Source: an uncultured Rhodopila sp.
Lineage (GTDB): Bacteria > Pseudomonadota > Alphaproteobacteria > Acetobacterales > Acetobacteraceae
Length of the DNA stretch: 64,000 nucleotides
Assembly: GCF_903915725.1 (NCBI RefSeq)
Contig: NZ_CAIWTY010000022.1
Coordinates: 1 to 64,000 of the forward strand
Reading direction: 5' to 3'
Shown: positions 1-64,000 of the stretch, piece after piece
Layout: the number at the start of each line of letters is the position of its first letter
Numbering within the stretch: position 1 is the stretch's first letter
Notes under the pieces: generated by a model
What the model was told of the DNA's origin: nothing
The model's database searches: none
What the model saw: only the letters and a program-made list of their open reading frames with translations
Made by a program: the position numbers and the translations under genes

Positions 1-381
1 CGGAGCACTATGTCAGAGCCGCCCATGAGACCCGCAATGCGCTTGACCATGGAAAACATGCTCTGTTTCATGACGATCGGGCGGCCATGCACCACATGGA
101 ACACTACGGGTGTCATGCATCGGCGGAACTCGTATGAGCGCCGAAGCTTCCCGGCCGCAGGGTCAGTTTCCGGCACCGTCGGTGTGCACCGGGATCCTCT
201 TGGGGGTCATTCTTGCGTCGCGGTCTGATCAGGCAGGTCAGGCGCCCGATCTTGTCTCCGAGCCGGCGGAATCCGCGTCCAGTTCCGAAATATGCGGTCC
301 ACCAAGGTAGTTGCGGCCAGCGACGGCCGGGCCGCCTCGCGCCAATCCTGACTGAAACACATCGATCCGAGGAGTTTCTTC
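1..381. other. Left-edge region without an assigned gene
   Basis: No gene can be assigned with confidence. On the minus strand an open frame starts at an ATG at 116-114 and runs off the left edge (38 codons, beginning MTPVVFHVVHGRPIVMKQSM); it could be the start of a real gene but has no clear ribosome binding site and I do not recognise it. Positions 161-177 hold a degenerate look-alike of the 19-bp element found elsewhere in the window, with an extra base, too poor to call. The last 20 bases carry the ribosome binding site of the oleate hydratase gene. Confidence 0.4.
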
Positions 382-1971
382 ATGGCCGCGGAACAAGCAC
401 CCGCAAAGGTCTATCTCGTCGGCGGCGGAATCGCCTCCCTGGCCGCGGCAGTCTTTATGATCCGAGACGGCAACATCCCGGGCTGCGACATCACGATTCT
501 AGAGGAACTCGATAAGATCGGCGGTAGCCTCGACGGTTCCGGCACGCCGGAGAGCGGGTATGTGCTGCGCGGCGGGCGCATGATCGAGAGCAAATATGTC
601 TGCACCTTCGATCTGTTTTCCTCGATCCCCACTCTCGACGGCAGCAAGACGGTCACGCAAGAGATTGGCGACTGGAACAAAACACTCAAGACGTCCTCCA
701 AGTCGCGGCTGTTCCGGTCCGGGCACCGGGAAAGCGCGCCCTCTTTCGGTCTTCGCGAGCGAGATATCCTGGCGCTCGAGCGACTGGCGCTGGAACCCGA
801 GGCCATGCTGGGCGGGACGAGCATCGCTGAACAGTTCGATCCTGAATTTTTCGCGACAAACTTCTGGTTGATGTGGTGCACCACCTTCGCCTTCCAGCCC
901 TGGCACAGCGCTATGGAGTTCAGGCGCTATCTGTTGCGGTTCGCGCACATGGTCGACGGCCTCAACTGCCTGAACGGCATCATGCGGACCGTTTACAACC
1001 AATACGATTCGATGGTGCGGCCGCTGGTCAAGTGGCTGACCGAGCGTGGCGTCAGATTTGAAACGAATACCCGCGTTACCAATCTCGTGCTGAATGACGA
1101 TCGTGGGTCACTGACCGTGAGGCAGATCGATATCGAGCGTGGCGCCGGGCATGCAACGATCACGGTAGATCCGACGGACTACGTATTGGTCACCCTGGGA
1201 TCGATGACCGAAGCTTCAAGTCTGGGCAGCATGGACACGGCACCCGTGATGAACGGCAAAGCCTGCGGCGGCGCCTGGACGCTCTGGGAAAACCTCGCCA
1301 CCGGCCGATCGGCGTTCGGACGACCGTCGGTGTTCACGGATCATGTCGAGGAGTCGCGGTGGGTATCGTTCACCACGACGCTGCACGATGACACGTTCCT
1401 GCGTATCGTCCGGGACCTGACCGGCAATGTGCCCGGCGAGGGCGGTCTGATCACGATTCCGGATTCGAACTGGCTGGCTTCGATTGTCATTCCGTTCCAG
1501 CCTCACTTCATCGGCCAGCCAGCCGATGTCAGCGTATTCTGGGGCTACGGCCTGTCTGTCGACAAGCCCGGAAACTTCGTCGAGAAGCCGATGTCGGCCT
1601 GCACCGGCCGCGAGATCATGACCGAAATCCTCGGCCATCTGTGCATCGAATCCGAGGCGCCGGATATTCTGAAATCCGCCATCTGCATCCCGTGCATGAT
1701 GCCATACATCACCAGCCAATTCCTTCGGCGCTCGCCGGGCAACCGGCCGCAGGTCGTGCCCTCCGGCTCGCGCAATCTGGGCCTTATGGGCCAGTTCTGC
1801 GAGTTGCCGAACGACGTCGTCTTCACCGTTGAATATTCGATTCGAACGGCTCAGGCAGCAGTGTATCAGCTGCTTGACCTCAAGCGCGAGCCTCCCGCTG
1901 TCTATCAAGGCAGGTTCAATCCCCGAGTTCTGCTCAGGGCGTTCTTGTCCCTGCACGGCATAGGCACATGA
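382..1971 (+). CDS. ohyA: Oleate hydratase (FAD-dependent fatty acid double-bond hydratase)
   Basis: Predicted 529-residue oleate hydratase, which adds water to the cis-9 double bond of unsaturated fatty acids to give 10-hydroxy acids; FAD is bound but the reaction is not a net redox step. The N-terminus (about residues 9-50) has the nucleotide-binding GGGIASLAAAVFMIRDG motif and an acidic ILEELDKIGGSLDGSG stretch typical of the family, and the C-terminal NLGLMGQFCELPNDVVFTVEYS segment is also characteristic. Start chosen because GAGGAG lies 8 bases upstream. The stop overlaps the next ATG by four bases (ATGA), so it is probably translationally coupled to the proton pump. A role in membrane lipid detoxification or adaptation is inferred. 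No 19-bp element of good quality lies upstream. Confidence 0.93.
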   Translation: MAAEQAPAKVYLVGGGIASLAAAVFMIRDGNIPGCDITILEELDKIGGSLDGSGTPESGYVLRGGRMIESKYVCTFDLFSSIPTLDGSKTVTQEIGDWNKTLKTSSKSRLFRSGHRESAPSFGLRERDILALERLALEPEAMLGGTSIAEQFDPEFFATNFWLMWCTTFAFQPWHSAMEFRRYLLRFAHMVDGLNCLNGIMRTVYNQYDSMVRPLVKWLTERGVRFETNTRVTNLVLNDDRGSLTVRQIDIERGAGHATITVDPTDYVLVTLGSMTEASSLGSMDTAPVMNGKACGGAWTLWENLATGRSAFGRPSVFTDHVEESRWVSFTTTLHDDTFLRIVRDLTGNVPGEGGLITIPDSNWLASIVIPFQPHFIGQPADVSVFWGYGLSVDKPGNFVEKPMSACTGREIMTEILGHLCIESEAPDILKSAICIPCMMPYITSQFLRRSPGNRPQVVPSGSRNLGLMGQFCELPNDVVFTVEYSIRTAQAAVYQLLDLKREPPAVYQGRFNPRVLLRAFLSLHGIGT

Positions 1972-4289
1972 TCCAGCAGAAGACCCGATCGGGGCTGACA
2001 AGTACTGAGGCTCGGGCGCGTCTGGTGAATTACGGCCCGAATGCCATGCCGGATACCTCCGCGCATCCATTGCGTATGGCGTTCGAAAAGTTCTGGGCGC
2101 CGGTCCCATGGCTTCTGGAAGCCGCCGTCGTGCTCGAACTCGTGCGCGGAAGCTATCCCGAAGCCGGCATCATCAGCGCCCTTCTGGTGTTCAACGCGGG
2201 GCTTGGACTGTTTCAGGAAGGCCGGGCACAGGCAACGCTAGCCGCGCTGAGGTCCCGGCTCGCGATGACCGCATCGGTCCGGCGTGATGGAGTGTGGGCA
2301 ACTTTGCCCGCCGCCGAGCTGGTTCCCGGCGATGTGGTCAAGCTTTCACTCGGCGGCGTTGTCGCCGCCGACGTGCGCTTGACCGAGGGGAACGTGCTGC
2401 TCGACCAATCGATGCTGACCGGCGAGTCCGTGCCGATCGAGGCGGGTGCGGGCCTGAAGACCTTTGCGGGTGCGCTGGTGCGGCGTGGCGAGGCGATGGC
2501 GGAGGTCACAGCGACCGGCGCGAACACGAAGTTTGGCCGCACCGCGGAACTCGTCCGCACCGCTTATGTGGTCAGTTCGCAGCAGAAGGCTGTTTTGCAC
2601 GTCGTGCGCAATCTCGCTTGCTTCAGCGCGCTGGTTATCGTTGCACTCTCAGCCTACGCCTATTTTCTTCACCTTCCCGTCGCCGAGATCATCTCTCTGA
2701 TTCTGACGGCGGTGCTGGCATCCATACCTGTCGCGCTTCCGGCGACCTTCACCGTTGCTTCGGCGATCGGTGCGCGGGCGCTGGCTCATCTGGGCGTGCT
2801 GCTGACGCGGCTGTCCGCGGTGGATGAGGCTGCAACGATGGATGTGCTATGCGCTGACAAGACAGGCACGCTGACGCTTAATGCGTTGAGCGTGGCGTCG
2901 GTCGAAGCGATGGCCGGCTTCGATAAGGCGCATGTTCTGGCATTGGCTGCTCTGGCAAGCTCGGACGGCGGCCAGGACCCGGTGGATGCCGCCATTCGTT
3001 CGGCCGCCGCTTCCCGCGGGATTTCCGACGCGCCACGGCTGGTCAGCTTCGTGCCGTTTGATCCCGCAACAAAAATGTCCGGTGCGACGGTCCGGGATGC
3101 GGGCGGAGAAACCCGGCAAATTCTGAAGGGTGCCTTTTCCGTCGTCGTTGGCCTTGCGCAGCCATCTCCGGGCGCAGCCGCCGCGGCGGCGGCGCTTGAA
3201 GGCAAGGGGTTTCGCGTGCTGGCGGTCGCTACGGGACCATTCGGGGCACTGCAAGTGGCCGGGCTTGTTGCACTCAGCGATCCGCCGCGATCGGACTCTG
3301 CCAAACTCATTGCCGAGTTGCGTGGTCTCGGCGTTGGTACCGTGATGGTGACTGGCGACGCTCCGTCGACCGCGGCGATCGTGGCCCGAGCGGTCGGGCT
3401 GCGGGCGATGGTCAGTCCGCCCGGGCCGATCCCGGACGGCGTGCGGCCCGAGGCATTCGATGTTTTCGCAGGCGTTCTGCCCGAGGATAAATACCGGCTC
3501 GTCAAGATGTTTCAGGCCAGCGGTCATACCGTCGGCATGTGCGGCGACGGTGCGAACGATGCGCCGGCGCTGCGTCAGGCACAGATCGGGATCGCGGTAT
3601 CCACGGCGACCGATGTCGCCAAGTCGGCCGCCGGAATGGTGCTGACCGATCCCGGCCTGTCGGGCATCGTCGCAGCGGTAAGAGAAGGGCGTGTGACATT
3701 CCAGCGGATCCAAACCTATACGCTGAACTCGATACTCAAGAAGATCGTGACGATGCTGCTGCTGGTTGTCGGCCTGGTGATGACGGGACATGCTGTTTTG
3801 ACCCCGTTCCTGATGATCATTCTGATGGTTATCGGCGATTTCCTGGCGATGTCGTTGACGACCGATAACGTCCGGCCATCTTCCATGCCGAATGCCTGGC
3901 GGATCGGAAGTCTGACGGTCGCCGGTGTCATTATAGGTCTCTGCCTTTTGGCGTTCTGCACCGGGTTGCTGGCAGCCGGAAAGTATGAATTTGGCCTCGG
4001 GACCGATGCGCTGAGGACGGTGACCTTCCTGTCGGTGGTGTTCGGCGGCCAGGCGACGATCTATGCGATCCGGGAACGTCAGCATCTATGCCGATCGGCT
4101 CCGAGCGTTTGGCTTTTGGTGTCATCTGTTGCGGACATATCAATTGGATCGGTGCTGGCTATTTTCGGCATTGCGATGACACCGCTTGCACCGATGGTTG
4201 TCGCCGAGATGTTCGGCGCAGCCGTGGTCTTCACGATCGTCCTCGACGTCGTAAAGCTTCCGATATTCGCCCGGCTTCGTATCACTTGA
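1968..4289 (+). CDS. P-type H+-exporting ATPase (type IIIA)
   Basis: Predicted 773-residue P-type ATPase of the plasma-membrane proton pump group (PMA1-like). Visible signatures are the N-terminal GLTSTEARARLVNYGPNAM segment, the actuator TGES loop (LDQSMLTGESVPI), the phosphorylation motif CADKTGTLT with Asp297, MVTGD, and the hinge GDGANDAPALRQAQIGIAV. Hydrophobic segments flank these in the usual 2+2+6 layout. It would expel protons at the cost of ATP, supporting pH homeostasis or membrane potential when respiration is limited. It overlaps the oleate hydratase stop by ATGA and is followed 15 bases later by an acyl-CoA dehydrogenase. Substrate assignment rests on overall family resemblance. 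Confidence 0.9.
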   Translation: MIQQKTRSGLTSTEARARLVNYGPNAMPDTSAHPLRMAFEKFWAPVPWLLEAAVVLELVRGSYPEAGIISALLVFNAGLGLFQEGRAQATLAALRSRLAMTASVRRDGVWATLPAAELVPGDVVKLSLGGVVAADVRLTEGNVLLDQSMLTGESVPIEAGAGLKTFAGALVRRGEAMAEVTATGANTKFGRTAELVRTAYVVSSQQKAVLHVVRNLACFSALVIVALSAYAYFLHLPVAEIISLILTAVLASIPVALPATFTVASAIGARALAHLGVLLTRLSAVDEAATMDVLCADKTGTLTLNALSVASVEAMAGFDKAHVLALAALASSDGGQDPVDAAIRSAAASRGISDAPRLVSFVPFDPATKMSGATVRDAGGETRQILKGAFSVVVGLAQPSPGAAAAAAALEGKGFRVLAVATGPFGALQVAGLVALSDPPRSDSAKLIAELRGLGVGTVMVTGDAPSTAAIVARAVGLRAMVSPPGPIPDGVRPEAFDVFAGVLPEDKYRLVKMFQASGHTVGMCGDGANDAPALRQAQIGIAVSTATDVAKSAAGMVLTDPGLSGIVAAVREGRVTFQRIQTYTLNSILKKIVTMLLLVVGLVMTGHAVLTPFLMIILMVIGDFLAMSLTTDNVRPSSMPNAWRIGSLTVAGVIIGLCLLAFCTGLLAAGKYEFGLGTDALRTVTFLSVVFGGQATIYAIRERQHLCRSAPSVWLLVSSVADISIGSVLAIFGIAMTPLAPMVVAEMFGAAVVFTIVLDVVKLPIFARLRIT

Positions 4290-4304
4290 ATAAGGTAGGG
4301 TTTC

Positions 4305-5456
4305 ATGAATCCGGAACAAGCAGCAGTACGGCAGTCGGCAAAGGAATTCGTCGCCGGGAATATTATTCCTTATGCCGAGTACTACGACAAATCCGGTGAT
4401 TTCCACGCTTATCTTTTGGAAGCGACGAGGACGACGGGGATTTTCGCGATGGCGGTGCCGACGGAATACGGCGGCCTCGGCTATTGCCCATTGACCCAGG
4501 CCCTGGTGCTGGAGGAATGGGGGTACGGCTGTGCCGCCATGGGAACAACTCTCTCTGCCAGCATTCTGAGCATGGAGGCAGTTCTGATCGCAGGCAATGA
4601 GGATCAGAAGCGCCGCTTCTGCAAGCCTATGCTCGAGGCCGGGCTGGGCGCTTTCGCATTGACAGAGCCGGCGGCCGGCTCCGATGCCAGTGCCGGCGTG
4701 GCAATCGCGGTAAAGAGCGGGAACGACTATATCCTGAACGGCCCGAAATGCTGGATCACCAATGGCGGCGTGGCTTCAGTCTATGTTGTCTTCGCTGCAA
4801 CCGATCCGGCCAGAGGCGCAAAAGGCCTGAGTGCCTTCATCGTCGAGCGCGGCCTGCCGGGCTTCATTCCGGGCGATCGGGAGGAGAAGCTTGGCCTTCG
4901 CAGTTCAAATACCTCGTTCTTCTTCCTGAAGGACGTCCGCGTGCCCGCCGCCAATCTTCTGGGGCAGGAGGGCGATGGAATGAAAATCGCCATGGAAACA
5001 CTCGATATCGCAAGACCTGCAATCGGCGCGCTGGCCGTTGGTCTGGCGCAACGCTGCCTCGATGAATGCGTGAAGCATCTGCGGCGGCGTTTTCCCGCCA
5101 AATCGTTTCCCGGTGAAACTTTGCAGTTTGAACTTGCCGACATGCAAATCGAAATCGAGGGAGCAAGGCAGGCCCAGCATCACACCATGGCGCTGCGAGA
5201 GGCGAAGCTGCCTTTCACCAAGGAATCGGCGGTCGCAAAAACCCTATGCACGGCTGTTGCCATGAACGTCACATCGCGGGCGATGCGCCTGATGGGATCG
5301 CATGCCTACACGTCTGAGTTCGGCAAATTCATGCGCGACGCCAAGGTCATGCAAATATATGAGGGCACCAATCAGATCCAGCGACTGGTGATTGCGCGTT
5401 CAGTGCTCGCTCCCCCGAGGGCGGCGGCCCCGGCAACGACAGCAGGTAAGAAATGA
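4305..5456 (+). CDS. Acyl-CoA dehydrogenase
   Basis: Predicted 383-residue FAD-dependent acyl-CoA dehydrogenase catalysing alpha,beta-desaturation of acyl-CoA. The family signatures are present: the FALTEPAAGSDA flavin/substrate segment, NGPKCWITNGG, and the C-terminal MQIYEGTNQIQRLVIAR motif that carries the catalytic Glu of short/medium-chain members. Length is normal. It overlaps the following paralogue by four bases (ATGA at 5453), so the two may be made together and could form a heteromer. Electron acceptor and acyl chain specificity cannot be read from the sequence. Its place after oleate hydratase suggests fatty-acid handling. Confidence 0.92.
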   Translation: MNPEQAAVRQSAKEFVAGNIIPYAEYYDKSGDFHAYLLEATRTTGIFAMAVPTEYGGLGYCPLTQALVLEEWGYGCAAMGTTLSASILSMEAVLIAGNEDQKRRFCKPMLEAGLGAFALTEPAAGSDASAGVAIAVKSGNDYILNGPKCWITNGGVASVYVVFAATDPARGAKGLSAFIVERGLPGFIPGDREEKLGLRSSNTSFFFLKDVRVPAANLLGQEGDGMKIAMETLDIARPAIGALAVGLAQRCLDECVKHLRRRFPAKSFPGETLQFELADMQIEIEGARQAQHHTMALREAKLPFTKESAVAKTLCTAVAMNVTSRAMRLMGSHAYTSEFGKFMRDAKVMQIYEGTNQIQRLVIARSVLAPPRAAAPATTAGKK

Positions 5457-6589
5457 CGTACTCCTTGACCGAACCTCAGCAAATCCTTGGGCAGCGCGCC
5501 CGGGAATTCGCCTTTGAATTTCTGGATCCGATACTGGCGGATCTTGATCGCGGCCAGATCTTCCCGAAAGCGTTAATCGGCCGCTTGGCGGCACATGATT
5601 TTCTCGGCCTGATGGTTCCGAAACAATCAGGCGTGCCCGGGGCGGGTTTTGTCAGCCATATCGAGGTGGTTCAGGCGCTATCGCGGTCATGCCCCGCCAT
5701 CGCCTCCGTCATCAACAATCATGCCCTGGTCGCGTATGCCATCGCCCATTGGGGCTGCGAATCTCAGAAGAACGCGTATCTGCCCGCGATGATAAAGGGC
5801 GAAAAACTCGGCGCGATTGCCGTCCAGGAAGAAGGTCCGATCCCGGGAGACGGCCCCGCAGCGCTGCTCGCCGTGCCTCAGGGGAGCGGATTTATCCTGA
5901 ACGGAACGAAGACCTTCGTCCGCAATGCGGGTGTGGCCGATGTCTATCTGGTGTTCGCGACCATCCAGTCCGGCCTGACCGGTTTCGTCGTGGATGCCGG
6001 GACAGCCGGGCTGAGCGTTGGACCGAGGCTGGAAACCATGGGACTGAGAGCGTGCCCGGTAGCCGATCTCAGCTTCAAGAACGTTGCGGTATCCGAAACC
6101 ACCGTCGTGGGCGGCGAAGATCCGAGCGTCGCCGGCCAACTGCTTTCAATCGGCGCGGTAGCCGAGGCCGCACAAACCGTCGGTATCGCCAGGGCCGCCG
6201 TTTCACACGCCGCCGAGTATGCGAAACGTCGCGTGCAGTTCCGCCATCCGATCGCCCGGCTGCAGGCGATCCAGACCCTGCTTGCCGAGATTGTCACCGA
6301 CAGCCACATGGCCTGGCTTGGCATCCGGCACGCCGCGCAACTGATCGAGGACGGCGCGCCGTTCGAGGCCGAGGCGGCGATGGTAAAGTTGTTTCTCGGC
6401 CGCTTTGGCTCAAAGATGCTGATCGATGCCATACAGATCGAGGGCGGCATGGGGATTTGCGAAGTCGTCCCCAAGCATATCAGTGGACCGCTCCCTCTCG
6501 CACGGATGTTTCGCGATATTGCCGGAACGACGCTTCTGGATGCTCCGGATGACTTCCCGGACAAGGTCGTCGCCGCAGCCGTTTCGTGA
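5453..6589 (+). CDS. Acyl-CoA dehydrogenase-like protein with altered active site
   Basis: Predicted 378-residue protein of the acyl-CoA dehydrogenase fold (N-terminal helical, middle beta, C-terminal helical domains), more divergent than its neighbour. NGTKTFVRNAGVADVYLVF corresponds to the flavin-contact region. At the C-terminus the usual IYEGT catalytic motif is missing: aligning from the shared RD dipeptide, RDAKVMQIYEGT of the upstream paralogue corresponds to RDIAGTTLLDAP here, placing Asp or another residue where the base Glu normally sits. It may be a catalytically altered or structural partner of the upstream enzyme, as seen in some heteromeric acyl-CoA dehydrogenases. A hairpin terminator follows. 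Confidence 0.82.
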   Translation: MTYSLTEPQQILGQRAREFAFEFLDPILADLDRGQIFPKALIGRLAAHDFLGLMVPKQSGVPGAGFVSHIEVVQALSRSCPAIASVINNHALVAYAIAHWGCESQKNAYLPAMIKGEKLGAIAVQEEGPIPGDGPAALLAVPQGSGFILNGTKTFVRNAGVADVYLVFATIQSGLTGFVVDAGTAGLSVGPRLETMGLRACPVADLSFKNVAVSETTVVGGEDPSVAGQLLSIGAVAEAAQTVGIARAAVSHAAEYAKRRVQFRHPIARLQAIQTLLAEIVTDSHMAWLGIRHAAQLIEDGAPFEAEAAMVKLFLGRFGSKMLIDAIQIEGGMGICEVVPKHISGPLPLARMFRDIAGTTLLDAPDDFPDKVVAAAVS

Positions 6590-6597
6590 TCTCGCCA

Positions 6598-6627
6598 GAC
6601 GCCGGGTGGGAAAATCCGCCCGGCGTC
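6598..6627. terminator. Bidirectional hairpin terminator
   Basis: An inverted repeat GACGCCGGG/CCCGGCGTC with a short A-rich loop lies between the convergent acyl-CoA dehydrogenase-like gene (+) and the small membrane protein gene (-). It has no long U tract on either strand. Confidence 0.6.
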
Positions 6628-6634
6628 AGTCGCG

Positions 6635-6832
6635 TCAGCGACGAATACGATGGATCGCCCATCCAATCCCGGCGATCAGTGCCAGCGCACCGAACGCCGC
6701 AAACAAGCTGCCGCCCGTCAACAGAAGGGTCAACAAAAACCCGGCCACTGCCGCCAGCGCCATATACTTGTTTTCGATCGGGTAGAACTTCTTCTCATAC
6801 GGCTCTCCCGCTTGATCAGGCCGCGGCCGCAT
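6635..6832 (-). CDS. Small membrane protein (65 aa)
   Basis: An unrecognised 65-residue frame overlapping the last 17 bases of the upstream flavoprotein gene. After a charged N-terminal tail (PYEKKFYPIENKY) it contains two adjacent hydrophobic segments (MALAAVAGFLLTLLLTGG and LFAAFGALALIAGIGWA) and a basic end HRIRR, which is what a genuine two-helix inner-membrane protein looks like. It would be the last gene of the flavoprotein unit. No homologue is known to me; the start codon could also be a downstream in-frame codon. Confidence 0.55.
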   Translation of the reverse strand: MRPRPDQAGEPYEKKFYPIENKYMALAAVAGFLLTLLLTGGSLFAAFGALALIAGIGWAIHRIRR

Positions 6833-8261
6833 GAGCCGCTATGCCCGCTGCAACCGATCGGCCGGCGATGCGTCCGAAGACCAAACAATCAATGATGGCA
6901 ACGCTTCCCAAACGGCAGGCGCCGTGAACGCCACCTGTGATCTCGCCAGCCGCGAACAGTCCCGGAATGACAGCCCCGTCGAGATCAATCACCTCTGCCT
7001 GGCCGTTGATTTCGACCCCGCCCATCGTGTGGTGAACCTTCGGCCAAACGCGAGCCGCGTAGAAAGGTGCCGTGGTTAGCGGTCTGGCATCCTTGAGAAT
7101 CAGCTTGCCGAATTCAGGGTCATGCTTCGCCGTCACATATCCGTTGAAGTCCTCAACTGTCTTCGCCAGTGTGCCCGGATCGATCTTGTAGTGAGCGGCC
7201 AGCGCGGCGAGCGTATCGAACCGCCCTACGGTCCCGCTCTCGATCGAATGGTCGAGTCCCCACCAGGCGAATTTGGCGCCATAGGAATCGGCAATGCTGA
7301 TAGCAGGATGACCGCAGGCGATGATGGCGTCGCTCTGGTTTTTGCGATCATCAAGCTCGCTGACGAAGCGCTTTCCACTGGCGGGATCTATCAGAAGCCC
7401 ATGCGCCATCCCGCAACCGGCGATGAATCCGCACCCGGAACCGATCCCTTCGTCGTCCGGGCTGGTTAGGGGCAGAAGCTGGATCTGGTCGAGTTGGACC
7501 GAGGCCGCACCGAGGCGCAGCGCTGCAATGAGGCCCTCGGCCGTAGCGCCCGGCTGGTTGGTGGTCTTGTAGTCCGCTGTCAGCCGCGGGTCCTGCACCG
7601 TGCGGAAATGCAAGTCCTCCGAAAATCCTCCACACGCGAGCACGACGCCTTTGCGGGCCCGGACGTTCTTCAGGAGACCGCTCCCCGGTTCTCCAAAATT
7701 GAATTCCTTGCGTACTGCAACGCCAATCACCCGCCCATCCCGATCGCGGTGCAGTCCGGTGATCTCCGCATGGAGGGTTATCGGCACATTGGCTTTCTTG
7801 AGTGCTTCGACCTGCTTGCCGACGACTTCCGAGCCATGCCCGTTGGCAGTTTGCAATGTCCGCGGCACCGAATGGCCGCCCATCATGTTGATCTGATCTT
7901 TGTAGGCCGCGCCGACCCGTCTCATTGTCCATTCGACGGCCGCGTTGGACTGTTCCGCAACGATACGGGCGAGTGCAGGATGATTGAGACCGAGGCCGGC
8001 AGCGAGCATGTCGCTGTACATCAGATCCGGGGAGTCCTTGATGCCCTGCTTTTTCTGAGCTGCCGAACCGGCTGCGGCAACCTGGCCACCGTTGATCCAG
8101 GAATTTCCGCCCGGTTTGTCCATCTTCTCCAGAATCATGACGGAGGCGCCCGCATCGTGCGCCTCGATCGCGGCGGCGAGTCCGGCAAAGCCTGAACCAA
8201 CCACTACGACGTCGACGGTCTCGTCCCAAACGACGGTTTCACGGTTCGGCGTAATCGGCAT
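6816..8261 (-). CDS. Soluble fumarate-reductase-like flavoprotein
   Basis: Predicted 481-residue FAD-dependent oxidoreductase of the fumarate reductase/urocanate reductase flavoprotein group. It begins with a dinucleotide-binding motif (VVVVGSGFAGLAAAIEAHDAG), has GKRFVSELDDR around the position of the catalytic Arg in flavocytochrome c3, and contains HHTMGGVEINGQAEV and PGLFAAGEITGGVHGACRLG, both diagnostic of the flavoprotein fumarate reductases. There is no haem domain and no signal peptide, so it should be cytoplasmic with an unknown donor. AAGGAGAG precedes the ATG. A 19-bp element sits about 55-70 bases upstream of the start, separating it from the hydrogenase genes on the same strand. 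Other 2-enoate acceptors are possible. Confidence 0.85.
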   Translation of the reverse strand: MPITPNRETVVWDETVDVVVVGSGFAGLAAAIEAHDAGASVMILEKMDKPGGNSWINGGQVAAAGSAAQKKQGIKDSPDLMYSDMLAAGLGLNHPALARIVAEQSNAAVEWTMRRVGAAYKDQINMMGGHSVPRTLQTANGHGSEVVGKQVEALKKANVPITLHAEITGLHRDRDGRVIGVAVRKEFNFGEPGSGLLKNVRARKGVVLACGGFSEDLHFRTVQDPRLTADYKTTNQPGATAEGLIAALRLGAASVQLDQIQLLPLTSPDDEGIGSGCGFIAGCGMAHGLLIDPASGKRFVSELDDRKNQSDAIIACGHPAISIADSYGAKFAWWGLDHSIESGTVGRFDTLAALAAHYKIDPGTLAKTVEDFNGYVTAKHDPEFGKLILKDARPLTTAPFYAARVWPKVHHTMGGVEINGQAEVIDLDGAVIPGLFAAGEITGGVHGACRLGSVAIIDCLVFGRIAGRSVAAGIAAHAAAA

Positions 8262-8313
8262 GGTGCTCTCCTTTATGTCTCATGCAGGTAAGCAGCCGGA
8301 GAAACGAGATGAT

Positions 8314-8332
8314 AGGATCGGAAAATACTCAG
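8314..8332 (-). promoter_or_regulatory. 19-bp regulatory element (copy 1), for the flavoprotein gene
   Basis: On the minus strand CTGAGTATTTTCCGATCCT, one of 17 intergenic copies of T(GA/AG)GTAnTTTCCGAnnCT in the window. It points toward the flavoprotein start at 8261. A -10-like TTACCT lies at 8291-8286, about 31 bases downstream of the core. It immediately follows the hydrogenase large-subunit stop codon. Confidence 0.75.
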
Positions 8333-8333
8333 G

Positions 8334-10067
8334 TCAGCGGATTTTCACTTCAACGACTGGACGGCGGTCGCTGTCGAAGACATGGGCAGCACATGCCATG
8401 CAGGGATCGAAGCTGTGTATGGTGCGCAAGACCTCCAGCGGCTGATCCGGCACCTCCAGGCGGTGGCCGTCCATTAGTGCGGCCTCGTAGGGTCCATGCT
8501 GGCCGCGTTCGTCCTTGGGTCCGGCATTCCATGTCGTCGGCACAACGGCCTGATAGTTGGTGATGACGCCATCATCAATGACCACCCAATGCGCCAATGC
8601 ACCGCGCGGCCCTTCGATGGTGCCGATGCCGCGGCTGTGGCGGGGCCAATTCTCCGGCGCCCATTTGGCGTCATTGAACGTGCGCAGGTCACCGCGCCCG
8701 ATGTTCGCCATGAGCCTGGCATGCCAGCCCGCCATGCGGTCGACGAGCAGCTTGCTTTCGATGCCGCGCGCCAGAATCCGACCGAACGTGGAATAGATCG
8801 CCTCGAACGGCAGGTCCAGCCGCGCAAGCGTTTCGGTTGTCAGCGCCTTGGCAGCGGTGTCGCCCGCGGCATGCAACATCACCAGCCGCGCCAACGGTCC
8901 CGTTTCCATCGCGTGGCCGCGCCAACGCGGCGCCTTGACCCAGGAATAGGTCTTGTCCGCATCGAGTTGTGCGAACGGTGGTTTCGGCCCCGTATAGTCC
9001 AGCGATGTCTCGCCCTCGAACGGATGCAGGCCTGTGTCCCGGCTGTATTTGTACCAGGAGTGTGCCACGTATTCCTGGATCTGCGCCGGATCTTGCAGGT
9101 CTACCGCAAGGATTTCCGACAGGTCGCGCCCCAGCACGGCGCCGCGCGGCACACCAAAGCCGTTGCCCGCAGGCGAACCGGCAAAGTCCCCGTAGGTCAG
9201 GAAGTTTCGCACGTTCTCGCCGCGCCCGAACCAATCCTTGTAGCCGCCGCCGATGGCGATCAGGTCCGGCAGGTAGACGCCATCGACAAAGTCGCGCATC
9301 CGCTCGATCAACGCGCGCACGCGGATAAGGCCGGTTGTCGAGACTGCTGTAGCGTCAGCGCCCCCCGGCAGCTTGCCATCAACCGAGATCGCGCAAGGCG
9401 CTCCGCCGACAGCCACATTCGGATGCGGATTTTTTCCGCCGAAAATGGTCAGCAGCTCACCAATTTCACGCTGCCACGCCAGCGCATCGAGGTAATGCGA
9501 CAGCGCGATCAGATCGACCTCCGGGGCCAGTTTGTATCCCGGGTGGTTCCACCACCCGTTCGTAAAGATCCCGAGTTGGCCTGACTCCACCAAGTCCTTA
9601 AGCCGCGCCTGCGCCCGTCCGAAATGATCCATCGACGTTTCGCTATAGCCGATCGTTTCGGCGATCCGCGAAGCAGCCTGCGGATCGGCCGCCAACGCGT
9701 GGATCGGGTTCACCCAGTCCAACGCCTGAAGGTGATAGAAGTGAATGACGTGGTCCTGCAAAAGCTGTGCGCCGGCCATCAGGTCGCGGATCAGTTCGCC
9801 ATTCTCCGGCACCGTGATGCCCAGCGCGTCCTCCACCGCCCGCACCGAGGCGAGGCCGTGCACCAGCGTGCAAACGCCGCAGATGCGCTGGGCGAACGCC
9901 CAGGCATCGCGCGGATCGCGGCCCCGCAAAATGATTTCGATGCCGCGAACCTGCGTGCCGGCGCTGAGCGCCTCGACGATATTTCCCGCAGTGTCGATCG
10001 ACACCTCGATCCGCAAATGACCCTCAATCCGAGTGACTGGGTCGATAACGATACGTCTCGCTGCCAT
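8334..10067 (-). CDS. hynL: [NiFe]-hydrogenase large subunit
   Basis: Predicted 577-residue catalytic large subunit of a membrane-associated [NiFe]-hydrogenase. The proximal nickel-ligand motif RICGVC lies near residue 62 and the distal motif DPCMACAAH near the C-terminus; the 15 residues after that His (VFDSDRRPVVEVKIR) are the peptide expected to be removed by the HupD-type protease encoded in the same operon. The gene is last in hupD-hupH-hynS-isp1-isp2-hynL and starts 3 bases after isp2. Having small and large subunits separated by isp1 and isp2 is the hallmark arrangement of Isp-type (group 1e) hydrogenases of purple sulfur bacteria and relatives. Uptake direction is inferred. Confidence 0.95.
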   Translation of the reverse strand: MAARRIVIDPVTRIEGHLRIEVSIDTAGNIVEALSAGTQVRGIEIILRGRDPRDAWAFAQRICGVCTLVHGLASVRAVEDALGITVPENGELIRDLMAGAQLLQDHVIHFYHLQALDWVNPIHALAADPQAASRIAETIGYSETSMDHFGRAQARLKDLVESGQLGIFTNGWWNHPGYKLAPEVDLIALSHYLDALAWQREIGELLTIFGGKNPHPNVAVGGAPCAISVDGKLPGGADATAVSTTGLIRVRALIERMRDFVDGVYLPDLIAIGGGYKDWFGRGENVRNFLTYGDFAGSPAGNGFGVPRGAVLGRDLSEILAVDLQDPAQIQEYVAHSWYKYSRDTGLHPFEGETSLDYTGPKPPFAQLDADKTYSWVKAPRWRGHAMETGPLARLVMLHAAGDTAAKALTTETLARLDLPFEAIYSTFGRILARGIESKLLVDRMAGWHARLMANIGRGDLRTFNDAKWAPENWPRHSRGIGTIEGPRGALAHWVVIDDGVITNYQAVVPTTWNAGPKDERGQHGPYEAALMDGHRLEVPDQPLEVLRTIHSFDPCMACAAHVFDSDRRPVVEVKIR

Positions 10068-10070
10068 GCT

Positions 10071-11324
10071 CTATGGCCTGAGGCTGTCGGCGACAAGTTC
10101 GAGCAGGCTGCCAACCGTCTTGTTCCACTGCGCGGCTTTACCGCCGTGGTCCAGCGTCTGACGGCATCCGGAGCAACTGGTGTAGACCGTGTCCATCCCG
10201 GTCGCCTCGACCTGCCGCTGCTTGATCTCGAACGCCTTCTGCCGCAACGGCGCCGCGCGATTGATCAGCGCCACGCCGCCACCGCCACCGCAGCACCAGT
10301 TCGCATCACCGGCATCTTCAAGTTCATGCAGGTCCACCCCAAGCGCCTCCAGGATGGTTCGCGGTGCCGCCGTCGCGCCACCACGTCGAGAGACCTGGCA
10401 GGCGTCATGGTAGGTTGCGCGTTGCTTGACCGTTTTGACCCGGATGCGGCCATCCGCCAACCCTTCGGCCAGAAATTCGGTGATCTGCATGACCCGGAAC
10501 GGCAACTTCCTGCCGAACGCGTTTGCTGCCTCCCACCGCATTTCGGTGAAGGCGTGTCCGCACTCCGGCATCAGCAATGTCTTCGCCCCGCAGGTCGTCG
10601 CCGCCTGGACGACCCCCAGCGTCGTTGCGCGCTGGCCGTCGCGGTCTCCCGCGGTCAATGAAACGTTGTCGGCATCAAACCCATCCGTCCGGAACGTCCA
10701 TGACTCGCCCACGTGGTTCAGGATCTTCGCGATCGCCGCCATCGAACCGGGATAAGTCTTGAGGTCGATGGAGGAGACCGTTGGCACAATGTCCGCGGTT
10801 GCTTCGTCCACGTGCATGGCCACGCCGTACTGGTCCCCGATGGCGTGCAGCATCTCCCGGAACTTCGTTACGCTCAACCGGAAGGGACTGCCCGTCGCGT
10901 GCTCCTTCTCGGCCAACAACCCGAGATAGTCGGCCGGCGCCAGCCCGGCCGTATACATCCCGTGACGCGCCTTCTCCACCAGATCGGCGATATCGATTCC
11001 CATCGGGCAAATCAGCGAACAACGGCCGCACATGTTGCAGGAATCGTAGATCAGATCTTGCCAGCTCGTCAGTTCGTCCACCGTAACCTTCCGCGCAAGC
11101 CCGAAAAGGCGATAGATCAGTGCGAACGGACCGACCTCCCGCTCATACGCTTGACGGAACGGAGCTATCTTATGGATTGGCGTGTACCGAGGATCCCCGG
11201 TCTGCACATAGAACTGGCAGGCTTCAGCGCAACGTCCGCAATGCACGCAGGATTCCATCGACAGGGCGGCGGTTGGACCGAAGTCGGATACAAACCCGCG
11301 CATCGCTTTCTCGGCCGTGTTCAT
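10071..11324 (-). CDS. isp2: Isp2-type iron-sulfur protein (HdrD/DsrK-like)
   Basis: Predicted 417-residue cytoplasmic-side electron-transfer protein. Two 4Fe-4S motifs are visible near the N-terminus (CVHCGRCAEAC and CNMCGRCSLIC) and two CCG-type cysteine regions in the C-terminal half (CGAKTLLMPECGHAF with YHDACQVSRRGG; NWCCGGGGGV with YTSCSGCRQTLDHGG), as in heterodisulfide reductase subunit D and DsrK. Start placed at 11324, which overlaps the isp1 stop by ATGA and gives a sensible N-terminus (MNTAEKAMRG). Together with Isp1 it would link the hydrogenase to a quinone or thiol/disulfide pool. Confidence 0.9.
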   Translation of the reverse strand: MNTAEKAMRGFVSDFGPTAALSMESCVHCGRCAEACQFYVQTGDPRYTPIHKIAPFRQAYEREVGPFALIYRLFGLARKVTVDELTSWQDLIYDSCNMCGRCSLICPMGIDIADLVEKARHGMYTAGLAPADYLGLLAEKEHATGSPFRLSVTKFREMLHAIGDQYGVAMHVDEATADIVPTVSSIDLKTYPGSMAAIAKILNHVGESWTFRTDGFDADNVSLTAGDRDGQRATTLGVVQAATTCGAKTLLMPECGHAFTEMRWEAANAFGRKLPFRVMQITEFLAEGLADGRIRVKTVKQRATYHDACQVSRRGGATAAPRTILEALGVDLHELEDAGDANWCCGGGGGVALINRAAPLRQKAFEIKQRQVEATGMDTVYTSCSGCRQTLDHGGKAAQWNKTVGSLLELVADSLRP

Positions 11325-11980
11325 GTCGCTGCCCCCTTGCGCGCGAAGTTCATTCCCATCGCCGCCCGGCTGTAAAATGCCAGCTTGACATGCAGCAGCT
11401 TGCCGAACGGGAGCCAGACCATCATCAGCTCCACGCTGAGGATGTGCAGCGTCAGCAACGTCCTGTAGCTGGCGATCGTTTCGCCTGACAGCAGGATGCC
11501 GGTCAGCACCGGCAGGAACACCAGAAGCCAGCTCAGGTAGTCGTCGGTCGTCGACAGCAGGCGCAGCACAGGGTGATAAATGCGACGGAACAGCAGGGCG
11601 ATCATGCTCGCCAAGGTTAAGCCACTGACGATGACGACCAAACCTTTCGGCAAGCTCGGCCATGTCAGCCAGAAGAATTGGTGGATCACCTGGATATGCG
11701 GCGCGCCGCCGAGGACGATCACTGCCAGCCCGAGATGAAAGGTGGAACTAAGACCAACACTGACCGCGATGCGGGGCCAGAACGTCCGGCGCGGAACAAA
11801 CCGGGTGAAAACTGTCGCCAATCCGCCGCGCACCCGCCCGGCAAAGCCGATCCGCGGCGCAGCCAGATGTAAACGCTGACGTAACAGCAGAATGCCGGCG
11901 ATGCGCCACGCCGTGCCCCCGACCATAACGAGCCAGGCACCCTGCAACCCCGGACCGCGTGCGAAGTCCAGCAATGTCAT
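11321..11980 (-). CDS. isp1: Isp1-type cytochrome b membrane subunit
   Basis: Predicted 219-residue integral membrane protein resembling the NarI/DsrM-like b-type cytochrome subunit of Isp hydrogenases. About five hydrophobic segments are visible, with His residues positioned for haem b (FHLGLAVIVLGGAPH, LHILSVELMMVWLPFGKLLH). Start at 11980 is preceded by GGAGGAAA and overlaps the hynS stop by ATGA; it also overlaps isp2 by ATGA at the other end. It should carry electrons from the periplasmic hydrogenase dimer across or into the membrane. Confidence 0.88.
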   Translation of the reverse strand: MTLLDFARGPGLQGAWLVMVGGTAWRIAGILLLRQRLHLAAPRIGFAGRVRGGLATVFTRFVPRRTFWPRIAVSVGLSSTFHLGLAVIVLGGAPHIQVIHQFFWLTWPSLPKGLVVIVSGLTLASMIALLFRRIYHPVLRLLSTTDDYLSWLLVFLPVLTGILLSGETIASYRTLLTLHILSVELMMVWLPFGKLLHVKLAFYSRAAMGMNFARKGAAT

Positions 11981-13017
11981 GTGCTTTTCCTCCGACCGCT
12001 CAGCGCTGCGGCGAGACCGCCAGCCACGCCGACGCCAAGGGCGATGCCGGTGTTGCGCCATCCGGCACTGCTGCCTCCGGCCAGCGAGGTGTAGAAGCTG
12101 CCTGCGTCCCAGAAATCGGGTTCCGAACAGCCGATGCAGCCGTGGCCCGATTCAATCGGAAAGCTGGTGCCGCCGTTCCATTTCAGGCTCGCACAGGCGT
12201 TGTGGGTGACTGGTCCCTTGCAGCCGAGTTCGAACAGGCACCAGCCTTGCCGGGCGCCCTCGTCGTCGAAGCTTTTCGCGAATTTGCCCTGGTCGTAGAA
12301 CGGCCGGCGGTAGCATTGGTCGTGGATCGTCGTGCCGAAATAGGCCAGTGGCCGCTTGCGATCATCAAGTTCCGGCAAATGTCCGAAACTGATGAAGTGG
12401 ACCAGCACGCCGCTGAGCACCTCCGGCACCGGCGGACATCCCGGTATGTTAACGATCGGCTTGCCGGAGATCAGGTCCTCCACGCCTGCCGCACCGGTCG
12501 GATTGGGGTAGGCTTTGGGGATTCCGCCGTAGGCCGCGCATGTGCCGATCGCCAGAACCGCCTTCGCGTCTGCGGCGATTTCGCTCAGCATGCCGAGGTT
12601 GCTGCGGCCGCCGGTCATCGAATAAACGCCGCCGTCTTTGACCGGGATCGATCCGTCAATCGCGAGCAGGTATTCGCCTTTGTTCGCCGCCACCGCCTCT
12701 CGCAGGGTTCGTTCCGCGTCGGCGCCAGCCGCTGCCATCAGCGATTCCTGATAATCCAGAGAAACGAAATCGAAAATCAGCGCCTCGATGGAGGGCGAGG
12801 ATGAGCGCAGCAGCGTTTCCAGACACCCGGTGCACTCCTGGAACGACAGCCAGATCACCGATCGTCGCTTCGCCTTTGCCAGGTTCGCCGCCATCACGGG
12901 GGCGAGGGCAGGGGGCAAGGCGAGACTCGACGTCATGGCGATGGCGAATTTCAGCAAGCTGCGCCGCCCAAAGCCGCGGCGGCCCAGTACCTCGCCGAGG
13001 GTTTCGGCAGACTCCAT
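11977..13017 (-). CDS. hynS: [NiFe]-hydrogenase small subunit (Tat-exported)
   Basis: Predicted 346-residue small subunit. The N-terminus has a twin-arginine signal (GRRSLLKFAIAMTSSLALPP), so the folded heterodimer should be exported by Tat. The proximal cluster motif ECTGCLE, the GTCAAYGG and NIPGCPP segments, and C-terminal Cys/His ligands (HDQCYRRPFYDQGKF, GWCLFELGCKGP, GHGCIGCSEPDFWD) supply three iron-sulfur clusters. A C-terminal hydrophobic helix (NTGIALGVGVAGGLAAAL) anchors it to the membrane beside Isp1. It overlaps hupH and isp1 by four bases each. Confidence 0.95.
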   Translation of the reverse strand: MESAETLGEVLGRRGFGRRSLLKFAIAMTSSLALPPALAPVMAANLAKAKRRSVIWLSFQECTGCLETLLRSSSPSIEALIFDFVSLDYQESLMAAAGADAERTLREAVAANKGEYLLAIDGSIPVKDGGVYSMTGGRSNLGMLSEIAADAKAVLAIGTCAAYGGIPKAYPNPTGAAGVEDLISGKPIVNIPGCPPVPEVLSGVLVHFISFGHLPELDDRKRPLAYFGTTIHDQCYRRPFYDQGKFAKSFDDEGARQGWCLFELGCKGPVTHNACASLKWNGGTSFPIESGHGCIGCSEPDFWDAGSFYTSLAGGSSAGWRNTGIALGVGVAGGLAAALSGRRKST

Positions 13018-13415
13018 CAGGACGTTCTGCCTGCGGTCTTAGCCAGCAGCGCGGGCATGCGATCGAGGCCGCGCTTCATATCTGCCAGGTCGGCGCGCAG
13101 GATTGCAGGCGTGACCGCCACTTCGATAAGCAGGGCGATGACCCGCCCCGCCCCGTCGGCATGCTTGGTCCACCAGACGCCGGGAAGGCTCGTTTCGCGG
13201 ATTTCACTGCGGCCCGCGGCATCCAGCACGACGCTGATCTCTCCCTGGCCCAGGCACCGGTCCAATGTTTCGATACAGGATGGAGATAGCGGCAAGCCGC
13301 GTAGATCGATACTGCCGCCCTCGTCACGGTCAATCAGACCGCGCAGCAGCCCGGCGACCTCCATGAGCAGCGCCTCGACAAGTTTGTCGTCGGTCAGAAA
13401 GCTGAAATCGGTCAT
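13017..13415 (-). CDS. hupH: HupH/HyaF-type hydrogenase expression protein
   Basis: Predicted 132-residue protein matching the C-terminal domain of HupH/HyaF accessory proteins, recognisable by the LGQGEISVVLDAAGRSEIRE and GVWWTKHADGAGRVIALLIEVA segments. HupH is thought to help small-subunit maturation or protect hydrogenase under oxygen. It is shorter than typical HupH (about 270-280 residues), so it seems to represent only the C-terminal half. It overlaps hupD and hynS by ATGA at both ends. Confidence 0.78.
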   Translation of the reverse strand: MTDFSFLTDDKLVEALLMEVAGLLRGLIDRDEGGSIDLRGLPLSPSCIETLDRCLGQGEISVVLDAAGRSEIRETSLPGVWWTKHADGAGRVIALLIEVAVTPAILRADLADMKRGLDRMPALLAKTAGRTS

Positions 13416-13885
13416 TGCCAGTCCAGCACCGTCTGGACCACCGTGCGACAGGCCGCCGGAAACGCCCGCGCCACGGGTTCACTGAGGCGCTCGCTCCAGC
13501 CGACGCGGTCGGGTTGAATGCCCAGAAGCGCAAGATGCGTCGGGCTCCAGCCCATCAGCCGTGCCAGGGTCAGTAGATCCACCAACCCCGCCTCGTGCGC
13601 GCTCATGCGGCCGCCGCGCGAGACGTGGTCGGCAAGTGCGTCTCCGTCGAGCAGGCACAAAGTCCCGGCTGGCGCGCGAAGCTGTGCGGCATCAACGAGG
13701 ATGACGGACTCAGACCGGGTGAGAGCATCCATGAGCCGAAATCCCAATGTCCCGCCGTCAAGGGTTCGTAGGCATGGCGGCGTGTCCGGATCGCCGGCGA
13801 GGTAACGAACGACATGTACGCCAACACCGTCATCGGCGAGCAGCGTGTTGCCTAGACCGAGCACCAGAACATCGCGGTTGCCCAT
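13412..13885 (-). CDS. hupD: Hydrogenase maturation protease
   Basis: Predicted 157-residue HupD/HyaD-family endopeptidase that removes the C-terminal peptide of the large subunit after nickel insertion. The N-terminal VLVLGLGNTLLADDGVGVHVV motif contains the nickel-sensing acidic residue; a second conserved Asp lies in SVILVDAAQL and the His in RGGRMSAHEAGL. Start at 13885 is chosen for its AAGGAAGGA site and because homologues begin just before the VLGLGN motif. It is the first gene of the operon; a 19-bp element lies about 56-74 bases upstream. Confidence 0.92.
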   Translation of the reverse strand: MGNRDVLVLGLGNTLLADDGVGVHVVRYLAGDPDTPPCLRTLDGGTLGFRLMDALTRSESVILVDAAQLRAPAGTLCLLDGDALADHVSRGGRMSAHEAGLVDLLTLARLMGWSPTHLALLGIQPDRVGWSERLSEPVARAFPAACRTVVQTVLDWQ

Positions 13886-13940
13886 TCGGTCCTTCCTTTC
13901 ACGGTAAACGAGCACCGTAGCGGAGGACCGGGTCGCGGAA

Positions 13941-13959
13941 AGGTTCGGAAAATACCTAT
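13941..13959 (-). promoter_or_regulatory. 19-bp regulatory element (copy 2), hydrogenase operon
   Basis: Minus-strand ATAGGTATTTTCCGAACCT, a nearly ideal copy with AGGT and ACCT arms nine bases apart. It points toward hupD at 13885; a -10-like TACGGT lies about 30 bases downstream of the core. It sits back to back with copy 3. Confidence 0.8.
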
Positions 13960-13976
13960 AAACCCCTGGCTCCCGG

Positions 13977-13995
13977 GCGCGTAGTTTCCGAACCT
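13977..13995 (+). promoter_or_regulatory. 19-bp regulatory element (copy 3), PRC-barrel gene
   Basis: GCGCGTAGTTTCCGAACCT on the plus strand, aimed at the PRC-barrel gene at 14087. TTAAAT at 14018-14023 is a plausible -10 about 31 bases downstream of the TTTCC core. With copy 2 it forms a divergent promoter pair. Confidence 0.8.
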
Positions 13996-14086
13996 GTCCC
14001 CGAAGCGGCGTGGCCGTTAAATTTGTTTCCGCCACGCACTTGCCCGGCTGAGCGAGCAAAGCCGGTGACCCATGAGGGAGCACACC

Positions 14087-14863
14087 ATGTTAAGACGCGC
14101 ATCGGCCTTTAACGGATATAGTATTGAGGCGGTTGACGGGAAGGTTGGGACCGTCGCAGATCTTTTGTTTGACGACACGACCTGGCAACTGCGCTGGCTG
14201 GTAGTTGACACCGGCGGGTGGTTGACCGGACGCAAGATCCTGATTCATCCATCATCGCTGGGACAACCGGACCTTGAAGGCCGGGCGTTCCCGGTCGAAC
14301 TGACACGGGAAAAGGTCGAAGCCAGCCCGGACATTGCGGAGGACGAACCGGTTTCGCTTCAGATGGACCATGATATGTACCGCTACTATTGGCCGACCGA
14401 CGGCTCTTTTGGCGGTGCCGGAATCGTTGCGCCGCTGATCCTGCCGTTGGCGCCCGGGGTGTCCAACGCCAAAGCCGATCGGCATTTGCGCAGCGTGGGA
14501 GAGGTTTCGGGCTATGCGATACATGCGGTTGACGGACATATCGGCCATCTCGAGACCTTTCTGGTCGATGATGAAGCCTGGGCCATCCGCTACCTTGTTG
14601 TCGATACGGTCAATTGGTGGATGGGCAAGCACGTTCTCGTTGCGCCGACCGCAGTCAAGGAAATTGACTGGCTACAGCGTTTCGTTCGGGTCGATCTGAC
14701 CTGTTACAAGATCAAGGGCAGCCCCGCATGGGAAAACACTGGCACCATCGACAAGGCCTATGAGAGCTTACTGCGAATATATTATGGGTGGATGGATTCC
14801 GGGCGCACCACAGAAGCGGCGCATGCGCCGCCGGTTGCGGCGCCCGCCAAAGCGCCGGTCTGA
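14087..14863 (+). CDS. Tandem PRC-barrel domain protein
   Basis: Predicted 258-residue cytoplasmic protein with two PRC-barrel-like domains, about residues 1-85 (FNGYSIEAVDGKVGTVADLLFDD, WLVVDTGGWLTGRKILIHP) and 135-215 (GYAIHAVDGHIGHLETFLVDD, YLVVDTVNWWMGKHVLVAP), joined by a linker. Each ends with a hydrophobic beta pair as in photosynthetic reaction-centre H subunits and other stress-linked PRC proteins. The second ATG (14087) is preferred over 14072 because GAGGGAG lies 6 bases before it. No enzymatic role is known. It is divergent from the hydrogenase operon and shares a double 19-bp element with it. Confidence 0.8.
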   Translation: MLRRASAFNGYSIEAVDGKVGTVADLLFDDTTWQLRWLVVDTGGWLTGRKILIHPSSLGQPDLEGRAFPVELTREKVEASPDIAEDEPVSLQMDHDMYRYYWPTDGSFGGAGIVAPLILPLAPGVSNAKADRHLRSVGEVSGYAIHAVDGHIGHLETFLVDDEAWAIRYLVVDTVNWWMGKHVLVAPTAVKEIDWLQRFVRVDLTCYKIKGSPAWENTGTIDKAYESLLRIYYGWMDSGRTTEAAHAPPVAAPAKAPV

Positions 14864-14872
14864 CGCGGCGTG

Positions 14873-14898
14873 AGGCCGGGGACAAAGTTCCCGGCCTT
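14873..14898. terminator. Bidirectional hairpin terminator
   Basis: Inverted repeat AGGCCGGGgAC / GTtCCCGGCCT with a three-base loop between the convergent PRC-barrel gene (+) and acetate kinase gene (-). Confidence 0.7.
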
Positions 14899-14901
14899 GC
14901 C

Positions 14902-16074
14902 TCACCTCCCGGCGCTTTGCGCAACGGTCCGGGTGTGGTGCGCGATCATAGCTTCCTCGTCCGTTGCGATAACGCGCACATCGATGCGGCTGTCCACTGC
15001 GCTGATGCGGTCCGCGCCGGCCGTGTTGGCGGCTTCGTCGAGACGCAGCCCAAGCCAGCCGAGGCGGCCGCACACCGCCGATCGGATGGCCGGTGCGTGC
15101 TCGCCGATGCCGGCGGTGAAAATCAGCCCATCCAATCCGCCCAATGCGCTCACCAGCGCGCCCGTCTCGGTAGCGATCCGGTATGAAAATATATCGATTG
15201 CCTCCCTCGCATGCGGATCGTCGCTTGCCAGCAGCACGCGCACATCGCCGCTGAGTCCGGAGACGCCAAGCAGGCCGGAGCGTTGATACAACATGTCCTC
15301 GATATCGCTGAAGCTGTGTCCCTGTCGCCCAAGATAAAGGATCACCCCGGGGTCGAGCAGCCCGCACCGCGTCGCCATGACCAAACCGTCAAGCGCGCTG
15401 AAGCCCGTCGTTGTCTCGATGCTGATACCATCTTTTAACGCGCACAGGCTGGCCCCGGATCCCAAATGGGCGGCGATAACGCGGCCCGCTGCCAGCACCG
15501 GCGCCTGCTGAGCCAACCGTCCAGCGATAAACTCATAGGACAGACCGTGAAAGCCGTAGCGGCGCACGCCCGAATCGGAAATCGCGCGCGGCAATGCAAA
15601 CCGTGCCGCGAGCGGCGGGATAGTATCGTGGAACGCCGTATCGAAACATGCGACCTGCTTCAGGCCCGGACGGGCGTCGGCAACCGCCCGCATGGGTGCG
15701 AGGTTGTCGGGCATGTGCAACGGATCGAGCGGTGTCAGCGCCTCAAGCGCCGTCAAGAGCGCCGGAGTGATCAATTCCGGCGCGATATGGTCTGCTCCGC
15801 CATGCACAACGCGATGCCCCACCGCTACCAGCCCATCGCGGCCCAAATGCGAGTCGGCAAAGTCGAGCAGCGTATGAAGTGCGGCATCGAAACCGTCCGG
15901 CAGCCGTCTGTCGGCCAGCACGGCCCCGGCGGTTTCGCGCGCCACAAAATGCGGCGTCGAGTCCAGATCCTCAATCTCGCCCCGGACCGTCGCCTTCATG
16001 GCAGGCCCGGCGTTGAACAGGGCGAACTTTATGCTGGACGAACCAGCATTCAACGACAGGATTGATCCCGTCAT
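14902..16074 (-). CDS. ackA: Acetate kinase (copy 1)
   Basis: Predicted 390-residue acetate/propionate (possibly butyrate) kinase of the ASKHA fold, making ATP from acyl phosphate. Signatures: N-terminal LSLNAGSSSIKFALF, VGHRVVHGG, the FDTAFH catalytic segment, YGFHGLSYEFIA, AHLGSGASLCA, DGLVMATRCGLLDPG and FTAGIGEHAPAIR. The start at 16074 overlaps the stop of the upstream phosphate acyltransferase by ATGA. It is the last gene of the stress protein-phaC-acyltransferase-ackA operon. A second acetate kinase lies at 46675-47880. Confidence 0.95.
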   Translation of the reverse strand: MTGSILSLNAGSSSIKFALFNAGPAMKATVRGEIEDLDSTPHFVARETAGAVLADRRLPDGFDAALHTLLDFADSHLGRDGLVAVGHRVVHGGADHIAPELITPALLTALEALTPLDPLHMPDNLAPMRAVADARPGLKQVACFDTAFHDTIPPLAARFALPRAISDSGVRRYGFHGLSYEFIAGRLAQQAPVLAAGRVIAAHLGSGASLCALKDGISIETTTGFSALDGLVMATRCGLLDPGVILYLGRQGHSFSDIEDMLYQRSGLLGVSGLSGDVRVLLASDDPHAREAIDIFSYRIATETGALVSALGGLDGLIFTAGIGEHAPAIRSAVCGRLGWLGLRLDEAANTAGADRISAVDSRIDVRVIATDEEAMIAHHTRTVAQSAGR

Positions 16075-17474
16075 GCGGCAGCACCGGCACGGGCAGCCAA
16101 CACCGCCAGGCCGCAAGACGCCAGCCGGGTCGCCGCATCATCCGCCCGACTGGTCAGGATGATCGGCACCGAAGCTCCAACGACCACCCCGGCACCGCCA
16201 GCGCCGGCCATGAAGGTCAATTGCTTGACGAGCATATTTCCGGCCTCGAGATCAGGCGCCAACAGGATATCCGCCCGGCCGGCGACTGGAGAAACGATCG
16301 CCTTTTCGGCGGCGGCTTTCGGACTGATCGCATTGTCAAAAGCGAGGGGGCCGTCCAGCAATCCGCCGGTGATCTGTCCACGATCGGCCATCTTGCACAG
16401 CACCGCCGCATCAAGGGTGGACTGCATGCGGTCGTTTATCGTTTCTGTGGCGGCAAGGATAGCCACGCGCGGCTGCGTGATGCCAAGAACATGTGCCAGG
16501 TCGATCGCGTTCTGAACGATGCCGGCCTTGTCCGCCAGGCTCGGTGCGATATTAATCGCAGCGTCCGTTATCAGCAGCGGGTGCGGGTAATCCGGCACGT
16601 CCATCAGGGAGACGTGGCTGATCCGCCGCGACGTCCGAAGCCCGGTCGCCTCCGCCATCACCGCGTGCATCAGGTCGGAGGTGTGCAGATCCCCCTTCAT
16701 CAGCAATCCTGCCTCGCCGTTGCGGGCAAGCGCCGTCGCGCATGCCGCGGCTTTCGTTGCATCCGGAACGTCGATCAAACGCAGGGCGCCGATATCCACG
16801 CCATCCTGCCTCGCAACCTTCTGGATAGCTGAAGCCGGTCCGATGAGGATCGGAACGATCAGACCGGCCTTCGCCGCGTCCAGGGCCGCCAGCAGGGAAG
16901 CGGTATCGACCGGGTAAACCACCGCAGCCGGTATCGGGACGCCACCGCTGGCACGAGCCAGCATCGCAACGGTCCTGTCATGACGATTGACACGCACCGA
17001 CGGCAGGATCACCCGCCTGATGCGAACCTTCTCCGTCGGCGCGCGGGCGAAGGCGCTGCCGGTGATCACCACCTTTCCGGTCTGGTTGGAGCAGACGCAG
17101 TCCAGGACGACATCGCCCTTCGCAGGCTTCTTCTCCCGCAACGTCACCGTCGAGGTGATGGTATCGCCGATGCTGACGGGATAAGTGAAACGCAGATCCT
17201 GTCCCAGGTAGATCGTTCCGGGTCCCGGCAACCTCGTGCCGAGCGTGGCGGAGATCAGACCGGCGCCCCACATACCCTGAATGATGATATGGTGGAACAT
17301 ATCCGTTGCGGCATAGGCCGGATCGACATGCGCCGGATTGACGTCGCCCGTCACGGTTGCGAACAGATCGATGTCGCGCTGTGTCACTGTGTGCGACAGG
17401 CTCGCACTCTCGCCTATTTTCAGCTCTTCGAAGGTTCGGTTTTCGATAAACAGATCGTCCGGCATCGTCATCAT
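16071..17474 (-). CDS. MaoC (R-enoyl-CoA hydratase)-phosphate acyltransferase fusion (copy 1)
   Basis: Predicted 467-residue bifunctional protein. Residues about 10-145 form a MaoC/PhaJ hot-dog domain (DIDLFATVTGDVNPAHVDPAYA carries the Asp/His pair), and about 165-460 a phosphate acetyl/butyryl transferase (GLLMKGDLHTSDLMHAV, RRISHVSLMD, LLITDAAINIAPSL, DGPLAFDNAISPKAA). It could hydrate enoyl-CoA to R-3-hydroxyacyl-CoA for the adjacent PHA synthase and exchange CoA for phosphate for the adjacent acetate kinase. The ATG at 17474 overlaps the phaC stop by ATGA; internal ATGs at 17471 and 17465 are alternatives, the last with better spacing from AAGG. A paralogue occurs at 45272-46678. Confidence 0.9.
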   Translation of the reverse strand: MMTMPDDLFIENRTFEELKIGESASLSHTVTQRDIDLFATVTGDVNPAHVDPAYAATDMFHHIIIQGMWGAGLISATLGTRLPGPGTIYLGQDLRFTYPVSIGDTITSTVTLREKKPAKGDVVLDCVCSNQTGKVVITGSAFARAPTEKVRIRRVILPSVRVNRHDRTVAMLARASGGVPIPAAVVYPVDTASLLAALDAAKAGLIVPILIGPASAIQKVARQDGVDIGALRLIDVPDATKAAACATALARNGEAGLLMKGDLHTSDLMHAVMAEATGLRTSRRISHVSLMDVPDYPHPLLITDAAINIAPSLADKAGIVQNAIDLAHVLGITQPRVAILAATETINDRMQSTLDAAVLCKMADRGQITGGLLDGPLAFDNAISPKAAAEKAIVSPVAGRADILLAPDLEAGNMLVKQLTFMAGAGGAGVVVGASVPIILTSRADDAATRLASCGLAVLAARAGAAA

Positions 17475-19207
17475 CCTTCGAGCACGTAAGTGCCGGGCGC
17501 CTCGCAGATTGGCTGGAACCCGGGCGCGCCCATCGGTGGCGGATCGACCCGGCCGCTGGAGCGTTTGTCGAGCCATTTGTTCCATTCGACCCACCACGAC
17601 CCGTCCTGCGGCACGGTGTCCTGTTCCCATTCGTCCGGTCCGAAGGTGTGGCCGCCGGCTTCGCGGGCCCGCATGCGGAAGTGGCGATGCGGGTGACCGG
17701 GCTCGCTGACGATGCCGGCGTTGTGGCCGCCGGAGGTCAGCACGAAGGTGAGTTCGCCGTCGTTCAGCAGATTTAGTTTGAACACTGAATGCCAAGGGGC
17801 GATATGATCCCGTTCGGTGCCGACAAGGAACATCGGCAGCTTGATGTCGTCCAGCAGAACGGGACGGCCCGCGACCGGGAAGTGGCCTTCGGCCAGTTCA
17901 TTGCGTAGGTAAAGGCGCCGTAGATACTCGATGTGCATACGTGCCGGCAGACGCGTCCCGTCGGCATCCCAGGCCATCAGGTCGAAGGGCGCCTCGTGTT
18001 CGCCCAACAGGTAACTACGGATGGCATGCGACCAGATGAGGTCATTGGATTGCAGCATCTGGAACGCACCGCCCATTTGGGCGCTGCTCAGGTAACCCTG
18101 GGTTTTCATGATGTCATTGAGAAAGTTGAGCTGATCTTCGGTGATGAACAGTTCCAGCTCGCCGGCTTCGGTAAAATCCGTCTGCGCCGCGAACAGCGAC
18201 ATGCTTGCAAAGCGGTCGTCGTTGTCGCGTGCCATGGCGGCGGCGGCGATTGTGAGAAGTGTTCCGCCGAGGCAATATCCTGTCGCGTGGATTTTCGCAT
18301 CGCCGCAAATCGCCCGCACAGCGTCGATCGCAGCCATGACACCCAGCGTGCGATAGTCATCCATGGTCGTTCCGGCCATGTCGGCGTCCGGGTTACGCCA
18401 GGAGATCGCGAAGACGGTGCGCTCTTGCGCCACCAGCCAGCGGATCAGGGAATTACCCGGCGAGAGGTCCAGGATGTAGTATTTCATGATCCATGCAGGC
18501 ACGATCAGCACCGGCTCGGCCCCGACCTGTGCGGTTGACGGGGCATATTGGATCAGTTCGATCAGCGCATTGCGAAACACGACCTTGCCCGGCGTTGCGG
18601 CAACATCTTTTCCGACGGTAAAACCGCTCGGGGCCGAGCCGCTCTGGTCTCGCAAGTAGTTTCCGATCCCCATCAGAAGGTTTTTGCCGCCGGTGTCACG
18701 GGTCGCGCCAATAACCTCGGGGTTGAGCCAGGGCACATTGGATGGCGAAATCAGGTCGAGCCATTGCCGTGTGGTGAAGGCAACCATGCGCTCATTATGC
18801 GGGCCGACGCCTCCAGGGCTGCGCACCACGCTATCCCACCATTCCTCCCCAAGCAGCACTGCCTGGGTCAGCAGACTATAAGGGCGCTGATGCCAAGCCG
18901 GATTGGCGAAACGATGATCGCCCGGTTGCGGAACAATAGGCTCTTCTTGCCCCATCGCCGCGCGCATCAGCCGGGCCCACTGTGCCATCGCCGTACGCCC
19001 CAGATCGGCTGTCTGGAACGGTGCATTAGCCGCATGGGCGGCCCAATCCAGGCACGCAAGTGCAACAGTGCTAGGCGAACGCCCGCCGGTGAACCGGCTC
19101 TGCCACGCATGCAGCAGCCGATCGAGATCGGCCGGCGTTGTCACACGCGTGGGCCGGACATCGGGGGGCGAAGTAGCCAGACGGATTGGTGTCGTGTTGT
19201 CAGGCAT
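17471..19207 (-). CDS. phaC: Polyhydroxyalkanoate synthase (class I type)
   Basis: Predicted 578-residue PHA synthase polymerising R-3-hydroxyacyl-CoA into storage polyester. The lipase-like box GYCLGG holds the catalytic Cys, with the triad completed by Asp in GTERDHIAPW and His in SGGHNAGIV. The PhaC N-terminal region is present (NPAWHQRPYSLLTQAVLLGEEWW; NPEVIGATRDTGGKNLLMGIGNYLRD). PHA formation is a known electron sink under oxygen limitation. The gene is followed by the MaoC-acyltransferase (ATGA overlap) and preceded 72 bases earlier by a stress protein gene, with a 19-bp element ahead of that. Confidence 0.95.
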   Translation of the reverse strand: MPDNTTPIRLATSPPDVRPTRVTTPADLDRLLHAWQSRFTGGRSPSTVALACLDWAAHAANAPFQTADLGRTAMAQWARLMRAAMGQEEPIVPQPGDHRFANPAWHQRPYSLLTQAVLLGEEWWDSVVRSPGGVGPHNERMVAFTTRQWLDLISPSNVPWLNPEVIGATRDTGGKNLLMGIGNYLRDQSGSAPSGFTVGKDVAATPGKVVFRNALIELIQYAPSTAQVGAEPVLIVPAWIMKYYILDLSPGNSLIRWLVAQERTVFAISWRNPDADMAGTTMDDYRTLGVMAAIDAVRAICGDAKIHATGYCLGGTLLTIAAAAMARDNDDRFASMSLFAAQTDFTEAGELELFITEDQLNFLNDIMKTQGYLSSAQMGGAFQMLQSNDLIWSHAIRSYLLGEHEAPFDLMAWDADGTRLPARMHIEYLRRLYLRNELAEGHFPVAGRPVLLDDIKLPMFLVGTERDHIAPWHSVFKLNLLNDGELTFVLTSGGHNAGIVSEPGHPHRHFRMRAREAGGHTFGPDEWEQDTVPQDGSWWVEWNKWLDKRSSGRVDPPPMGAPGFQPICEAPGTYVLEG

Positions 19208-19278
19208 GGCGTCACGTCCTCGATGACCGGGTGGAACAGCACGCGCATGCCCGGTGACATGCGCGTGCCAAACGTGGA

Positions 19279-19803
19279 TCAGCCGTTCGCGGCGGAATGG
19301 ATTTCAAGCGACTCCGGATTGGTAGTCCCCAGAATGTCCTTAGCACGCGCGACGTCGTCAGGACCGCAATGCGCGATCACAAGGAAGCCGTCGGCTTTGA
19401 TCGCCGTTTCATACTGAAGCACGCTGTCCTTCGGCACGCCGATGCTGTACAGCGCCGCGCCAATCGCACTCAGTCCGCCCGTGAGGACAGCGGTTTCGGC
19501 GCCGGAAAATATAATCGCGGCCAGATAGCCGAGAACGACGACATGTCCGACAATCGGAATGGTCAGGAACAAACCGCCGAAGAACAGCCCCCAAAGTCCG
19601 CCCCAGAAGGCGCCGCGCGTCCCCCAGAACTTGACCCTATCGCCCATGTTGTAGAAGCCGACGACCTTTTCATCGGTGTGGTAGCCCTTGCCGACGACAC
19701 TGAGATTCTTCATCTCGAAGCCGGAGTCGGCAAGTTTTTTGACCGCGGCTTCGGCCGACGGATGGTCTGTAAAGACGGCGACGACTGAATCGGAAATTGC
19801 CAT
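19279..19803 (-). CDS. General stress protein 17M-like membrane protein
   Basis: Predicted 174-residue protein with an N-terminal ferredoxin-like fold (VVAVFTDHPSAEAAVKKLADSGFEMKNLSVVGKGY split across this region), a Gly-rich double hydrophobic middle (GTRGAFWGGLWGLFFGG and IPIVGHVVVLGYLAAIIF), and a C-terminal alpha/beta segment. This architecture matches proteins annotated as general stress protein 17M-like in proteobacteria; biochemical role unknown. Start at 19803 chosen because the longer frame has no support. First gene of the PHA/acetate operon, with a 19-bp element 81-99 bases upstream. Confidence 0.72.
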   Translation of the reverse strand: MAISDSVVAVFTDHPSAEAAVKKLADSGFEMKNLSVVGKGYHTDEKVVGFYNMGDRVKFWGTRGAFWGGLWGLFFGGLFLTIPIVGHVVVLGYLAAIIFSGAETAVLTGGLSAIGAALYSIGVPKDSVLQYETAIKADGFLVIAHCGPDDVARAKDILGTTNPESLEIHSAANG

Positions 19804-19883
19804 GTGATCCTCTTTGCTGACGCAGTAGTGCAGACGCACTGCTTAGCGGACATTCTCATACGCGCCGCCGATCCAGTGGCGAC

Positions 19884-19902
19884 AGGGTCGGAAAATACTC
19901 AC
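19884..19902 (-). promoter_or_regulatory. 19-bp regulatory element (copy 4), PHA/acetate operon
   Basis: Minus-strand GTGAGTATTTTCCGACCCT, aimed at the stress protein start at 19803. A -10-like TATGAG at 19860-19855 is 32 bases from the core. Paired with copy 5 in the divergent 265-base gap. Confidence 0.8.
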
Positions 19903-19993
19903 AGGCCCATCTCGCACGCCGAGCGAACCGGAATGTCAAGCCAGGATTGTCATGAACATTGTGCGTCACAACTGCATCCCCGGCGGCGATGTC

Positions 19994-20012
19994 CTGAGTA
20001 GTTTCCGTGCCT
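19994..20012 (+). promoter_or_regulatory. 19-bp regulatory element (copy 5), PhoU-like/dikinase operon
   Basis: CTGAGTAGTTTCCGTGCCT on the plus strand (A15 replaced by T), 57-75 bases before the start at 20069. No convincing -10 hexamer is visible at the usual distance. Confidence 0.7.
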
Positions 20013-20068
20013 TCTCGCGATGAAGGCTCAGGGCGCAGAGTGACCCGCGCCTTATTCAAGGATCCCAC

Positions 20069-21964
20069 ATGAAGTCGCAAATTCTGGCCGCGATTGGCGA
20101 GCACGGACTACAACCCGCGGCGGCCCTGAACGCCGCACTGGCCGCGAATGACCGGGTAAAATACGCCTTCTCTCTGTTGCAGATGGCGATGTCTCATGCC
20201 GAGGACCCGGAACAGACCGCGCCCACGCTGAAACGGGAGCGTATCGGCTGCGGCATCGACGATCCCGATCTGGACACTGCTGTGGCCGCATCCAGTATGG
20301 ACGGAAAGTCCTGCCATATGCCCGGTGCCGCCCGGGTGGTCGCGCGCATTGCAGAAGACATGCGACTGATGGCGGCGCCGGTGCTCGGCGAAAAGCCAAA
20401 CGGCCTCGCTGCCCGCGTTGACGGGCTGTTGGAGGCGCTGCCGGTCACCAAGGACGATCTGCTCGATCCCGAGGCCACAACCGCAATGATGCAGGCCGGA
20501 CATGGCCATACCGATAGCCTGCACCGTCTGGTGATGGATCTGCACAAGCGGCTGAACGCGATGCAGGCGGCGCTGGCCGAGGAAATTCTCGACGGCGCAG
20601 CGACATACAGCCTGGCCGCAACCGATCGCCCGATGGTCGCGGCATTCATGGCCGGCGTCAATCGGACCGCGAAACTGAAATTTGCCCATCCCGGCCTGGC
20701 CACGACAGCGACGCGCGTCGGAGGACGCCTGGTCATTCAGAACGACATCGGCACGACGGATGCCCATGTCATTGTCATCCATGTGCAGGAGCTCACCGTC
20801 AGTGTCACCTATACCGACGTGCACCCGGAAAGGTTGGCGTTTTTCCAGGATATGCTGAAGCCGCGCGGCGTGACGTGGGACGCTCAACGCACCGCGCTGC
20901 TCGCCGCGGGCGCGCCGTTCTATCTGGCTACCGGGACGGTCAAGGCAGCCGACGAAAGCGACTGCCGGGCCTATCTCGACTTTCTCGGCTCGCGTCTGGT
21001 CTTCCTGATCGACTGGAACCACGCCCGCAAACAATTGCGCCAGTTCCTGCGCGGTCCGGATCGCCTTGTCCTGCTAAGCTGGGCGGCGGAGGCGGGGATC
21101 GGCCATCGCGGCTTTCTGGAGCTTGGCGGCGCGCGGTTGGTCAACCAGGCGATCGAGATGACCGCCGGATCATCGATGCATTTCGGCGACCGGCTGTGCG
21201 ACGTGCTCGGCGATGCGGAGACGCAGGCATTCCTGCGTTTCGTGTTTCAGACAGCGACAGAGGGCCTGTTGCAGGGCACGTCGCATACCCTGATCCATGA
21301 TCGTATCCGCGTGACCCTGGCGACGCATTTCAGCAACGAACAGCGGCAGCTTTTGCAGGTGGCAGCCGATCATGCCGGACTGATATTCGAACTGGCTAAC
21401 CTCGTGCGGGATGGCGTGCAGGCGGAGGCGGACGGTTCAGGCAAGCGGGCAAAACGCGCCCGCGGGTTTGAACATGATGCCGATCAGTTGGTGATAGAGA
21501 CCCGGGAAGCGGTGCGCCGCCGACCCGACTTCGGGGTTTTCCTGAAGCTGCTGGAAGCGGCTGATGACGCGGCGGACGAGTTGGAAGACGCCGTATTTCT
21601 TCTCGATCTCGACACGCTGCAAGGAAAACCATTGGAGGATATGCAGACACTCGCGGACCTCCTGGCGGAGGCCTCGCAGGAATGGATCAAGGCATTGGGT
21701 CACGCCGCCCAGATCGGCCATGCGTCCGGCCGGGCGGAGACCGAGGATTTTCTGGAAGCGGTCGATCGCGTTTCGGCGCTGGAACATCAGGCCGACGATG
21801 CGGAACGTGCGCTGGCAGCATCCGCCATTCAGCATGCCAAGGATTTTCGCCAGTTGCATCTTTTCACGGCCATCGGCGGCAAGTTCGAGGCAGCCGCGGA
21901 TGCGTTGAAGCACGTCAGTCTGCTGCTCCGCGATCATATGCTCGAGGATGTCATCGATGGCTGA
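20069..21964 (+). CDS. Large protein with C-terminal PhoU-like (DUF47) domain
   Basis: Predicted 631-residue cytoplasmic protein. The last 210 or so residues (about 420-631) are helical with paired acidic motifs (FEHDADQLVIETREA, ALEHQADDAERALAASAIQ) typical of DUF47/PhoU-like proteins that bind metal and modulate phosphate uptake. The first 400 residues are unfamiliar; they contain a mixed segment with FLIDWNHARKQLRQFLRGPDRLVLLSWAAEAG. It is the first gene of a five-gene operon with a dikinase fragment-like protein (8-base overlap), an Mg-type P-ATPase, a VIT1/CCC1 protein and PstB. A phosphate/divalent-metal control role is inferred. Confidence 0.6.
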   Translation: MKSQILAAIGEHGLQPAAALNAALAANDRVKYAFSLLQMAMSHAEDPEQTAPTLKRERIGCGIDDPDLDTAVAASSMDGKSCHMPGAARVVARIAEDMRLMAAPVLGEKPNGLAARVDGLLEALPVTKDDLLDPEATTAMMQAGHGHTDSLHRLVMDLHKRLNAMQAALAEEILDGAATYSLAATDRPMVAAFMAGVNRTAKLKFAHPGLATTATRVGGRLVIQNDIGTTDAHVIVIHVQELTVSVTYTDVHPERLAFFQDMLKPRGVTWDAQRTALLAAGAPFYLATGTVKAADESDCRAYLDFLGSRLVFLIDWNHARKQLRQFLRGPDRLVLLSWAAEAGIGHRGFLELGGARLVNQAIEMTAGSSMHFGDRLCDVLGDAETQAFLRFVFQTATEGLLQGTSHTLIHDRIRVTLATHFSNEQRQLLQVAADHAGLIFELANLVRDGVQAEADGSGKRAKRARGFEHDADQLVIETREAVRRRPDFGVFLKLLEAADDAADELEDAVFLLDLDTLQGKPLEDMQTLADLLAEASQEWIKALGHAAQIGHASGRAETEDFLEAVDRVSALEHQADDAERALAASAIQHAKDFRQLHLFTAIGGKFEAAADALKHVSLLLRDHMLEDVIDG

Positions 21965-23555
21965 TCTCTATCCTGTTCTGCCCGGCGTGGCACCGGCAAC
22001 AGGCGGAGCCCGGGAGGTTGGCAACAAAGCCTGGAGCCTAATGCTGATGGCGCAGGCCGGGCTTCCGGTGCCCCCTGCTTTCGTTTTGCCCACGGCGTGG
22101 TGCGGGCGCAATGAACCCGTCCTTTTGCGTAAAACCCTCGCCGACGGGATCGGGCGGCTGGAAAGTACCACCGGGCTTGCATTCGGCGGGGCGCGGCGGC
22201 CGCTGTTGGTGTCGGTTCGTTCCGGCGGAGCCGTGTCGATGCCGGGCATGATGGAGACGGTGCTCGATGTCGGTTTGAATAACGACACGGTTGAAGCGCT
22301 CATACGCCTGACCGGCAATCCTCGTCTTGCCTGGGATAGTTTTCGGCGTTTGGTCCAGTGTTACGCGGAGGTCGTCGCGAACCTGCCGACCGCACCGTTC
22401 GACGCGCTGGTCGCGGCGGCGCTGGTGCAGGGCGAGGCGGAGACCGAGCGGGAACTCGATCATCGCGCGCTGCGGGCATTGACCCTGGCGATGCTGGATT
22501 GCTACCGGACTCTGGCCAAGGCGGCGTTTCCGGCCGATCCACATGAGCAACTTGTCATGGCGGCCGAGGCGGTTTTCCGATCCTGGGATGCGCCCAAGGC
22601 GGCAAGCTACAGGCGGATGAACGGCATCAGCGATGACGCTGGCACAGCGGTCACTGTCCAGACCATGGTTTTTGGCAATGCCGGCGGCGAATCGGGTGCC
22701 GGCGTCGGTTTTACCCGCGACCCTGCCACCGGTGCGCGGACGTTCTATTTCGACTTCCAGTTCAACGGCCAGGGCGAGGACGTCGTCGCGGGCCGCCATA
22801 AACTGCGCGATAATGATCGCTTGCGCATTGTGCTGCCTGCTGTCTGGAAACGGCTAAACGACATCTGCCACGCGCTGGAGGTTCTGTTCGGCGACGCACA
22901 GGATTTCGAGTTCACCGTGCAGTCTGCCGAACTGTTCCTGCTTCAGTCCAGGCGGGCCAAGCGCACGGATTGGGCGGCCGTTACGATCGCGGTGGACATG
23001 GTCCAGGAAGGTGCCTTGACCCCGGCCGAGGGATTGGCACGGCTTGACGGCATTGATCTGGCCGCCGTCGCTCGCACCAGCTTCGTGCAGCCCGTTCCCG
23101 CGACCCTCGCGATGGCTCAGGTTGCGAGCATGGGTGTTGCGAGCGGCGCCGTCGCGCTGGATCCGGACGCGGTCAAGCGGCTGACCGCGGGTGGAACGCC
23201 GGCCATCCTCGTGCGCCGGGATACCGTCACGTCGGATATCGAGGGGATTGCGCTGGCCGTAGGGATACTGACGGGATCAGGCGGGCGAACATCGCATGCG
23301 GCAGTGGTGGCGCGCCAGCTTGGAAAAGTGTGTCTGGTGGCCTGTCCCGGATTGCAGATTGATCTTGCCCGGCGACAATGCGTGATCGGTGGGACGACAT
23401 TGCTGGAAGGCGATTTCGTGTCGCTGGACGGAAATACCGGGGCGGTGCATGCGGGCCGGCTTTCGTTGCTGACCGAGAAACCCGAGCGGGCGCTGGAGAT
23501 CATCGCCGGGTGGCGTCATGCCCATTCATCGAAGAGACAACGAAAGCTTTCGTAA
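21957..23555 (+). CDS. Short pyruvate phosphate dikinase-like protein (no PEP-binding domain)
   Basis: Predicted 532-residue protein matching the first two thirds of pyruvate phosphate dikinase (usual length about 870-900). The ATP-grasp region is recognisable (VSVRSGGAVSMPGMMETVLDVG; GVGFTRDPATGA), and the central phospho-transfer domain has the catalytic His447 in GGRTSHAAVVARQ. The frame ends shortly after, so the PEP/pyruvate TIM-barrel domain is absent, and no separate copy is encoded nearby. It may phosphorylate its His from ATP and pass phosphate to another partner, or act on a protein such as the PhoU-like neighbour. Start at 21957 overlaps the upstream gene by 8 bases; its stop overlaps the next ATG (TAATG). 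Confidence 0.85.
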   Translation: MADLYPVLPGVAPATGGAREVGNKAWSLMLMAQAGLPVPPAFVLPTAWCGRNEPVLLRKTLADGIGRLESTTGLAFGGARRPLLVSVRSGGAVSMPGMMETVLDVGLNNDTVEALIRLTGNPRLAWDSFRRLVQCYAEVVANLPTAPFDALVAAALVQGEAETERELDHRALRALTLAMLDCYRTLAKAAFPADPHEQLVMAAEAVFRSWDAPKAASYRRMNGISDDAGTAVTVQTMVFGNAGGESGAGVGFTRDPATGARTFYFDFQFNGQGEDVVAGRHKLRDNDRLRIVLPAVWKRLNDICHALEVLFGDAQDFEFTVQSAELFLLQSRRAKRTDWAAVTIAVDMVQEGALTPAEGLARLDGIDLAAVARTSFVQPVPATLAMAQVASMGVASGAVALDPDAVKRLTAGGTPAILVRRDTVTSDIEGIALAVGILTGSGGRTSHAAVVARQLGKVCLVACPGLQIDLARRQCVIGGTTLLEGDFVSLDGNTGAVHAGRLSLLTEKPERALEIIAGWRHAHSSKRQRKLS

Positions 23556-26119
23556 TGAACGATCATGCTGCCGCCCTGCGCTCGGACGAACCGGACGCCG
23601 AACAGGTCTGGCAGGAGCCGGCCGATCGGCTTCTGGTGCAGTTGCGGACGAAGCTTGCGGGTTTGGGCGGGGACGAGGCGCGGTCCCGGCTGGAAACGTA
23701 CGGACCCAATGACGCTGCCACTGTCAAGCGGACGCCGCTCTGGCTGCAGTTCCTCGCCCGCTTCGGCAACCCGCTGATCATCATCCTGCTGATCGCCAGC
23801 GGAGTGTCCGCGGCAACCGGCGATATCGCAAGCTTTGTCATCATATTCTGCATAGTGATGCTCAGCATCATATTCGACTTCGTGCAGGAAGTGCGGGCGC
23901 AGAACGCCGTCGAGGCGCTGCGCCGGTCTGTGGCTGTACAGGCGACGGTGCGGCGGGACGGTGCAGTGGTATCGGTTCCGATTCATGAATTGGTTCCTGG
24001 CGATATTGTCGAGCTGATTGCCGGCGACCTGGTTCCCGCCGATTCGCGACTGCTTGTAAGCCGGGATCTGTATGTCAATCAGGCGCTGCTGACGGGTGAG
24101 CCATATCCGGCCGAGAAACGTGTTGCCGATTCGATATCCGCAACGGAAACGCAGGCCAGCGCCTCAAACGCGGTTTTTGCAGGCACTTCCGTGATCAGCG
24201 GCACCGCAACGATCCTGATCTGCCGGACCGGCGGCAGAACGGCGCTCGGCCATCTCGCGACCAGCCTTGCGGAAAAACCTCCTGCCACCGCGTTCACCGT
24301 CGGCATCCGCCGCTTTGGCATACTGATCATGCGCTTCACCGTGCTGATGGTGCTGTTCGTGCTGGTCGTGAACATCGCGTTCCATCGCCCGATGCTGGAA
24401 TCGCTGATGTTCGCGGTCGCGCTTGCCGTAGGACTGACGCCCGAGCTCCTGCCGATGATCGTTACCGTCACGCTGGCCCGTTCGGCGATGCAGATGGCGA
24501 AGCGGAAGGTGATCGTGAAGCGCCTGTCGGCGATACACGACCTTGGCGCCATCGACGTGCTGTGCACCGACAAGACTGGCACGCTGACCGAAGCGGCGAT
24601 CAAGCTGACGCGTGTGATCGATGGTCACGGTGCCGAAAGCCCGCACGCATACTCCTATGCCTATGTCAACAGCCAGTTCGAAAGCGGGATGAAAAGTCCG
24701 CTGGACGATGCGATTCTGGCCGCGCACCCGTTCGACATGTCCGCCTTCAAGAAAATCGACGAGGTACCTTTCGATTTCGAGCGGCGACGGGTTTCGGTCC
24801 TGGTCCAGCATGGCGCGAACCGGCGCCTGATCGTCAAGGGCGCGCCGGAGGATCTGCTGCGGCTGTCAGGGCGATACCAGGATGCCAGCGGCGAGCAGAA
24901 GCCGCTGGACGCTGCCACGCGGGCGGTCTTCCAGGCTACCCTGGACGATCTCGGAGCGCAGGGATTTCGCGCGCTGGGGGTCGCAAGCCATCTGGCGGAC
25001 GCAGGCGCGGAGACCGCGGCGATTGCCGATGAGGCGGACCTGGTTTTTGCCGGCTTCGCGGTGTTCCTTGATCCGCCCAAAGCCAGTGCCGGTGCAACGA
25101 TCCGCTCGATGGCGGAAGCAGGGATCACCGTGAAGGTGCTGACCGGCGACAATGATCTGGTGTCCCGGCACGTCTTCGGCGAAATCGGCGTCCCGGTAAC
25201 GGGCGTGCTGTCCGGCGAAGCGCTGGAGCACATGACCGAGGAGGCGCTGATCGGGCAGGTGGATCGCGTCAACCTGTTCTGCCGGGTCAATCCGCAGCAG
25301 AAACACCGTATTCTGCTGGCTTTGAAGCGGCTGGGTCATGTCGTCGGCTTCATGGGCGACGGCATCAATGACGCGCCCGCGCTGCATGCCGCCGATGTCG
25401 GAATCTCGGTTGACGGAGCGGCTGACGTTGCCCGTGCGGCGGCCGATTTGATCCTGCTGGAACACGATCTTTCGGTGGTGCGAGATGCGGTGACCGCCGG
25501 GCGGGCAACGGTGCAGAACGTATCGAAATATGTGCTGATGGGCGCCAGTTCGAACTTCGGCAACATGTTCAGCATGGCTGGCGCAACGCTGATTTTGCCG
25601 TTCCTGCCGATGCTGCCCATCCAGATCCTGCTGAACAACCTGATTTACAACGTGTCGGAGATCGCGATCCCATTCGATGGCGTCGATGCCGAGGCCGTCG
25701 TCGGACCGGTGAAATGGAACATCCGGCTGATCGAGCGCTTCATGCTGGTGTTCGGGCCGGTCAGCTCGATCTTCGATTTCATCACGTTCTACGCCATGCT
25801 GGCGTTTTTCGGCGCGGGCGAGGCGTTGTTCCAGACCGGCTGGTTCATCGAATCGATGACGACGCAAACTCTGGTGGTTTTTTGCATCCGCACAAGGCGG
25901 CTGTTCTTCCGCAGCATGCCGTGCCGGTTTCTGGTAGCGACGAATCTCGGGGCGGTCGCCCTTGCGGTCGGACTTCCGCTTGTGCCCTGGGGACGGTGGT
26001 TCGGCTTTGTTGCGCCACCGCCGCTGTTCTTCGTGTTCCTGGTCGCGGCGACCCTGGCGTATCTGGGTCTGGTTGAAATCGTAAAAGCGGTGTTCTACCG
26101 CGCGATGGTCGGGCGATGA
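23555..26119 (+). CDS. Mg2+-importing type P-type ATPase (type IIIB, MgtA-like)
   Basis: Predicted 854-residue P-type ATPase. Signatures: LLTGEPYPAEKR actuator loop (TGEP, as in the MgtA/MgtB group), phosphorylation motif CTDKTGTLTEAAI with Asp339, LTGDN, and GFMGDGINDAPALHAADVGISVDGAADVARAAADLILLE, here split for reading, that ends the catalytic unit. The last quarter holds six hydrophobic helices (NLIYNVSEIAIPFDGVD between). Magnesium import is the family role; other divalent ions are possible. TAATG overlap with the dikinase-like gene and ATGA overlap with the VIT1/CCC1 gene show tight coupling. Confidence 0.9.
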   Translation: MNDHAAALRSDEPDAEQVWQEPADRLLVQLRTKLAGLGGDEARSRLETYGPNDAATVKRTPLWLQFLARFGNPLIIILLIASGVSAATGDIASFVIIFCIVMLSIIFDFVQEVRAQNAVEALRRSVAVQATVRRDGAVVSVPIHELVPGDIVELIAGDLVPADSRLLVSRDLYVNQALLTGEPYPAEKRVADSISATETQASASNAVFAGTSVISGTATILICRTGGRTALGHLATSLAEKPPATAFTVGIRRFGILIMRFTVLMVLFVLVVNIAFHRPMLESLMFAVALAVGLTPELLPMIVTVTLARSAMQMAKRKVIVKRLSAIHDLGAIDVLCTDKTGTLTEAAIKLTRVIDGHGAESPHAYSYAYVNSQFESGMKSPLDDAILAAHPFDMSAFKKIDEVPFDFERRRVSVLVQHGANRRLIVKGAPEDLLRLSGRYQDASGEQKPLDAATRAVFQATLDDLGAQGFRALGVASHLADAGAETAAIADEADLVFAGFAVFLDPPKASAGATIRSMAEAGITVKVLTGDNDLVSRHVFGEIGVPVTGVLSGEALEHMTEEALIGQVDRVNLFCRVNPQQKHRILLALKRLGHVVGFMGDGINDAPALHAADVGISVDGAADVARAAADLILLEHDLSVVRDAVTAGRATVQNVSKYVLMGASSNFGNMFSMAGATLILPFLPMLPIQILLNNLIYNVSEIAIPFDGVDAEAVVGPVKWNIRLIERFMLVFGPVSSIFDFITFYAMLAFFGAGEALFQTGWFIESMTTQTLVVFCIRTRRLFFRSMPCRFLVATNLGAVALAVGLPLVPWGRWFGFVAPPPLFFVFLVAATLAYLGLVEIVKAVFYRAMVGR

Positions 26120-26802
26120 GGCCGGAACGACATCGCACCGGAAAGACCGGATGGCTGCGCGCCGCCGTCATGGGTGCGGATGATGGCATCCTGTCAACGG
26201 CGAGCCTGGTTCTGGGTGTCGCGGCGGCGGACGGCAGCCATAAAAGCGTGCTGGTCGCCGGGATCGCCGGTCTCGTGGCCGGGGCGATGTCGATGGCCGC
26301 GGGCGAGTATGTATCGGTGTCTTCGCAGAAGGATACCGAACAAGCCGATTTGGCTTTGGAGCGAACGGAACTGCGGGTCGACGGCCGCGGCGAGCACAAG
26401 GAACTCGCAGCGATCTATGTCGGCCGCGGGCTTGATCCGGCGCTTGCCAGGAAGGTGGCGCACCAACTAATGGCGCATGATGCGCTGGGTGCACATGCCC
26501 GAGACGAACTGGGCATTTCCGAGGCACTGGAGGCGCGTCCAATTCAGGCGGCCCTGGCGTCGGCGACGAGTTTTGCCCTGGGTGCCGCCATGCCTTTAGC
26601 CGTTACGACCTTTGCGCCCGTGCGCTGGCTGATCATCGCCGTGGCGGCGACTTCTCTGGTCTCCCTGGCGGTGCTGGGTGCTTTGGCAGCCCACACCGGT
26701 GGCGCGCGGATCATTTCGGGCGCTTTGAGGGTTGCATTTTGGGGTGCGCTGGCAATGGGGGTGACAACCGGCGTCGGCGTTTTATGCGGATCGATCCGCT
26801 GA
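26116..26802 (+). CDS. VIT1/CCC1 family iron/manganese transporter
   Basis: Predicted 228-residue membrane protein of the vacuolar iron transporter family. The opening GWLRAAVMGADDGILSTASLVLG is diagnostic, followed by a helical cytoplasmic stretch rich in Glu (EYVSVSSQKDTEQADLALERTEL) that forms the metal-binding domain, then three further hydrophobic helices. It probably moves Fe2+ or Mn2+ out of the cytoplasm. ATGA overlap with the P-type ATPase gene. Confidence 0.9.
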   Translation: MRPERHRTGKTGWLRAAVMGADDGILSTASLVLGVAAADGSHKSVLVAGIAGLVAGAMSMAAGEYVSVSSQKDTEQADLALERTELRVDGRGEHKELAAIYVGRGLDPALARKVAHQLMAHDALGAHARDELGISEALEARPIQAALASATSFALGAAMPLAVTTFAPVRWLIIAVAATSLVSLAVLGALAAHTGGARIISGALRVAFWGALAMGVTTGVGVLCGSIR

Positions 26803-26882
26803 TCTTGGGCACTGCTCGATAGGGCGCTGTGCCTCCGTCAATTGAGTCGCGCCTCGCCTGCGCGAGTGAAAGCGGGAACCCG

Positions 26883-27707
26883 ATGGACATGGGCGAAACA
26901 CTCGACAAACGCGCGCGGCCGGCAGTTCGGCCGCCTGACGGAAGCCTCCGGAATGCGCCGAAGATGGCGGTCAGGCATCTGGATTTCTACTATGGCGACA
27001 GCCACGCGCTGAAGGACGTCTCACTGGATTTGTTCCCCCGCCAGGTGACCGGTCTGATTGGCCCGTCCGGCTGCGGCAAATCAACTCTGCTGCGGGTTTT
27101 GAACCGGATGTACGACCTGTATCCGGCGCAGCATGTAACCGGCGAAGTAACGCTCGATGGTCACGACATTCTGGGTTCGGCGGTCAACCTGCGGCGTCTG
27201 CGCAGCCGCGTCGGCATGGTGTCACAGGAGCCGACGACCTTCCCGATGTCGATCCATGACAACATCGCCTTCGGCGTCAAGCTGCACGAGCATCTCTCGC
27301 GCGCGGAACGGGATCTTCGGGTCGAATCAGCGCTGACCGCCGCCGGCCTTTGGATGGAAGTAAAGGATCGGCTACGCGAGCCGGCGGGCGCGTTGTCAGG
27401 CGGGCAGCAGCAACGCTTATGCATCGCCCGCACATTGGCGACCCGGCCCGAGGTTATTCTTCTGGATGAGCCCACGAGTGCGCTGGATCCGATCAGCATG
27501 GCGAAGATCGAGGACCTGATCGATGATTTGAAGAAGACCATCACGATCGCACTGGTAACCCATAATATGCAGCAAGCAGCCCGGTGCGCCGATAACGTGG
27601 CGTTTTTCTATCTGGGGGAGGTCGTGGAGTTTGGCCTGGCGGCCGACATATTCACGTCTCCTAAGCAGGCTCGCACACAGAACTATATAACCGGCAAGTT
27701 CGGCTGA
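26883..27707 (+). CDS. pstB: Phosphate ABC transporter ATP-binding protein
   Basis: Predicted 274-residue PstB. Walker A is [17 protein letters not shown], the Q-loop lies in [21 protein letters not shown], the signature motif is [17 protein letters not shown] and Walker B is [15 protein letters not shown], followed by H-loop VTHNMQQA. The RVLNRMYDL and FPMSIHDN segments are typical of PstB. No pstS, pstC or pstA lies in the window, so it either joins components encoded elsewhere or acts with the PhoU-like protein of this operon. Start at 26883 chosen over a longer GTG start at 26829 because of nearby purine-rich sequence; uncertain. Confidence 0.9.
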
Positions 27708-27723
27708 GTGCGGCCTGCGCGGC

Positions 27724-28988
27724 CTAGTACAGCGTTTCCATAAACCGACTCGTATCACGCGGCCTCGCCGATCTTGTAGGTCCAGGTATGGATCACCGGT
27801 TCGCTGTTGACGTCATCAAGGTATGCCATGATCCGGGATTTGAGTTCGGCTTTGGAAGCGACCCGGATGTGACGCAGCATCGACCGCGCCATCTTGGAGA
27901 AGAACCCCTCCACGAGATTGAGCCAGGAACCGTGCTTGGGCGTGAACACGAGCGAAAAGCGGCCTTCGGGTTGGGCATCCAGCCATGCCCGGGTTTCCTT
28001 CGAAACGTGCGCTGAGTGATTGTCCAGGATCAGCTTGATGGCGGTTTCCGCGGGATAGGCTGCATCGAGCTGCTTGAGGAAATTGACGAACTCCCGCGAC
28101 CGGTGCCGCTCCTCGACACGCGCGTGGACTTTGCCGGTAAGCAGGTCGATGCCGGCGAGCAGGCTCAGTGTGCCATGACGTTTGTATTCATGGTCGCGTG
28201 CGAAGCCCTCATGCTCGCCTGGCTTCGGGGGCAAGTCGGGCGCGGTGCTTTCGATCGCCTGGATGCCGGGCTTCTCGTCGTATGAAATGATGGCTACGTT
28301 CGAGGTCTCGGATTGGCTTTCGCGCAGAACTGCGACCTCACGATAGACGCAGAGCACCTCAGCCATTTTCGTCTCGAACGCCTCGTCGCGCCGCTCGAGA
28401 TAGTAGCGCATCTTGTGGGGTTTGACGTCGTTGCGGGCGAGGATTTTGCAGACCGTGCCTTGGACGATATTGGCCATGCAAGGATGTCCCGCAGCCCCGG
28501 CGTGCTCGCGCGCATGGCGCGCCAGCAGCCGTGTCGTCCAAAGCTCGTGCGGATATCCCAGGTCCTTGGCCTTTTGGCAGGCCAGCGAAACCAGCCACGC
28601 CCTGGCGTCAGCGGTGATCTCCGGCGCCTTGCCCGGCCGCGGGCTGTCGTCGAGCGCGGCCATCACGCCGAGGCGGACGGCGCGATCAAGGCACCGCTTG
28701 ACCGTCTGATGGGTCACCCCAACTGCCTCGCCCACCGCGTAGGTTGACGGGTCGGACTGATAAGCCAGCAGGATGCGGGCTCGCTCGACCCAACTGGCCG
28801 GTGCCGTGCGCGACCGCGCAATCGCCTCCAGTTGAGTCAAATCCTCTTCGCCGATCGAGATCTCGATCACCCGTCGCGTTGCTGCCATGTGACCCGCCAT
28901 CAAGTCAGTTTCCGGCAAGGCTACAACATGTTGGGTGGTCTGGAGAATCCCCCCGCAACTGATTGGTTTCACAGAATCGATGTACTAG
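27724..28988. mobile_element. IS630-family insertion sequence
   Basis: A complete element of about 1.26 kb with one transposase gene on the minus strand. Its termini are short imperfect inverted repeats (GTACAGCG at the left, GTACATCG reading in from the right). It is bounded by CTAG on both sides, as expected from IS630-type insertion into the TA of a CTAG target. The right CTAG is also the first four bases of a 19-bp regulatory element copy, so insertion occurred exactly at the edge of that site. Confidence 0.85.
27755..28900 (-). CDS. IS630-family transposase
   Basis: Predicted 381-residue DDE transposase that looks intact. An N-terminal helix-turn-helix region (YAVGEAVGVTHQTVKRCLDRAV) precedes the catalytic core, where the acidic residues lie in ISYDEKPGIQA, LILDNHSAH and WLNLVEGFFSKMAR. 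The start could be 28900 or the ATG at 28888; a longer frame to 28972 would cover most of the distance to the right end and is less likely. Intactness suggests recent arrival. Confidence 0.9.
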   Translation of the reverse strand: MAGHMAATRRVIEISIGEEDLTQLEAIARSRTAPASWVERARILLAYQSDPSTYAVGEAVGVTHQTVKRCLDRAVRLGVMAALDDSPRPGKAPEITADARAWLVSLACQKAKDLGYPHELWTTRLLARHAREHAGAAGHPCMANIVQGTVCKILARNDVKPHKMRYYLERRDEAFETKMAEVLCVYREVAVLRESQSETSNVAIISYDEKPGIQAIESTAPDLPPKPGEHEGFARDHEYKRHGTLSLLAGIDLLTGKVHARVEERHRSREFVNFLKQLDAAYPAETAIKLILDNHSAHVSKETRAWLDAQPEGRFSLVFTPKHGSWLNLVEGFFSKMARSMLRHIRVASKAELKSRIMAYLDDVNSEPVIHTWTYKIGEAA

Positions 28989-29003
28989 GTAGTTTCCAAG
29001 TCT
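28985..29003 (+). promoter_or_regulatory. 19-bp element (copy 6), probably a relic
   Basis: CTAGGTAGTTTCCAAGTCT, the weakest copy (CCAAG instead of CCGAN). It abuts the IS630 right end and is followed within about ten bases by similarity to the middle of an ABC-2 permease, leaving no room for a promoter and start codon. Probably the remnant of a control region joined to a pseudogene by deletion. Confidence 0.45.
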
Positions 29004-29006
29004 GTT

Positions 29007-29910
29007 TTTCGACGATCCCCCAGACGATCGCCGTGCGCGACATCGTCCCATCGATGAACGCCGGAAGGTTCACTTTCATAATCGACATTCCGGTCGATTT
29101 CGAGCAGGGGGTGCTGCATGGGCGCAGTCCGGACATTCAGGTCGATGTCGATGCGACGGCCATGGCGCAGCCGGCCCGGGATCGAGCGACGCGCAGCAGA
29201 TCATCACAACGGAAATCGCCGGGTTCCTGGCAAACAGCGAAAATGTGCCGCTGTCCACAGTCAATCTCGATGTGCGCATCGCCTTCAATCCGAATGTAAC
29301 GACCGCATGGTTCAGCAGCGTCATGGGCATCATCAACAACGTCACCATGCTGGCGATCATCATGTCCGGTGCAGCGATCATCCGCGAACGCGAGCACGGC
29401 ACGATGGACCACCTGCTCTCCATGCCGTTGACGCCATTCGAAATTGCCACGTCGAAGGTGTGGGCGAACGGTCTTGTCATCACCGTCGCGGTCGGGGTTT
29501 AGCTCTATGTGGTCGTGCGCATGATCCTGGGCATTCCGATTGCCGGCTCGATCCCGCTTTTCATGGTCGGGGTTGTAATCTACCTCTTCTTTGCAACAGC
29601 CGTCGGGATCTTCCCGGGCACGGTTACACGCTCGATGCCGCAAATGGGGCTGCTGTTCATGCTGGTCTTTATGCCGATGAACATGCTTTCCGGCAGCAAC
29701 ACGCCGCTCGAAAGCATGCCCGTGTGGCTGTCGACCGTGATGCAGGCCTCCCCATCGACGCACTTCGTTTCCTTCACTTAATCGATACTGTACCGAGGTG
29801 CCGGGATCAGCATCGTCTGGCCGCAGTTTCTTGTGGTCGCGCTTGTCGGGGGCTTGTTCTTCGCCTTGGCGCTGTGGCGCTTCCGATCGGTTGCCGCTAA
29901 GACCACGTAA
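29007..29910 (+). pseudogene. ABC-2 type transporter permease, decayed
   Basis: Remains of an ABC-2 permease of the YhhJ/YbhR type. Recognisable pieces in order: VRDIVPSMNAGRFTFIIDIP and HGRSPDIQVDVDATAMAQ in one frame; NVPLSTVNLDVRIAFNPN, then VTMLAIIMSGAAIIREREHG and MDHLLSMPLTPFEIATSKVW in another; then, after a TAG at 29500, IPLFMVGVVIYLFFATAVG and MLVFMPMNMLSGSNTPLES; and after a TAA at 29779, a final hydrophobic segment. The N-terminus with the first helix is missing and there is at least one frameshift. No ABC ATPase or membrane-fusion gene remains beside it. Confidence 0.85.
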
Positions 29911-29916
29911 GTCTCT

Positions 29917-32900
29917 TCAGTGCCCGATCCCGCCCGCATCGGCATCCACCGCGGCCAGCGCCATCCGCGCCAGGGCGGGAAGCGACTTCGTATCCGTCTT
30001 CGCCATGATCGATGCGCGATGGTTCTCCACCGTGCGCTGGCTGATCCCCAGGTCGGCGGCGATGTTCTTGCTGGGCTGACCGGCAAGAACCATGTCCATG
30101 ATCTGCCGCTGCCGCGGCGTCAGCCTCGCAACGTGGCTCGCCGCATCGTTACGCCAAGCTGACAGTTTGCCCGAATCGCGGGACCGTTCCAGCGCGAGAT
30201 CGACACTCGCAAGCAATTCATCCCGGCTGATCGGCTTTTCGATGAAGTCCGACGCGCCCGCCTTCATTGCCTCCACAGCGATCGCAACATCGCTGTTGCC
30301 GGTTATCATGATCGCCGGCAGGGCATGGCCTGCCTCGCGCAAGCGGCGCAACAACGTCAGGCCATTCATTCCGCGAAGGTAGGCGTCGATCACGAGACAG
30401 GCCGCCCGCCCCGGATGGAAGGCGGCAAGGAACGCCTCGCACGTTTCGTAATCCTCGACGTCCCGGTCATCATCTTCAAGCACGGCGCGGATCGCCCCGC
30501 GGATGCTGTCATCGTCGTCAACGACGTAGATCACCGGCGGACCGCCAGCCGCATCTTCAGCGTGCCGCGGCGCATGCGCAACGGCCAGCGACAGCGGCAG
30601 CAGACGCTGGATCGTCAGCGCCAACTCATTCAGCTTTACCGGCTTGTTGAGTTGGATGCAGTGCTGAAGCGCAACCGTGCTCGCGGTCGCGGCTGAAATG
30701 TCGCCCGTCAGGATTATCGCCGGAACCGGGTAGCCAAGCGCTTCCCTGATCATCCCCGCAACGACCGCGCCATTCAGGCCGTTCGGCAGATTGAAGTCCG
30801 CGAGAACAAGATCCGGCTTCACCATCCCCCCGCCGATCAGTTCCCGTGCCTTGACTCCGTCATACGCCGTTACGATGTCATGGCCTTCGTCTTGCAGAAA
30901 GTCCTCCAGCAGCCCCCGTATATCCGGGTCATCCTCGATAACGAGAATCGAGCCGGTATGGTGATCGCCTTTGACTCCTCCCGGGGCGGCTTCCTCGGGC
31001 GCCGGGGCGGTCGCGGTGGCTGGCAGCTTGATCTCGATGGAGAAAACCGATCCGCGGCCCGCGACCGATCGCACGCGAACCTGATGACCCAGAAGCGCGC
31101 CAAGCCGTTGCACGATGGAAAGGCCGAGACCAAGGCCGCGGCTTCGTTCCCGCGCCGGATTGTCGAGCTGGCGGTATTCGTCGAAGATCGCCTGAAGCTG
31201 GTGGTCGGGAATGCCGATCCCGGTGTCCCAGACTTCGATGCTGAGGGTCTCCGTGTGGCGGCGGCAGCCCAGCAGGATCTTGCCGCGCCTGGTGTATTTC
31301 AAAGCGTTCGACAGCAGGTTACGGATCATCTGCTCCAGCAGGCGGGGATCGCTGCTGATCGTCAGGCTGCACGGCACCACCCGAAGCGACAGCCCCCGCG
31401 CCCGTGCATGATAGGCGAATTCATCCCGCAATCGGTCCAACAAGCTCTCGATCGGGAAATCGATGATCTCGGCATGCACGATGCCCGCATCGATCTCGTT
31501 GATGTCGAGCAGGGTGTTCAGCATGCCCGACATCGCGCCCAGCGTCTCCTCCAGGCGCACGACCAGAGTCTTGCCCTTTTCGCTGTCAACATGTTTCGCC
31601 AGCAGCCCTTGCACGAGCGCGAGCGTTTGCAGCGGCTGGCGCAGGTCATGGCTCGCCGCCGCAAGAAAACGAGACTTGGCAGTATTGGCCTGATCGGCTT
31701 GTTGCTTGGCAATACCAAGCTCGTCGGCGATGCGCCGCCTTTCGGTGATGTCGGCGAAGGTGATGACAACACCCTCCACGGCATCGTTTTGCGCCCGATA
31801 GGGCAGCACCCGGCGGATGAAGCAGGATCCGTCCCGCGTTGCAATCTCGCGCTCGATCGGGACAAGCGTGCGCAATACGGCGGTGGCATCGGCCACCAGA
31901 TTGCCGTCCGCGGCGAGAGAATTCAGGTCCGAGAGCGGGCGGCCAACATCGCCCGGGAGAATTGCAAACAGCGCCCTGGTCGCCGGGGTGAAAAACCGGA
32001 TGTTCAAGTTGCGGTCCAAAAACAGCGTCGCCACGTCGGTGCTGTAAAGGACATTCTGCAAGTCATCGGAGGTTGTTCGTTGCCGTTCCAGCGTCTCCTG
32101 CAACTGGCTGTTCAGCGCGGTCAGTTCCTCGTTCAGGGATTGCAATTCCTCTTTCGAGGTCAGCAGCTCCTCGTTCGTCGATTGATATTCCTCCTGCACC
32201 GACAGGGCTTCTTCGTTGACCGCCTTCTGCTCCTCGCCGGAAATCTCCAGGTTATGGATCGCACCTTGCAGTTCGGTCCGGGTTGCTTCCAGCTCCCGCT
32301 CCAGTTCGGCGACCCGCGGCACATCATGGGATACACCCGGCTTTGCGGCTACCGCTTCGGCCTTCGGGTCATCGACGAAACAGACCAGCAGCAGCTCCTC
32401 GCCGTCGCTGCGGACCGGTTGCACGTCGATGCTGAACGCTCCCGAACGGATGTCGTCGCCCGTCCGGCCGCCTGGAATGCTGATGCGCGCATTCTCCTGG
32501 CTCGCCTGCTGGATCGCCGAGCGAAGCTTGGTTCGTATGCCCTGCCGGGCCATGGCGAGCAGATCGTTCGAGGGTTGCCCGGGCACGACGCGCAGATAAC
32601 GGTCCGTCGCGCCGAGGGAGTAGAGGCATTCGTGCTTGCGGTTGATCAGCACGGCCGCGGGCGCATAGGTCTCCATCACCATGCACCGGCATAACTCCGC
32701 CAAAACGGCTTGTCGTGAGGGCGCAACGGCCTGGCCCGGTCGAACCGGTGCCCGCACGCCGTCGCCGCCACGAATGAACCCAAGCTCCCCGGGGCGGCTG
32801 CGCCCGACGTGCCTGAATATACGCTGCGCCTTCGAAACTACCTCGAACCGGTCGTCATCGGCGCCCGCGGTCTCCGACGTTCCCAGCAGCAGGATGCCGC

Positions 32901-34281
32901 CCTCGCGCAACGCGAAATGGAACAGCGCCAGGACTTTCGCCTGCGCCTCCGGCCGCAGATAAATCAGCAAATTCCGGCAGGAAATAAAATCGAGCCGTGA
33001 GAACGGCGGGTCCGCCAGCACATCCTGCACCGTAAAGACCACGGCGGCGCGCAGCTCCTGCGAGACGCGATAGTGCTTTTCTTCCTTTGAGAAGAAGCGG
33101 GCCAGCCGAGACGGCGATATCTCCGCTTCGATCTTGTCCGGATACAAACCGTCCCGGGCCGTGGCGATCGCATCAGGATCGACATCGGAAGCAAACACCT
33201 GAAGCTTGATACTGAGCTTGGCGGCGGCGATGGCCTCCTGGAACAGCATAGCCAGGGAATACGTTTCTTCGCCCGTGCTGCACCCCGCAATCCAGATCCG
33301 GATCGGCTTGTCAGGCGCATGGTTGCGCACCAGTTCCGGGATTGTCGCTTCCGCCAGCAGATCGAAGACGGAAGGATCGCGGAAAAAGCTGGTAACGTTG
33401 ATGAGGAGATCCTTGGCGAGAAGGACAAGCTCGTCCTCGTTGGTGTGCAGCATTTGCAGGTAGCGATCCATGTCCGAAACGTCGATTGCAGCCATGATCA
33501 TCCGCCGCTCGATCCGCCGTTGCAGCGTGCCGGGCTTGTAGAGCGTGAAATCGTACGGGGTCTTGCTGCGCAGCAGCTCGATGATTTCGATCAACCGGCT
33601 GCCGGCGGCATCCTGCGATCCGTTCCGCTCGGCGCCAGCGTCGCGGGCATGCTTTGCAAGGATGTCCGGAATCCCGGCGACGGCCGACACGGCATCGACG
33701 CTGCCCGTCAGGATGGCATTGCGGGGCATGCCGCCATAGCCGGCCTCGTCGGGATCCTGCGCAATGACGAAACCACCTTTTTCCTTGACCGCCTTCAGGC
33801 CGAGACTGCCATCGGCGCCCGTGCCGGAAAGAATGACGCAGACGGCGCGCGGGCCGAAGGCAGTCGCCATCGACTGCAGCAGGAAATCGAAGGGCAGACG
33901 GGCGCCGTGACGCGCCCTGGGTTGGGAGAGGTGAAGGATGTCGTCAACAACCGACAGGTAGGCACCCGGCGGAATGATATAAAGATGGTCCCGCTCGATC
34001 GTCTGGCCATTGTTCACCTGCGACACGGTCATTGTCGTGTGGCTGGCCAGCAGATCCACCATCATGCTCTCATGGTCCGGATCGAGGTGCTGGACCAGGA
34101 TGAAGGCCATGCCGCTGTCGGCTGGCAGCGCGGCGAGAAATTTCCTGCATGCATCGAGGCCGCCGGCCGAAGCGCCGATGCCGACGATCGGGAAATCCGC
34201 TTCCCGCGACGGAGGTCCGCGCGGGAGCAACGGCCGATCCGGGGCGGCCGCCTTGGCCCGGTCCGATAGACTGGCTGCCAT
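29917..34281 (-). CDS. Giant CheB-CheR-PAS-histidine kinase-receiver-receiver-FixJ output protein
   Basis: Predicted 1,454-residue signalling protein. Order: CheB-like methylesterase (about 30-215; IVGIGASAGG, ILSGTGADG); CheR-like methyltransferase (about 230-490; IWIAGCSTGEETYSLAML, DFISCRNLLIYL); coiled coil of EEL/LNE repeats and a PAS domain (about 650-850); histidine kinase with His878 in SHDLRQPLQ, then NLLSNALKYT and GLGLGLSIVQ; receiver 1 (Asp near 1161 in VLADFNLPNG); receiver 2 (VVDDDDSIRG, Asp near 1298 in CLVIDAYLRG, then MITGNSD and EKPIS) joined to a LuxR helix-turn-helix (about 1389-1450; SKNIAADLGISQRTVENHRA, then SLPALARMALA). The last two resemble FixJ closely. The ATG at 34281 has AGGA ten bases upstream; a GTG at 34305 is possible. 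No haem PAS signature was recognised. Confidence 0.9.
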   Translation of the reverse strand: MAASLSDRAKAAAPDRPLLPRGPPSREADFPIVGIGASAGGLDACRKFLAALPADSGMAFILVQHLDPDHESMMVDLLASHTTMTVSQVNNGQTIERDHLYIIPPGAYLSVVDDILHLSQPRARHGARLPFDFLLQSMATAFGPRAVCVILSGTGADGSLGLKAVKEKGGFVIAQDPDEAGYGGMPRNAILTGSVDAVSAVAGIPDILAKHARDAGAERNGSQDAAGSRLIEIIELLRSKTPYDFTLYKPGTLQRRIERRMIMAAIDVSDMDRYLQMLHTNEDELVLLAKDLLINVTSFFRDPSVFDLLAEATIPELVRNHAPDKPIRIWIAGCSTGEETYSLAMLFQEAIAAAKLSIKLQVFASDVDPDAIATARDGLYPDKIEAEISPSRLARFFSKEEKHYRVSQELRAAVVFTVQDVLADPPFSRLDFISCRNLLIYLRPEAQAKVLALFHFALREGGILLLGTSETAGADDDRFEVVSKAQRIFRHVGRSRPGELGFIRGGDGVRAPVRPGQAVAPSRQAVLAELCRCMVMETYAPAAVLINRKHECLYSLGATDRYLRVVPGQPSNDLLAMARQGIRTKLRSAIQQASQENARISIPGGRTGDDIRSGAFSIDVQPVRSDGEELLLVCFVDDPKAEAVAAKPGVSHDVPRVAELERELEATRTELQGAIHNLEISGEEQKAVNEEALSVQEEYQSTNEELLTSKEELQSLNEELTALNSQLQETLERQRTTSDDLQNVLYSTDVATLFLDRNLNIRFFTPATRALFAILPGDVGRPLSDLNSLAADGNLVADATAVLRTLVPIEREIATRDGSCFIRRVLPYRAQNDAVEGVVITFADITERRRIADELGIAKQQADQANTAKSRFLAAASHDLRQPLQTLALVQGLLAKHVDSEKGKTLVVRLEETLGAMSGMLNTLLDINEIDAGIVHAEIIDFPIESLLDRLRDEFAYHARARGLSLRVVPCSLTISSDPRLLEQMIRNLLSNALKYTRRGKILLGCRRHTETLSIEVWDTGIGIPDHQLQAIFDEYRQLDNPARERSRGLGLGLSIVQRLGALLGHQVRVRSVAGRGSVFSIEIKLPATATAPAPEEAAPGGVKGDHHTGSILVIEDDPDIRGLLEDFLQDEGHDIVTAYDGVKARELIGGGMVKPDLVLADFNLPNGLNGAVVAGMIREALGYPVPAIILTGDISAATASTVALQHCIQLNKPVKLNELALTIQRLLPLSLAVAHAPRHAEDAAGGPPVIYVVDDDDSIRGAIRAVLEDDDRDVEDYETCEAFLAAFHPGRAACLVIDAYLRGMNGLTLLRRLREAGHALPAIMITGNSDVAIAVEAMKAGASDFIEKPISRDELLASVDLALERSRDSGKLSAWRNDAASHVARLTPRQRQIMDMVLAGQPSKNIAADLGISQRTVENHRASIMAKTDTKSLPALARMALAAVDADAGGIGH

Positions 34282-34391
34282 TGTGGATACGTCCTGTAGG
34301 GCCACCGAACCAGCAGCCAGGGAAAATCAGCCTAGCACACGCACAATAAAACGGCCATCCCCAGTCCGCATTGATCTGCCGCAGTCGCTGC

Positions 34392-34410
34392 CTGAGTAGT
34401 TTCCGAGGAT
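34392..34410 (+). promoter_or_regulatory. 19-bp regulatory element (copy 7), BON gene
   Basis: CTGAGTAGTTTCCGAGGAT on the plus strand, 80-98 bases before the BON gene at 34490. It also lies 111-129 bases upstream of the divergent giant kinase gene, so autoregulation is conceivable. CTAAGG at 34433 is a weak -10 candidate. Confidence 0.72.
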
Positions 34411-34489
34411 GCACCCGGGGGCCGCCCATCGACTAAGGGTATCGCGCGTCGCTACTTCCGGCGAAGCATCTGAAACCATTGGAGCAAAC

Positions 34490-35140
34490 ATGCCCTTAGA
34501 CAAGCAATTGCAGCAGGCCGTGCTGGCGGAATTGGGCTGGGATCCGAGCGTGAATGCTGCGCACATCGGTGTGACCGCTAACGCGGGGGTCGTGACTCTC
34601 ACCGGCCATGTCGAAACATATGCGGAGAAGGAGGCGGCCGAATCCGCCGCCTGGCGCGTTCGTGGCGTCAAGGCGGTCGCGGAGGAAATGCTGGTGGAAC
34701 TTCCGTTCGAACGGGTACGTGGCGACGATGAGATTGCTGCCGCGGTGATCGAACGGCTCGCCTGGGATGCGTCGGTGCCGGCTGATGCGGTCTCGGTGAA
34801 GGTCGAGCAGGGCTGGGTGACCCTGACCGGATCGGTGACTTGGCAGTATCAGAAGGAAGCGGCCGGACAGGATGTGGCCAGGCTGCACGGGGTCATCGGG
34901 CTTGCCAACCAGCTTGTCGTCACTCCCGCTGTCAACGTGCCGGACATAACCCGCACGATACGCGACGCCTTGCGCCGGTCGTGCTTGCTGCACGACGAGA
35001 ACATCACCGTCAGGGCCGACGGCGGTCATATTCACCTGATCGGAACGGTTGGTTCCGCCTATGAGCGGCGGATTGCCTCGGTGACCGCATGGGCCGCCCC
35101 GGGGGCGACCGGCGTCACCAACGACCTCGCGATTCTCTGA
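34490..35140 (+). CDS. Triple BON-domain protein
   Basis: Predicted 216-residue protein with three BON domains (about residues 3-70, 80-145 and 150-215), each showing the pattern VxVxxGxVTLTGxVxxxxxKxxAxxxAxxxxGVxxVxNxL, for example GVVTLTGHVETYAEKEAAE and GWVTLTGSVTWQYQKEAAG. No signal peptide is seen, so it is probably cytoplasmic, unlike OsmY. BON proteins are linked to osmotic and general stress. Start at 34490 has GGAG seven bases upstream. A receiver protein follows after 22 bases. Confidence 0.88.
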   Translation: MPLDKQLQQAVLAELGWDPSVNAAHIGVTANAGVVTLTGHVETYAEKEAAESAAWRVRGVKAVAEEMLVELPFERVRGDDEIAAAVIERLAWDASVPADAVSVKVEQGWVTLTGSVTWQYQKEAAGQDVARLHGVIGLANQLVVTPAVNVPDITRTIRDALRRSCLLHDENITVRADGGHIHLIGTVGSAYERRIASVTAWAAPGATGVTNDLAIL

Positions 35141-35162
35141 CGCATGAGCGGGCGGAAAACCA

Positions 35163-35573
35163 ATGGCAGATCTGAACGTCCTCGTTGTTGAAGACGACGC
35201 GATGATCGGCATTCTTCTGGCGGAGATGCTGGGAGACATGGGCTACGACGTGTGTGCGATCGCCGCCACCGAGGATGACGCCGTGGCGGATGCGGCCCGG
35301 TGCAAGCCGGGCCTGATGATCGTGGACGAGCAATTGCGGGAGGGAAGCGGCTCATCGGCGGTGGAGCGCATCCTGCTTGGCGGCCTGGTCCCTTGCGTCT
35401 TCATCAGCGGTGCGCCGCTGCGTTTCAGCCGGACGGCGAAAAAAGTGCTGCGCAAACCTTTCCTCGAGGGAGATCTGCTGCGCGCCATCCAGGACGTGCT
35501 GACAGGCGCGAATGCTCCGTTGGTGCGCGGTATTGCCGGCGGCGGCGGCGGCAACGTGCTTGTGCAACACTGA
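35163..35573 (+). CDS. Single-domain response regulator receiver
   Basis: Predicted 136-residue CheY-like receiver without output domain. It has the acidic pair in VVEDDAMIG, the phospho-acceptor Asp in LMIVDEQLREG, a Ser in FISGAP in place of the usual Thr, and the conserved Lys in LRKPFLEGD. A Gly-rich tail (GIAGGGGGNVLVQH) follows. It could be a phosphate sink or diffusible partner for the giant kinase encoded nearby; inferred from proximity only. Confidence 0.88.
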   Translation: MADLNVLVVEDDAMIGILLAEMLGDMGYDVCAIAATEDDAVADAARCKPGLMIVDEQLREGSGSSAVERILLGGLVPCVFISGAPLRFSRTAKKVLRKPFLEGDLLRAIQDVLTGANAPLVRGIAGGGGGNVLVQH

Positions 35574-35607
35574 CGGTCGTTCTGAGTAGATAATGTCGTC
35601 CCCGGGG

Positions 35608-35626
35608 ATAGGTATTTTCCGAGGCT
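35608..35626 (+). promoter_or_regulatory. 19-bp regulatory element (copy 8), small envelope gene cluster
   Basis: ATAGGTATTTTCCGAGGCT on the plus strand, 55-73 bases before the small gene at 35681. TATTCA at 35648-35653 fits as a -10 about 30 bases from the core. A partial CTGAGTAGAT just upstream (35582) lacks the TTTCC core. Confidence 0.75.
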
Positions 35627-35680
35627 AGGCGTCGTGCCGATTTCGTTTATTCAATCGACCCTGACCGAGAGGAGGCTTTG

Positions 35681-35776
35681 ATGACTGAAAGCCGATGGGA
35701 ACTGCCGATCGTAGCGCTCATGTCAGTCGTGGTGTTCTTCTCGGCCTGGCACTTTGCGCTGCGGCTTCTCGGCTAG
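35681..35776 (+). CDS. Very small single-helix membrane protein (31 aa)
   Basis: A 31-codon gene with a strong GAGAGGAGG site eight bases before its ATG. The peptide starts MTESRWELPIVALMSVVVFF, continues through a hydrophobic helix and ends HFALRLLG. It lies directly behind a 19-bp element. A decayed relative with the same RRWE...HFAPRFL pattern sits behind another element copy at 53403, which argues that this is a real gene family. Function unknown; a small regulator or accessory subunit of a membrane complex is possible. Confidence 0.7.
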   Translation: MTESRWELPIVALMSVVVFFSAWHFALRLLG

Positions 35777-35813
35777 GGGCGGATTTTGTTCGAACAATAC
35801 GAGGGGGGAGGAT

Positions 35814-35999
35814 ATGCAAGGCGAAAACCAAACATCTCTGTCCATAAACGAGGTAACGGCACTATTCGCCGCTAGCGCGTCCTCTTTCAGGTTGTCGAAC
35901 AGCGCCACTTTTGCCGACCTCGCCGATCGGCTGGAGCAGTTGCGGGAGCAGCATGCGGGAACACCGAGGGCGATTTACCTGAAGCTCGGAGGCCCGTGA
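35814..35999 (+). CDS. Small hypothetical protein (61 aa)
   Basis: A 61-residue soluble protein starting MQGENQTSLSINEVTALFAA, with a helical middle (ATFADLADRLEQLREQHAG) and a short beta-like end (RAIYLKLGGP). The ATG is preceded by GAGGGGGGAG, a very strong ribosome binding site. Not recognised. It belongs to the run of tiny genes behind copy 8 of the element. Confidence 0.65.
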   Translation: MQGENQTSLSINEVTALFAASASSFRLSNSATFADLADRLEQLREQHAGTPRAIYLKLGGP

Positions 36000-36024
36000 T
36001 CCATGTCAATGAAAGGGATTTCTG

Positions 36025-36186
36025 ATGCGTAAAAATCTGGCTATCGTTCTTCTCAATCTTGTTCTTTTGTCGGGCACGGCCGCTTTGTTGAGCGCCTGCA
36101 ACACCACGGCCGGCGCGGGCCAGGACGTGAGCGCCGCGGGTCATGCGGTGACCAATTCCGCTGAGAAGGTCAAGGCAGGTCTGTAA
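36025..36186 (+). CDS. Entericidin-like small lipoprotein
   Basis: A 53-residue frame with a basic start (MRKNLAIVLLN), hydrophobic signal and lipobox LLSAC; the mature part CNTTAGAGQDVSAAGHAV followed by TNSAEKVKAGL matches the entericidin EcnA/EcnB pattern. Such lipoproteins are associated with envelope stress and stationary-phase programmed lysis or its antidote. AAAGGG lies upstream of the ATG. Confidence 0.8.
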   Translation: MRKNLAIVLLNLVLLSGTAALLSACNTTAGAGQDVSAAGHAVTNSAEKVKAGL

Positions 36187-36242
36187 AGACCCTGCCGGAC
36201 GAAATGTAAGCGTTTTATTACCGAAATACCGGAGACAGGAAA

Positions 36243-36425
36243 ATGGACAAAGACAGAATCGCCGGATCTGCGAAACAGGTCGAAGGCTCGATCAAAGAGG
36301 CTCTCGGCAAAGGATTAGGTGATACGAAGCTGGAAGCCGACGGCAAAGCCGATGGGGCCGAGGGCAAGGTTCAGAACGCCGTCGGCGGCGTGAAGGATAC
36401 GCTTCGGGACGCACTCAAGAAATAG
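36243..36425 (+). CDS. CsbD family stress protein
   Basis: A 60-residue CsbD protein: MDKDRIAGSAKQVEGSIKEA, then KLEADGKADGAEGKVQNAVG and a final GGVKDTLRDALKK. These small soluble proteins rise under general stress in many bacteria; molecular role unknown. A purine-rich site (GGAGACAGG) lies just before the ATG. A tandem CsbD protein is encoded at 38930-39310. Confidence 0.9.
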   Translation: MDKDRIAGSAKQVEGSIKEALGKGLGDTKLEADGKADGAEGKVQNAVGGVKDTLRDALKK

Positions 36426-36473
36426 GGCACCGGCAGATTGTCCGAACCGTGATCCATCGGAAGGAGATATGTG

Positions 36474-36653
36474 GTGAGCACGATTCTTATTGTCGTCCTG
36501 CTGGTTCTGCTGTTTGGCGGGGGTGGCGGGTACTATGGCTATAACCGCTATGGCACGTCCGGTCTGGGGGGTGTGCTTGGCTTGGTGCTGGTTGTGCTGA
36601 TTGTCGTCTGGCTGTTGGGCGGTCTCGGTGGGGTCTACGCCCACAACCTGTGA
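36474..36653 (+). CDS. Small Gly-rich membrane protein (DUF3309-like)
   Basis: A 59-residue frame starting at GTG 36474 (seven bases after AAGGAG; an adjacent GTG at 36471 is also possible). It has two hydrophobic helices (TILIVVLLVLLFGGGGG and GVLGLVLVVLIVVWLLGG) around YYGYNRYG. It resembles the DUF3309 group of tiny membrane proteins; function unknown. Confidence 0.7.
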   Translation: MSTILIVVLLVLLFGGGGGYYGYNRYGTSGLGGVLGLVLVVLIVVWLLGGLGGVYAHNL

Positions 36654-36741
36654 CGATTGAATCAGGCCGTTGCTCCGTGGGCGATCATGCCCCCGGATCA
36701 ACGGCCGGAGAGCGGGCGCAATCCCGATCCTGCGGAGACAA

Positions 36742-37206
36742 ATGATGTCACTTGATACATTCTCATCGCGCCATGTAGCGCTGCTGGTGCTGCTTGCTCT
36801 GCCTGCCGCGTGCGCCCGGACGCCGCCGGCAACGGTGGCGTCGAACCCGCCGCCTGTATCTCCCGGTCCCGCGGCAACCTGGTACCATATCGAGTTTGCG
36901 AGCAATAGCCATGCGCTCGACGCCCGGGGACGGCTTACTGTTGGCGACATCACCAGTATTCTTCAGCGGCACCCGGACGAAATTGCCACGATCGTCGGCA
37001 AGACCGACACCGTCGGCAGCCCGGATTACAACATGCACCTGTCGCATCTGCGCGCCGACACGGTTCGTGACGCGTTGGTCTATAACAGCAACGTTGCGGC
37101 TGACCGGGTGGAAACCCGCTGGACCGGTGAGACCCGTCAACGCGTCGCAACGGCAGACAACGTTCCCGATGCGCCAAACCGCGTTGTAGACGTTGCCATC
37201 CATTGA
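36742..37206 (+). CDS. OmpA-like domain lipoprotein
   Basis: Predicted 154-residue outer-membrane lipoprotein. A signal peptide (RHVALLVLLALP) ends in the lipobox LPAACA, followed by a Pro-rich linker and an OmpA C-terminal-like domain (IEFASNSHALDARGRLTVGD, then GKTDTVGSPDYNMHLSHLRA, DRVETRWTGETRQRV) expected to bind peptidoglycan. Two adjacent ATGs (36742, 36745) are possible; GCGGAG precedes them. Confidence 0.82.
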   Translation: MMSLDTFSSRHVALLVLLALPAACARTPPATVASNPPPVSPGPAATWYHIEFASNSHALDARGRLTVGDITSILQRHPDEIATIVGKTDTVGSPDYNMHLSHLRADTVRDALVYNSNVAADRVETRWTGETRQRVATADNVPDAPNRVVDVAIH

Positions 37207-37237
37207 GCGAAGTCCATCGTCGGCTGCGGAGAAAATC

Positions 37238-37366
37238 ATGAAAGTCCGAGCATTTTTGGCCCTCGTTTTGGCACTGCTGGCGGTTTCAGCGTGCATTATC
37301 GAACCCGGGCGCGGCGGCCGCGGCTATTACGGCGAAGGTCATGAACGAGGCGTCTGGCGCGGCTGA
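37238..37366 (+). CDS. Small lipoprotein (42 aa)
   Basis: A 42-residue frame starting MKVRAFLALVLALLAVSAC, a textbook lipoprotein signal with lipobox VSAC, followed by a Gly/Arg-rich mature tail (IIEPGRGGRGYYGEGHERG). GCGGAG lies about ten bases before the ATG. Function unknown; part of the small envelope gene cluster. Confidence 0.65.
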   Translation: MKVRAFLALVLALLAVSACIIEPGRGGRGYYGEGHERGVWRG

Positions 37367-37452
37367 ACCCGGTTGCTGGATCATTACAAATATTGGCGTT
37401 CACCCGCGGATGACCGATGCCGCAAGGGCCGATCGTCTTGAAGGAGATTGCC

Positions 37453-37857
37453 ATGCGTATCGCGACGTCCATCTTACTTGGGTTGCTCCTGCCGATCGGC
37501 GCGGCGCCTTTTGCTTGCGCCCAGCCGGTGCCGCCGGATGGCGGGACGCAAACAGCCGCCAATGCGGCTGTGCCAGGGCGGAGGGATACATACATCCGGA
37601 AGTCCGAGGAAGAACTGGACGATTGGCAGGCCAGGCTTCTCCGCTTTGACGAAGAAACTAAGGCGGCAGCGCGAAAGGACGGGGCGGCGAGCTGGGCCGA
37701 TCTGCTGGCGGCCCTGGACGGAGCCGAGGCTGGGGCATACAAGTTGCAGACCGTCGCAGCTGATGGCCTGGACGATGCGAAGGCCTCCTACGAAAAAGCA
37801 ATCAGCGAACTGGCGGACACCTGGGAAAAGGCTCGACCTGACGACCGCCGCAGGTAG
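37453..37857 (+). CDS. Exported helical protein of unknown function
   Basis: Predicted 134-residue periplasmic protein. It starts with a signal peptide (MRIATSILLGLLLPIGAAPF, cleavage near ACAQ) and continues as a charged helical protein (YIRKSEEELDDWQARLLRFD; LDDAKASYEKAISELADTWE) with a likely coiled coil. Start at 37453 is preceded by AAGGAG. It resembles small periplasmic stress proteins found beside CsbD and BON genes, without a known role. Confidence 0.7.
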   Translation: MRIATSILLGLLLPIGAAPFACAQPVPPDGGTQTAANAAVPGRRDTYIRKSEEELDDWQARLLRFDEETKAAARKDGAASWADLLAALDGAEAGAYKLQTVAADGLDDAKASYEKAISELADTWEKARPDDRRR

Positions 37858-37894
37858 ATCGTACGGCTCGGCCTAAGTAGAGGCGTGTCGGCGG

Positions 37895-37913
37895 GTAGGT
37901 AGTTTCCGAACCT
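37895..37913 (+). promoter_or_regulatory. 19-bp regulatory element (copy 9), slipin gene
   Basis: GTAGGTAGTTTCCGAACCT, a nearly ideal copy with AGGT and ACCT arms. TATATA at 37935-37940 lies 31 bases from the core as a -10. The slipin start is at 37992. Confidence 0.82.
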
Positions 37914-37991
37914 CTCGCCGCCGCCGCTTCGGTCTATATAAAGAAATTCAATATCAAATTTGTTTTTCTCTATTCCGCAAGGTCGGGAGCC

Positions 37992-38828
37992 ATGTCCTAC
38001 TTTTTCTCGCTTTACACCATCATCCCGGTCGTCGTGGTCGCAGCCTTCATTTTGGTCACGGCGACGATCAAGATCCTGCGCGAATATGAGCGCGCTGTGG
38101 TCTTCACGCTCGGCCGTTTTCAAAAGGTCAAGGGCCCGGGTCTTGTTTTGCTGATTCCGTTTATTCAGGAAATGGTGCGCGTGGATCTGCGTATACAGGT
38201 CATCGAAATACCGACCCAGGACGTAATCTCGCACGATAATGTCTCGATGAAGGTCGACGCGGTGCTCTATTTCAACGTCGTCAACCCCGAGCGGGCGATC
38301 ATTCAGGTGCAGAACTTCCTCCCCGCCACGAACATGCTCGCGCAAACCACTTTGCGCGCCGTGCTGGGGCAGCACGAACTGGACGAGATGCTGTCCGAAC
38401 GAAAGAAACTGAGCGCCGACGTCCAGAGCATTCTGGACTCCCAGACCGAGCTTTGGGGGATCAAAGTGAGCAACGTCGAGATCAGAACCGTCGAACTCAC
38501 CGACAACATGGTGAAAGCCATCGCCAAGCAGGCGGAGGCCGAGCGCGATCGGCGTGCCAAGATCATCCATGCCGAAGCCGAGTTCCAGGCATCGCAAACA
38601 TTGGTCAACGCGGCCAGAATACTGTCCAGCATTCCCGCCGCCATGCAGTTGCGCTACCTGCAAACGCTGGCCGAGATTGGAGCTGAACAGAACTCCACTA
38701 TTATATTCCCAATGCCGATCGACATTATCAAGCCGTTTCTGGAACTGCTTGACAATGCCGGCAAGGTGCCCGCCGCCAATGGCCTTATTCATGGTTCGCC
38801 CGGGAACCAGATGCCGTTGCGGGCCTGA
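37992..38828 (+). CDS. Slipin (stomatin/SPFH family membrane protein)
   Basis: Predicted 278-residue SPFH protein. A single N-terminal helix (IIPVVVVAAFILVTATI) anchors it, followed by the band 7 domain (EYERAVVFTLGRFQKVKGPG, IPTQDVISHDNVSMKVDAVL, VLGQHELDEMLSERKKL) and a long helix (KQAEAERDRRAKIIHAEAEF) for oligomerisation. Slipins organise membrane microdomains. The usual NfeD-family partner is not adjacent. Confidence 0.93.
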   Translation: MSYFFSLYTIIPVVVVAAFILVTATIKILREYERAVVFTLGRFQKVKGPGLVLLIPFIQEMVRVDLRIQVIEIPTQDVISHDNVSMKVDAVLYFNVVNPERAIIQVQNFLPATNMLAQTTLRAVLGQHELDEMLSERKKLSADVQSILDSQTELWGIKVSNVEIRTVELTDNMVKAIAKQAEAERDRRAKIIHAEAEFQASQTLVNAARILSSIPAAMQLRYLQTLAEIGAEQNSTIIFPMPIDIIKPFLELLDNAGKVPAANGLIHGSPGNQMPLRA

Positions 38829-38929
38829 AATTCTGAGGTGAGTGCACAGAGCCGGAAGCTTGCTGCCGACCGTGCCGTGCAATCGCTGATGGATGTTGCG
38901 ACTGAATGAATACAACAAAGGAGAGTATC

Positions 38930-39310
38930 ATGGACAGTAATCGCCTCGAAGGCATCGGCCATCAGGTCAAGGGGGTCCTGAAGGAAGGCATCGGCAAGAT
39001 CATCGGCGACGCGAAGCTTACCGCCGATGGCGCGGCTGAGCGGGCCGCCGGCGAGGCCCAGAACGTTGCGGGTCCCGAAGGGGCAAGCGTCATCGGCATT
39101 GACACGGATCGCATCGCGGGTGTCGGCCACCAACTAAAAGGGGCGGTGAAGGAAGGGCTGGGCAACCTCGCCGGCAAGCCGGAACTCGTCGCGGAAGGTA
39201 CCGCGGAGCGCGATGCGGGCAAACAGCAGAACGCTGTCGGAGGCGCCAGGGATACGGCCCGCGAAGCCGCCCAATCAGCCATCGATCCGACCGACGCGCC
39301 GAAGCACTGA
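38930..39310 (+). CDS. Tandem CsbD-domain protein
   Basis: Predicted 126-residue protein with two CsbD-type repeats, about residues 1-50 (DSNRLEGIGHQVKGVLKEGI) and 60-110 (DTDRIAGVGHQLKGAVKEGL), each followed by a DAKLTADG/KPELVAEG segment and an AxxxAGxxQNxxG end. Start at 38930 follows AAAGGAGA. It may be cotranscribed with slipin (101-base gap). A hairpin terminator follows. Confidence 0.88.
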   Translation: MDSNRLEGIGHQVKGVLKEGIGKIIGDAKLTADGAAERAAGEAQNVAGPEGASVIGIDTDRIAGVGHQLKGAVKEGLGNLAGKPELVAEGTAERDAGKQQNAVGGARDTAREAAQSAIDPTDAPKH

Positions 39311-39319
39311 CCGCGGCCT

Positions 39320-39351
39320 GGCCGGGGCGCCAGCCGATCGGCGGCCCGGCC
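39320..39351 (+). terminator. Hairpin terminator after the CsbD gene
   Basis: Inverted repeat GGCCGGGgCGCC / GGCGgCCCGGCC with an eight-base loop followed by CTTCCTT, ten bases after the tandem CsbD stop. Confidence 0.6.
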
Positions 39352-39502
39352 TTCCTTGGGCGGTCTGAACAAAGATCTTGTGAGGTTACAATGAGTTTCC
39401 TTCTGATTTCGATGATAGTTTTGTTTCCATTCCGCGAATTCGGCCGCCACTGGCACCGTTCGCGTTTGACTACGCCACGTGCGCTTACCGGGGGATCATA
39501 TC

Positions 39503-40102
39503 GTGGATAATAACGCCGACAGTTTCACCATTCCCGCGGCGGACGCGACTGCGCCTGCCCCGCCTGTCTCGCAACAATCAGTCTTCCTGCAGTGGTTCCA
39601 GCACGACATACCGTTCATCGCCATGCTGTTGCTGGCGCTGGTGGGCGTCGTCTTCCGGCTGCCGGTAACGTATTGGGGGATCTTGATTCCCGTCTTCGCC
39701 ATCATATCAGGCGCCGAGGGTTGGCAGAATTTCGTCACGCGGCGGGAGCGCTATGCGCTCGTGCTCGGGGTCGCGCTGAACTGGTGCGCGCTCATGCTGG
39801 CGATGTACCTGCTTTACAACGATGGCGTGAAGGGGGTTTTGAACGCCAACGCAACGTCGCTCGCTATGATGGTCCTGCTGGCCCTCGGCACCTTTGTTGC
39901 GGGCGTGCAAACCAGGGTCTGGCAGATCTGCGCCGTCGGCGGCGCGCTGTTCCTGGCAGTTCCGGCCCTGGGCTGGCTTGACCAATCGCCTCTGCTTTTG
40001 GTGGCTGGCACAGTGGTCATTATCGCGCTGGTTGGTTTCGTATGGTGGGTAACCCAGCGGCGTCTTGGGCCTCCCGCCCGGCTTGGGGGTGCAGCAGCTT
40101 AA
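39503..40102 (+). CDS. Multi-pass membrane protein of unknown function
   Basis: Predicted 199-residue protein with an acidic Ala/Pro-rich N-terminal tail and about six hydrophobic helices (IPFIAMLLLALVGVVF, YWGILIPVFAIISGAEG, YALVLGVALNWCALMLAMYL, LAMMVLLALGTFVAG, ICAVGGALFLAVPAL, LLLVAGTVVIIALVGFVWW). Not recognised. The GTG at 39503 is preferred because GGGGGAT precedes it; an in-frame GTG at 39479 is the alternative. A terminator hairpin follows. Confidence 0.7.
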   Translation: MDNNADSFTIPAADATAPAPPVSQQSVFLQWFQHDIPFIAMLLLALVGVVFRLPVTYWGILIPVFAIISGAEGWQNFVTRRERYALVLGVALNWCALMLAMYLLYNDGVKGVLNANATSLAMMVLLALGTFVAGVQTRVWQICAVGGALFLAVPALGWLDQSPLLLVAGTVVIIALVGFVWWVTQRRLGPPARLGGAAA

Positions 40103-40116
40103 CGTTCGTTCAACCC

Positions 40117-40143
40117 GAGCGGCGAGCAATCGCATCGCCGCTC
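40117..40143. terminator. Bidirectional hairpin terminator
   Basis: Perfect nine-base stem GAGCGGCGA / TCGCCGCTC between the convergent membrane protein gene (+) and the phosphatase gene (-). Confidence 0.7.
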
Positions 40144-40154
40144 GACTTTACGAG

Positions 40155-40778
40155 CTAACGGGGTTTTGCCGGTTCCGCCACGGCGGAGCCTGCAAGGGCC
40201 GCCGACGCTGCGTTCCACAACTCGATCACCCGCACTTCAGGATGGGCAGGATCGAAACTGAGGATGCTCAGCGCAGCGGTGCCGAGGGCGAAGTGTTGTG
40301 CTTTCACAACGGTAAGGCCAATCCATTGCGCGGCCAAAACGCGGGAGAACTGGCCGTGCGAGAAAAGCGCGACGCTTCCGTCCAACCCGCCAAGACGATC
40401 GATCAGGCGTTCGGCCCGGGCGGCAACCTGATCCGGCATTTCGCCATTCGGACAGCCGTCCCGGAACACACTCCATCCCGGGCGCTCTTTGCGAATGTCG
40501 CGGGAAAGCTGACCCTCATAGTCGCCATAGGCCCATTCCGCGAGATCCGGTTCAACCTCGGCCGCAGCGCCAAGCCCGGCCAGTTCACAGGTCCGGCGGG
40601 CGCGTTGCAGCGGGCTGGTCAGCACGCGGGCGAACCGGATGTGCCTGAGCCAGAGTTGGAGTCCGCGTGCTTCTTCCTCACCGTGGGCGGTCAGGGGCAG
40701 GTCCGTGCGGCCAGTGTGCTGGCCGGACAGAGACCACTCGGTTTCACCGTGCCGGATGATGTAAAGCCGAAGCGTCAT
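40155..40778 (-). CDS. Histidine phosphatase (phosphoglycerate mutase-like)
   Basis: Predicted 207-residue member of the histidine phosphatase superfamily. The phospho-His motif is LYIIRHGETEWSLSG, with the second catalytic His in VALFSHGQFSRVL and the acid in EWAYGDYEG. It could be a cofactor-dependent phosphoglycerate mutase or a sugar phosphatase; its place 33 bases after a GH65 gene in the beta-phosphoglucomutase-GH65 operon favours a sugar-phosphate substrate. Confidence 0.85.
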   Translation of the reverse strand: MTLRLYIIRHGETEWSLSGQHTGRTDLPLTAHGEEEARGLQLWLRHIRFARVLTSPLQRARRTCELAGLGAAAEVEPDLAEWAYGDYEGQLSRDIRKERPGWSVFRDGCPNGEMPDQVAARAERLIDRLGGLDGSVALFSHGQFSRVLAAQWIGLTVVKAQHFALGTAALSILSFDPAHPEVRVIELWNAASAALAGSAVAEPAKPR

Positions 40779-40810
40779 GTCCTTACCCCCTATGCCAAGC
40801 CGACCACCCG

Positions 40811-43108
40811 TTACGGGTGCGCGGTCGAAACCTGCAATCCGGCGCCCTGGCGCAGTTCGTGCCGCTTGCTTCTGACAGAAAACATCATCGGTTCGCCCGC
40901 TTCAAGCGTGGGTTCGGCGATCTGCCTATCCTGATCGATGCTGATTTTCAGGCACCGGCCGCGCCACTGAACCCGGAACGCCAGGCTGTGCCAGTCCCCC
41001 GGCAGGTGGGAGTCGATGTCAATACCGTCGTCGCGCAACGACAAGCCCGTAAAGCCAAGCACCGTCAGCATCCAGATGCCGCCGAGCGCCGCGATATGAA
41101 TGCCTCCGTCGGTCGCCACCTGCGTAGCCGCGAGATCGATATCCGCCGTTCGGTGAAAGAATCGAAGCGCCATTTCGGTATCGCCCATCCGCGCGGCCAC
41201 AAGTCCATGCATGGCCGGGCTCAGCGAACTGCCGTGACTGCACCGGGGTTCGTAATAGCGGAAGTTTGCCGCCGCCGCCGTTTCGCCTTTGAATTCCTCA
41301 GGCAGTAGCCCCAGCAGCGCGACGACATCGGCCTGTTTGACCACCTGCGATTGCTGCGTCCGCTCCCGGCCGAGCACCACGTCCATCGGCACGGTGCGGC
41401 CGGCATACTTGGCCAGATCGATGTCTTCCAAACCGAAATATCCGGCGAACTGTTCGAACAGTCCGGTCGTCGGTTGCAGGCCGTCAATCAGCGTATCGGC
41501 AACGCTCCGCCACAGTTTCAGTTCGGCCTCGTCAAGACGCAAACGGCCGGCGAGCGCCGTCCAGCACGCGGGCCAGCGTTCGCGCAGCGCCGCGGCGATG
41601 TCCAGCGCGCGGCGAATGTTCCAGCGTGCCATGACGTTCGTATAGGCGTTGTCGTCGATATGTTCGTGGTATTCGTCCGGTCCGATGACGCCGCGGATAT
41701 GGCAACGTCCGTCCGCCTCCAGCGTGGCACGGCTGGCCCAGAACCGGGCGGTTTCAAGCAAAATCTCCGCTCCCGCTTCGAGCAGGAAGCCGTCATCCCC
41801 GGTCGCGTGCCAGTATTGCCAGACCGCGTAGGCGATGTCCGCGCTGATATGCTGCTCCTGCGTGCCGCACAGGATGCGGATGACCTGACGATCCGGTCCC
41901 AGAACCTCCTCCGGCGTCATTTCCGCGCCGGTAGCGGCGGACTCCCAGGCATAGAGCGCCCCGCGCCAACCCATCCGCGCAGCCTTCGCCCGCGCAGCAG
42001 GCAGCGTGTGGAAACGATACATCAGCAGCGCGCGCGCCGCCTCCGGCCAGGTCAGAACGTAGAACGGCAGCAGGAATATCTCGGTGTCCCAGAACACGTG
42101 GCCATGATAGTCGTCCCCGGTCAGCGCCCGCGCCCCGATGGAGACGCTTTCGTCTGCCGGGTTGGCCGCACTGGTCAGATGGTAGATGGCGAACCGCAAT
42201 GCCCGCTGCGCGGCTGCGTCCCCATCGACCTCCACGCCGCTGTGATGCCAGCGCTCCGTCCAGGCCGCCTCATGGGCCGCGAACACGCCGCTCCAGCCGA
42301 GATGAAGCGCGCCTTGGAGCCGATCGCGGGCCTCCCGGCCGGGATCCGTGTCCGGGATGTCGCTGCGCACGACGGCAACGAAACGCTGAAAACAGACGAT
42401 CTGGCCGGGGCGGCATTTCCAGCTCCAGGACCATGTCAGTTTGCCGAGCGTCGTTGGCGGTTGGACCCGGCCGTCGATCTGCAACGACGGCTCGCTCGCC
42501 ATGGCCAGGTGTTTTCCCGATTGCGCGGTACGCCACACGCCCAGATCCTGATCCAGCCGATCGGCTATCAGCCCGAGTTCCACGCCTTCGAAGGAGGCTT
42601 CGATGGTGACGTCGATCGCGCCGCTCTCGACTTCCAGTTGGATCAGTTGCAGCCCGATGGCCCGGTCGCTCAGCGATACCAGGCGGAGGGTCTGCGCGTG
42701 GAGACCGAGTTCGGGCGCCTTGAGGCGGCTGCCCCGGCTGAGCAGCGCGCCTCGGCGCAGGTCAAGTGTCATGCGATGCGACGAGACGTCACCGGGATGC
42801 AGCAGCAGCGGCTCTCCAGCCGCCAGGAAGCGGACGCGCAGCCAGTCCGCGGCCGGCACCAGGCCGGGGGTTGCGTGCTCGGTGCCGGAGACGTCGAACA
42901 GCCCGGCCACGTAGGTCCGGGCCGGCACGACCCATCGTGCGCCCCGTGATGCCGCCCTGGCACCCCGGATGCCCAGGAAGCCGTTGCTGATGGCAAAGCG
43001 CGACTCGATGCTGCTTTCCCGCAGCGGATCGTAGCCATCCACGTTCAGGACCCAGGCCGGATCGGACGTCGGCTGCAATACGCGCTGCATCGCCTCCTGT
43101 TCGGTCAT
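40811..43108 (-). CDS. GH65 family disaccharide phosphorylase/hydrolase (copy 1)
   Basis: Predicted 765-residue glycoside hydrolase family 65 protein (trehalose, maltose, kojibiose or nigerose phosphorylase group). Order: N-terminal beta-sandwich (about 1-260), linker, and the (alpha/alpha)6 barrel with HVFWDTEIFLLPFYVLTWPE and the catalytic Glu in GVIGPDEYHEHIDDNAYTNV. The C-terminal barrel end (QSQVVKQADVVALLGLLP; YYEPRCSHGSSLSPAMHG) is typical of the phosphorylases. It would release beta-glucose-1-phosphate, matched by the upstream beta-phosphoglucomutase gene with which it overlaps by ATGA. Sugar specificity cannot be told. Confidence 0.92.
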   Translation of the reverse strand: MTEQEAMQRVLQPTSDPAWVLNVDGYDPLRESSIESRFAISNGFLGIRGARAASRGARWVVPARTYVAGLFDVSGTEHATPGLVPAADWLRVRFLAAGEPLLLHPGDVSSHRMTLDLRRGALLSRGSRLKAPELGLHAQTLRLVSLSDRAIGLQLIQLEVESGAIDVTIEASFEGVELGLIADRLDQDLGVWRTAQSGKHLAMASEPSLQIDGRVQPPTTLGKLTWSWSWKCRPGQIVCFQRFVAVVRSDIPDTDPGREARDRLQGALHLGWSGVFAAHEAAWTERWHHSGVEVDGDAAAQRALRFAIYHLTSAANPADESVSIGARALTGDDYHGHVFWDTEIFLLPFYVLTWPEAARALLMYRFHTLPAARAKAARMGWRGALYAWESAATGAEMTPEEVLGPDRQVIRILCGTQEQHISADIAYAVWQYWHATGDDGFLLEAGAEILLETARFWASRATLEADGRCHIRGVIGPDEYHEHIDDNAYTNVMARWNIRRALDIAAALRERWPACWTALAGRLRLDEAELKLWRSVADTLIDGLQPTTGLFEQFAGYFGLEDIDLAKYAGRTVPMDVVLGRERTQQSQVVKQADVVALLGLLPEEFKGETAAAANFRYYEPRCSHGSSLSPAMHGLVAARMGDTEMALRFFHRTADIDLAATQVATDGGIHIAALGGIWMLTVLGFTGLSLRDDGIDIDSHLPGDWHSLAFRVQWRGRCLKISIDQDRQIAEPTLEAGEPMMFSVRSKRHELRQGAGLQVSTAHP

Positions 43109-43848
43109 GCCGGTGTCCGGCGCATCCGACCCTCGGCCAGTTCGCCGACTGCGACCTCGTCCAGACTCGTCACCACCAGATCAGCGCCCGCGGTTCGCAG
43201 ACCCGCCGCGTCGTCATGGCGGGCAACACCGAGCCCGGTCATTCCGCCGGCGCGCGCCGCCTCGATCCCGGCCGGGGCGTCCTCGGCGACGAAGCAGTGT
43301 GCCGGCGGGATCCGCAGTTCCCTGGCGGCGAGCAGGAAAATCGCCGGGTCGGGTTTGCCGTGCGCCAGGTCGCGGCCGCAGACATTGACATCGAAGACTT
43401 CGAACAGGCTTTGGCCGGATGCAAGATGGACTGACCGCATCATGTCATTGGCGTTTTTGGAGGATGACGCGACCGCCATCGGCCAGCCGAGCGACAGCAC
43501 GGCCTGGACGAAACGGAGGGCGTCCGGAAATGCGGTTACGCCGCCTGAATGGACGAGATATTCAAGCCACTTCTGCTTTCGCTCGGCATAGCTGACCGCC
43601 AGGCTGCCGTCGTCGGGCACGCCAAGCGCCTTTAGCACTGCGCGGGCGCCGATCAGCCGCGGCTTGCCGGCGACATGCGCCTGGTATATCTCGGTCGTGA
43701 ACAGGTTCGGATCGGTTATTCCGCTCAGCGCTTCGCGCCAGGCGTGTTCATGCGGCGACGCGAGCAAGACGCCATCGACATCGAAAATAGCTGCTTTCAA
43801 AGTTCCGAGTTGGACGGACGGAGATGCGTGTAATTCGCGGACGGACAT
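43105..43848 (-). CDS. pgmB: Beta-phosphoglucomutase-like HAD hydrolase
   Basis: Predicted 247-residue HAD protein. The nucleophile Asp lies in AIFDVDGVLLASPHEHAWRE; KPRLIGARAVLKAL forms part of the cap; VASSSKNANDMMRS gives motif II and KPDPAIFLLAARELRIPPA plus FVAEDAPAGIEAARAGG motifs III and IV. Neighbouring GH65 makes beta-phosphoglucomutase (beta-G1P to G6P) the likely role over plain phosphatase. First gene of its operon, with a 19-bp element about 100-120 bases upstream. Confidence 0.88.
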   Translation of the reverse strand: MSVRELHASPSVQLGTLKAAIFDVDGVLLASPHEHAWREALSGITDPNLFTTEIYQAHVAGKPRLIGARAVLKALGVPDDGSLAVSYAERKQKWLEYLVHSGGVTAFPDALRFVQAVLSLGWPMAVASSSKNANDMMRSVHLASGQSLFEVFDVNVCGRDLAHGKPDPAIFLLAARELRIPPAHCFVAEDAPAGIEAARAGGMTGLGVARHDDAAGLRTAGADLVVTSLDEVAVGELAEGRMRRTPA

Positions 43849-43949
43849 TTGCTGGCACCTTGCTCTGTTGCTGTCTAATTCTCGCGCCCGGGCGTCATGG
43901 GATTATGCGCGCTCCGGCTTAGCTTATGATGCCGCCGTCCGGCCGAGGC

Positions 43950-43968
43950 AGGTTCGGAATCTACTCAA
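43950..43968 (-). promoter_or_regulatory. 19-bp regulatory element (copy 10), pgmB-GH65 operon
   Basis: Minus-strand TTGAGTAGATTCCGAACCT (ATTCC in place of TTTCC), facing pgmB at 43848. A weak -10-like CATAAG lies about 30 bases downstream. Back to back with copy 11 in a 304-base gap that holds no gene. Confidence 0.75.
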
Positions 43969-44028
43969 TCGCGCGTTCCCGTCCGGCAGCCCGCGGTGCC
44001 GCGGGGGCGCGGTCGGGATCGAAGCGGT

Positions 44029-44047
44029 CTAGGTAATTTCCGAGTCT
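44029..44047 (+). promoter_or_regulatory. 19-bp regulatory element (copy 11), glycosyltransferase operon
   Basis: CTAGGTAATTTCCGAGTCT on the plus strand, followed by a consensus TATAAT at 44072-44077, 33 bases from the core. The first gene starts at 44153, leaving a leader of about 70 bases. Confidence 0.82.
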
Positions 44048-44152
44048 GATGCGCCACCATTATTCGGCAGATATAATGCAGGACTGCGTTGCCAAGTTTT
44101 TTTGAGCCCGGCAGGCCGGGCACATGCTGCAGCCCTCACCGGAGCCCTGATC

Positions 44153-45220
44153 ATGCGCATCGCCCAGATCGCACCGTTGTACGAAGCGGTTCCCCCGAAG
44201 CTCTATGGCGGTACCGAACGGGTCGTCTCGTTCCTCACCGAGGAGCTTGTCGCACTCGGCCATGACGTCACCCTGTTCGCGAGCGGAGATTCCGTGACGC
44301 GGGCGGAGCTTGATCCGGTGTGGCCGCAAGCCTTGCGGCTCAGTCCTTCGATCCGCGACCAACTGGTGCCCAACCTGCTGCTGCTTGAGGCCGTTCGCCG
44401 GCGCGCGGATGAGTTCGACGTTATGCACTTCCACATGGACTACCTGCCGTTCAGCCTGTTCAGCCGGCAGCCGACGCCGTTCCTGACAACGTTACATGGT
44501 CGGCTCGACCTCCCGGAACTGCACCCGATGTTCAGGGCGTTTCCGGACGTGCCTCTTGTCAGCATCTCCGACAGTCAGCGCCGGCCGTTGCCTGGTGCAA
44601 ACTACGTTGCGACAGTCTATCATGGCTTGCCGGCCGGACTGCTGACGCCGGTGGACGGCATCAAGCCGGAGTATCTCGCTTTCCTCGGCCGCATCGCGCC
44701 CGAGAAGGGGCCGGACGCCGCGATCCGAATCGCACGCGCCTGCGGAATCCCGCTAAAGATCGCGGCAAAGGTGGACCGGGCGGATCGCGGCTACTTCGAA
44801 ACGGTTATCCGGCCGATGCTGGCGGATGGCGGCGTTGAGATGGTGGGCGAGATATCCGACGCGGGGAAGTCCGCGTTTCTGTCGGGTGCCGTCGCGCTGC
44901 TGATGCCGATCGCCTGGCCGGAACCGTTCGGTCTCGTGATGATAGAAGCGATGGCGTGCGGCACGCCGGTGATCGCCTTCAATCGCGGCTCGGTGCCCGA
45001 GATCATCGATGACGGTGTGACGGGCATCATTGTCGAAAATGAGGCGGGGGCCATCGCCGCGATGTCGCGACTGGCTCAACTATCACGCGAGAAAGTGCGG
45101 GCACGATTCGCCGCCCGCTTCACCGCCAGGCGGATGGCGCGGGACTACGTAGCGATCTACCGCGAAGTTGCTTCCCGGGCCGGTGCCCGCAATTCCGCGC
45201 TTCTGGAGGCCGCAGACTGA
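44153..45220 (+). CDS. Family 4 glycosyltransferase
   Basis: Predicted 355-residue GT-B glycosyltransferase. The N-terminal half has IAQIAPLYEAVPPKLYGGTE and DVMHFHMDYLPFSLF; the C-terminal half has YLAFLGRIAPEKGPDAAIRI, and the nucleotide-sugar motif PEPFGLVMIEAMACGTPVIA with the EX7E Glu pair. The acceptor is unknown; starting an operon with acyltransferase and acetate kinase genes is unusual. Could make a sugar conjugate or disaccharide for stress protection. Confidence 0.88.
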   Translation: MRIAQIAPLYEAVPPKLYGGTERVVSFLTEELVALGHDVTLFASGDSVTRAELDPVWPQALRLSPSIRDQLVPNLLLLEAVRRRADEFDVMHFHMDYLPFSLFSRQPTPFLTTLHGRLDLPELHPMFRAFPDVPLVSISDSQRRPLPGANYVATVYHGLPAGLLTPVDGIKPEYLAFLGRIAPEKGPDAAIRIARACGIPLKIAAKVDRADRGYFETVIRPMLADGGVEMVGEISDAGKSAFLSGAVALLMPIAWPEPFGLVMIEAMACGTPVIAFNRGSVPEIIDDGVTGIIVENEAGAIAAMSRLAQLSREKVRARFAARFTARRMARDYVAIYREVASRAGARNSALLEAAD

Positions 45221-45271
45221 TTGCGACGCCTGTAACGACCAAGAAACAGACAGCGAAAACGGGAGTGACCA

Positions 45272-46678
45272 ATGCGCACAAGCAAGACGTTCAACGATCT
45301 GAAGATCGGCGACATGAACGAGATCACCCGCGTGGTGACACCCGACGACCTGTATGTCTTCGCCCATGTCAGCGGGAACTTCAACCCGGCGAACCTGCCT
45401 GCCGCGGCCGGCGGCGGGCCGGAGGAGGCAGCGGACCGGGCCCCGGCGATGTGGCTCGGCTCGCTGTTCTCGGCGGTGCTCGGCAACTTGCTGCCCGGAC
45501 CGGGGACGCTGTACCAGGGGCAAACCCTTAGCTTTTTCGGCCGTGCCCGTGTCGGCGAAGAACTGATGGTTCGCCTGATCGTCTGCGAAAAGCGCCCGCC
45601 GAGAACCGTGGTGCTGAAAACCCACGTGCTGCGCGGCGATGAGATAATCGTCGACGGCCTCGCCACCGTGCTGGCGCCGGAAACCCGCGTCAGCATCGAA
45701 GACAACGTACTGCCGGAGCTGATGGTGGCAAGCCACCGCCATCTGGAGCGCCTGCTTGCGGCCTGCCGCGACCTGCCGCCGCTGGTCACCGCCGTGGTCA
45801 TGCCGGACGATCCGAACTCCTTGGCGGGCGCGCTCGCCGGTGCCCGACACGGGCTGATCACGCCGATCCTGATTGGCGATGCGGGGCGTATCGGCGACGT
45901 GGCGGCAACACGCGGGCTTAACCTGCGCGACGTAAAGGTGCTCGACGTCCCCGACCACAACGCCGCCGCTGCCCGCGCGGTCGAACTGGTGCTTGCGGGG
46001 GAGGCCGAGGCGATCATGAAGGGGAACCTGCACACCGACGAACTGCTCAGCCACATCGTCAAGTCGCAAGGCGGCCTGCGCGGCACCCGCCGCATCAGCC
46101 ATGTGTTCGTCATGGATGCGCCGGCCCTTCCGGACCTGCTGCTGGTCACTGATGCCGCGATCAACATCGCGCCGGGGCTGAAGGAAAAAATCGACATTAC
46201 CCGGAACGCCATCGATCTGGCGCTGGCGCTGGGGATCGTCTTGCCGAAGGTGGGCATCCTGTCCGCAGTGGAAACAGTGAACCCGGACATGCCCTCCAGC
46301 CTGGATGCGGCGGCTTTGTCCAAAATGGGGGAGCGCGGTCAGATCCGGGACGCCATCATCGATGGCCCGTTGGCCATGGACAACGCCATCAGCGTCACCG
46401 CGGCGCACTGCAAAGGGTTGACATCGCTGGTCGCCGGGCGTGCGGACGTGCTGGTGGTGCCCAATCTGGAAGCCGGCAACATCCTGGTGAAGCAGCTCTC
46501 CTACGCGGCGCAGGCCGAGGGCGCCGGCCTGGTCATGGGCGCCCGGGTGCCGGTGCTGCTCACCAGCCGCGCCGATGAGGAGACGGCGCGCCTGTTCTCC
46601 TGCGCGGTCGCGGTGCTGTTCGCCCACTGGAAGCGCACCGGCAAGAGCGCGGTGCCGCCGATGGCGACCGTCGCATGA
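45272..46678 (+). CDS. MaoC-phosphate acyltransferase fusion (copy 2)
   Basis: Predicted 468-residue paralogue of the fusion at 16071-17474. The MaoC part (about 8-140; DLYVFAHVSGNFNPANLP) has Asn in place of the expected catalytic His region seen as NPAHVDP in copy 1, so hydratase activity may be lost. The acyltransferase part (about 160-465; AIMKGNLHTDELLSHIV, RRISHVFVMDAPAL, LLVTDAAINIAPGL, DGPLAMDNAISVTAA) looks intact. GGGAG precedes the start; ATGA overlap with the next gene, as in copy 1. Confidence 0.88.
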   Translation: MRTSKTFNDLKIGDMNEITRVVTPDDLYVFAHVSGNFNPANLPAAAGGGPEEAADRAPAMWLGSLFSAVLGNLLPGPGTLYQGQTLSFFGRARVGEELMVRLIVCEKRPPRTVVLKTHVLRGDEIIVDGLATVLAPETRVSIEDNVLPELMVASHRHLERLLAACRDLPPLVTAVVMPDDPNSLAGALAGARHGLITPILIGDAGRIGDVAATRGLNLRDVKVLDVPDHNAAAARAVELVLAGEAEAIMKGNLHTDELLSHIVKSQGGLRGTRRISHVFVMDAPALPDLLLVTDAAINIAPGLKEKIDITRNAIDLALALGIVLPKVGILSAVETVNPDMPSSLDAAALSKMGERGQIRDAIIDGPLAMDNAISVTAAHCKGLTSLVAGRADVLVVPNLEAGNILVKQLSYAAQAEGAGLVMGARVPVLLTSRADEETARLFSCAVAVLFAHWKRTGKSAVPPMATVA

Positions 46679-47880
46679 CCCGCAACGTCGTCACGCTGAA
46701 CGCCGGGTCGTCCTCCCTGAAGTTCGCCCTGTTCGCGCTGGCCGGCGAGCAGCGCCGCTTGCTTGAGGTCGGAATGGCTGAGATCGTTGGCTCCGGCCGC
46801 CGCATCAGGGTCCGCGACGACAAGGGCGAGCTGATCCACGAGGAGAGTTGGCTCGCCGGCGCCGCGCCGTTCCACACTGATGCGCTGCACCGCGTGATGT
46901 CCTGGTGGCAATCGGTTCTGCCGAAGCCGAATATCGTTGCCGCCGGCCATCGCGTCGTGCATGGCGGAGTGCTCTATACTCACCCGGTGACGGTAACCGA
47001 CCAGGTGCTTACTCAGTTGCGGGGCCTGGTGCCGCTGGCGCCGTTGCACCAGCCGCACAACATCGCGGGTATCGTGGCGGCACGCGAGGCCTGGCCGGAT
47101 ATCGCGCATGTCGCCTGCTTTGACACCAGTTTCCACCGCTCGCATCCGTTCGTTAACGACGTGTTCGCGCTGCCGCGGCGCTTTTATGATGAGGGCGTGC
47201 GGCGCTACGGCTTCCACGGGCTGTCGTATGAATCCGTCATCGGCCGGCTGCGCGAGCTGGCCCCGCTGCTCGCGGCCGGGCGGGTGGTGGTCGCCCATCT
47301 CGGCAATGGCGCATCGATGTGCGCGATCCGCGGCGGGCTGTCGGTGGCGAGTTCGTTGAGCTTCGGCACCCTCGACGGGCTGCCGATGGGCACGCGCTGC
47401 GGCCAGCTCGATCCGGCGGTCGTGCTGTATCTCATCCAGGACAGGGGCATGAGCGCCCGGGCGGTGAGCGATATGCTGCATAACGAGTCGGGGTTGCTCG
47501 GTCTGTCGGGCGTCTCGCACGACATGCGGGAGTTGGAGTCATCCAATCGGCCGGAGGCGGCGGAGGCGATCCAGTATTTCGTGTCGCGCATCCGCTACGA
47601 GCTTGGCGGCCTGGCGGCGGAACTGAAGGGGCTGGACGCTGTGGTGTTCTGCGGCGGCATCGGCGAGCACGCCTGGCGCGTGCGCGAGAGCGTGATGCAC
47701 GACAAGGAATGGATCGGTATCGAATTGGACCATGCGGCGAACCGCGAGTCCGCGCAGGTGATCTCGACGGAACGTTCCGCGGTGCGGGTGTTTGTCATGC
47801 CGAGCGACGAGGAAGGCATGATCGCCCGGCACACGGTGGCGATGCTGGACCGGGCGGTCGAAGGCGCGCACGCTTTGTGA
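46675..47880 (+). CDS. ackA: Acetate kinase (copy 2)
   Basis: Predicted 401-residue acetate kinase: VTLNAGSSSLKFALF, AAGHRVVHGG, FDTSFHRSHPF, YGFHGLSYESVI, AHLGNGASMCA, DGLPMGTRCGQLDPA and FCGGIGEHAWRVRES. It overlaps the acyltransferase stop by ATGA. Together with phosphoketolase (63646 onward) it would turn acetyl phosphate into ATP plus acetate. Divergent enough from copy 1 to suggest a different acyl preference or different regulation rather than a recent duplication. Confidence 0.95.
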   Translation: MTRNVVTLNAGSSSLKFALFALAGEQRRLLEVGMAEIVGSGRRIRVRDDKGELIHEESWLAGAAPFHTDALHRVMSWWQSVLPKPNIVAAGHRVVHGGVLYTHPVTVTDQVLTQLRGLVPLAPLHQPHNIAGIVAAREAWPDIAHVACFDTSFHRSHPFVNDVFALPRRFYDEGVRRYGFHGLSYESVIGRLRELAPLLAAGRVVVAHLGNGASMCAIRGGLSVASSLSFGTLDGLPMGTRCGQLDPAVVLYLIQDRGMSARAVSDMLHNESGLLGLSGVSHDMRELESSNRPEAAEAIQYFVSRIRYELGGLAAELKGLDAVVFCGGIGEHAWRVRESVMHDKEWIGIELDHAANRESAQVISTERSAVRVFVMPSDEEGMIARHTVAMLDRAVEGAHAL

Positions 47881-47955
47881 CTGGCCGTCCTGGCTTTGCG
47901 GAGGCGAACTCCCGGCTATCATGGCCGATCCGTTACGGCTGACAGGAGAACGGCG

Positions 47956-48201
47956 ATGAGCGTGTACAAGGTTGTTAAACTGTTTGATCTTGGTCAGGCA
48001 CCGGACTTTATCCAGGATGCGATTCGCCCGATTGCCCGGGTTCATGTCAGCTCGGTCGAGGGGACTGCCATCTGGGAGGTAACCGTCGGCACCTACGATT
48101 GGCAGGACGCCGCCGAAGAATGGGCCCTGCACCGCTGGCTGCGTGAAAGCGGCGCCGCGGATGGCGAGATCGTGCTCTTGCGATCGGATGACCTTTCATA
48201 G
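47956..48201 (+). CDS. Small hypothetical protein (81 aa)
   Basis: An 81-residue soluble protein starting MSVYKVVKLFDLGQAPDFIQ, with an acidic Trp-rich second half (WEVTVGTYDWQDAAEEWALH). AGGAGA lies seven bases before the ATG. Not recognised. It is 75 bases after the second acetate kinase gene and is closed by a terminator hairpin, so it probably belongs to that operon. Confidence 0.6.
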   Translation: MSVYKVVKLFDLGQAPDFIQDAIRPIARVHVSSVEGTAIWEVTVGTYDWQDAAEEWALHRWLRESGAADGEIVLLRSDDLS

Positions 48202-48252
48202 TCGTGCCGGGCCGAAAAGCCGAGACCGGTTACCAGCTCCGCCTGTTCGCGA

Positions 48253-48275
48253 GGCCGGGCACATAAGGCCCGGCC
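48253..48275. terminator. Bidirectional hairpin terminator
   Basis: Inverted repeat GGCCGGGC / GCCCGGCC with a seven-base loop between the convergent small gene (+) and exported PRC protein gene (-). Confidence 0.7.
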
Positions 48276-48303
48276 AGGCTTTGCCGCGTTGAGACCACCA
48301 TGG

Positions 48304-49176
48304 TCAGTTCGCAAGGTGGGTTTTCCAGTAGGCATCGACCGTAGCGCTTGCCTGGTCGAACTGGGCCGGGGTCAGGACCTCGTGGTCGCTTTCTTGCGGC
48401 GCAGCATCCATGGCGGCTTTGCTGGCATCCAGCACCAGCAGGTTCACGCTTTGCGTGATCTTGAAGTCCGCCCAGGGCACGGCGACGTATTTTTCGTCAA
48501 TCCCGAAAAGACCGCCCCGGCCAATTACCAGGTAGGCGATCTTGCCGGTCTTCGGGCTCATGACAAGGTCATGCACGGTGCCAAGCGCCTCGTTCCTCGT
48601 ATTGCGCACGTCGGTGTCGAGCAACTCGTCGGAACGGAACGAATTGGCGTCGTTCGTCACCGGTTGCGCGGCAGCGATTTGCTGCTGGCGCCACGTTGGC
48701 CCTTCGCCCACGGAAACGCCTCTGCGGCGTAGATCTGCGATATAAACCTTGTAGGAATCGCGCGCCACGGCCAGCACGTCCTCACAAGGCTTCTGCTGAC
48801 CGTTCCGGGCGAGGATGTTGGCGGACATCACCAGTGTCCGGGCCTCGTAGCCCGGCCGGGCGCTTCGAAACCCCGTCGCGCTCACGGCCGGATAGCCGCC
48901 CATGGGATAGGCCGATCCGTAGCCAATCCCACCCATCGGATAGCCGTAGGCGTAGCCGGATCCGCCCAGCCAGTAGCCATCCTTTTGCATCTGATCGTTG
49001 AAATCGCGGACATCCTTCATACACACGGCCGCCGGCTTCGCCGCTGCCGCTCTGGCAGCAGGAGACGGCGTACTTGTGACGATCGCCGCGGGTGACGAAT
49101 CGGTCGCGAACAGGGCGGCGCTCGGAGCTATCCAAAAGCACGCTGCGGCTGACACCATTAGAGTAAAGCGCTTCAT
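48304..49176 (-). CDS. Exported PRC-barrel domain protein
   Basis: Predicted 290-residue secreted protein. Signal peptide MKRFTLMVSAAACFWIAPSA, then an Ala-rich stretch and a Gly/Tyr repeat region (GYAYGYPMGGIGYGSAYPMG), a helical segment (CEDVLAVARDSYKVYIADLR) and a C-terminal PRC-barrel (RNEALGTVHDLVMSPKTGKI; KYVAVPWADFKI). Start at 49176 chosen because it gives a clean signal peptide. Similar exported PRC proteins in alphaproteobacteria are of unknown function. No 19-bp element upstream. Confidence 0.75.
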   Translation of the reverse strand: MKRFTLMVSAAACFWIAPSAALFATDSSPAAIVTSTPSPAARAAAAKPAAVCMKDVRDFNDQMQKDGYWLGGSGYAYGYPMGGIGYGSAYPMGGYPAVSATGFRSARPGYEARTLVMSANILARNGQQKPCEDVLAVARDSYKVYIADLRRRGVSVGEGPTWRQQQIAAAQPVTNDANSFRSDELLDTDVRNTRNEALGTVHDLVMSPKTGKIAYLVIGRGGLFGIDEKYVAVPWADFKITQSVNLLVLDASKAAMDAAPQESDHEVLTPAQFDQASATVDAYWKTHLAN

Positions 49177-49219
49177 GTTTCTTCCTTCCTTGCGCGGTTC
49201 CGGTCCGAAACGGTTTGTC

Positions 49220-51823
49220 TCAGTGCGAAACCTGGCCGAACACCTCCAGGGGCTTCTGGCGACCGAACAGATCGGCGATCGCCTCATCCAGACTCGGCTC
49301 CATCACCACCTTGTCACCCGTGATGGCGATCACGCGCTTCAACTGCGGGAAATTCGTGCCCGCAGCCTGAAGATAGACCGGCACAACATACAGAAACGAA
49401 TTCTCGATAGGCGTAACGATCAGCTTGCCCCGGATGACGTGCGATCCCTTCTGGTTCCATAACGTAAGCTGCTGCGAGATGGTGGTGTTCTGGTCTATCA
49501 TCGCCTCGATCTGGTTGGGACCGTAAACCAGCTTGTCTTTTGGAAGCTGATAGAAGATGGCCTGCCCGTAATCCGGGAAATCGCTGCGCGCCGCCAGCCA
49601 GGAGATCATGTTGTCGCGATTCTGCGGCGTGAACGGTGTCATCAGCAAATACTCCAGCGTATCGCTGCCGGGCAGCTTCATCAGAATATAATACGGCTCC
49701 ATCGCCTGCTTCTCACCGCCATAGGTTTCGTTCGGAGCGACCCACAGATCCTCCCGGTTATAGAAGACCTGGGGATCGGTCATGTGGAACGTCTTATACT
49801 CGTCGGCCTGGATCGCGAAAATATCCTCCGGGTAGCGCAGATGCGCCTTCAGGTCCGGCGTCAGTTCGTCCAGCGGTTTGAACACGCCGGGGAACGCATC
49901 GCGATACGCCGCCAGGATCGGATCCTTGGGGTCCATGATGTAGAACTGGACGGACCCGCTATACATGTCCACCACGACCTTCACTGAATTGCGCAGGTAG
50001 TTCAGATTTGCAGCGAAACCGGCCGGGTGCGGACTGGCGTACGGATATTGGTCGGAGACCGTATAGGCATCCTGGATCCAATACATCTTGCCCCCGCTCA
50101 GCACCGGATACGGATCGTGGTCGAGCTTCAGGAAAGGCGCCAGCTTAGCCACGCGTTCCTGCACCGTCCGCCAGATCTGAATGCGGCTTTCCGGCTTCAG
50201 ATAGGCGGTGAGCAGGATGTTGATGTCGCCCTGGTTCCAGGCGAACAGGATACGCCGCAACAGGCTGTCGACCGGGATGCCGCCTGTGCCGGCATAGCTG
50301 GTGTAGACGTTGTCGTTGCCCTTGGGATAGTCGAACTCCTTGGTGCCGCTGGCAACGATCCGGTATCCGGACATCGACTGGCCATAATAGATCGCGGGCT
50401 GCGTGATCGCCAACCCGTTGGCGGACTCAGCGGGAACGTTCTCAAGCACATATTGCGGGAAGCCGCCGCCCACGGTCTTTGAAACAAAGTTCATCACCAT
50501 GCCGTAACCGTGAGTGAACTGCAGGCGCTGGTTGACCCAGGTTTGCGCCTCCGCCGGAAGCGCCGGGGACAGCTCGCGAGTCGAAAGCATCACCTGATGA
50601 TAGCCGTCCGGCAGATGGTAACGATCGACGCCGACGTTGTAGAACTGATAGTAAAGCCGAATCGCCTGGGTTTGCTGATAGGTCTGCAGCAGCGGACGGA
50701 CATCCCAGAGACGGATGTTCTCCACCGTATCCTGATTGCGCGAAAGCACGTCCGGCGTCAGGTCGGACAGCGCCGGATAGGCGGTCTCCTGGATCGCGTC
50801 CAGTTGATAGGCGCCCCGTGTCGAGGCGATACTGTGCTTCAGGTACGGTGTTTCCAGCGCCAGTTCGCTCGGCTGCACAATGAACCGCTGAAACAGTTGC
50901 GGCAGCCCAAGCACTCCGACCAGATACAGCGTCACGTAGGTGCCGGCGCCACCCGCCAGCCAACCGATGCGTGGACGCGCCACATTCACCGCCAGTGCGG
51001 CGACCGAAACGACCGAGAGGCCGACCATGAACCACAGAGCCGGCAGCGTCACATGATCCGCCGTCCATCCGGCGCCATAGACGACGCCGAGGGTGGAATA
51101 CACCAGGTCGTAATGATCGAGATAAAGCCCGACGCCGCAATCGGCGACCAGAACAAGCAGCAACGCGGAGATGTGCGAGGTGGCCTTTCCGGTTGCCTCG
51201 ATCCTGCCGCGTGCACTCGTATTTGCCGCGAACAGGACGTAGATCGACGCCGACAGGACGTAGATCGTTACCGTAATTATCAGCGCGATCGCGGTGACCA
51301 GCATTACCGCTGTTTGCAGCAACTCGTAAAACGGCAGACTGAACACGTAGAACCCGATATCGGCGCCGAACAGCGGATCGGCCTGTCCGAACGAGCCGCC
51401 GTGGCGAAACCGCAACCAGGTGTCCCACTCGGTGGCGAAGGCGGCTGCCCCGAACAGCGCGATGCCGGCGGCGACCAGCGCCGCGAGCGAGTTGACGATC
51501 CGGCCCTGAGGCGGCGCGCTGCCTGCGCTGATGGCCCAGCGCGCGTTCAGCCAGATAAACAGGAAGGCGAGCACAAACGCCGAACCGAACATCGTCCATT
51601 GCACGGACAGAATCGTCCAGAAGATGCCGCCATAGTCCAGTTCACGCATCCATAGCCACTTTACCAGATAGTTGGAGAACACTCCGCACAAGATGAACAG
51701 CAGCACGCCGGCTGAAATGATGACCCAAAGGGCGCGGCGCAGAACCGGAAACCGGCCTCCCGGGTCGGCGGTATCGTCAGTCCATGGAGAAGGCGGTTGG
51801 GGAATGTTCGGCGTCTCTGTCAT
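49220..51823 (-). CDS. UPF0182 (COG1615) large membrane protein
   Basis: Predicted 867-residue UPF0182 protein. The N-terminal third has about seven hydrophobic helices (ALWVIISAGVLLFILCGVFS, FVLAFLFIWLNARWA, LVTAIALIITVTIYVLSASI, VSVAALAVNVARPRIGWLAG), and the rest is a large, probably extracytoplasmic domain (NIRLWDVRPLLQTYQQTQAI; YVLENVPAESANGLAITQPA; IMDPKDPILAAYRDAFPGVF). Function unknown in any organism as far as I know. A 19-bp element lies 65-83 bases upstream. Confidence 0.9.
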   Translation of the reverse strand: MTETPNIPQPPSPWTDDTADPGGRFPVLRRALWVIISAGVLLFILCGVFSNYLVKWLWMRELDYGGIFWTILSVQWTMFGSAFVLAFLFIWLNARWAISAGSAPPQGRIVNSLAALVAAGIALFGAAAFATEWDTWLRFRHGGSFGQADPLFGADIGFYVFSLPFYELLQTAVMLVTAIALIITVTIYVLSASIYVLFAANTSARGRIEATGKATSHISALLLVLVADCGVGLYLDHYDLVYSTLGVVYGAGWTADHVTLPALWFMVGLSVVSVAALAVNVARPRIGWLAGGAGTYVTLYLVGVLGLPQLFQRFIVQPSELALETPYLKHSIASTRGAYQLDAIQETAYPALSDLTPDVLSRNQDTVENIRLWDVRPLLQTYQQTQAIRLYYQFYNVGVDRYHLPDGYHQVMLSTRELSPALPAEAQTWVNQRLQFTHGYGMVMNFVSKTVGGGFPQYVLENVPAESANGLAITQPAIYYGQSMSGYRIVASGTKEFDYPKGNDNVYTSYAGTGGIPVDSLLRRILFAWNQGDINILLTAYLKPESRIQIWRTVQERVAKLAPFLKLDHDPYPVLSGGKMYWIQDAYTVSDQYPYASPHPAGFAANLNYLRNSVKVVVDMYSGSVQFYIMDPKDPILAAYRDAFPGVFKPLDELTPDLKAHLRYPEDIFAIQADEYKTFHMTDPQVFYNREDLWVAPNETYGGEKQAMEPYYILMKLPGSDTLEYLLMTPFTPQNRDNMISWLAARSDFPDYGQAIFYQLPKDKLVYGPNQIEAMIDQNTTISQQLTLWNQKGSHVIRGKLIVTPIENSFLYVVPVYLQAAGTNFPQLKRVIAITGDKVVMEPSLDEAIADLFGRQKPLEVFGQVSH

Positions 51824-51887
51824 CTGACGATTACTCCAGCTTGCGTGGCGCTGGCCGGATCGTAGAGCAGTAGAAAGCGGCGGCGTC

Positions 51888-51906
51888 AGGTTCGGAATAT
51901 ACCTAC
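51888..51906 (-). promoter_or_regulatory. 19-bp regulatory element (copy 12), UPF0182 gene
   Basis: Minus-strand GTAGGTATATTCCGAACCT (ATTCC variant) with AGGT/ACCT arms. A -10-like CTACGA lies about 31 bases downstream. Located between the MFS gene and the UPF0182 gene on the same strand. Confidence 0.78.
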
Positions 51907-51937
51907 GAGGATCGTTCTGTGCGCGTGACGGCCCCGG

Positions 51938-53188
51938 TCATGGTATGGTGGCCCCGTCCGGCGCGGCAGGGTACTCCACCGGCAGGTGCACCGTCTCGGG
52001 CAACAGGAACCAAACCACCAGGACGGCGCCGAAGCCGGCTGCCGCAAGCGTAAGGAACGCGAATGGCAGCCCCGCGAAAACCGCGATGCTGCCGGAAGCG
52101 GTTGTGCTGAACGAGGCGCCAAGGCTGCTGGCCAGCCCGGTCAGGCCGAGGGCGAAGTTGAAACGGCCGCCGCGATGCGTGATATCCGCAACAATCAGCG
52201 GGATCAGTGTGCCGATGACAGCAGCGTCCAAGGCATCGAGAAGTTGCACGGTCAGCATCGCCGGTATCGCGCTGCTGAACGCGAAGGCCAACGCCCGCAG
52301 CGGCACCGCCGCCAACCCGAGCATCAGGATGATCCGCCGGCCGTGAAGTTGCGCGGCCATACCGACGTGCGGCGAGAGCACCGCCGCCAGAAGTTGCGGC
52401 CCGATCACCGCCGCGGCGGTGACCATATCCGCGCGCGAACCCGCCTGGCGGGCAAACTCGGTGGCGGCGAGCGGCAGCAGGCTGGCATTGGCAAGTTGGA
52501 ACAGCGCTACACAGCCCAGCAGTGCCTGCAGCCGCCGATCGGCCAGCAGTGCGCGCAGCGGCGCCGGAGGCGTGCGGCGGGCGTGCGGCGGCGGTGCCGT
52601 GTGGTGGCCGGTACGCCGATCGGCGGTGGCGATGTCGGTGGCGTGGATGCCGCCGAGCGCCAGCAGCGCCGGCACGCCGAGCGCTGCCGCCAGCAGGAAC
52701 GGGGCTGTTGGCGAAATCCAGCTTCCGGCGGCGCCAAGCACAGCCGTGCCGAGCGCCGCGCCGACGGCGCCATAACGGACGTTGCGGCCGAAACGTTCGC
52801 CAAGCCTCTCCTGCCGCGACACGCTGAGCGTGAGCGCCGCGACCGCCAGCGACAAGCCCACCCCGCAGGCGCCCTGCGCCACCTCCGCCCCAAGCGCAAG
52901 CAGAAAGCCGGGTGCTAGCGAGAGCATCAGCAGCGCCGCCATGCTGCCCACGATGGCCGGCGCCGCCATGGCGCGCCTGGTACCAAACCGGTCGATCAGC
53001 ATGCCCGAGGGCACCTGCGCGGCGACCGACCCGATGGCCCCGGCGCTGAGCACGAGGCCAATGGTCCCCGCATCCCAGCCGCTCGCGGTCAGCCGGACCG
53101 AAACGAAGGGCCCGAAGCCGGCCTGCATGCCGGCGATGGCGAAATTCAGCCAGTTCAGGCTGCGCAGCGTGCCGTCGGAAGCTTTCAA
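51938..53188 (-). CDS. MFS transporter
   Basis: Predicted 416-residue major facilitator with about twelve hydrophobic helices. SGMLIDRFGTRRAMAAPAIV is the loop 2-3 motif and GMAAQLHGRRIILMLGLAA its counterpart in the second half; the central loop is His/Pro-rich (TGHHTAPPPHARRTPPAP). Substrate unknown; the layout resembles drug or sugar efflux carriers. It has no 19-bp element upstream and may be independent of the regulon. Confidence 0.85.
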   Translation of the reverse strand: MKASDGTLRSLNWLNFAIAGMQAGFGPFVSVRLTASGWDAGTIGLVLSAGAIGSVAAQVPSGMLIDRFGTRRAMAAPAIVGSMAALLMLSLAPGFLLALGAEVAQGACGVGLSLAVAALTLSVSRQERLGERFGRNVRYGAVGAALGTAVLGAAGSWISPTAPFLLAAALGVPALLALGGIHATDIATADRRTGHHTAPPPHARRTPPAPLRALLADRRLQALLGCVALFQLANASLLPLAATEFARQAGSRADMVTAAAVIGPQLLAAVLSPHVGMAAQLHGRRIILMLGLAAVPLRALAFAFSSAIPAMLTVQLLDALDAAVIGTLIPLIVADITHRGGRFNFALGLTGLASSLGASFSTTASGSIAVFAGLPFAFLTLAAAGFGAVLVVWFLLPETVHLPVEYPAAPDGATIP

Positions 53189-53402
53189 AGCGCCCTCCTG
53201 ATAACGATTCTGATCAGTTATGGACCCGGCCAGGTGACGCTTGCGATGCGGGCGCGATGATGCCGGTTCGGGTGGCGGAGCGATAGTCCCCGGCGGCGGA
53301 GATTGCTTCCGGAAGCGACACGCTCAGCTCTGAGTATTTTCCGAGTCTGGCGCCGGACCGCTTTCTTTCATTCAATGGATCTTCACAGGCAGGGAGCCGC
53401 CG
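53189..53402. other. Divergent intergenic region upstream of the second proton pump
   Basis: A gap between the MFS gene (-) and the decayed small gene and H+-ATPase gene (+). Apart from regulatory element copy 13 I see no gene, repeat or RNA in it. Confidence 0.5.
53330..53348 (+). promoter_or_regulatory. 19-bp regulatory element (copy 13), second H+-ATPase
   Basis: CTGAGTATTTTCCGAGTCT on the plus strand. CATTCA at 53369-53374 fits as a -10 about 30 bases from the core. The distance to the ATPase start is over 200 bases because a decayed small gene lies between. Confidence 0.75.
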
Positions 53403-53500
53403 GTGGCTAACCGCCGATGGGAAGTCGCGACTGTGTTGCCCCGGTGTACATCGCACTTTTTCCGGCCCGGCATTTCGCGCCGCGGTTCCTCAGGCAGCGC
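53403..53500 (+). pseudogene. Decayed paralogue of the 31-aa membrane protein
   Basis: A possible GTG start at 53403 behind GGGAG encodes VANRRWEVATV in frame, matching the MTESRWELPIV start of the gene at 35681. The matching remainder is in another frame: VAPVYIALFPARHFAPRFL, beginning near 53437, aligns with VALMSVVVFFSAWHFALRLL. A frameshift therefore separates two halves of the same small protein. Both relatives lie directly behind a 19-bp element. A sequencing error cannot be excluded. Confidence 0.55.
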
Positions 53501-53564
53501 CTCGGCATACTATTTTTGGCCGCCCGGCCACCCGGATGTACTTCGATTGCGAAAGTAAGACGCC

Positions 53565-56500
53565 ATGAAAGCCAACGCGGCCCGATCGAAGGTCCACGGC
53601 ACCCTGCCTGCAGCCAAGGACGATTTGAAATCCCTGTCACTTCCGGAGGTCGAGAAGAAGCTCGATTCCTCGCCGAACGGCCTGAGTCAGGCGGAGGCGG
53701 CAAAACGGTTGATCCAGTACGGGCCGAATGAGATTGCAGAAAAAAAGACCAATGCGGTTCTGAAATTCCTGTCCTATTTCTGGGGGCCGATTCCGTGGAT
53801 GATCGAAGTCGCGGTCATCCTGTCGGGAATCGTCCGCCATTGGCCTGACTTTGGCATCATCCTGGTGCTGCTGGTCGCCAATGCCACCATCGGCTTCTGG
53901 GAAGAACGCCAGGCCGGCGACGCTATCGATGCCTTGAAGGCTAGGTTGGCAATCAAGGCTCGGGTGAAGCGCGACGGAAAGTGGGTCACCCCGGCGGCGC
54001 GAGAACTGGTGCCCGGTGACGCCATCCGCCTGCGTCTTGGCGACATCGTGCCGGCCGACGCACGTTTGCTGGACGGCGACGAGGTCTCCGTCGATCAGTC
54101 CGCACTCACAGGCGAATCGTTGCCCGCCACACGCAAGTCCGGCGACGCGGTCTTCTCCGGGTCGATCATCCGCCGCGGCGAGACCGATGCGCTGGTGTAT
54201 GCGACAGGCGGCAAAACCTATTTCGGCAGAACCGCGCAACTCGTCGAAACCGCCGTCACAGTCAGCCACTTCCAAAAAGCCGTCCTGAAGATCGGCAATT
54301 ACCTGATCATGCTCGCGGTCGTCATGGTGGCGGTGATCATTGCGGTTGCGCTGTATCGCGGCGACCACATACTGACGACGTTGCAGTTTGCCCTTGTGCT
54401 GACCGTGGCGGCGATCCCCGTAGCCATGCCGACGGTTCTGTCGGTGACGATGGCGGTCGGCGCCCGCCTGCTCGCGAAGAAGCAGGCGATCGTCAGCAAG
54501 TTGGTTGCGATCGAGGAACTGGCGGGCGTGGACGTGCTGTGCGCCGACAAGACCGGCACGCTGACCCAGAACAAGCTGACCTTGGGCCAACCGTTCTGCC
54601 TGGGCAAGATCACCGCCGATGAGCTTATCCTTGCCGGCGCGCTGGCCTCCCGGGCCGAGAACGACGACACCATCGATCTCGCCGTCCTGGGCGGCCTGAA
54701 GGACAAGCAGGCGTTGAAGCCCTACCAGGTCACGCATTTCACGCCGTTCGATCCGGTGCACAAGCGCACCGAAGCTACCGTCAAGAGCGCTGACGGAAAG
54801 ACCTTCAAGGTGATCAAGGGGGCGCCTCAGGTCATCCTGGGCCTGGCGGCCAAGGACGCTTCGGTCAAAAGTGCGGTTGAAAAGGCCGTCGATGACTTCG
54901 CCGCCCGCGGCTTTCGTGCGCTCGGTGTGGCCCGCGCGGATGGCGACGGCACGTGGCGCCTTCTCGGCGTCTTGCCGTTGTTCGACCCGCCGAGAGAAGA
55001 TGCCAAATCCACTGTCGCGACCGCGGCCCGGATGGGCGTCAAGATCAAGATGGTGACAGGCGACGCACTGGCGATCGCCCGCGAGACGGCGAAAACGCTG
55101 GGCATGGGAACGAACATCCTGGACGGCGCAACCCTCGGCGATTCCGATTCCGAGGAAACCGCGGCGGTGACCAGGTCCATCGAGGACGCCGACGGTTTCG
55201 CCCAGGTATTCCCGGAACACAAGTTCCACATCGTCGATGTTCTACAGAAGCACGGCCATATCGTCGGGATGACGGGCGACGGGGTGAACGATGCGCCTGC
55301 GCTGAAGAAGGCAGACTGCGGCTTCGCTGTTTCCGGCGCAACCGACGCGGCGCGGGCGGCGGCATCCATCGTGCTGGTGGCGCCGGGGCTGTCGGTGATC
55401 ATCGATGCGATCAAGGAAAGCCGCAAGATCTTCCAGCGGATGAACAGCTACGCAATGTACCGTATCGCCGAGACATTGCGCGTCCTGCTGTTCATGACCT
55501 TGGCGATCGTCGTCTTCAATTTCTATCCGCTGACCGCGATCATGATCGTGATGCTGGCGTTGCTGAATGACGGCGCGATCCTGTCGATCGCATACGACAA
55601 CGTCATCTACCGCGAGCAGCCTGAAGCCTGGAACATGCGGTTGGTTCTCGGCATCGCCACGGTGCTGGGTCTGGTGGGGCCGATCGCCGCGTTCGGGCTG
55701 TTTTACCTCGGCGACCGCGTCCTGCACATCGACCGCCCGCAGGTCCAGACCATGATGTATCTGCTGCTGTCGGTCGCCGGGCATCTGACGATCTTCCAGA
55801 CGCGCACGCGCGGTCCGTGGTGGTCGATACGGCCGGCGCGCATTCTCCTGCTGGCGGTTATCGGAACGCAGATGTTGGCAACCATGATTTGCGTCTTCGG
55901 GTTCCTTGTGACCCCGTTGTGGTGGGGTTGGGCAGCCATGGTTTGGGGCTACGCCCTGGCTTGGTTCCTGGTGACGGATCCGGTGAAACTGCTCGCGTAC
56001 CATGTTCTCGACGCCACCAAGGCCAAGCCAGGGCAACACGAGGCGCAGGCCGTCGCAGCACCTGACGCCCAGCCGAAAATCCAACCCGAGCAAGAGGTCA
56101 AAGACATGCCTGATACCGAAACCAAGCCGGCGTCCGCGCCGAAGAGCGCAGCCGGCGTCGAGACATTGGTAAACACGACGCTCGGGGAACTTCTCGTCGC
56201 TGGCGCCATGAGGCACCCTGAGGATGCCGGGCATATCATCGCCGATGCCATTACCGCAGCTATCGGTGCTGCCAACGCCTCGCCACCGGGGACCGAACCG
56301 AAGCCCGGAGCGACCGGCGAGACAGACAGCGCCGGCGTACAGACACTCGTGAACAAGACGCTCGGCGATCTTCTCCTGAGTGGTACGCTCAAACACCCGG
56401 ACGGCGCAGGGCGCAGCATTGCCGAGGCCATCACCGCGGCCATCGGCGCTGCGAAGCATACGGGGGGTGAACACGCCGCAGCCGAAGTCGCCCGCGCGAC

Positions 56501-56801
56501 CGTAGCCAACGCGGTACCGGCGACTGAACCCAAAGCCCGGGCCAAACCGGAACCCGGGCCTGGTTCCATCGCCGACGCTGAGCCCGGCGCCGAGGTTGTG
56601 GCCGGAAGCGACGCCGGACCGGCACCTAAGTTCGAAACGAAAGCCGGCATCGAGACGCTGGAAAACACAACGCTCGGCGCGCTTTTGCTAGCTGGTGTCC
56701 TTAAGCATCCTGAAGAGGCGGCACACATCATCGCCGGAGCAATTACTGACGCCGAGGCACCGGCCCGCGAAGCTGCCAACCTGAAACCGCATACCCCATG
56801 A
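53565..56801 (+). CDS. P-type H+-ATPase with C-terminal triple-repeat tail
   Basis: Predicted 1,078-residue proton pump, about 240 residues longer than typical bacterial relatives. The catalytic part (to about residue 830) has [19 protein letters not shown], the actuator [15 protein letters not shown], Asp328 in [27 protein letters not shown] and [20 protein letters not shown]. After the last helix comes an Ala/Pro/Lys-rich cytoplasmic tail bearing three copies of a 40-residue unit (residues 864-903, 924-963, 1028-1067) of the form GVETLVNxTLGxLLxxGxxxHP. Tails of P-type pumps are often autoinhibitory; that role is a guess here. PPK2 follows 50 bases later. Confidence 0.9.
56154..56273 (+). 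repeat. Protein-coding repeat unit 1 of the ATPase tail
   Basis: Encodes residues 864-903, beginning [20 protein letters not shown] and ending [10 protein letters not shown]. About 27 of 40 residues match unit 2. Confidence 0.8.
56334..56453 (+). repeat. Protein-coding repeat unit 2 of the ATPase tail
   Basis: Encodes residues 924-963, beginning [20 protein letters not shown] and ending [10 protein letters not shown]. Confidence 0.8.
56646..56765 (+). repeat. Protein-coding repeat unit 3 of the ATPase tail
   Basis: Encodes residues 1028-1067, beginning [20 protein letters not shown]; the end ([10 protein letters not shown]) has diverged from the AITAAIGAA of units 1 and 2. Confidence 0.75.
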
Positions 56802-56850
56802 CCGCGATGGCGGCCATGCACGCAGGCCAGCCCAAACCGAAGGACCCAAA

Positions 56851-57720
56851 ATGAAAATACATACCGACGATTTTCGCGTCCCGGAAGGAGAAGATGTTGA
56901 CCTCGGTAAGTGGCCGACAGACGTCGGACCGTTGTACAATTCCAAAAAGCACTATAAAGAGCGCCTGGATGACCACATCGCGCAACTGAGCGCTCTACAA
57001 CAGCTTCACTACGCATCCGGCCGCTATGCAGTCCTGCTGATTTTTCAGGCGCTGGATGCGGCAGGAAAAGATGGCGCCATCAGGCATGTGATGTCCGGGG
57101 TCAACCCGCAGGGCTGTCAGGTTTTCAGCTTCAAGCAGCCAAGCGCCACCGAGCTGCTGCATGATTTCCTTTGGCGCACCAGCCGCGATTTGCCGGAACG
57201 CGGCCGAATCGGCATCTTCAACCGTTCGTATTACGAAGAAGTACTGATAGCGCGGGTCCATCCCGAGGTGCTCAAGGGCGAGCGGCTCCCGGACTCCCTG
57301 CTGGTCAAGACGCCGGTCTGGCAGGACCGCTACCGGTCGATCGTGGATCAGGAACGGCATCTCCATTGCAACGGCACTCGAATCATCAAATTCTTCCTCC
57401 ACCTCTCGAAAGACGAGCAAAGGAGGCGCTTTCTCGAGCGCATCGACGAGCCGGAGAAGAACTGGAAGTTCAGCCTTTCAGATGTCAGGGAGCGGAATTT
57501 CTGGGACCAGTACATGACCGCGTTCGAGGAGTGCCTCAGCGCAACCAGCACGCGTGACGTTCCCTGGTACGTCGTCCCCGCCGACGACAAGGACAATGCC
57601 AGGCTGATCGTATCCCAGATCGTCGTCGACACGCTCGAGGCGCTCAACATGCATTACCCTGAAACGACCCCGGAGCGTCACCGGGAGCTGGAATCGATCC
57701 GCGAGCAGCTTGCGAAATGA
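56851..57720 (+). CDS. ppk2: Polyphosphate kinase 2
   Basis: Predicted 289-residue PPK2, which transfers phosphate between polyphosphate and nucleoside di- or monophosphates. Walker A is [19 protein letters not shown]; the lid and second motif appear in [20 protein letters not shown] and [40 protein letters not shown] is also conserved. Single-domain length is normal. Lying after the proton pump behind one regulatory element, it may supply ATP from polyphosphate for pumping. Confidence 0.93.
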
Positions 57721-57777
57721 CAGCCCGGCTGCGCAGGACAGGATGCGGCCCTGGATCCACGGCGTGGTTGGCTCGAT

Positions 57778-60246
57778 TTACGATGTCTCGGCGATAGCCT
57801 TGTCATTCAACTGGAATACGCGGTTAGCGCCACTGGCAAATTCGACGAGTGTGCCTGTCACGCTCAATGATATCGGCGGCACATCAAGACCGCTCCCGCG
57901 GATCGCCAGGGCGTCGCGCGTCAGATGCATTTCAAGCGAGTGCCCCCGGTAACGGATAGACATCTCGAAACACTCCATCTCCGGCGGCAATTGCGGATTC
58001 AGCAGCAAAACCCCGCCCTTAGCCTCAATCCCCGTCGAAACCCGGAGCACCTGGTCCACGCTGCCTGCCATGGCTCCGAGGTGCACTCCTTCTGCCGCGG
58101 TTCCATGCTGGACGTCGGTCACATCGCTTTGCAGCGCCCTCGCGAAGAAAGCCATAGCACTCGGCCTGTCGGAACGTGCCAGGACCCAGGCAAAAACCAC
58201 GTTACATAAAGTGGAGCCGTTGGAGGTGCGTGCGGCGTAATAGGCGACATTCTTTGGGATCGAATCGTATTCGAGCGCATACCCCAGGCGGGCGAACAGT
58301 TCCCCCAGTTCCTCCGACGAAAACAGGTAGAACAACATCACGACATCGGCCTGTTTGGCCAGCTTGTAGCGGTTGGGGCTGTCGCCTTCGGCTTCCAAAA
58401 TGAGATCAAGACGCTGGATATCGCCGTATTGGGTTCGGTACTTCTCCCAATCGAACTCGCGCAGCGCATCGTAGCCTTCGAATTGGCTGATGACGCCGTC
58501 ATCGTGAAACGGCAGATACATCTTGCGGCTGATGTCATCCCAGCGCTCGATCTCCTTCGGCGATATGTCAAGCCGTTTCATCATCTCGGCGTGGCGCGTG
58601 CCGGAGAGCAAGCCGATGACGTCCTTCGCCCGGCACAGCACCCACACTGCCATGACGTTAGTGTAGGCATTGTTGTTGACACCGGGTGCCGCTGCATCCG
58701 GGTAGCCGTCGTGGAACTCGTCGGGACCCATGACACCGCGAATTTCGTAGCGTTGTTTTTTCGCATTGAAGATCGCGATGCTGGACCAGAAGAGTGCGAT
58801 TTCGAGTATCAACTCGGCGCCGCAGAACTGCAGAAACTCGATGTCGCGGGTAACCTCGAAGTACTGCCACACGTTGTAAGCGACGGCGCTTCCCACGTGA
58901 CGCTCAAGATGGGAATTATCCGGAACCCAGCGCTGGGAGCGAGGGTTCAGGTTGAGCACATCGGTCTCCTCCTGCCCGTCGCTGCCGCTCTGCCAGGGAA
59001 ACATCGCCCCCCTGTGCCCGGCGGCCCGGGCGGCAGCACGCGCTTCACCGAGGCGGCGGTAGCGATATGTCAGAAGGTCCCGGGTGATTTCAGGGAGACG
59101 GTAGTTAAAGAAGGGAAATATAAACAATTCGTCCCAGAAGACGTGGCCTTGATAGGCTTCCCCGGTCCAGCCGCGCGCGGGGATGCCGATATCGAGCCCG
59201 ATAGAGTGGAGCGAAACAGTCTGCAGGAGATGAAACATGTTCAGGCGGAGCAGCATCGAAATGTTCAGCTCGTATCCGGGTCCGGCAGGCTGAATGCGCA
59301 CGTCGAAACGGCGCCATAAATGCTCCCAGGCCAGCACATGATCCGCCTTGACCGCGTCGAAGCGCCCGGCACGCACACTGGCCTTGCGCGCCTCCAGCCC
59401 GCATTCCGAGATCGCCTGGTCGCGCGAGGTGTAGAAAGAGACCAACTTCTCCGCGACTAAACTCTCGCCTTGCCTGATGTCCGCTGTCAGCTCGTGGCCG
59501 ATGTAGCCTGGTTCGTTGATGACCCGGCGGTGAGCCTCGAAAAGCCTCCCGTCGAGGAATATTTGCGTTCGTGCCACCTGGGCGACCTGGATATGCGACT
59601 GGGAGGTACGCACCAGCAGAAAGACGCTATTTTCGCCAACGGCATCGCCAGCCAGCGGCTCCAGGTGCCTGCCATTGAATTTCTGATAGAGTTTGGCACC
59701 CGAGTTGACGACGCGTCCATCGATTGCCGAGCGAACCGTGACGGGCCCCGACCAGTTCTCGGCGGTGAGTTCCAGTTCCATCGCACCCAGATGCATGTCC
59801 GCCATCGAAACGAGGCGCTGCTCCCGCACGAGGCTGCACCGTCCTTTGCGGTCCTCGAAGCGGATGGTGCGCAACAGCATGCCGCGCCGCAGATCGATCT
59901 CCTGGTGGTATGACGAGATTTTCGCCGTCCGCGCGGAGAACCAGTCCTCATCGGCGATCCGGAAGTCCAACGCGAGCCAGTTGGGGAAGTTGACGAGATC
60001 CTCGTTCTCGACCACTCGGCCGGCAATCTCGGTCTTCAACCGGTTGTAGCCGCCGGCGAGATAGGTTCCCGGATAGTGAACGCCATCCGCCACCGCCCCG
60101 GGCGCCGCCCCTCGCGTTGCGAAATAGCCATTCCCGAGGGTGCATAAGGCTTCACGAATCCCTTCGTTAGCCGGATCGAAGCCGTCGAACACCAATGACC
60201 ATGCCGAAGGATTTTCGGATGCCCGCTGAATTGCATTGTTCACCAC
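57778..60246 (-). CDS. GH65 family disaccharide phosphorylase/hydrolase (copy 2)
   Basis: Predicted 822-residue GH65 protein. The N-terminal sandwich includes NEGIREALCTLGNGYFATRG; the barrel has GHVFWDELFIFPFFNYRLPE and the catalytic Glu in RGVMGPDEFHDGYPD, then NNAYTNVMAVWVL; the end has KLAKQADVVMLFYLFSSEEL and YAARTSNGSTLCNVVFAWVL. It differs from copy 1 in length and in the loop after the catalytic Glu, so a different disaccharide is likely. It lies 177 bases behind a sugar porter gene on the same strand. Confidence 0.9.
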   Translation of the reverse strand: MVNNAIQRASENPSAWSLVFDGFDPANEGIREALCTLGNGYFATRGAAPGAVADGVHYPGTYLAGGYNRLKTEIAGRVVENEDLVNFPNWLALDFRIADEDWFSARTAKISSYHQEIDLRRGMLLRTIRFEDRKGRCSLVREQRLVSMADMHLGAMELELTAENWSGPVTVRSAIDGRVVNSGAKLYQKFNGRHLEPLAGDAVGENSVFLLVRTSQSHIQVAQVARTQIFLDGRLFEAHRRVINEPGYIGHELTADIRQGESLVAEKLVSFYTSRDQAISECGLEARKASVRAGRFDAVKADHVLAWEHLWRRFDVRIQPAGPGYELNISMLLRLNMFHLLQTVSLHSIGLDIGIPARGWTGEAYQGHVFWDELFIFPFFNYRLPEITRDLLTYRYRRLGEARAAARAAGHRGAMFPWQSGSDGQEETDVLNLNPRSQRWVPDNSHLERHVGSAVAYNVWQYFEVTRDIEFLQFCGAELILEIALFWSSIAIFNAKKQRYEIRGVMGPDEFHDGYPDAAAPGVNNNAYTNVMAVWVLCRAKDVIGLLSGTRHAEMMKRLDISPKEIERWDDISRKMYLPFHDDGVISQFEGYDALREFDWEKYRTQYGDIQRLDLILEAEGDSPNRYKLAKQADVVMLFYLFSSEELGELFARLGYALEYDSIPKNVAYYAARTSNGSTLCNVVFAWVLARSDRPSAMAFFARALQSDVTDVQHGTAAEGVHLGAMAGSVDQVLRVSTGIEAKGGVLLLNPQLPPEMECFEMSIRYRGHSLEMHLTRDALAIRGSGLDVPPISLSVTGTLVEFASGANRVFQLNDKAIAETS

Positions 60247-60423
60247 GACGGCTGGGCCAGCGTGGTGGAGCGATCCAACTCTGCTCGGGCAGCAATGGCG
60301 CTGAATTCATTTCGGGTCATCATTGCTTCCTTGCATTGGGTGCCGGCATTCGGACTCGCGCGCTGGCGGCCGCACTGGAACTGATCAAGCTAATCTCATC
60401 AAGGGCGTTGCAGGAAACCAGCA

Positions 60424-61890
60424 TTAATGCGCGGACCTCCAGGTCTGTTGAATCTCCTCCAGCGACCGGCCCTTGGTCTCCGGCACACGGAAGAAGATCC
60501 AAATCCACCCGATCACGCAGAACAGCGCGAACAATCCGAAGGTCAGCGAACTGCCGGCGGCATCGACCATCGACAGGAAGCACTGGCTGACCACGAAGGC
60601 CGAGAGCCAGTTGAAAGCCGTGCAGATGGACACCGCCCGGCCGCGGATCCGCCCCGGGAAGATCTCGGTGATCACGGTCCACGTGACGGGACCGATCGAG
60701 GCGGCGAAGGAGATGATGAATGCGACCAGACCGCATAGCGTAATGATGCCAGCAACGCTTGGTGCTGTCGTGGCGGCCCCCGGCGCGGCGGGGACGATGA
60801 ACCGGAAGGCGGTTCCCAAAACGGCCAGACTAACTCCCATCCCGAACAGTCCGCCCAGCAACAATTTGCGCCGCCCCCAGCGATCTACGAAAGCGAGCGC
60901 GATGACCGTGGCAGCCACGTTGACGCCGCCGATGGCCCATGTTGTCAAAGTCGCCTGGGACGAGAGAGCGAAGCCGGCGGAGGCGAAAATCTGGTTTGCA
61001 TAGTAGATTATTGCGTTGATCCCCGTGATCTGCTGAAATACCGCAAGGCCGATCCCGATCATCAACGGACGCCGCCACTGGCGGTGAAAAATTTCGCTCC
61101 AGGCAGCGCTTTCAGTCTCCTCCCGCAAGGCCTTGTCGATCATGTTCAACGCGTCCTGCGCGTCGACCTTCGGCCGGATCTTCTGCATCTGCACCTTGGC
61201 CTCGGGGCGGCGTCCCATTTTCATCAGCCAGCGTGGCGATTCCGGTGCAGCCACCGCCACCAGCAGCAGCAACACGCCCGGAACTGCGGATGAACCCAGC
61301 ATAACTCGCCAGGAGCCGGCGTTCGAGAGCCAGTCGTTCACCAGGTAGGCGAGGAAGATGCCGATCGTGATCGCGAACTGGTACCCGGATACGATCCGGC
61401 CACGCAACATCCGTGGCGCGAGCTCCGCGCCGTACAGCGGTGCGGCGACGGCGATCACGCCGACAGCGGCACCCACGATCAACCGTCCGCAGACCAGAAC
61501 AGCCGTGACCGGTGCGAAGGCCTGCACGGCGGCGCCCAGCGTAAACAGGACGCCGGAAAACAAAATCGCGTTCCTGCGGCCGAAACGGTCCGCCAGCTCG
61601 CCCCCCGCCAGCGCGCCGAACATGGCGCCCAGGGTGACCCAGCTTGTCACAACTTCAACCAGAAGCGGGGTCAGCACGAACGACTTCTTGATGCCGTCCA
61701 GCGCACCGGAGATCACGCCCTGATCGTAGCCGAACAGTGCTCCGGCGAACAGAATAACCGCCATTGCGACCACCAGCCATGGCGTCATGGACTGGCCGGT
61801 CAGGGGCGGAGGCGCAGAGGGCGATTGGTTTGTGCCGACAGGCGAGACGGATGGCACGCTTCCGGTGCCCCCGGGGGTCAAGGTGTCCAT
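60424..61890 (-). CDS. MFS sugar porter
   Basis: Predicted 488-residue sugar:proton symporter of the SP family. After a Pro/Ser-rich N-terminal tail it shows FAGALFGYDQGVISGALDG in helix 1, GGELADRFGRRNAILFSG, the PESPRWLMKMGRRPEA central motif, QQITGINAIIYYANQIF in helix 7 and the C-terminal FRVPETKGRSLEEIQQTW signature. It probably imports the sugar used by the downstream GH65. A 19-bp element lies about 100-115 bases upstream. Confidence 0.93.
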   Translation of the reverse strand: MDTLTPGGTGSVPSVSPVGTNQSPSAPPPLTGQSMTPWLVVAMAVILFAGALFGYDQGVISGALDGIKKSFVLTPLLVEVVTSWVTLGAMFGALAGGELADRFGRRNAILFSGVLFTLGAAVQAFAPVTAVLVCGRLIVGAAVGVIAVAAPLYGAELAPRMLRGRIVSGYQFAITIGIFLAYLVNDWLSNAGSWRVMLGSSAVPGVLLLLVAVAAPESPRWLMKMGRRPEAKVQMQKIRPKVDAQDALNMIDKALREETESAAWSEIFHRQWRRPLMIGIGLAVFQQITGINAIIYYANQIFASAGFALSSQATLTTWAIGGVNVAATVIALAFVDRWGRRKLLLGGLFGMGVSLAVLGTAFRFIVPAAPGAATTAPSVAGIITLCGLVAFIISFAASIGPVTWTVITEIFPGRIRGRAVSICTAFNWLSAFVVSQCFLSMVDAAGSSLTFGLFALFCVIGWIWIFFRVPETKGRSLEEIQQTWRSAH

Positions 61891-61986
61891 GCTGTCAACT
61901 TCCGAGGTTTGTGGTTATCGCCGGCTTCAGGCAAATAAAGTTCTCCCGCTGCGGGCAAACATAACCCGCGCCGGGGCGAAAGCTGT

Positions 61987-62005
61987 AGTATCGGAAAATA
62001 CTCAT
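61987..62005 (-). promoter_or_regulatory. 19-bp regulatory element (copy 14), sugar porter-GH65 unit
   Basis: Minus-strand ATGAGTATTTTCCGATACT with a -10-like TTATGT at 61964-61959, 31 bases from the core. Back to back with copy 15. Confidence 0.78.
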
Positions 62006-62047
62006 GCGCGGTCGCTGAAATGGCGGTCGGTCTATAGCACCGGGGAC

Positions 62048-62066
62048 ATGAGTACTTTCCGAGCCT
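62048..62066 (+). promoter_or_regulatory. 19-bp regulatory element (copy 15), fructokinase gene
   Basis: ATGAGTACTTTCCGAGCCT on the plus strand; TATAGG at 62089-62094 lies 31 bases from the core. Fructokinase starts at 62130. Confidence 0.8.
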
Positions 62067-62129
62067 GCCCGGGCAAGGACCGGTCGCCTATAGGTCCCAG
62101 CGGCGCTGCGACATACTTTTGAGGTAAAA

Positions 62130-63077
62130 ATGATACTCGCGTGCGGAGAATCCCTTATCGACCTGTTGGTTGGCAAGCCGTCCGGCGCGGGCCTCGCGAG
62201 TGAGGCCGTCCCGGGTGGTTCTCCATTCAACGTGGCGATCGGCGTTGCCCGCCTGGGGGGCAAGGCCGGATTTCTGTCGAAGGTATCCGACGATTTTTTC
62301 GGCCGTTACCTGGTCCGCACCCTGGTGGAGGCCGGCGTCGATGAGCGCTTTCTGGTTTCGACCTCGCGACAGACCACCATCAGCGTGGCCGTGACCGGAC
62401 CCGGAGGGGAGGCGCAATATGCGTTTTATGGTCACGACTCGGCCGACCGTTCGTTGCTTCCAAGCGAAATCCCGGCGGCGTTGCCGGATGAAGTGTCTGC
62501 TATCGCCATCGGGTCCTATACGCTCGCGATCGATCCGACCGCCTCCGCCATCGAGCATTTGATCGAACGGGAGAGCGGACGGCGCGTCGTCTCTGTTGAT
62601 CCGAATATTCGTCCCAATGTCATCGGGGATGCGAAGGCATGGCGCCCGCGCTTTGAACGCTTCCTCGCCCGATGCGCAATCGTCAAGGCAAGCGTGGAGG
62701 ATCTGGCGTTCCTGTATGGGGCAGGGGTGGATGCCCGGGCCTGGGCGAGGCACTGGCTGACCGCGGGCCCCAAGTTGGTCATCATAACGCGCGGCGGTGA
62801 CGGGGCGAGCGTGTTCTTTGGAAACTCCACGTTCGACCTTCCCGTCCGCAAGGTCGATGTTATCGACACCGTCGGTGCCGGCGACAGTTTTCATGCGGCG
62901 CTGCTGATTTCTCTTGAGGAGCAGGATCTTCTACGACCGGCCGAAATCGCGAGTTTATCGCTGGAAGCCGTCACGCGTGCCATGAACTTCGCCGTTGTGG
63001 CGTCGTCAATCACCTGTTCGCGTAAGGGCGCGGATCTGCCGGCACTTGCCGATGTCGAGGCCGTCCTCAGCGGATGA
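62130..63077 (+). CDS. PfkB-family carbohydrate kinase (fructokinase-like)
   Basis: Predicted 315-residue ribokinase-fold sugar kinase. MILACGESLIDLLVG and GGSPFNVAIGVARLGGKAGF form the substrate site; VDVIDTVGAGDSFHAALLIS carries the catalytic Asp and anion hole; the VSVDPNIRPNV and LVIITRGGDGASVF segments are as in fructokinases. It would make fructose-6-phosphate, a direct substrate of the phosphoketolase encoded next. Confidence 0.88.
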   Translation: MILACGESLIDLLVGKPSGAGLASEAVPGGSPFNVAIGVARLGGKAGFLSKVSDDFFGRYLVRTLVEAGVDERFLVSTSRQTTISVAVTGPGGEAQYAFYGHDSADRSLLPSEIPAALPDEVSAIAIGSYTLAIDPTASAIEHLIERESGRRVVSVDPNIRPNVIGDAKAWRPRFERFLARCAIVKASVEDLAFLYGAGVDARAWARHWLTAGPKLVIITRGGDGASVFFGNSTFDLPVRKVDVIDTVGAGDSFHAALLISLEEQDLLRPAEIASLSLEAVTRAMNFAVVASSITCSRKGADLPALADVEAVLSG

Positions 63078-63365
63078 TGAGGCGACCCTATTTCCAGTAG
63101 CGTCACGGCACCTTCGGGCCGGATCCGACATACCCCAATGCCGCCGGCACGACCGGTTGGATCGCCGACTGTGCCAGGGCGATTCAAGCCAGGGCATCAT
63201 CGTTCCGAAGACGCCGCCATCGCCGACGGAGTGAACCGTGCCCGCTCCCGCCGGCGGAACGCCGGCGGCGATGGTGATGAAAGACTTCAGCCCAGCTGGA
63301 ACTGACAGACAAGCGCCTGCTCCCGCCAAGGCGAATAACCTGGCAGTTGATCTGGACGGCGCGGC

Positions 63366-63384
63366 AGGTTCGGAAACTACTCAT
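63366..63384 (-). promoter_or_regulatory. 19-bp regulatory element (copy 16), no target gene visible
   Basis: Minus-strand ATGAGTAGTTTCCGAACCT, one of the best copies, but no minus-strand gene follows it; the fructokinase gene ends convergently 290 bases away. A weak -10-like AGGTTA lies 33 bases downstream. It may serve a lost gene, a small RNA, or the phosphoketolase promoter jointly with copy 17. Confidence 0.7.
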
Positions 63385-63460
63385 ATTTGGGGGGATTACA
63401 TGACTCTTGGTACGGATACCCGCCGGTTCACAGTGTCCGACGACACGGATGCATCCCGGC

Positions 63461-63479
63461 ATGAGTATTTTCCGACCCT
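63461..63479 (+). promoter_or_regulatory. 19-bp regulatory element (copy 17), phosphoketolase gene
   Basis: ATGAGTATTTTCCGACCCT on the plus strand; TATTGT at 63503-63508 lies 32 bases from the core. The phosphoketolase start is at 63646. Confidence 0.8.
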
Positions 63480-63645
63480 GTTCCGCCGTGTTTTTCGGCA
63501 GCTATTGTCCATGACGGCACGATTAGGCCGGTTCGCCGGCAGCGCCGCGTGAGGCTCTGATCCGCCTTCACAACGCCATGCGATCCCCATCGTGTGGCAG
63601 CAGAGCGCCTTTCCGAACAATGATCGAGACAACAGGGGCCAAAAA

Positions 63646-64000
63646 ATGGACGCATCCACTACGGCGCGAGAACTTCAGAAACGCAAAGATCCGGCTGGTG
63701 AACCGACCCTGACCGCAGAGGAGTTGCGCAAGACCAACGCATACTGGCGCGCAGCCAACTATTTGTCCGTGGGACAAATCTACCTGTACGACAATCCACT
63801 ACTGCGTGAACCGCTGACGCTGGCCCACGTCAAGCCGCTGGTTGTCGGCCATTGGGGAACCACGCCGGGTCAGAACTTCATCTATGTCCACCTCAATCGG
63901 GTCATCAAGAAGCATGACCTGGACGTCATCTACATCGCCGGCCCCGGTCACGGCGGTCCCGCCCTTGTCGGCAATGTTTATCTCGAAGGTACCTGGAGCG
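63646..64000 (+). CDS. xfp: Phosphoketolase, N-terminal part (runs off the right edge)
   Basis: The first 118 residues of a xylulose-5-phosphate/fructose-6-phosphate phosphoketolase, a thiamine-diphosphate enzyme that splits the sugar phosphate with inorganic phosphate to give acetyl phosphate. Recognised by [40 protein letters not shown] and [20 protein letters not shown], which contain conserved His residues of the active site. AGGGG precedes the ATG at 63646. Its acetyl phosphate would feed the acetate kinases of this island. Confidence 0.93.

Follow-up and report, generated by a model that had tools for sequence, protein, structure and literature searches.

A probable FixJ-type element at dozens of promoters and a candidate one-chain regulator in a stress and fermentation island of an uncultured Rhodopila

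FixLJ is the closest described system. In published work, FixJ boxes at the fixK and nifA promoters of Rhizobiales share the core GTA(G/A)TTTCC, occur as GTAGTTTCCC- and TAAGTAATTTCCC-type sites upstream of the promoter and respond to a REC-GerE output, with four direct target genes predicted for the FixJ of Rhizobiales. The element described here is alike in core, placement and the REC-GerE output that accompanies it, but it has dozens of sites, extends to CCGAnnCT and shows G where a third C would stand (154 of 155 sites; the remaining one has A). FixJ and its haem-PAS partner FixL are two proteins, whereas here a single chain bears a CheB/CheR front end. Similar cargo is found in the Burkholderia lxa locus (published table rows BCAM0276-0311, taken here as the locus), including a BON-domain protein, universal stress proteins, a phosphate acetyl/butyryl transferase, a phosphofructokinase and a heat shock protein. 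The same work suggests a CRP-type regulator for lxa, whose homologue FixK stands under FixLJ; in contrast, a FixJ-type site lies on the target promoters themselves in our locus.

CheB-CheR-PAS hybrid histidine kinases resemble our candidate regulator in CheB, CheR, glutamate-rich coil, PAS_10, kinase and receiver, but the candidate also carries, by fusion, an additional receiver and a DNA-binding domain of FixJ-like type. Two other proteins of this genome (G000) match its CheB-CheR-PAS part at 39-40%. NahK/ErcS-family hybrid kinases share the kinase-receiver core, although the NF041832 match (368 bits, under the 400-bit family cut-off) is without a DNA-binding domain. In the DosR/DevR dormancy regulon, too, a NarL-type regulator directly controls many genes for stress and energy limitation, but its site and sensors differ from those here, and its sequence relation to our REC-GerE is weak (3c3w, E = 1.8e-8). 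No prior account of the regulator class or the element was found among the matches listed in the open PMC literature. We propose, with a probability of roughly 0.86, that the element acts as an operator of extended FixJ type, to which a one-chain regulator binds through its REC-GerE part, giving class II activation of stress, envelope and fermentation genes. Judging from sequence, what appears new is a FixJ-type regulon in which a phosphorelay within one chain, equipped with chemotaxis adaptation enzymes, is wired straight to dozens of promoters.

The repeated element and its promoters

In the window, which is the whole 64-kb stretch of DNA analysed, a sequence-only reading had described a 19-bp element repeated 17 times. 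All 17 copies were verified at the coordinates and strands listed below, well over chance: our own matrix, trained on those same 17 copies, scored them at 23.0-33.7 bits, compared with 16.6 bits for the next-best place in the window (18651, within the PhaC ORF) and 6.2-18.1 bits for the top matches of 10 Markov shuffles. The predicted operator copies, the candidate regulator and two neighbouring genes are as follows.

8314..8332 (-): copy before flavocytochrome c-like protein 6816-8261(-)
13941..13959 (-): copy before HycI-HupH-hydrogenase unit (-)
13977..13995 (+): weakest copy, 20.7 bits in the 155-site scan, before PRC-barrel protein 14072-14863(+)
19884..19902 (-): copy before YflT-domain protein and PhaC / MaoC-PTA / acetate kinase genes (-)
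19994..20012 (+): copy before PhoU_div protein, PPDK_N dikinase, P-type ATPase and VIT1
28985..29003 (+): copy adjoining a transposase gene, read earlier as weak or a relic
29917..34305 (-): candidate regulator, 1462 aa, with FixJ-like C-terminus
34392..34410 (+): copy between regulator and BON gene, with -10-like box TAAGGG at 34434
34490..35140 (+): BON-domain protein, a recurrent target, weakly OsmY-like (under that model's cut-off)
35163..35573 (+): single receiver domain, PhyR-receiver-like (under cut-off), relatives a recurrent target elsewhere
35608..35626 (+): copy before 81-aa ORF 35754-35996
37895..37913 (+): copy before SPFH/Band 7 (slipin) and CsbD genes
43950..43968 (-): copy before HAD and GH65 genes (-)
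44029..44047 (+): copy before glycosyltransferase, PTA and acetate kinase genes
51888..51906 (-): copy before UPF0182 protein (-)
53330..53348 (+): copy before P-type ATPase and PPK2 genes
61987..62005 (-): copy before sugar porter and GH65 genes (-)
62048..62066 (+): copy before PfkB sugar kinase
63366..63384 (-): copy without called gene downstream or TA at the -10 position
63461..63479 (+): copy before a gene running off the window

Of the window copies, only those at 35608 and 63366 do not point at a called gene start within 400 bp: the former (also given as 35609) faces its 81-aa ORF, which has relatives in three other loci, from 145 bp away, and minus-strand ORFs at the latter reach at most 107 aa, none called coding. 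The gene after the 63461 copy clusters with proteins of L087, L101 and L104, the first of which is a phosphoketolase. Target genes have stress, envelope and fermentation functions. Rfam families at gathering score and tRNA genes were both absent from the window.

The core of the element is mostly GTA(G/T)TTTCC, and its extended form is TRRGTAnWTTCCGAnnCT. We assembled 155 sites, a set that includes loci fetched for holding sites (L077-L114), with L115-L194 as the blind set. The reported GA/AG alternation at columns 2-3 held up across them (GA 71, AG 39, GG 19, AA 6; 2x2 Fisher P = 1.6e-13); AGGT and ACCT dyad arms did not prove a general feature, as just 5 of the 155 combine a left-hand AG with a right-hand ACCT. 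Downstream genes were taken as the longest ORF starting within 30-420 bases, some of which may be wrong, and 30 of them were covered by a Pfam search.

Scanning the whole genome with TRRGTANWTTCCGANNCT at one mismatch or fewer gave 48 matches versus 2 with the reversed pattern. The 90-kb contig holding the window accounts for 23 of these, with further sites on C1, C8, C60, C69, C74, C97, C108 and others, so its distribution reaches beyond the island, contrary to the first description. We then took 296 kb of this genome, made up of the window and 18 stretches picked for holding sites; 48 of the 49 sites there are intergenic, versus 19.7% of bases. A called gene start lies at most 400 bp ahead of 41 of the 49; the decoy control in this sequence is small (5 weak matches, 3 intergenic, 1 aimed at a gene).

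The element is part of a promoter. With the element at columns 1-18, a TA starts at columns 40-42 in 106 of the 155 sites, compared with 6-12 in each of the seven 3-column bins before, 33 in the bin 43-45 and 9-22 in each of fifteen later bins; the remaining 49 sites have no TA there. Full TAnnnT begins at columns 40-42 in 69 sites and in at most 5 at any other column. This -10 box tends to begin 22-24 bases beyond the element, which puts the element's centre near -44, where an activator can stand in for the -35 box. The aligned sites have no clear -35 hexamer, and the promoters therefore look activator-dependent. Set distance, overlap with the -35 region and a -10 box are all present, as at class II activator sites, counting from an inferred transcript start. 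A repressor blocking polymerase from a site over the -35 region is an unlikely reading: such overlap is compatible with either sign, and FixJ in its unphosphorylated form is published as a repressor of nif genes in Rhodopseudomonas palustris, but phosphorylated FixJ is published as an activator of fixK, and the lack of a clear -35 hexamer also argues for activation.

The candidate regulator and its co-occurrence with the element

On sequence grounds, the likely binder of the element is the 1462-aa island protein. Its domains run CheB, CheR, glutamate-rich coil, PAS_10, HisKA, HATPase, REC, REC and GerE, thus joining in one chain the CheB, CheR, PAS, HisKA, HATPase and REC parts of CheB-CheR-PAS hybrid kinases with the REC and GerE helix-turn-helix of FixJ response regulators. 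The best solved relative of its REC-GerE is FixJ (5xso, E = 1.3e-39), while the NCBIfam FixJ equivalog scores 214.4 bits, under its 255-bit cut-off. All 21 full-length relatives in the alignment retain the histidine of the kinase and the aspartates of both receivers, and the CheB and CheR motifs presumably have active-site roles. Shorter frames without CheB/CheR occur among the relatives (L133, L113, L112). The sequence-only reading had linked the element neither to FixJ boxes nor to this protein.

We surveyed 299 genomes of the order Acetobacterales. At least 3 element matches were present in 24 of the 33 genomes with a REC-GerE relative of at least 49% (at least 2 in 31), compared with 5 of the 266 without one (at least 2 in 17). 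In two of those five (G283, G284), the end of a contig holds a match of 53-59% to the front part of the regulator; counting them as bearers gives at least 3 matches in 26 of 35 versus 3 of 264 (P = 1e-26). Within the 11 genera showing both states (28 genomes with the regulator, 52 without), 160.5 of 166 comparisons were concordant (permutation mean 82.9, P = 5e-5). Blind loci, picked by their protein and nothing else in named genomes of other orders, had a site in 18 of 19 kinase-fused cases versus 1 of 51 stand-alone ones, based on the 70 of 80 that passed a filter for a single frame with REC2 and a GerE match of at least 45% (leaving out L124, L142, L153, L163, L170, L173, L174, L184, L192 and L194). 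The left-out L124, from Acidiphilium iwatense, has two sites. In the tree, L127 joins 31 fused rows in a single group of 32, supported at 100/99. Protein and element are found together in several alphaproteobacterial orders; cultured bearers of the gene include Xaviernesmea oryzae (L128) and Roseospira marina (L134). The claim of a large one-regulator regulon is thus supported by genome-wide enrichment, intergenic placement, set -10 spacing and cross-order conservation with a specific regulator.

Fewer than 3 matches occur in 9 of the 35 regulator-bearing genomes, including all four of genus g20 (1-2 matches, regulators 59-65% identical). Two exceptions speak for the link: in G177, the sole genome of the 33 without a match, both the acidic pair and the recognition helix are altered, and in G113, which has just 2 matches, a stop codon interrupts the regulator in frame. 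Sites were absent near the fused gene in L106, whose genome (G271) has 12 matches overall, and in L116, a 4-kb locus. Diverged long-frame relatives (42-48% identity; G093, G149, G180, G277) go with 0-2 matches, which ties the element to a close clade rather than to fusion per se. Taken on its own, physical linkage might mean no more than that the island is transferred in one piece; many of the sites, however, are found on contigs other than that of the island.

If the large hybrid protein merely travelled with the island, the binder might be a stand-alone FixJ or another NarL/LuxR-type regulator. The genome does encode such a FixJ-like protein (C68:49799, 44% identity), published FixJ sites have the same core, and three genomes where a close regulator was not detected have 3-9 matches (G264, 9; G213, 4; G228, 3). 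This explanation is nonetheless unlikely, as stand-alone genes fail to predict the element, both in the 51 stand-alone loci above and in 917 kb around 56 lower-ranked loci, which gave 1 match versus 2 for the reversed control. The usual -35 to -10 spacer is about 17 bases, and the 21-23 bases between the element's end and the -10 box make the -35 part of an alternative (ECF-type) sigma promoter very unlikely, despite the strict orientation, the preferred distance and EcfG-like sigma genes downstream of sites in L111 and L121. Moreover, a -35 element would not usually be as long as 18 bases, a Pfam search of 47 window ORFs showed no sigma factor, the distribution of the element follows that of the FixJ-like protein, and the core matches published FixJ sites.

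Proposed mechanism and signal

For the preferred FixJ-type operator, a cue would act on the CheB/CheR/PAS/coil front end of the 1462-aa protein, and a His-Asp relay, in the order we infer, would then run inside the same polypeptide. The phosphorylated FixJ-like C-terminal half (REC-GerE) would bind the element, in a form such as TGAGTAGTTTCCGANNCT, directly, covering the -35 region with its centre near -44, and would recruit RNA polymerase to a promoter with a -10 box and no clear -35. Stress, envelope and fermentation genes in the island and elsewhere would thereby be turned on. Low oxygen, suggested earlier as the signal, found no direct support: the FNR/FixK-type box TTGMY-N4-RKCAA was absent near the 49 sites and throughout the 296 kb, and the PAS domain is of the PAS_10 type. 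FixL is not among the best 25 of 153 NCBIfam matches of the regulator. Co-regulation by FNR/FixK was likewise rejected, TTGAT-N4-ATCAA-type boxes not being found at promoters in the 296 kb scanned.

These results offer a predicted regulator-operator pair for a class of alphaproteobacterial stress/fermentation islands and point to a FixJ-type site acting directly at dozens of promoters, not via a FixK cascade. CheB-CheR-kinase fusions would also gain a defined readout, since reporters carrying the 18-bp element would make their methylation domains testable. With clearly lower probability, the regulon may be self-adapting, with CheR and CheB reversibly methylating the protein's own coil and resetting PAS-kinase gain as in chemotaxis; if true, one polypeptide would hold a whole adaptive pathway from sensor to promoter. 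The glutamate-rich coil, NEEYQSTNEELLTSKEELQSLNEEL, is nearly invariant in the 21 aligned relatives, which come from several orders.

Occurrence and anatomy of the element

All 17 copies of the element that the sequence-only reading had placed in the window were present at its positions. With a matrix built from them, the copies scored 23.0-33.7 bits, compared with 16.6 bits for the window's next best place and 6.2-18.1 bits for the best matches in ten shuffles. The whole-genome scan proposed in that reading, run with the pattern TRRGTANWTTCCGANNCT at no more than one mismatch, revealed clear enrichment across the genome (6.7 Mb, 111 contigs), with 48 matches vs 2 for the reversed form, 23 of the 48 lying on the window's own contig (C22, whose first 64,000 bases are the window). 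Its placement of the element between genes was corroborated in 296 kb of own sequence, in stretches chosen because they bear sites: 48 of 49 sites were intergenic, where 19.7% of bases are. Of these 49 sites, 41 point at the start of a called gene no more than 400 bp away. The copy at 63366 is strong and has no called gene ahead, though it may serve a small RNA or a short ORF. A transposase gene (DDE_3, HTH_32; 27755-28972) adjoins the 28985 copy.

We then aligned 155 sites from the window, its genome, relatives and named genomes. Columns 2-3 read GA in 71, AG in 39, GG in 19 and AA in 6, an alternation far above chance that bears out the claimed GA/AG choice and looks as if there were two site subtypes or binding registers. 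Passages of PMC4999443, which refer to Ferrieres and Kahn 2002 and to Kurashima-Ito 2005, give two FixJ sites obtained by selection, GTAGTTTCCC and GTAMGTAG, and a third, TAAGTAATTTCCCTTA, from the fixK gene of S. meliloti. Relative to these, the element mostly retains the core GTA(G/T)TTTCC, but differs in its third C, which is G in 154 of 155 sites, and in an added AnnCT.

The flanks showed little signal until ~23 bases downstream of the element (columns 1-18), apart from a weak one at columns 19 and 21. A TA started at columns 40-42 in 106 of 155 sites and was absent there from 49; the seven preceding three-column bins held 6-12 each, columns 43-45 held 33, and the fifteen bins beyond held 9-22 each. 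TAnnnT started at columns 40-42 in 69 sites and at any other column in at most 5; no clear -35 hexamer is present. Setting the start of this box at -12 would place the element between roughly -53 and -36 and its midpoint near -44, as for a class II activator.

The candidate regulator and its copies

29917-34305, minus strand: candidate regulator, 1462 aa (CheB, CheR, PAS_10, HisKA, HATPase, two receivers, GerE)
C27:23978-28363 (another contig of the genome): regulator copy, 84% identical to the window copy, in a site-bearing stretch
C7:57428-61735 (a third contig): regulator copy, 82% identical to the window copy, in a site-bearing stretch

Among solved structures, FixJ (5xso) was the best match to the REC-GerE end of the regulator (E 1.3e-39), yet this end scored 214 bits with NCBI's FixJ equivalog model, under the required 255; the nearest model of the kinase core, NahK/ErcS, was likewise below cut-off (368 of 400 bits). 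An alignment of 21 full-length relatives showed complete conservation of the kinase histidine and of the aspartate in each receiver; few relatives departed from the CheB and CheR motif regions, and the glutamate-rich coil was nearly invariant. The three gene copies, each with nearby sites, represent repeated island copies within one genome. Most likely, the phosphorylated FixJ-like end would directly activate element-bearing promoters. The analysis shows the element, its spacing and placement, the regulator's domain order, and that protein and element co-occur and are linked; we infer regulator binding, the sign of control, the relay order and the signal.

Co-occurrence of regulator and element

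We further compared 299 genomes from 64 genera of the order, taking as bearers those with a REC-GerE relative of at least 49%. Among these 33, at least three hits to the element occurred in 24, at least two in 31 and at least one in 32, whereas the other 266 had at least three in 5 and at least two in 17. Two of those five (G283, G284) carry a regulator front at a contig end (53-59% identity; with an internal stop in G284), and in the other three (G264, G213, G228) no regulator was detected. With G283 and G284 reckoned as bearers, at least three hits occurred in 26 of 35 vs 3 of 264 genomes (p = 1e-26). Across the 11 genera with both states, 160.5 of 166 within-genus comparisons ran in the expected direction (p = 5e-5); the effect was weak in one genus (g20), whose four bearers had 1-2 hits each. 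The sole hitless genome of the 33, G177, has an altered acidic pair and recognition helix, and G113, with two hits, has a regulator frame interrupted by a stop. More diverged long-frame relatives (42-48%; G093, G149, G180, G277) accompanied 0-2 hits, so it is the close clade that matters, not fusion alone.

A protein-only scan of named genomes yielded 80 loci, the nearest from an uncultured Rhodopila (90%) and others including Parvibaculum, Hyphomicrobium, Elstera, Azospirillum, Acidiphilium, Rhizobium, Shinella, Magnetospirillum and Roseospira. Conservation in related genomes, which the sequence-only reading had named as support, was evident at the best 24 loci (427 kb; 46 matrix hits vs 1 for the reversed control), while the remaining 56 (917 kb) gave 1 vs 2; the matrix was trained on neither set. 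With 10 of the 80 loci dropped, a site was present at 18 of 19 loci with a kinase-fused gene vs 1 of 51 with a stand-alone one. Thirteen of these 18 fused loci have a site less than 250 bp from the regulator gene or within its stop-to-stop frame; such sites mostly face away from the regulator, and at three loci (L120, L125, L133) one faces it. The fused regulators and that of L127 formed one supported set of 32 rows in a tree whose bootstrap is not settled. A few forks inside it unite different orders with modest support, hinting at transfer.

Targets of the element

Targets in the window comprise genes for a flavocytochrome c-like protein, a hydrogenase unit, a PRC protein, YflT/PHA/acetate functions, a dikinase and P-type ATPase, BON, Band 7/CsbD, GH65, UPF0182, a glycosyltransferase with PTA and acetate kinase, a P-type ATPase with PPK2, a sugar porter, PfkB and phosphoketolase. 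Single-receiver, BON, YflT, PRC, MCRA, phosphoketolase and PhoU_div genes recur in other genomes, alongside Usp, OmpA-type, DnaJ, MS channel and EcfG-like sigma genes.

L111:9609-10511 and L121:5447-6085 (two loci of other genomes): genes for EcfG-like sigma factors with a PhyR_sigma2 domain; the element lies upstream of both

This cargo, which rather than the sensor makes low oxygen a plausible cue, resembles that of the Burkholderia cenocepacia lxa locus as described in passages of PMC6127331; a CRP/FixK-type protein was suggested there, whereas no FNR/FixK-type box was found here in a scan of 296 kb of own sequence.

The gene at 16071-17795, adjoining acetate kinase and PhaC, encodes a fusion of MaoC-like and phosphate acetyl/butyryl transferase domains. 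The PRC-barrel protein at 14072-14863 bears a weak similarity to the H subunit of the photosynthetic reaction centre, scoring 33 bits where the cut-off is 200. An 81-aa protein (35754-35999) with no NCBIfam match has relatives downstream of sites at three other loci (L085, L115, L119). The single-receiver protein at 35163-35573, PhyR receiver-like and with relatives among the recurrent targets, may act as a phosphate sink or connect to the general stress response.
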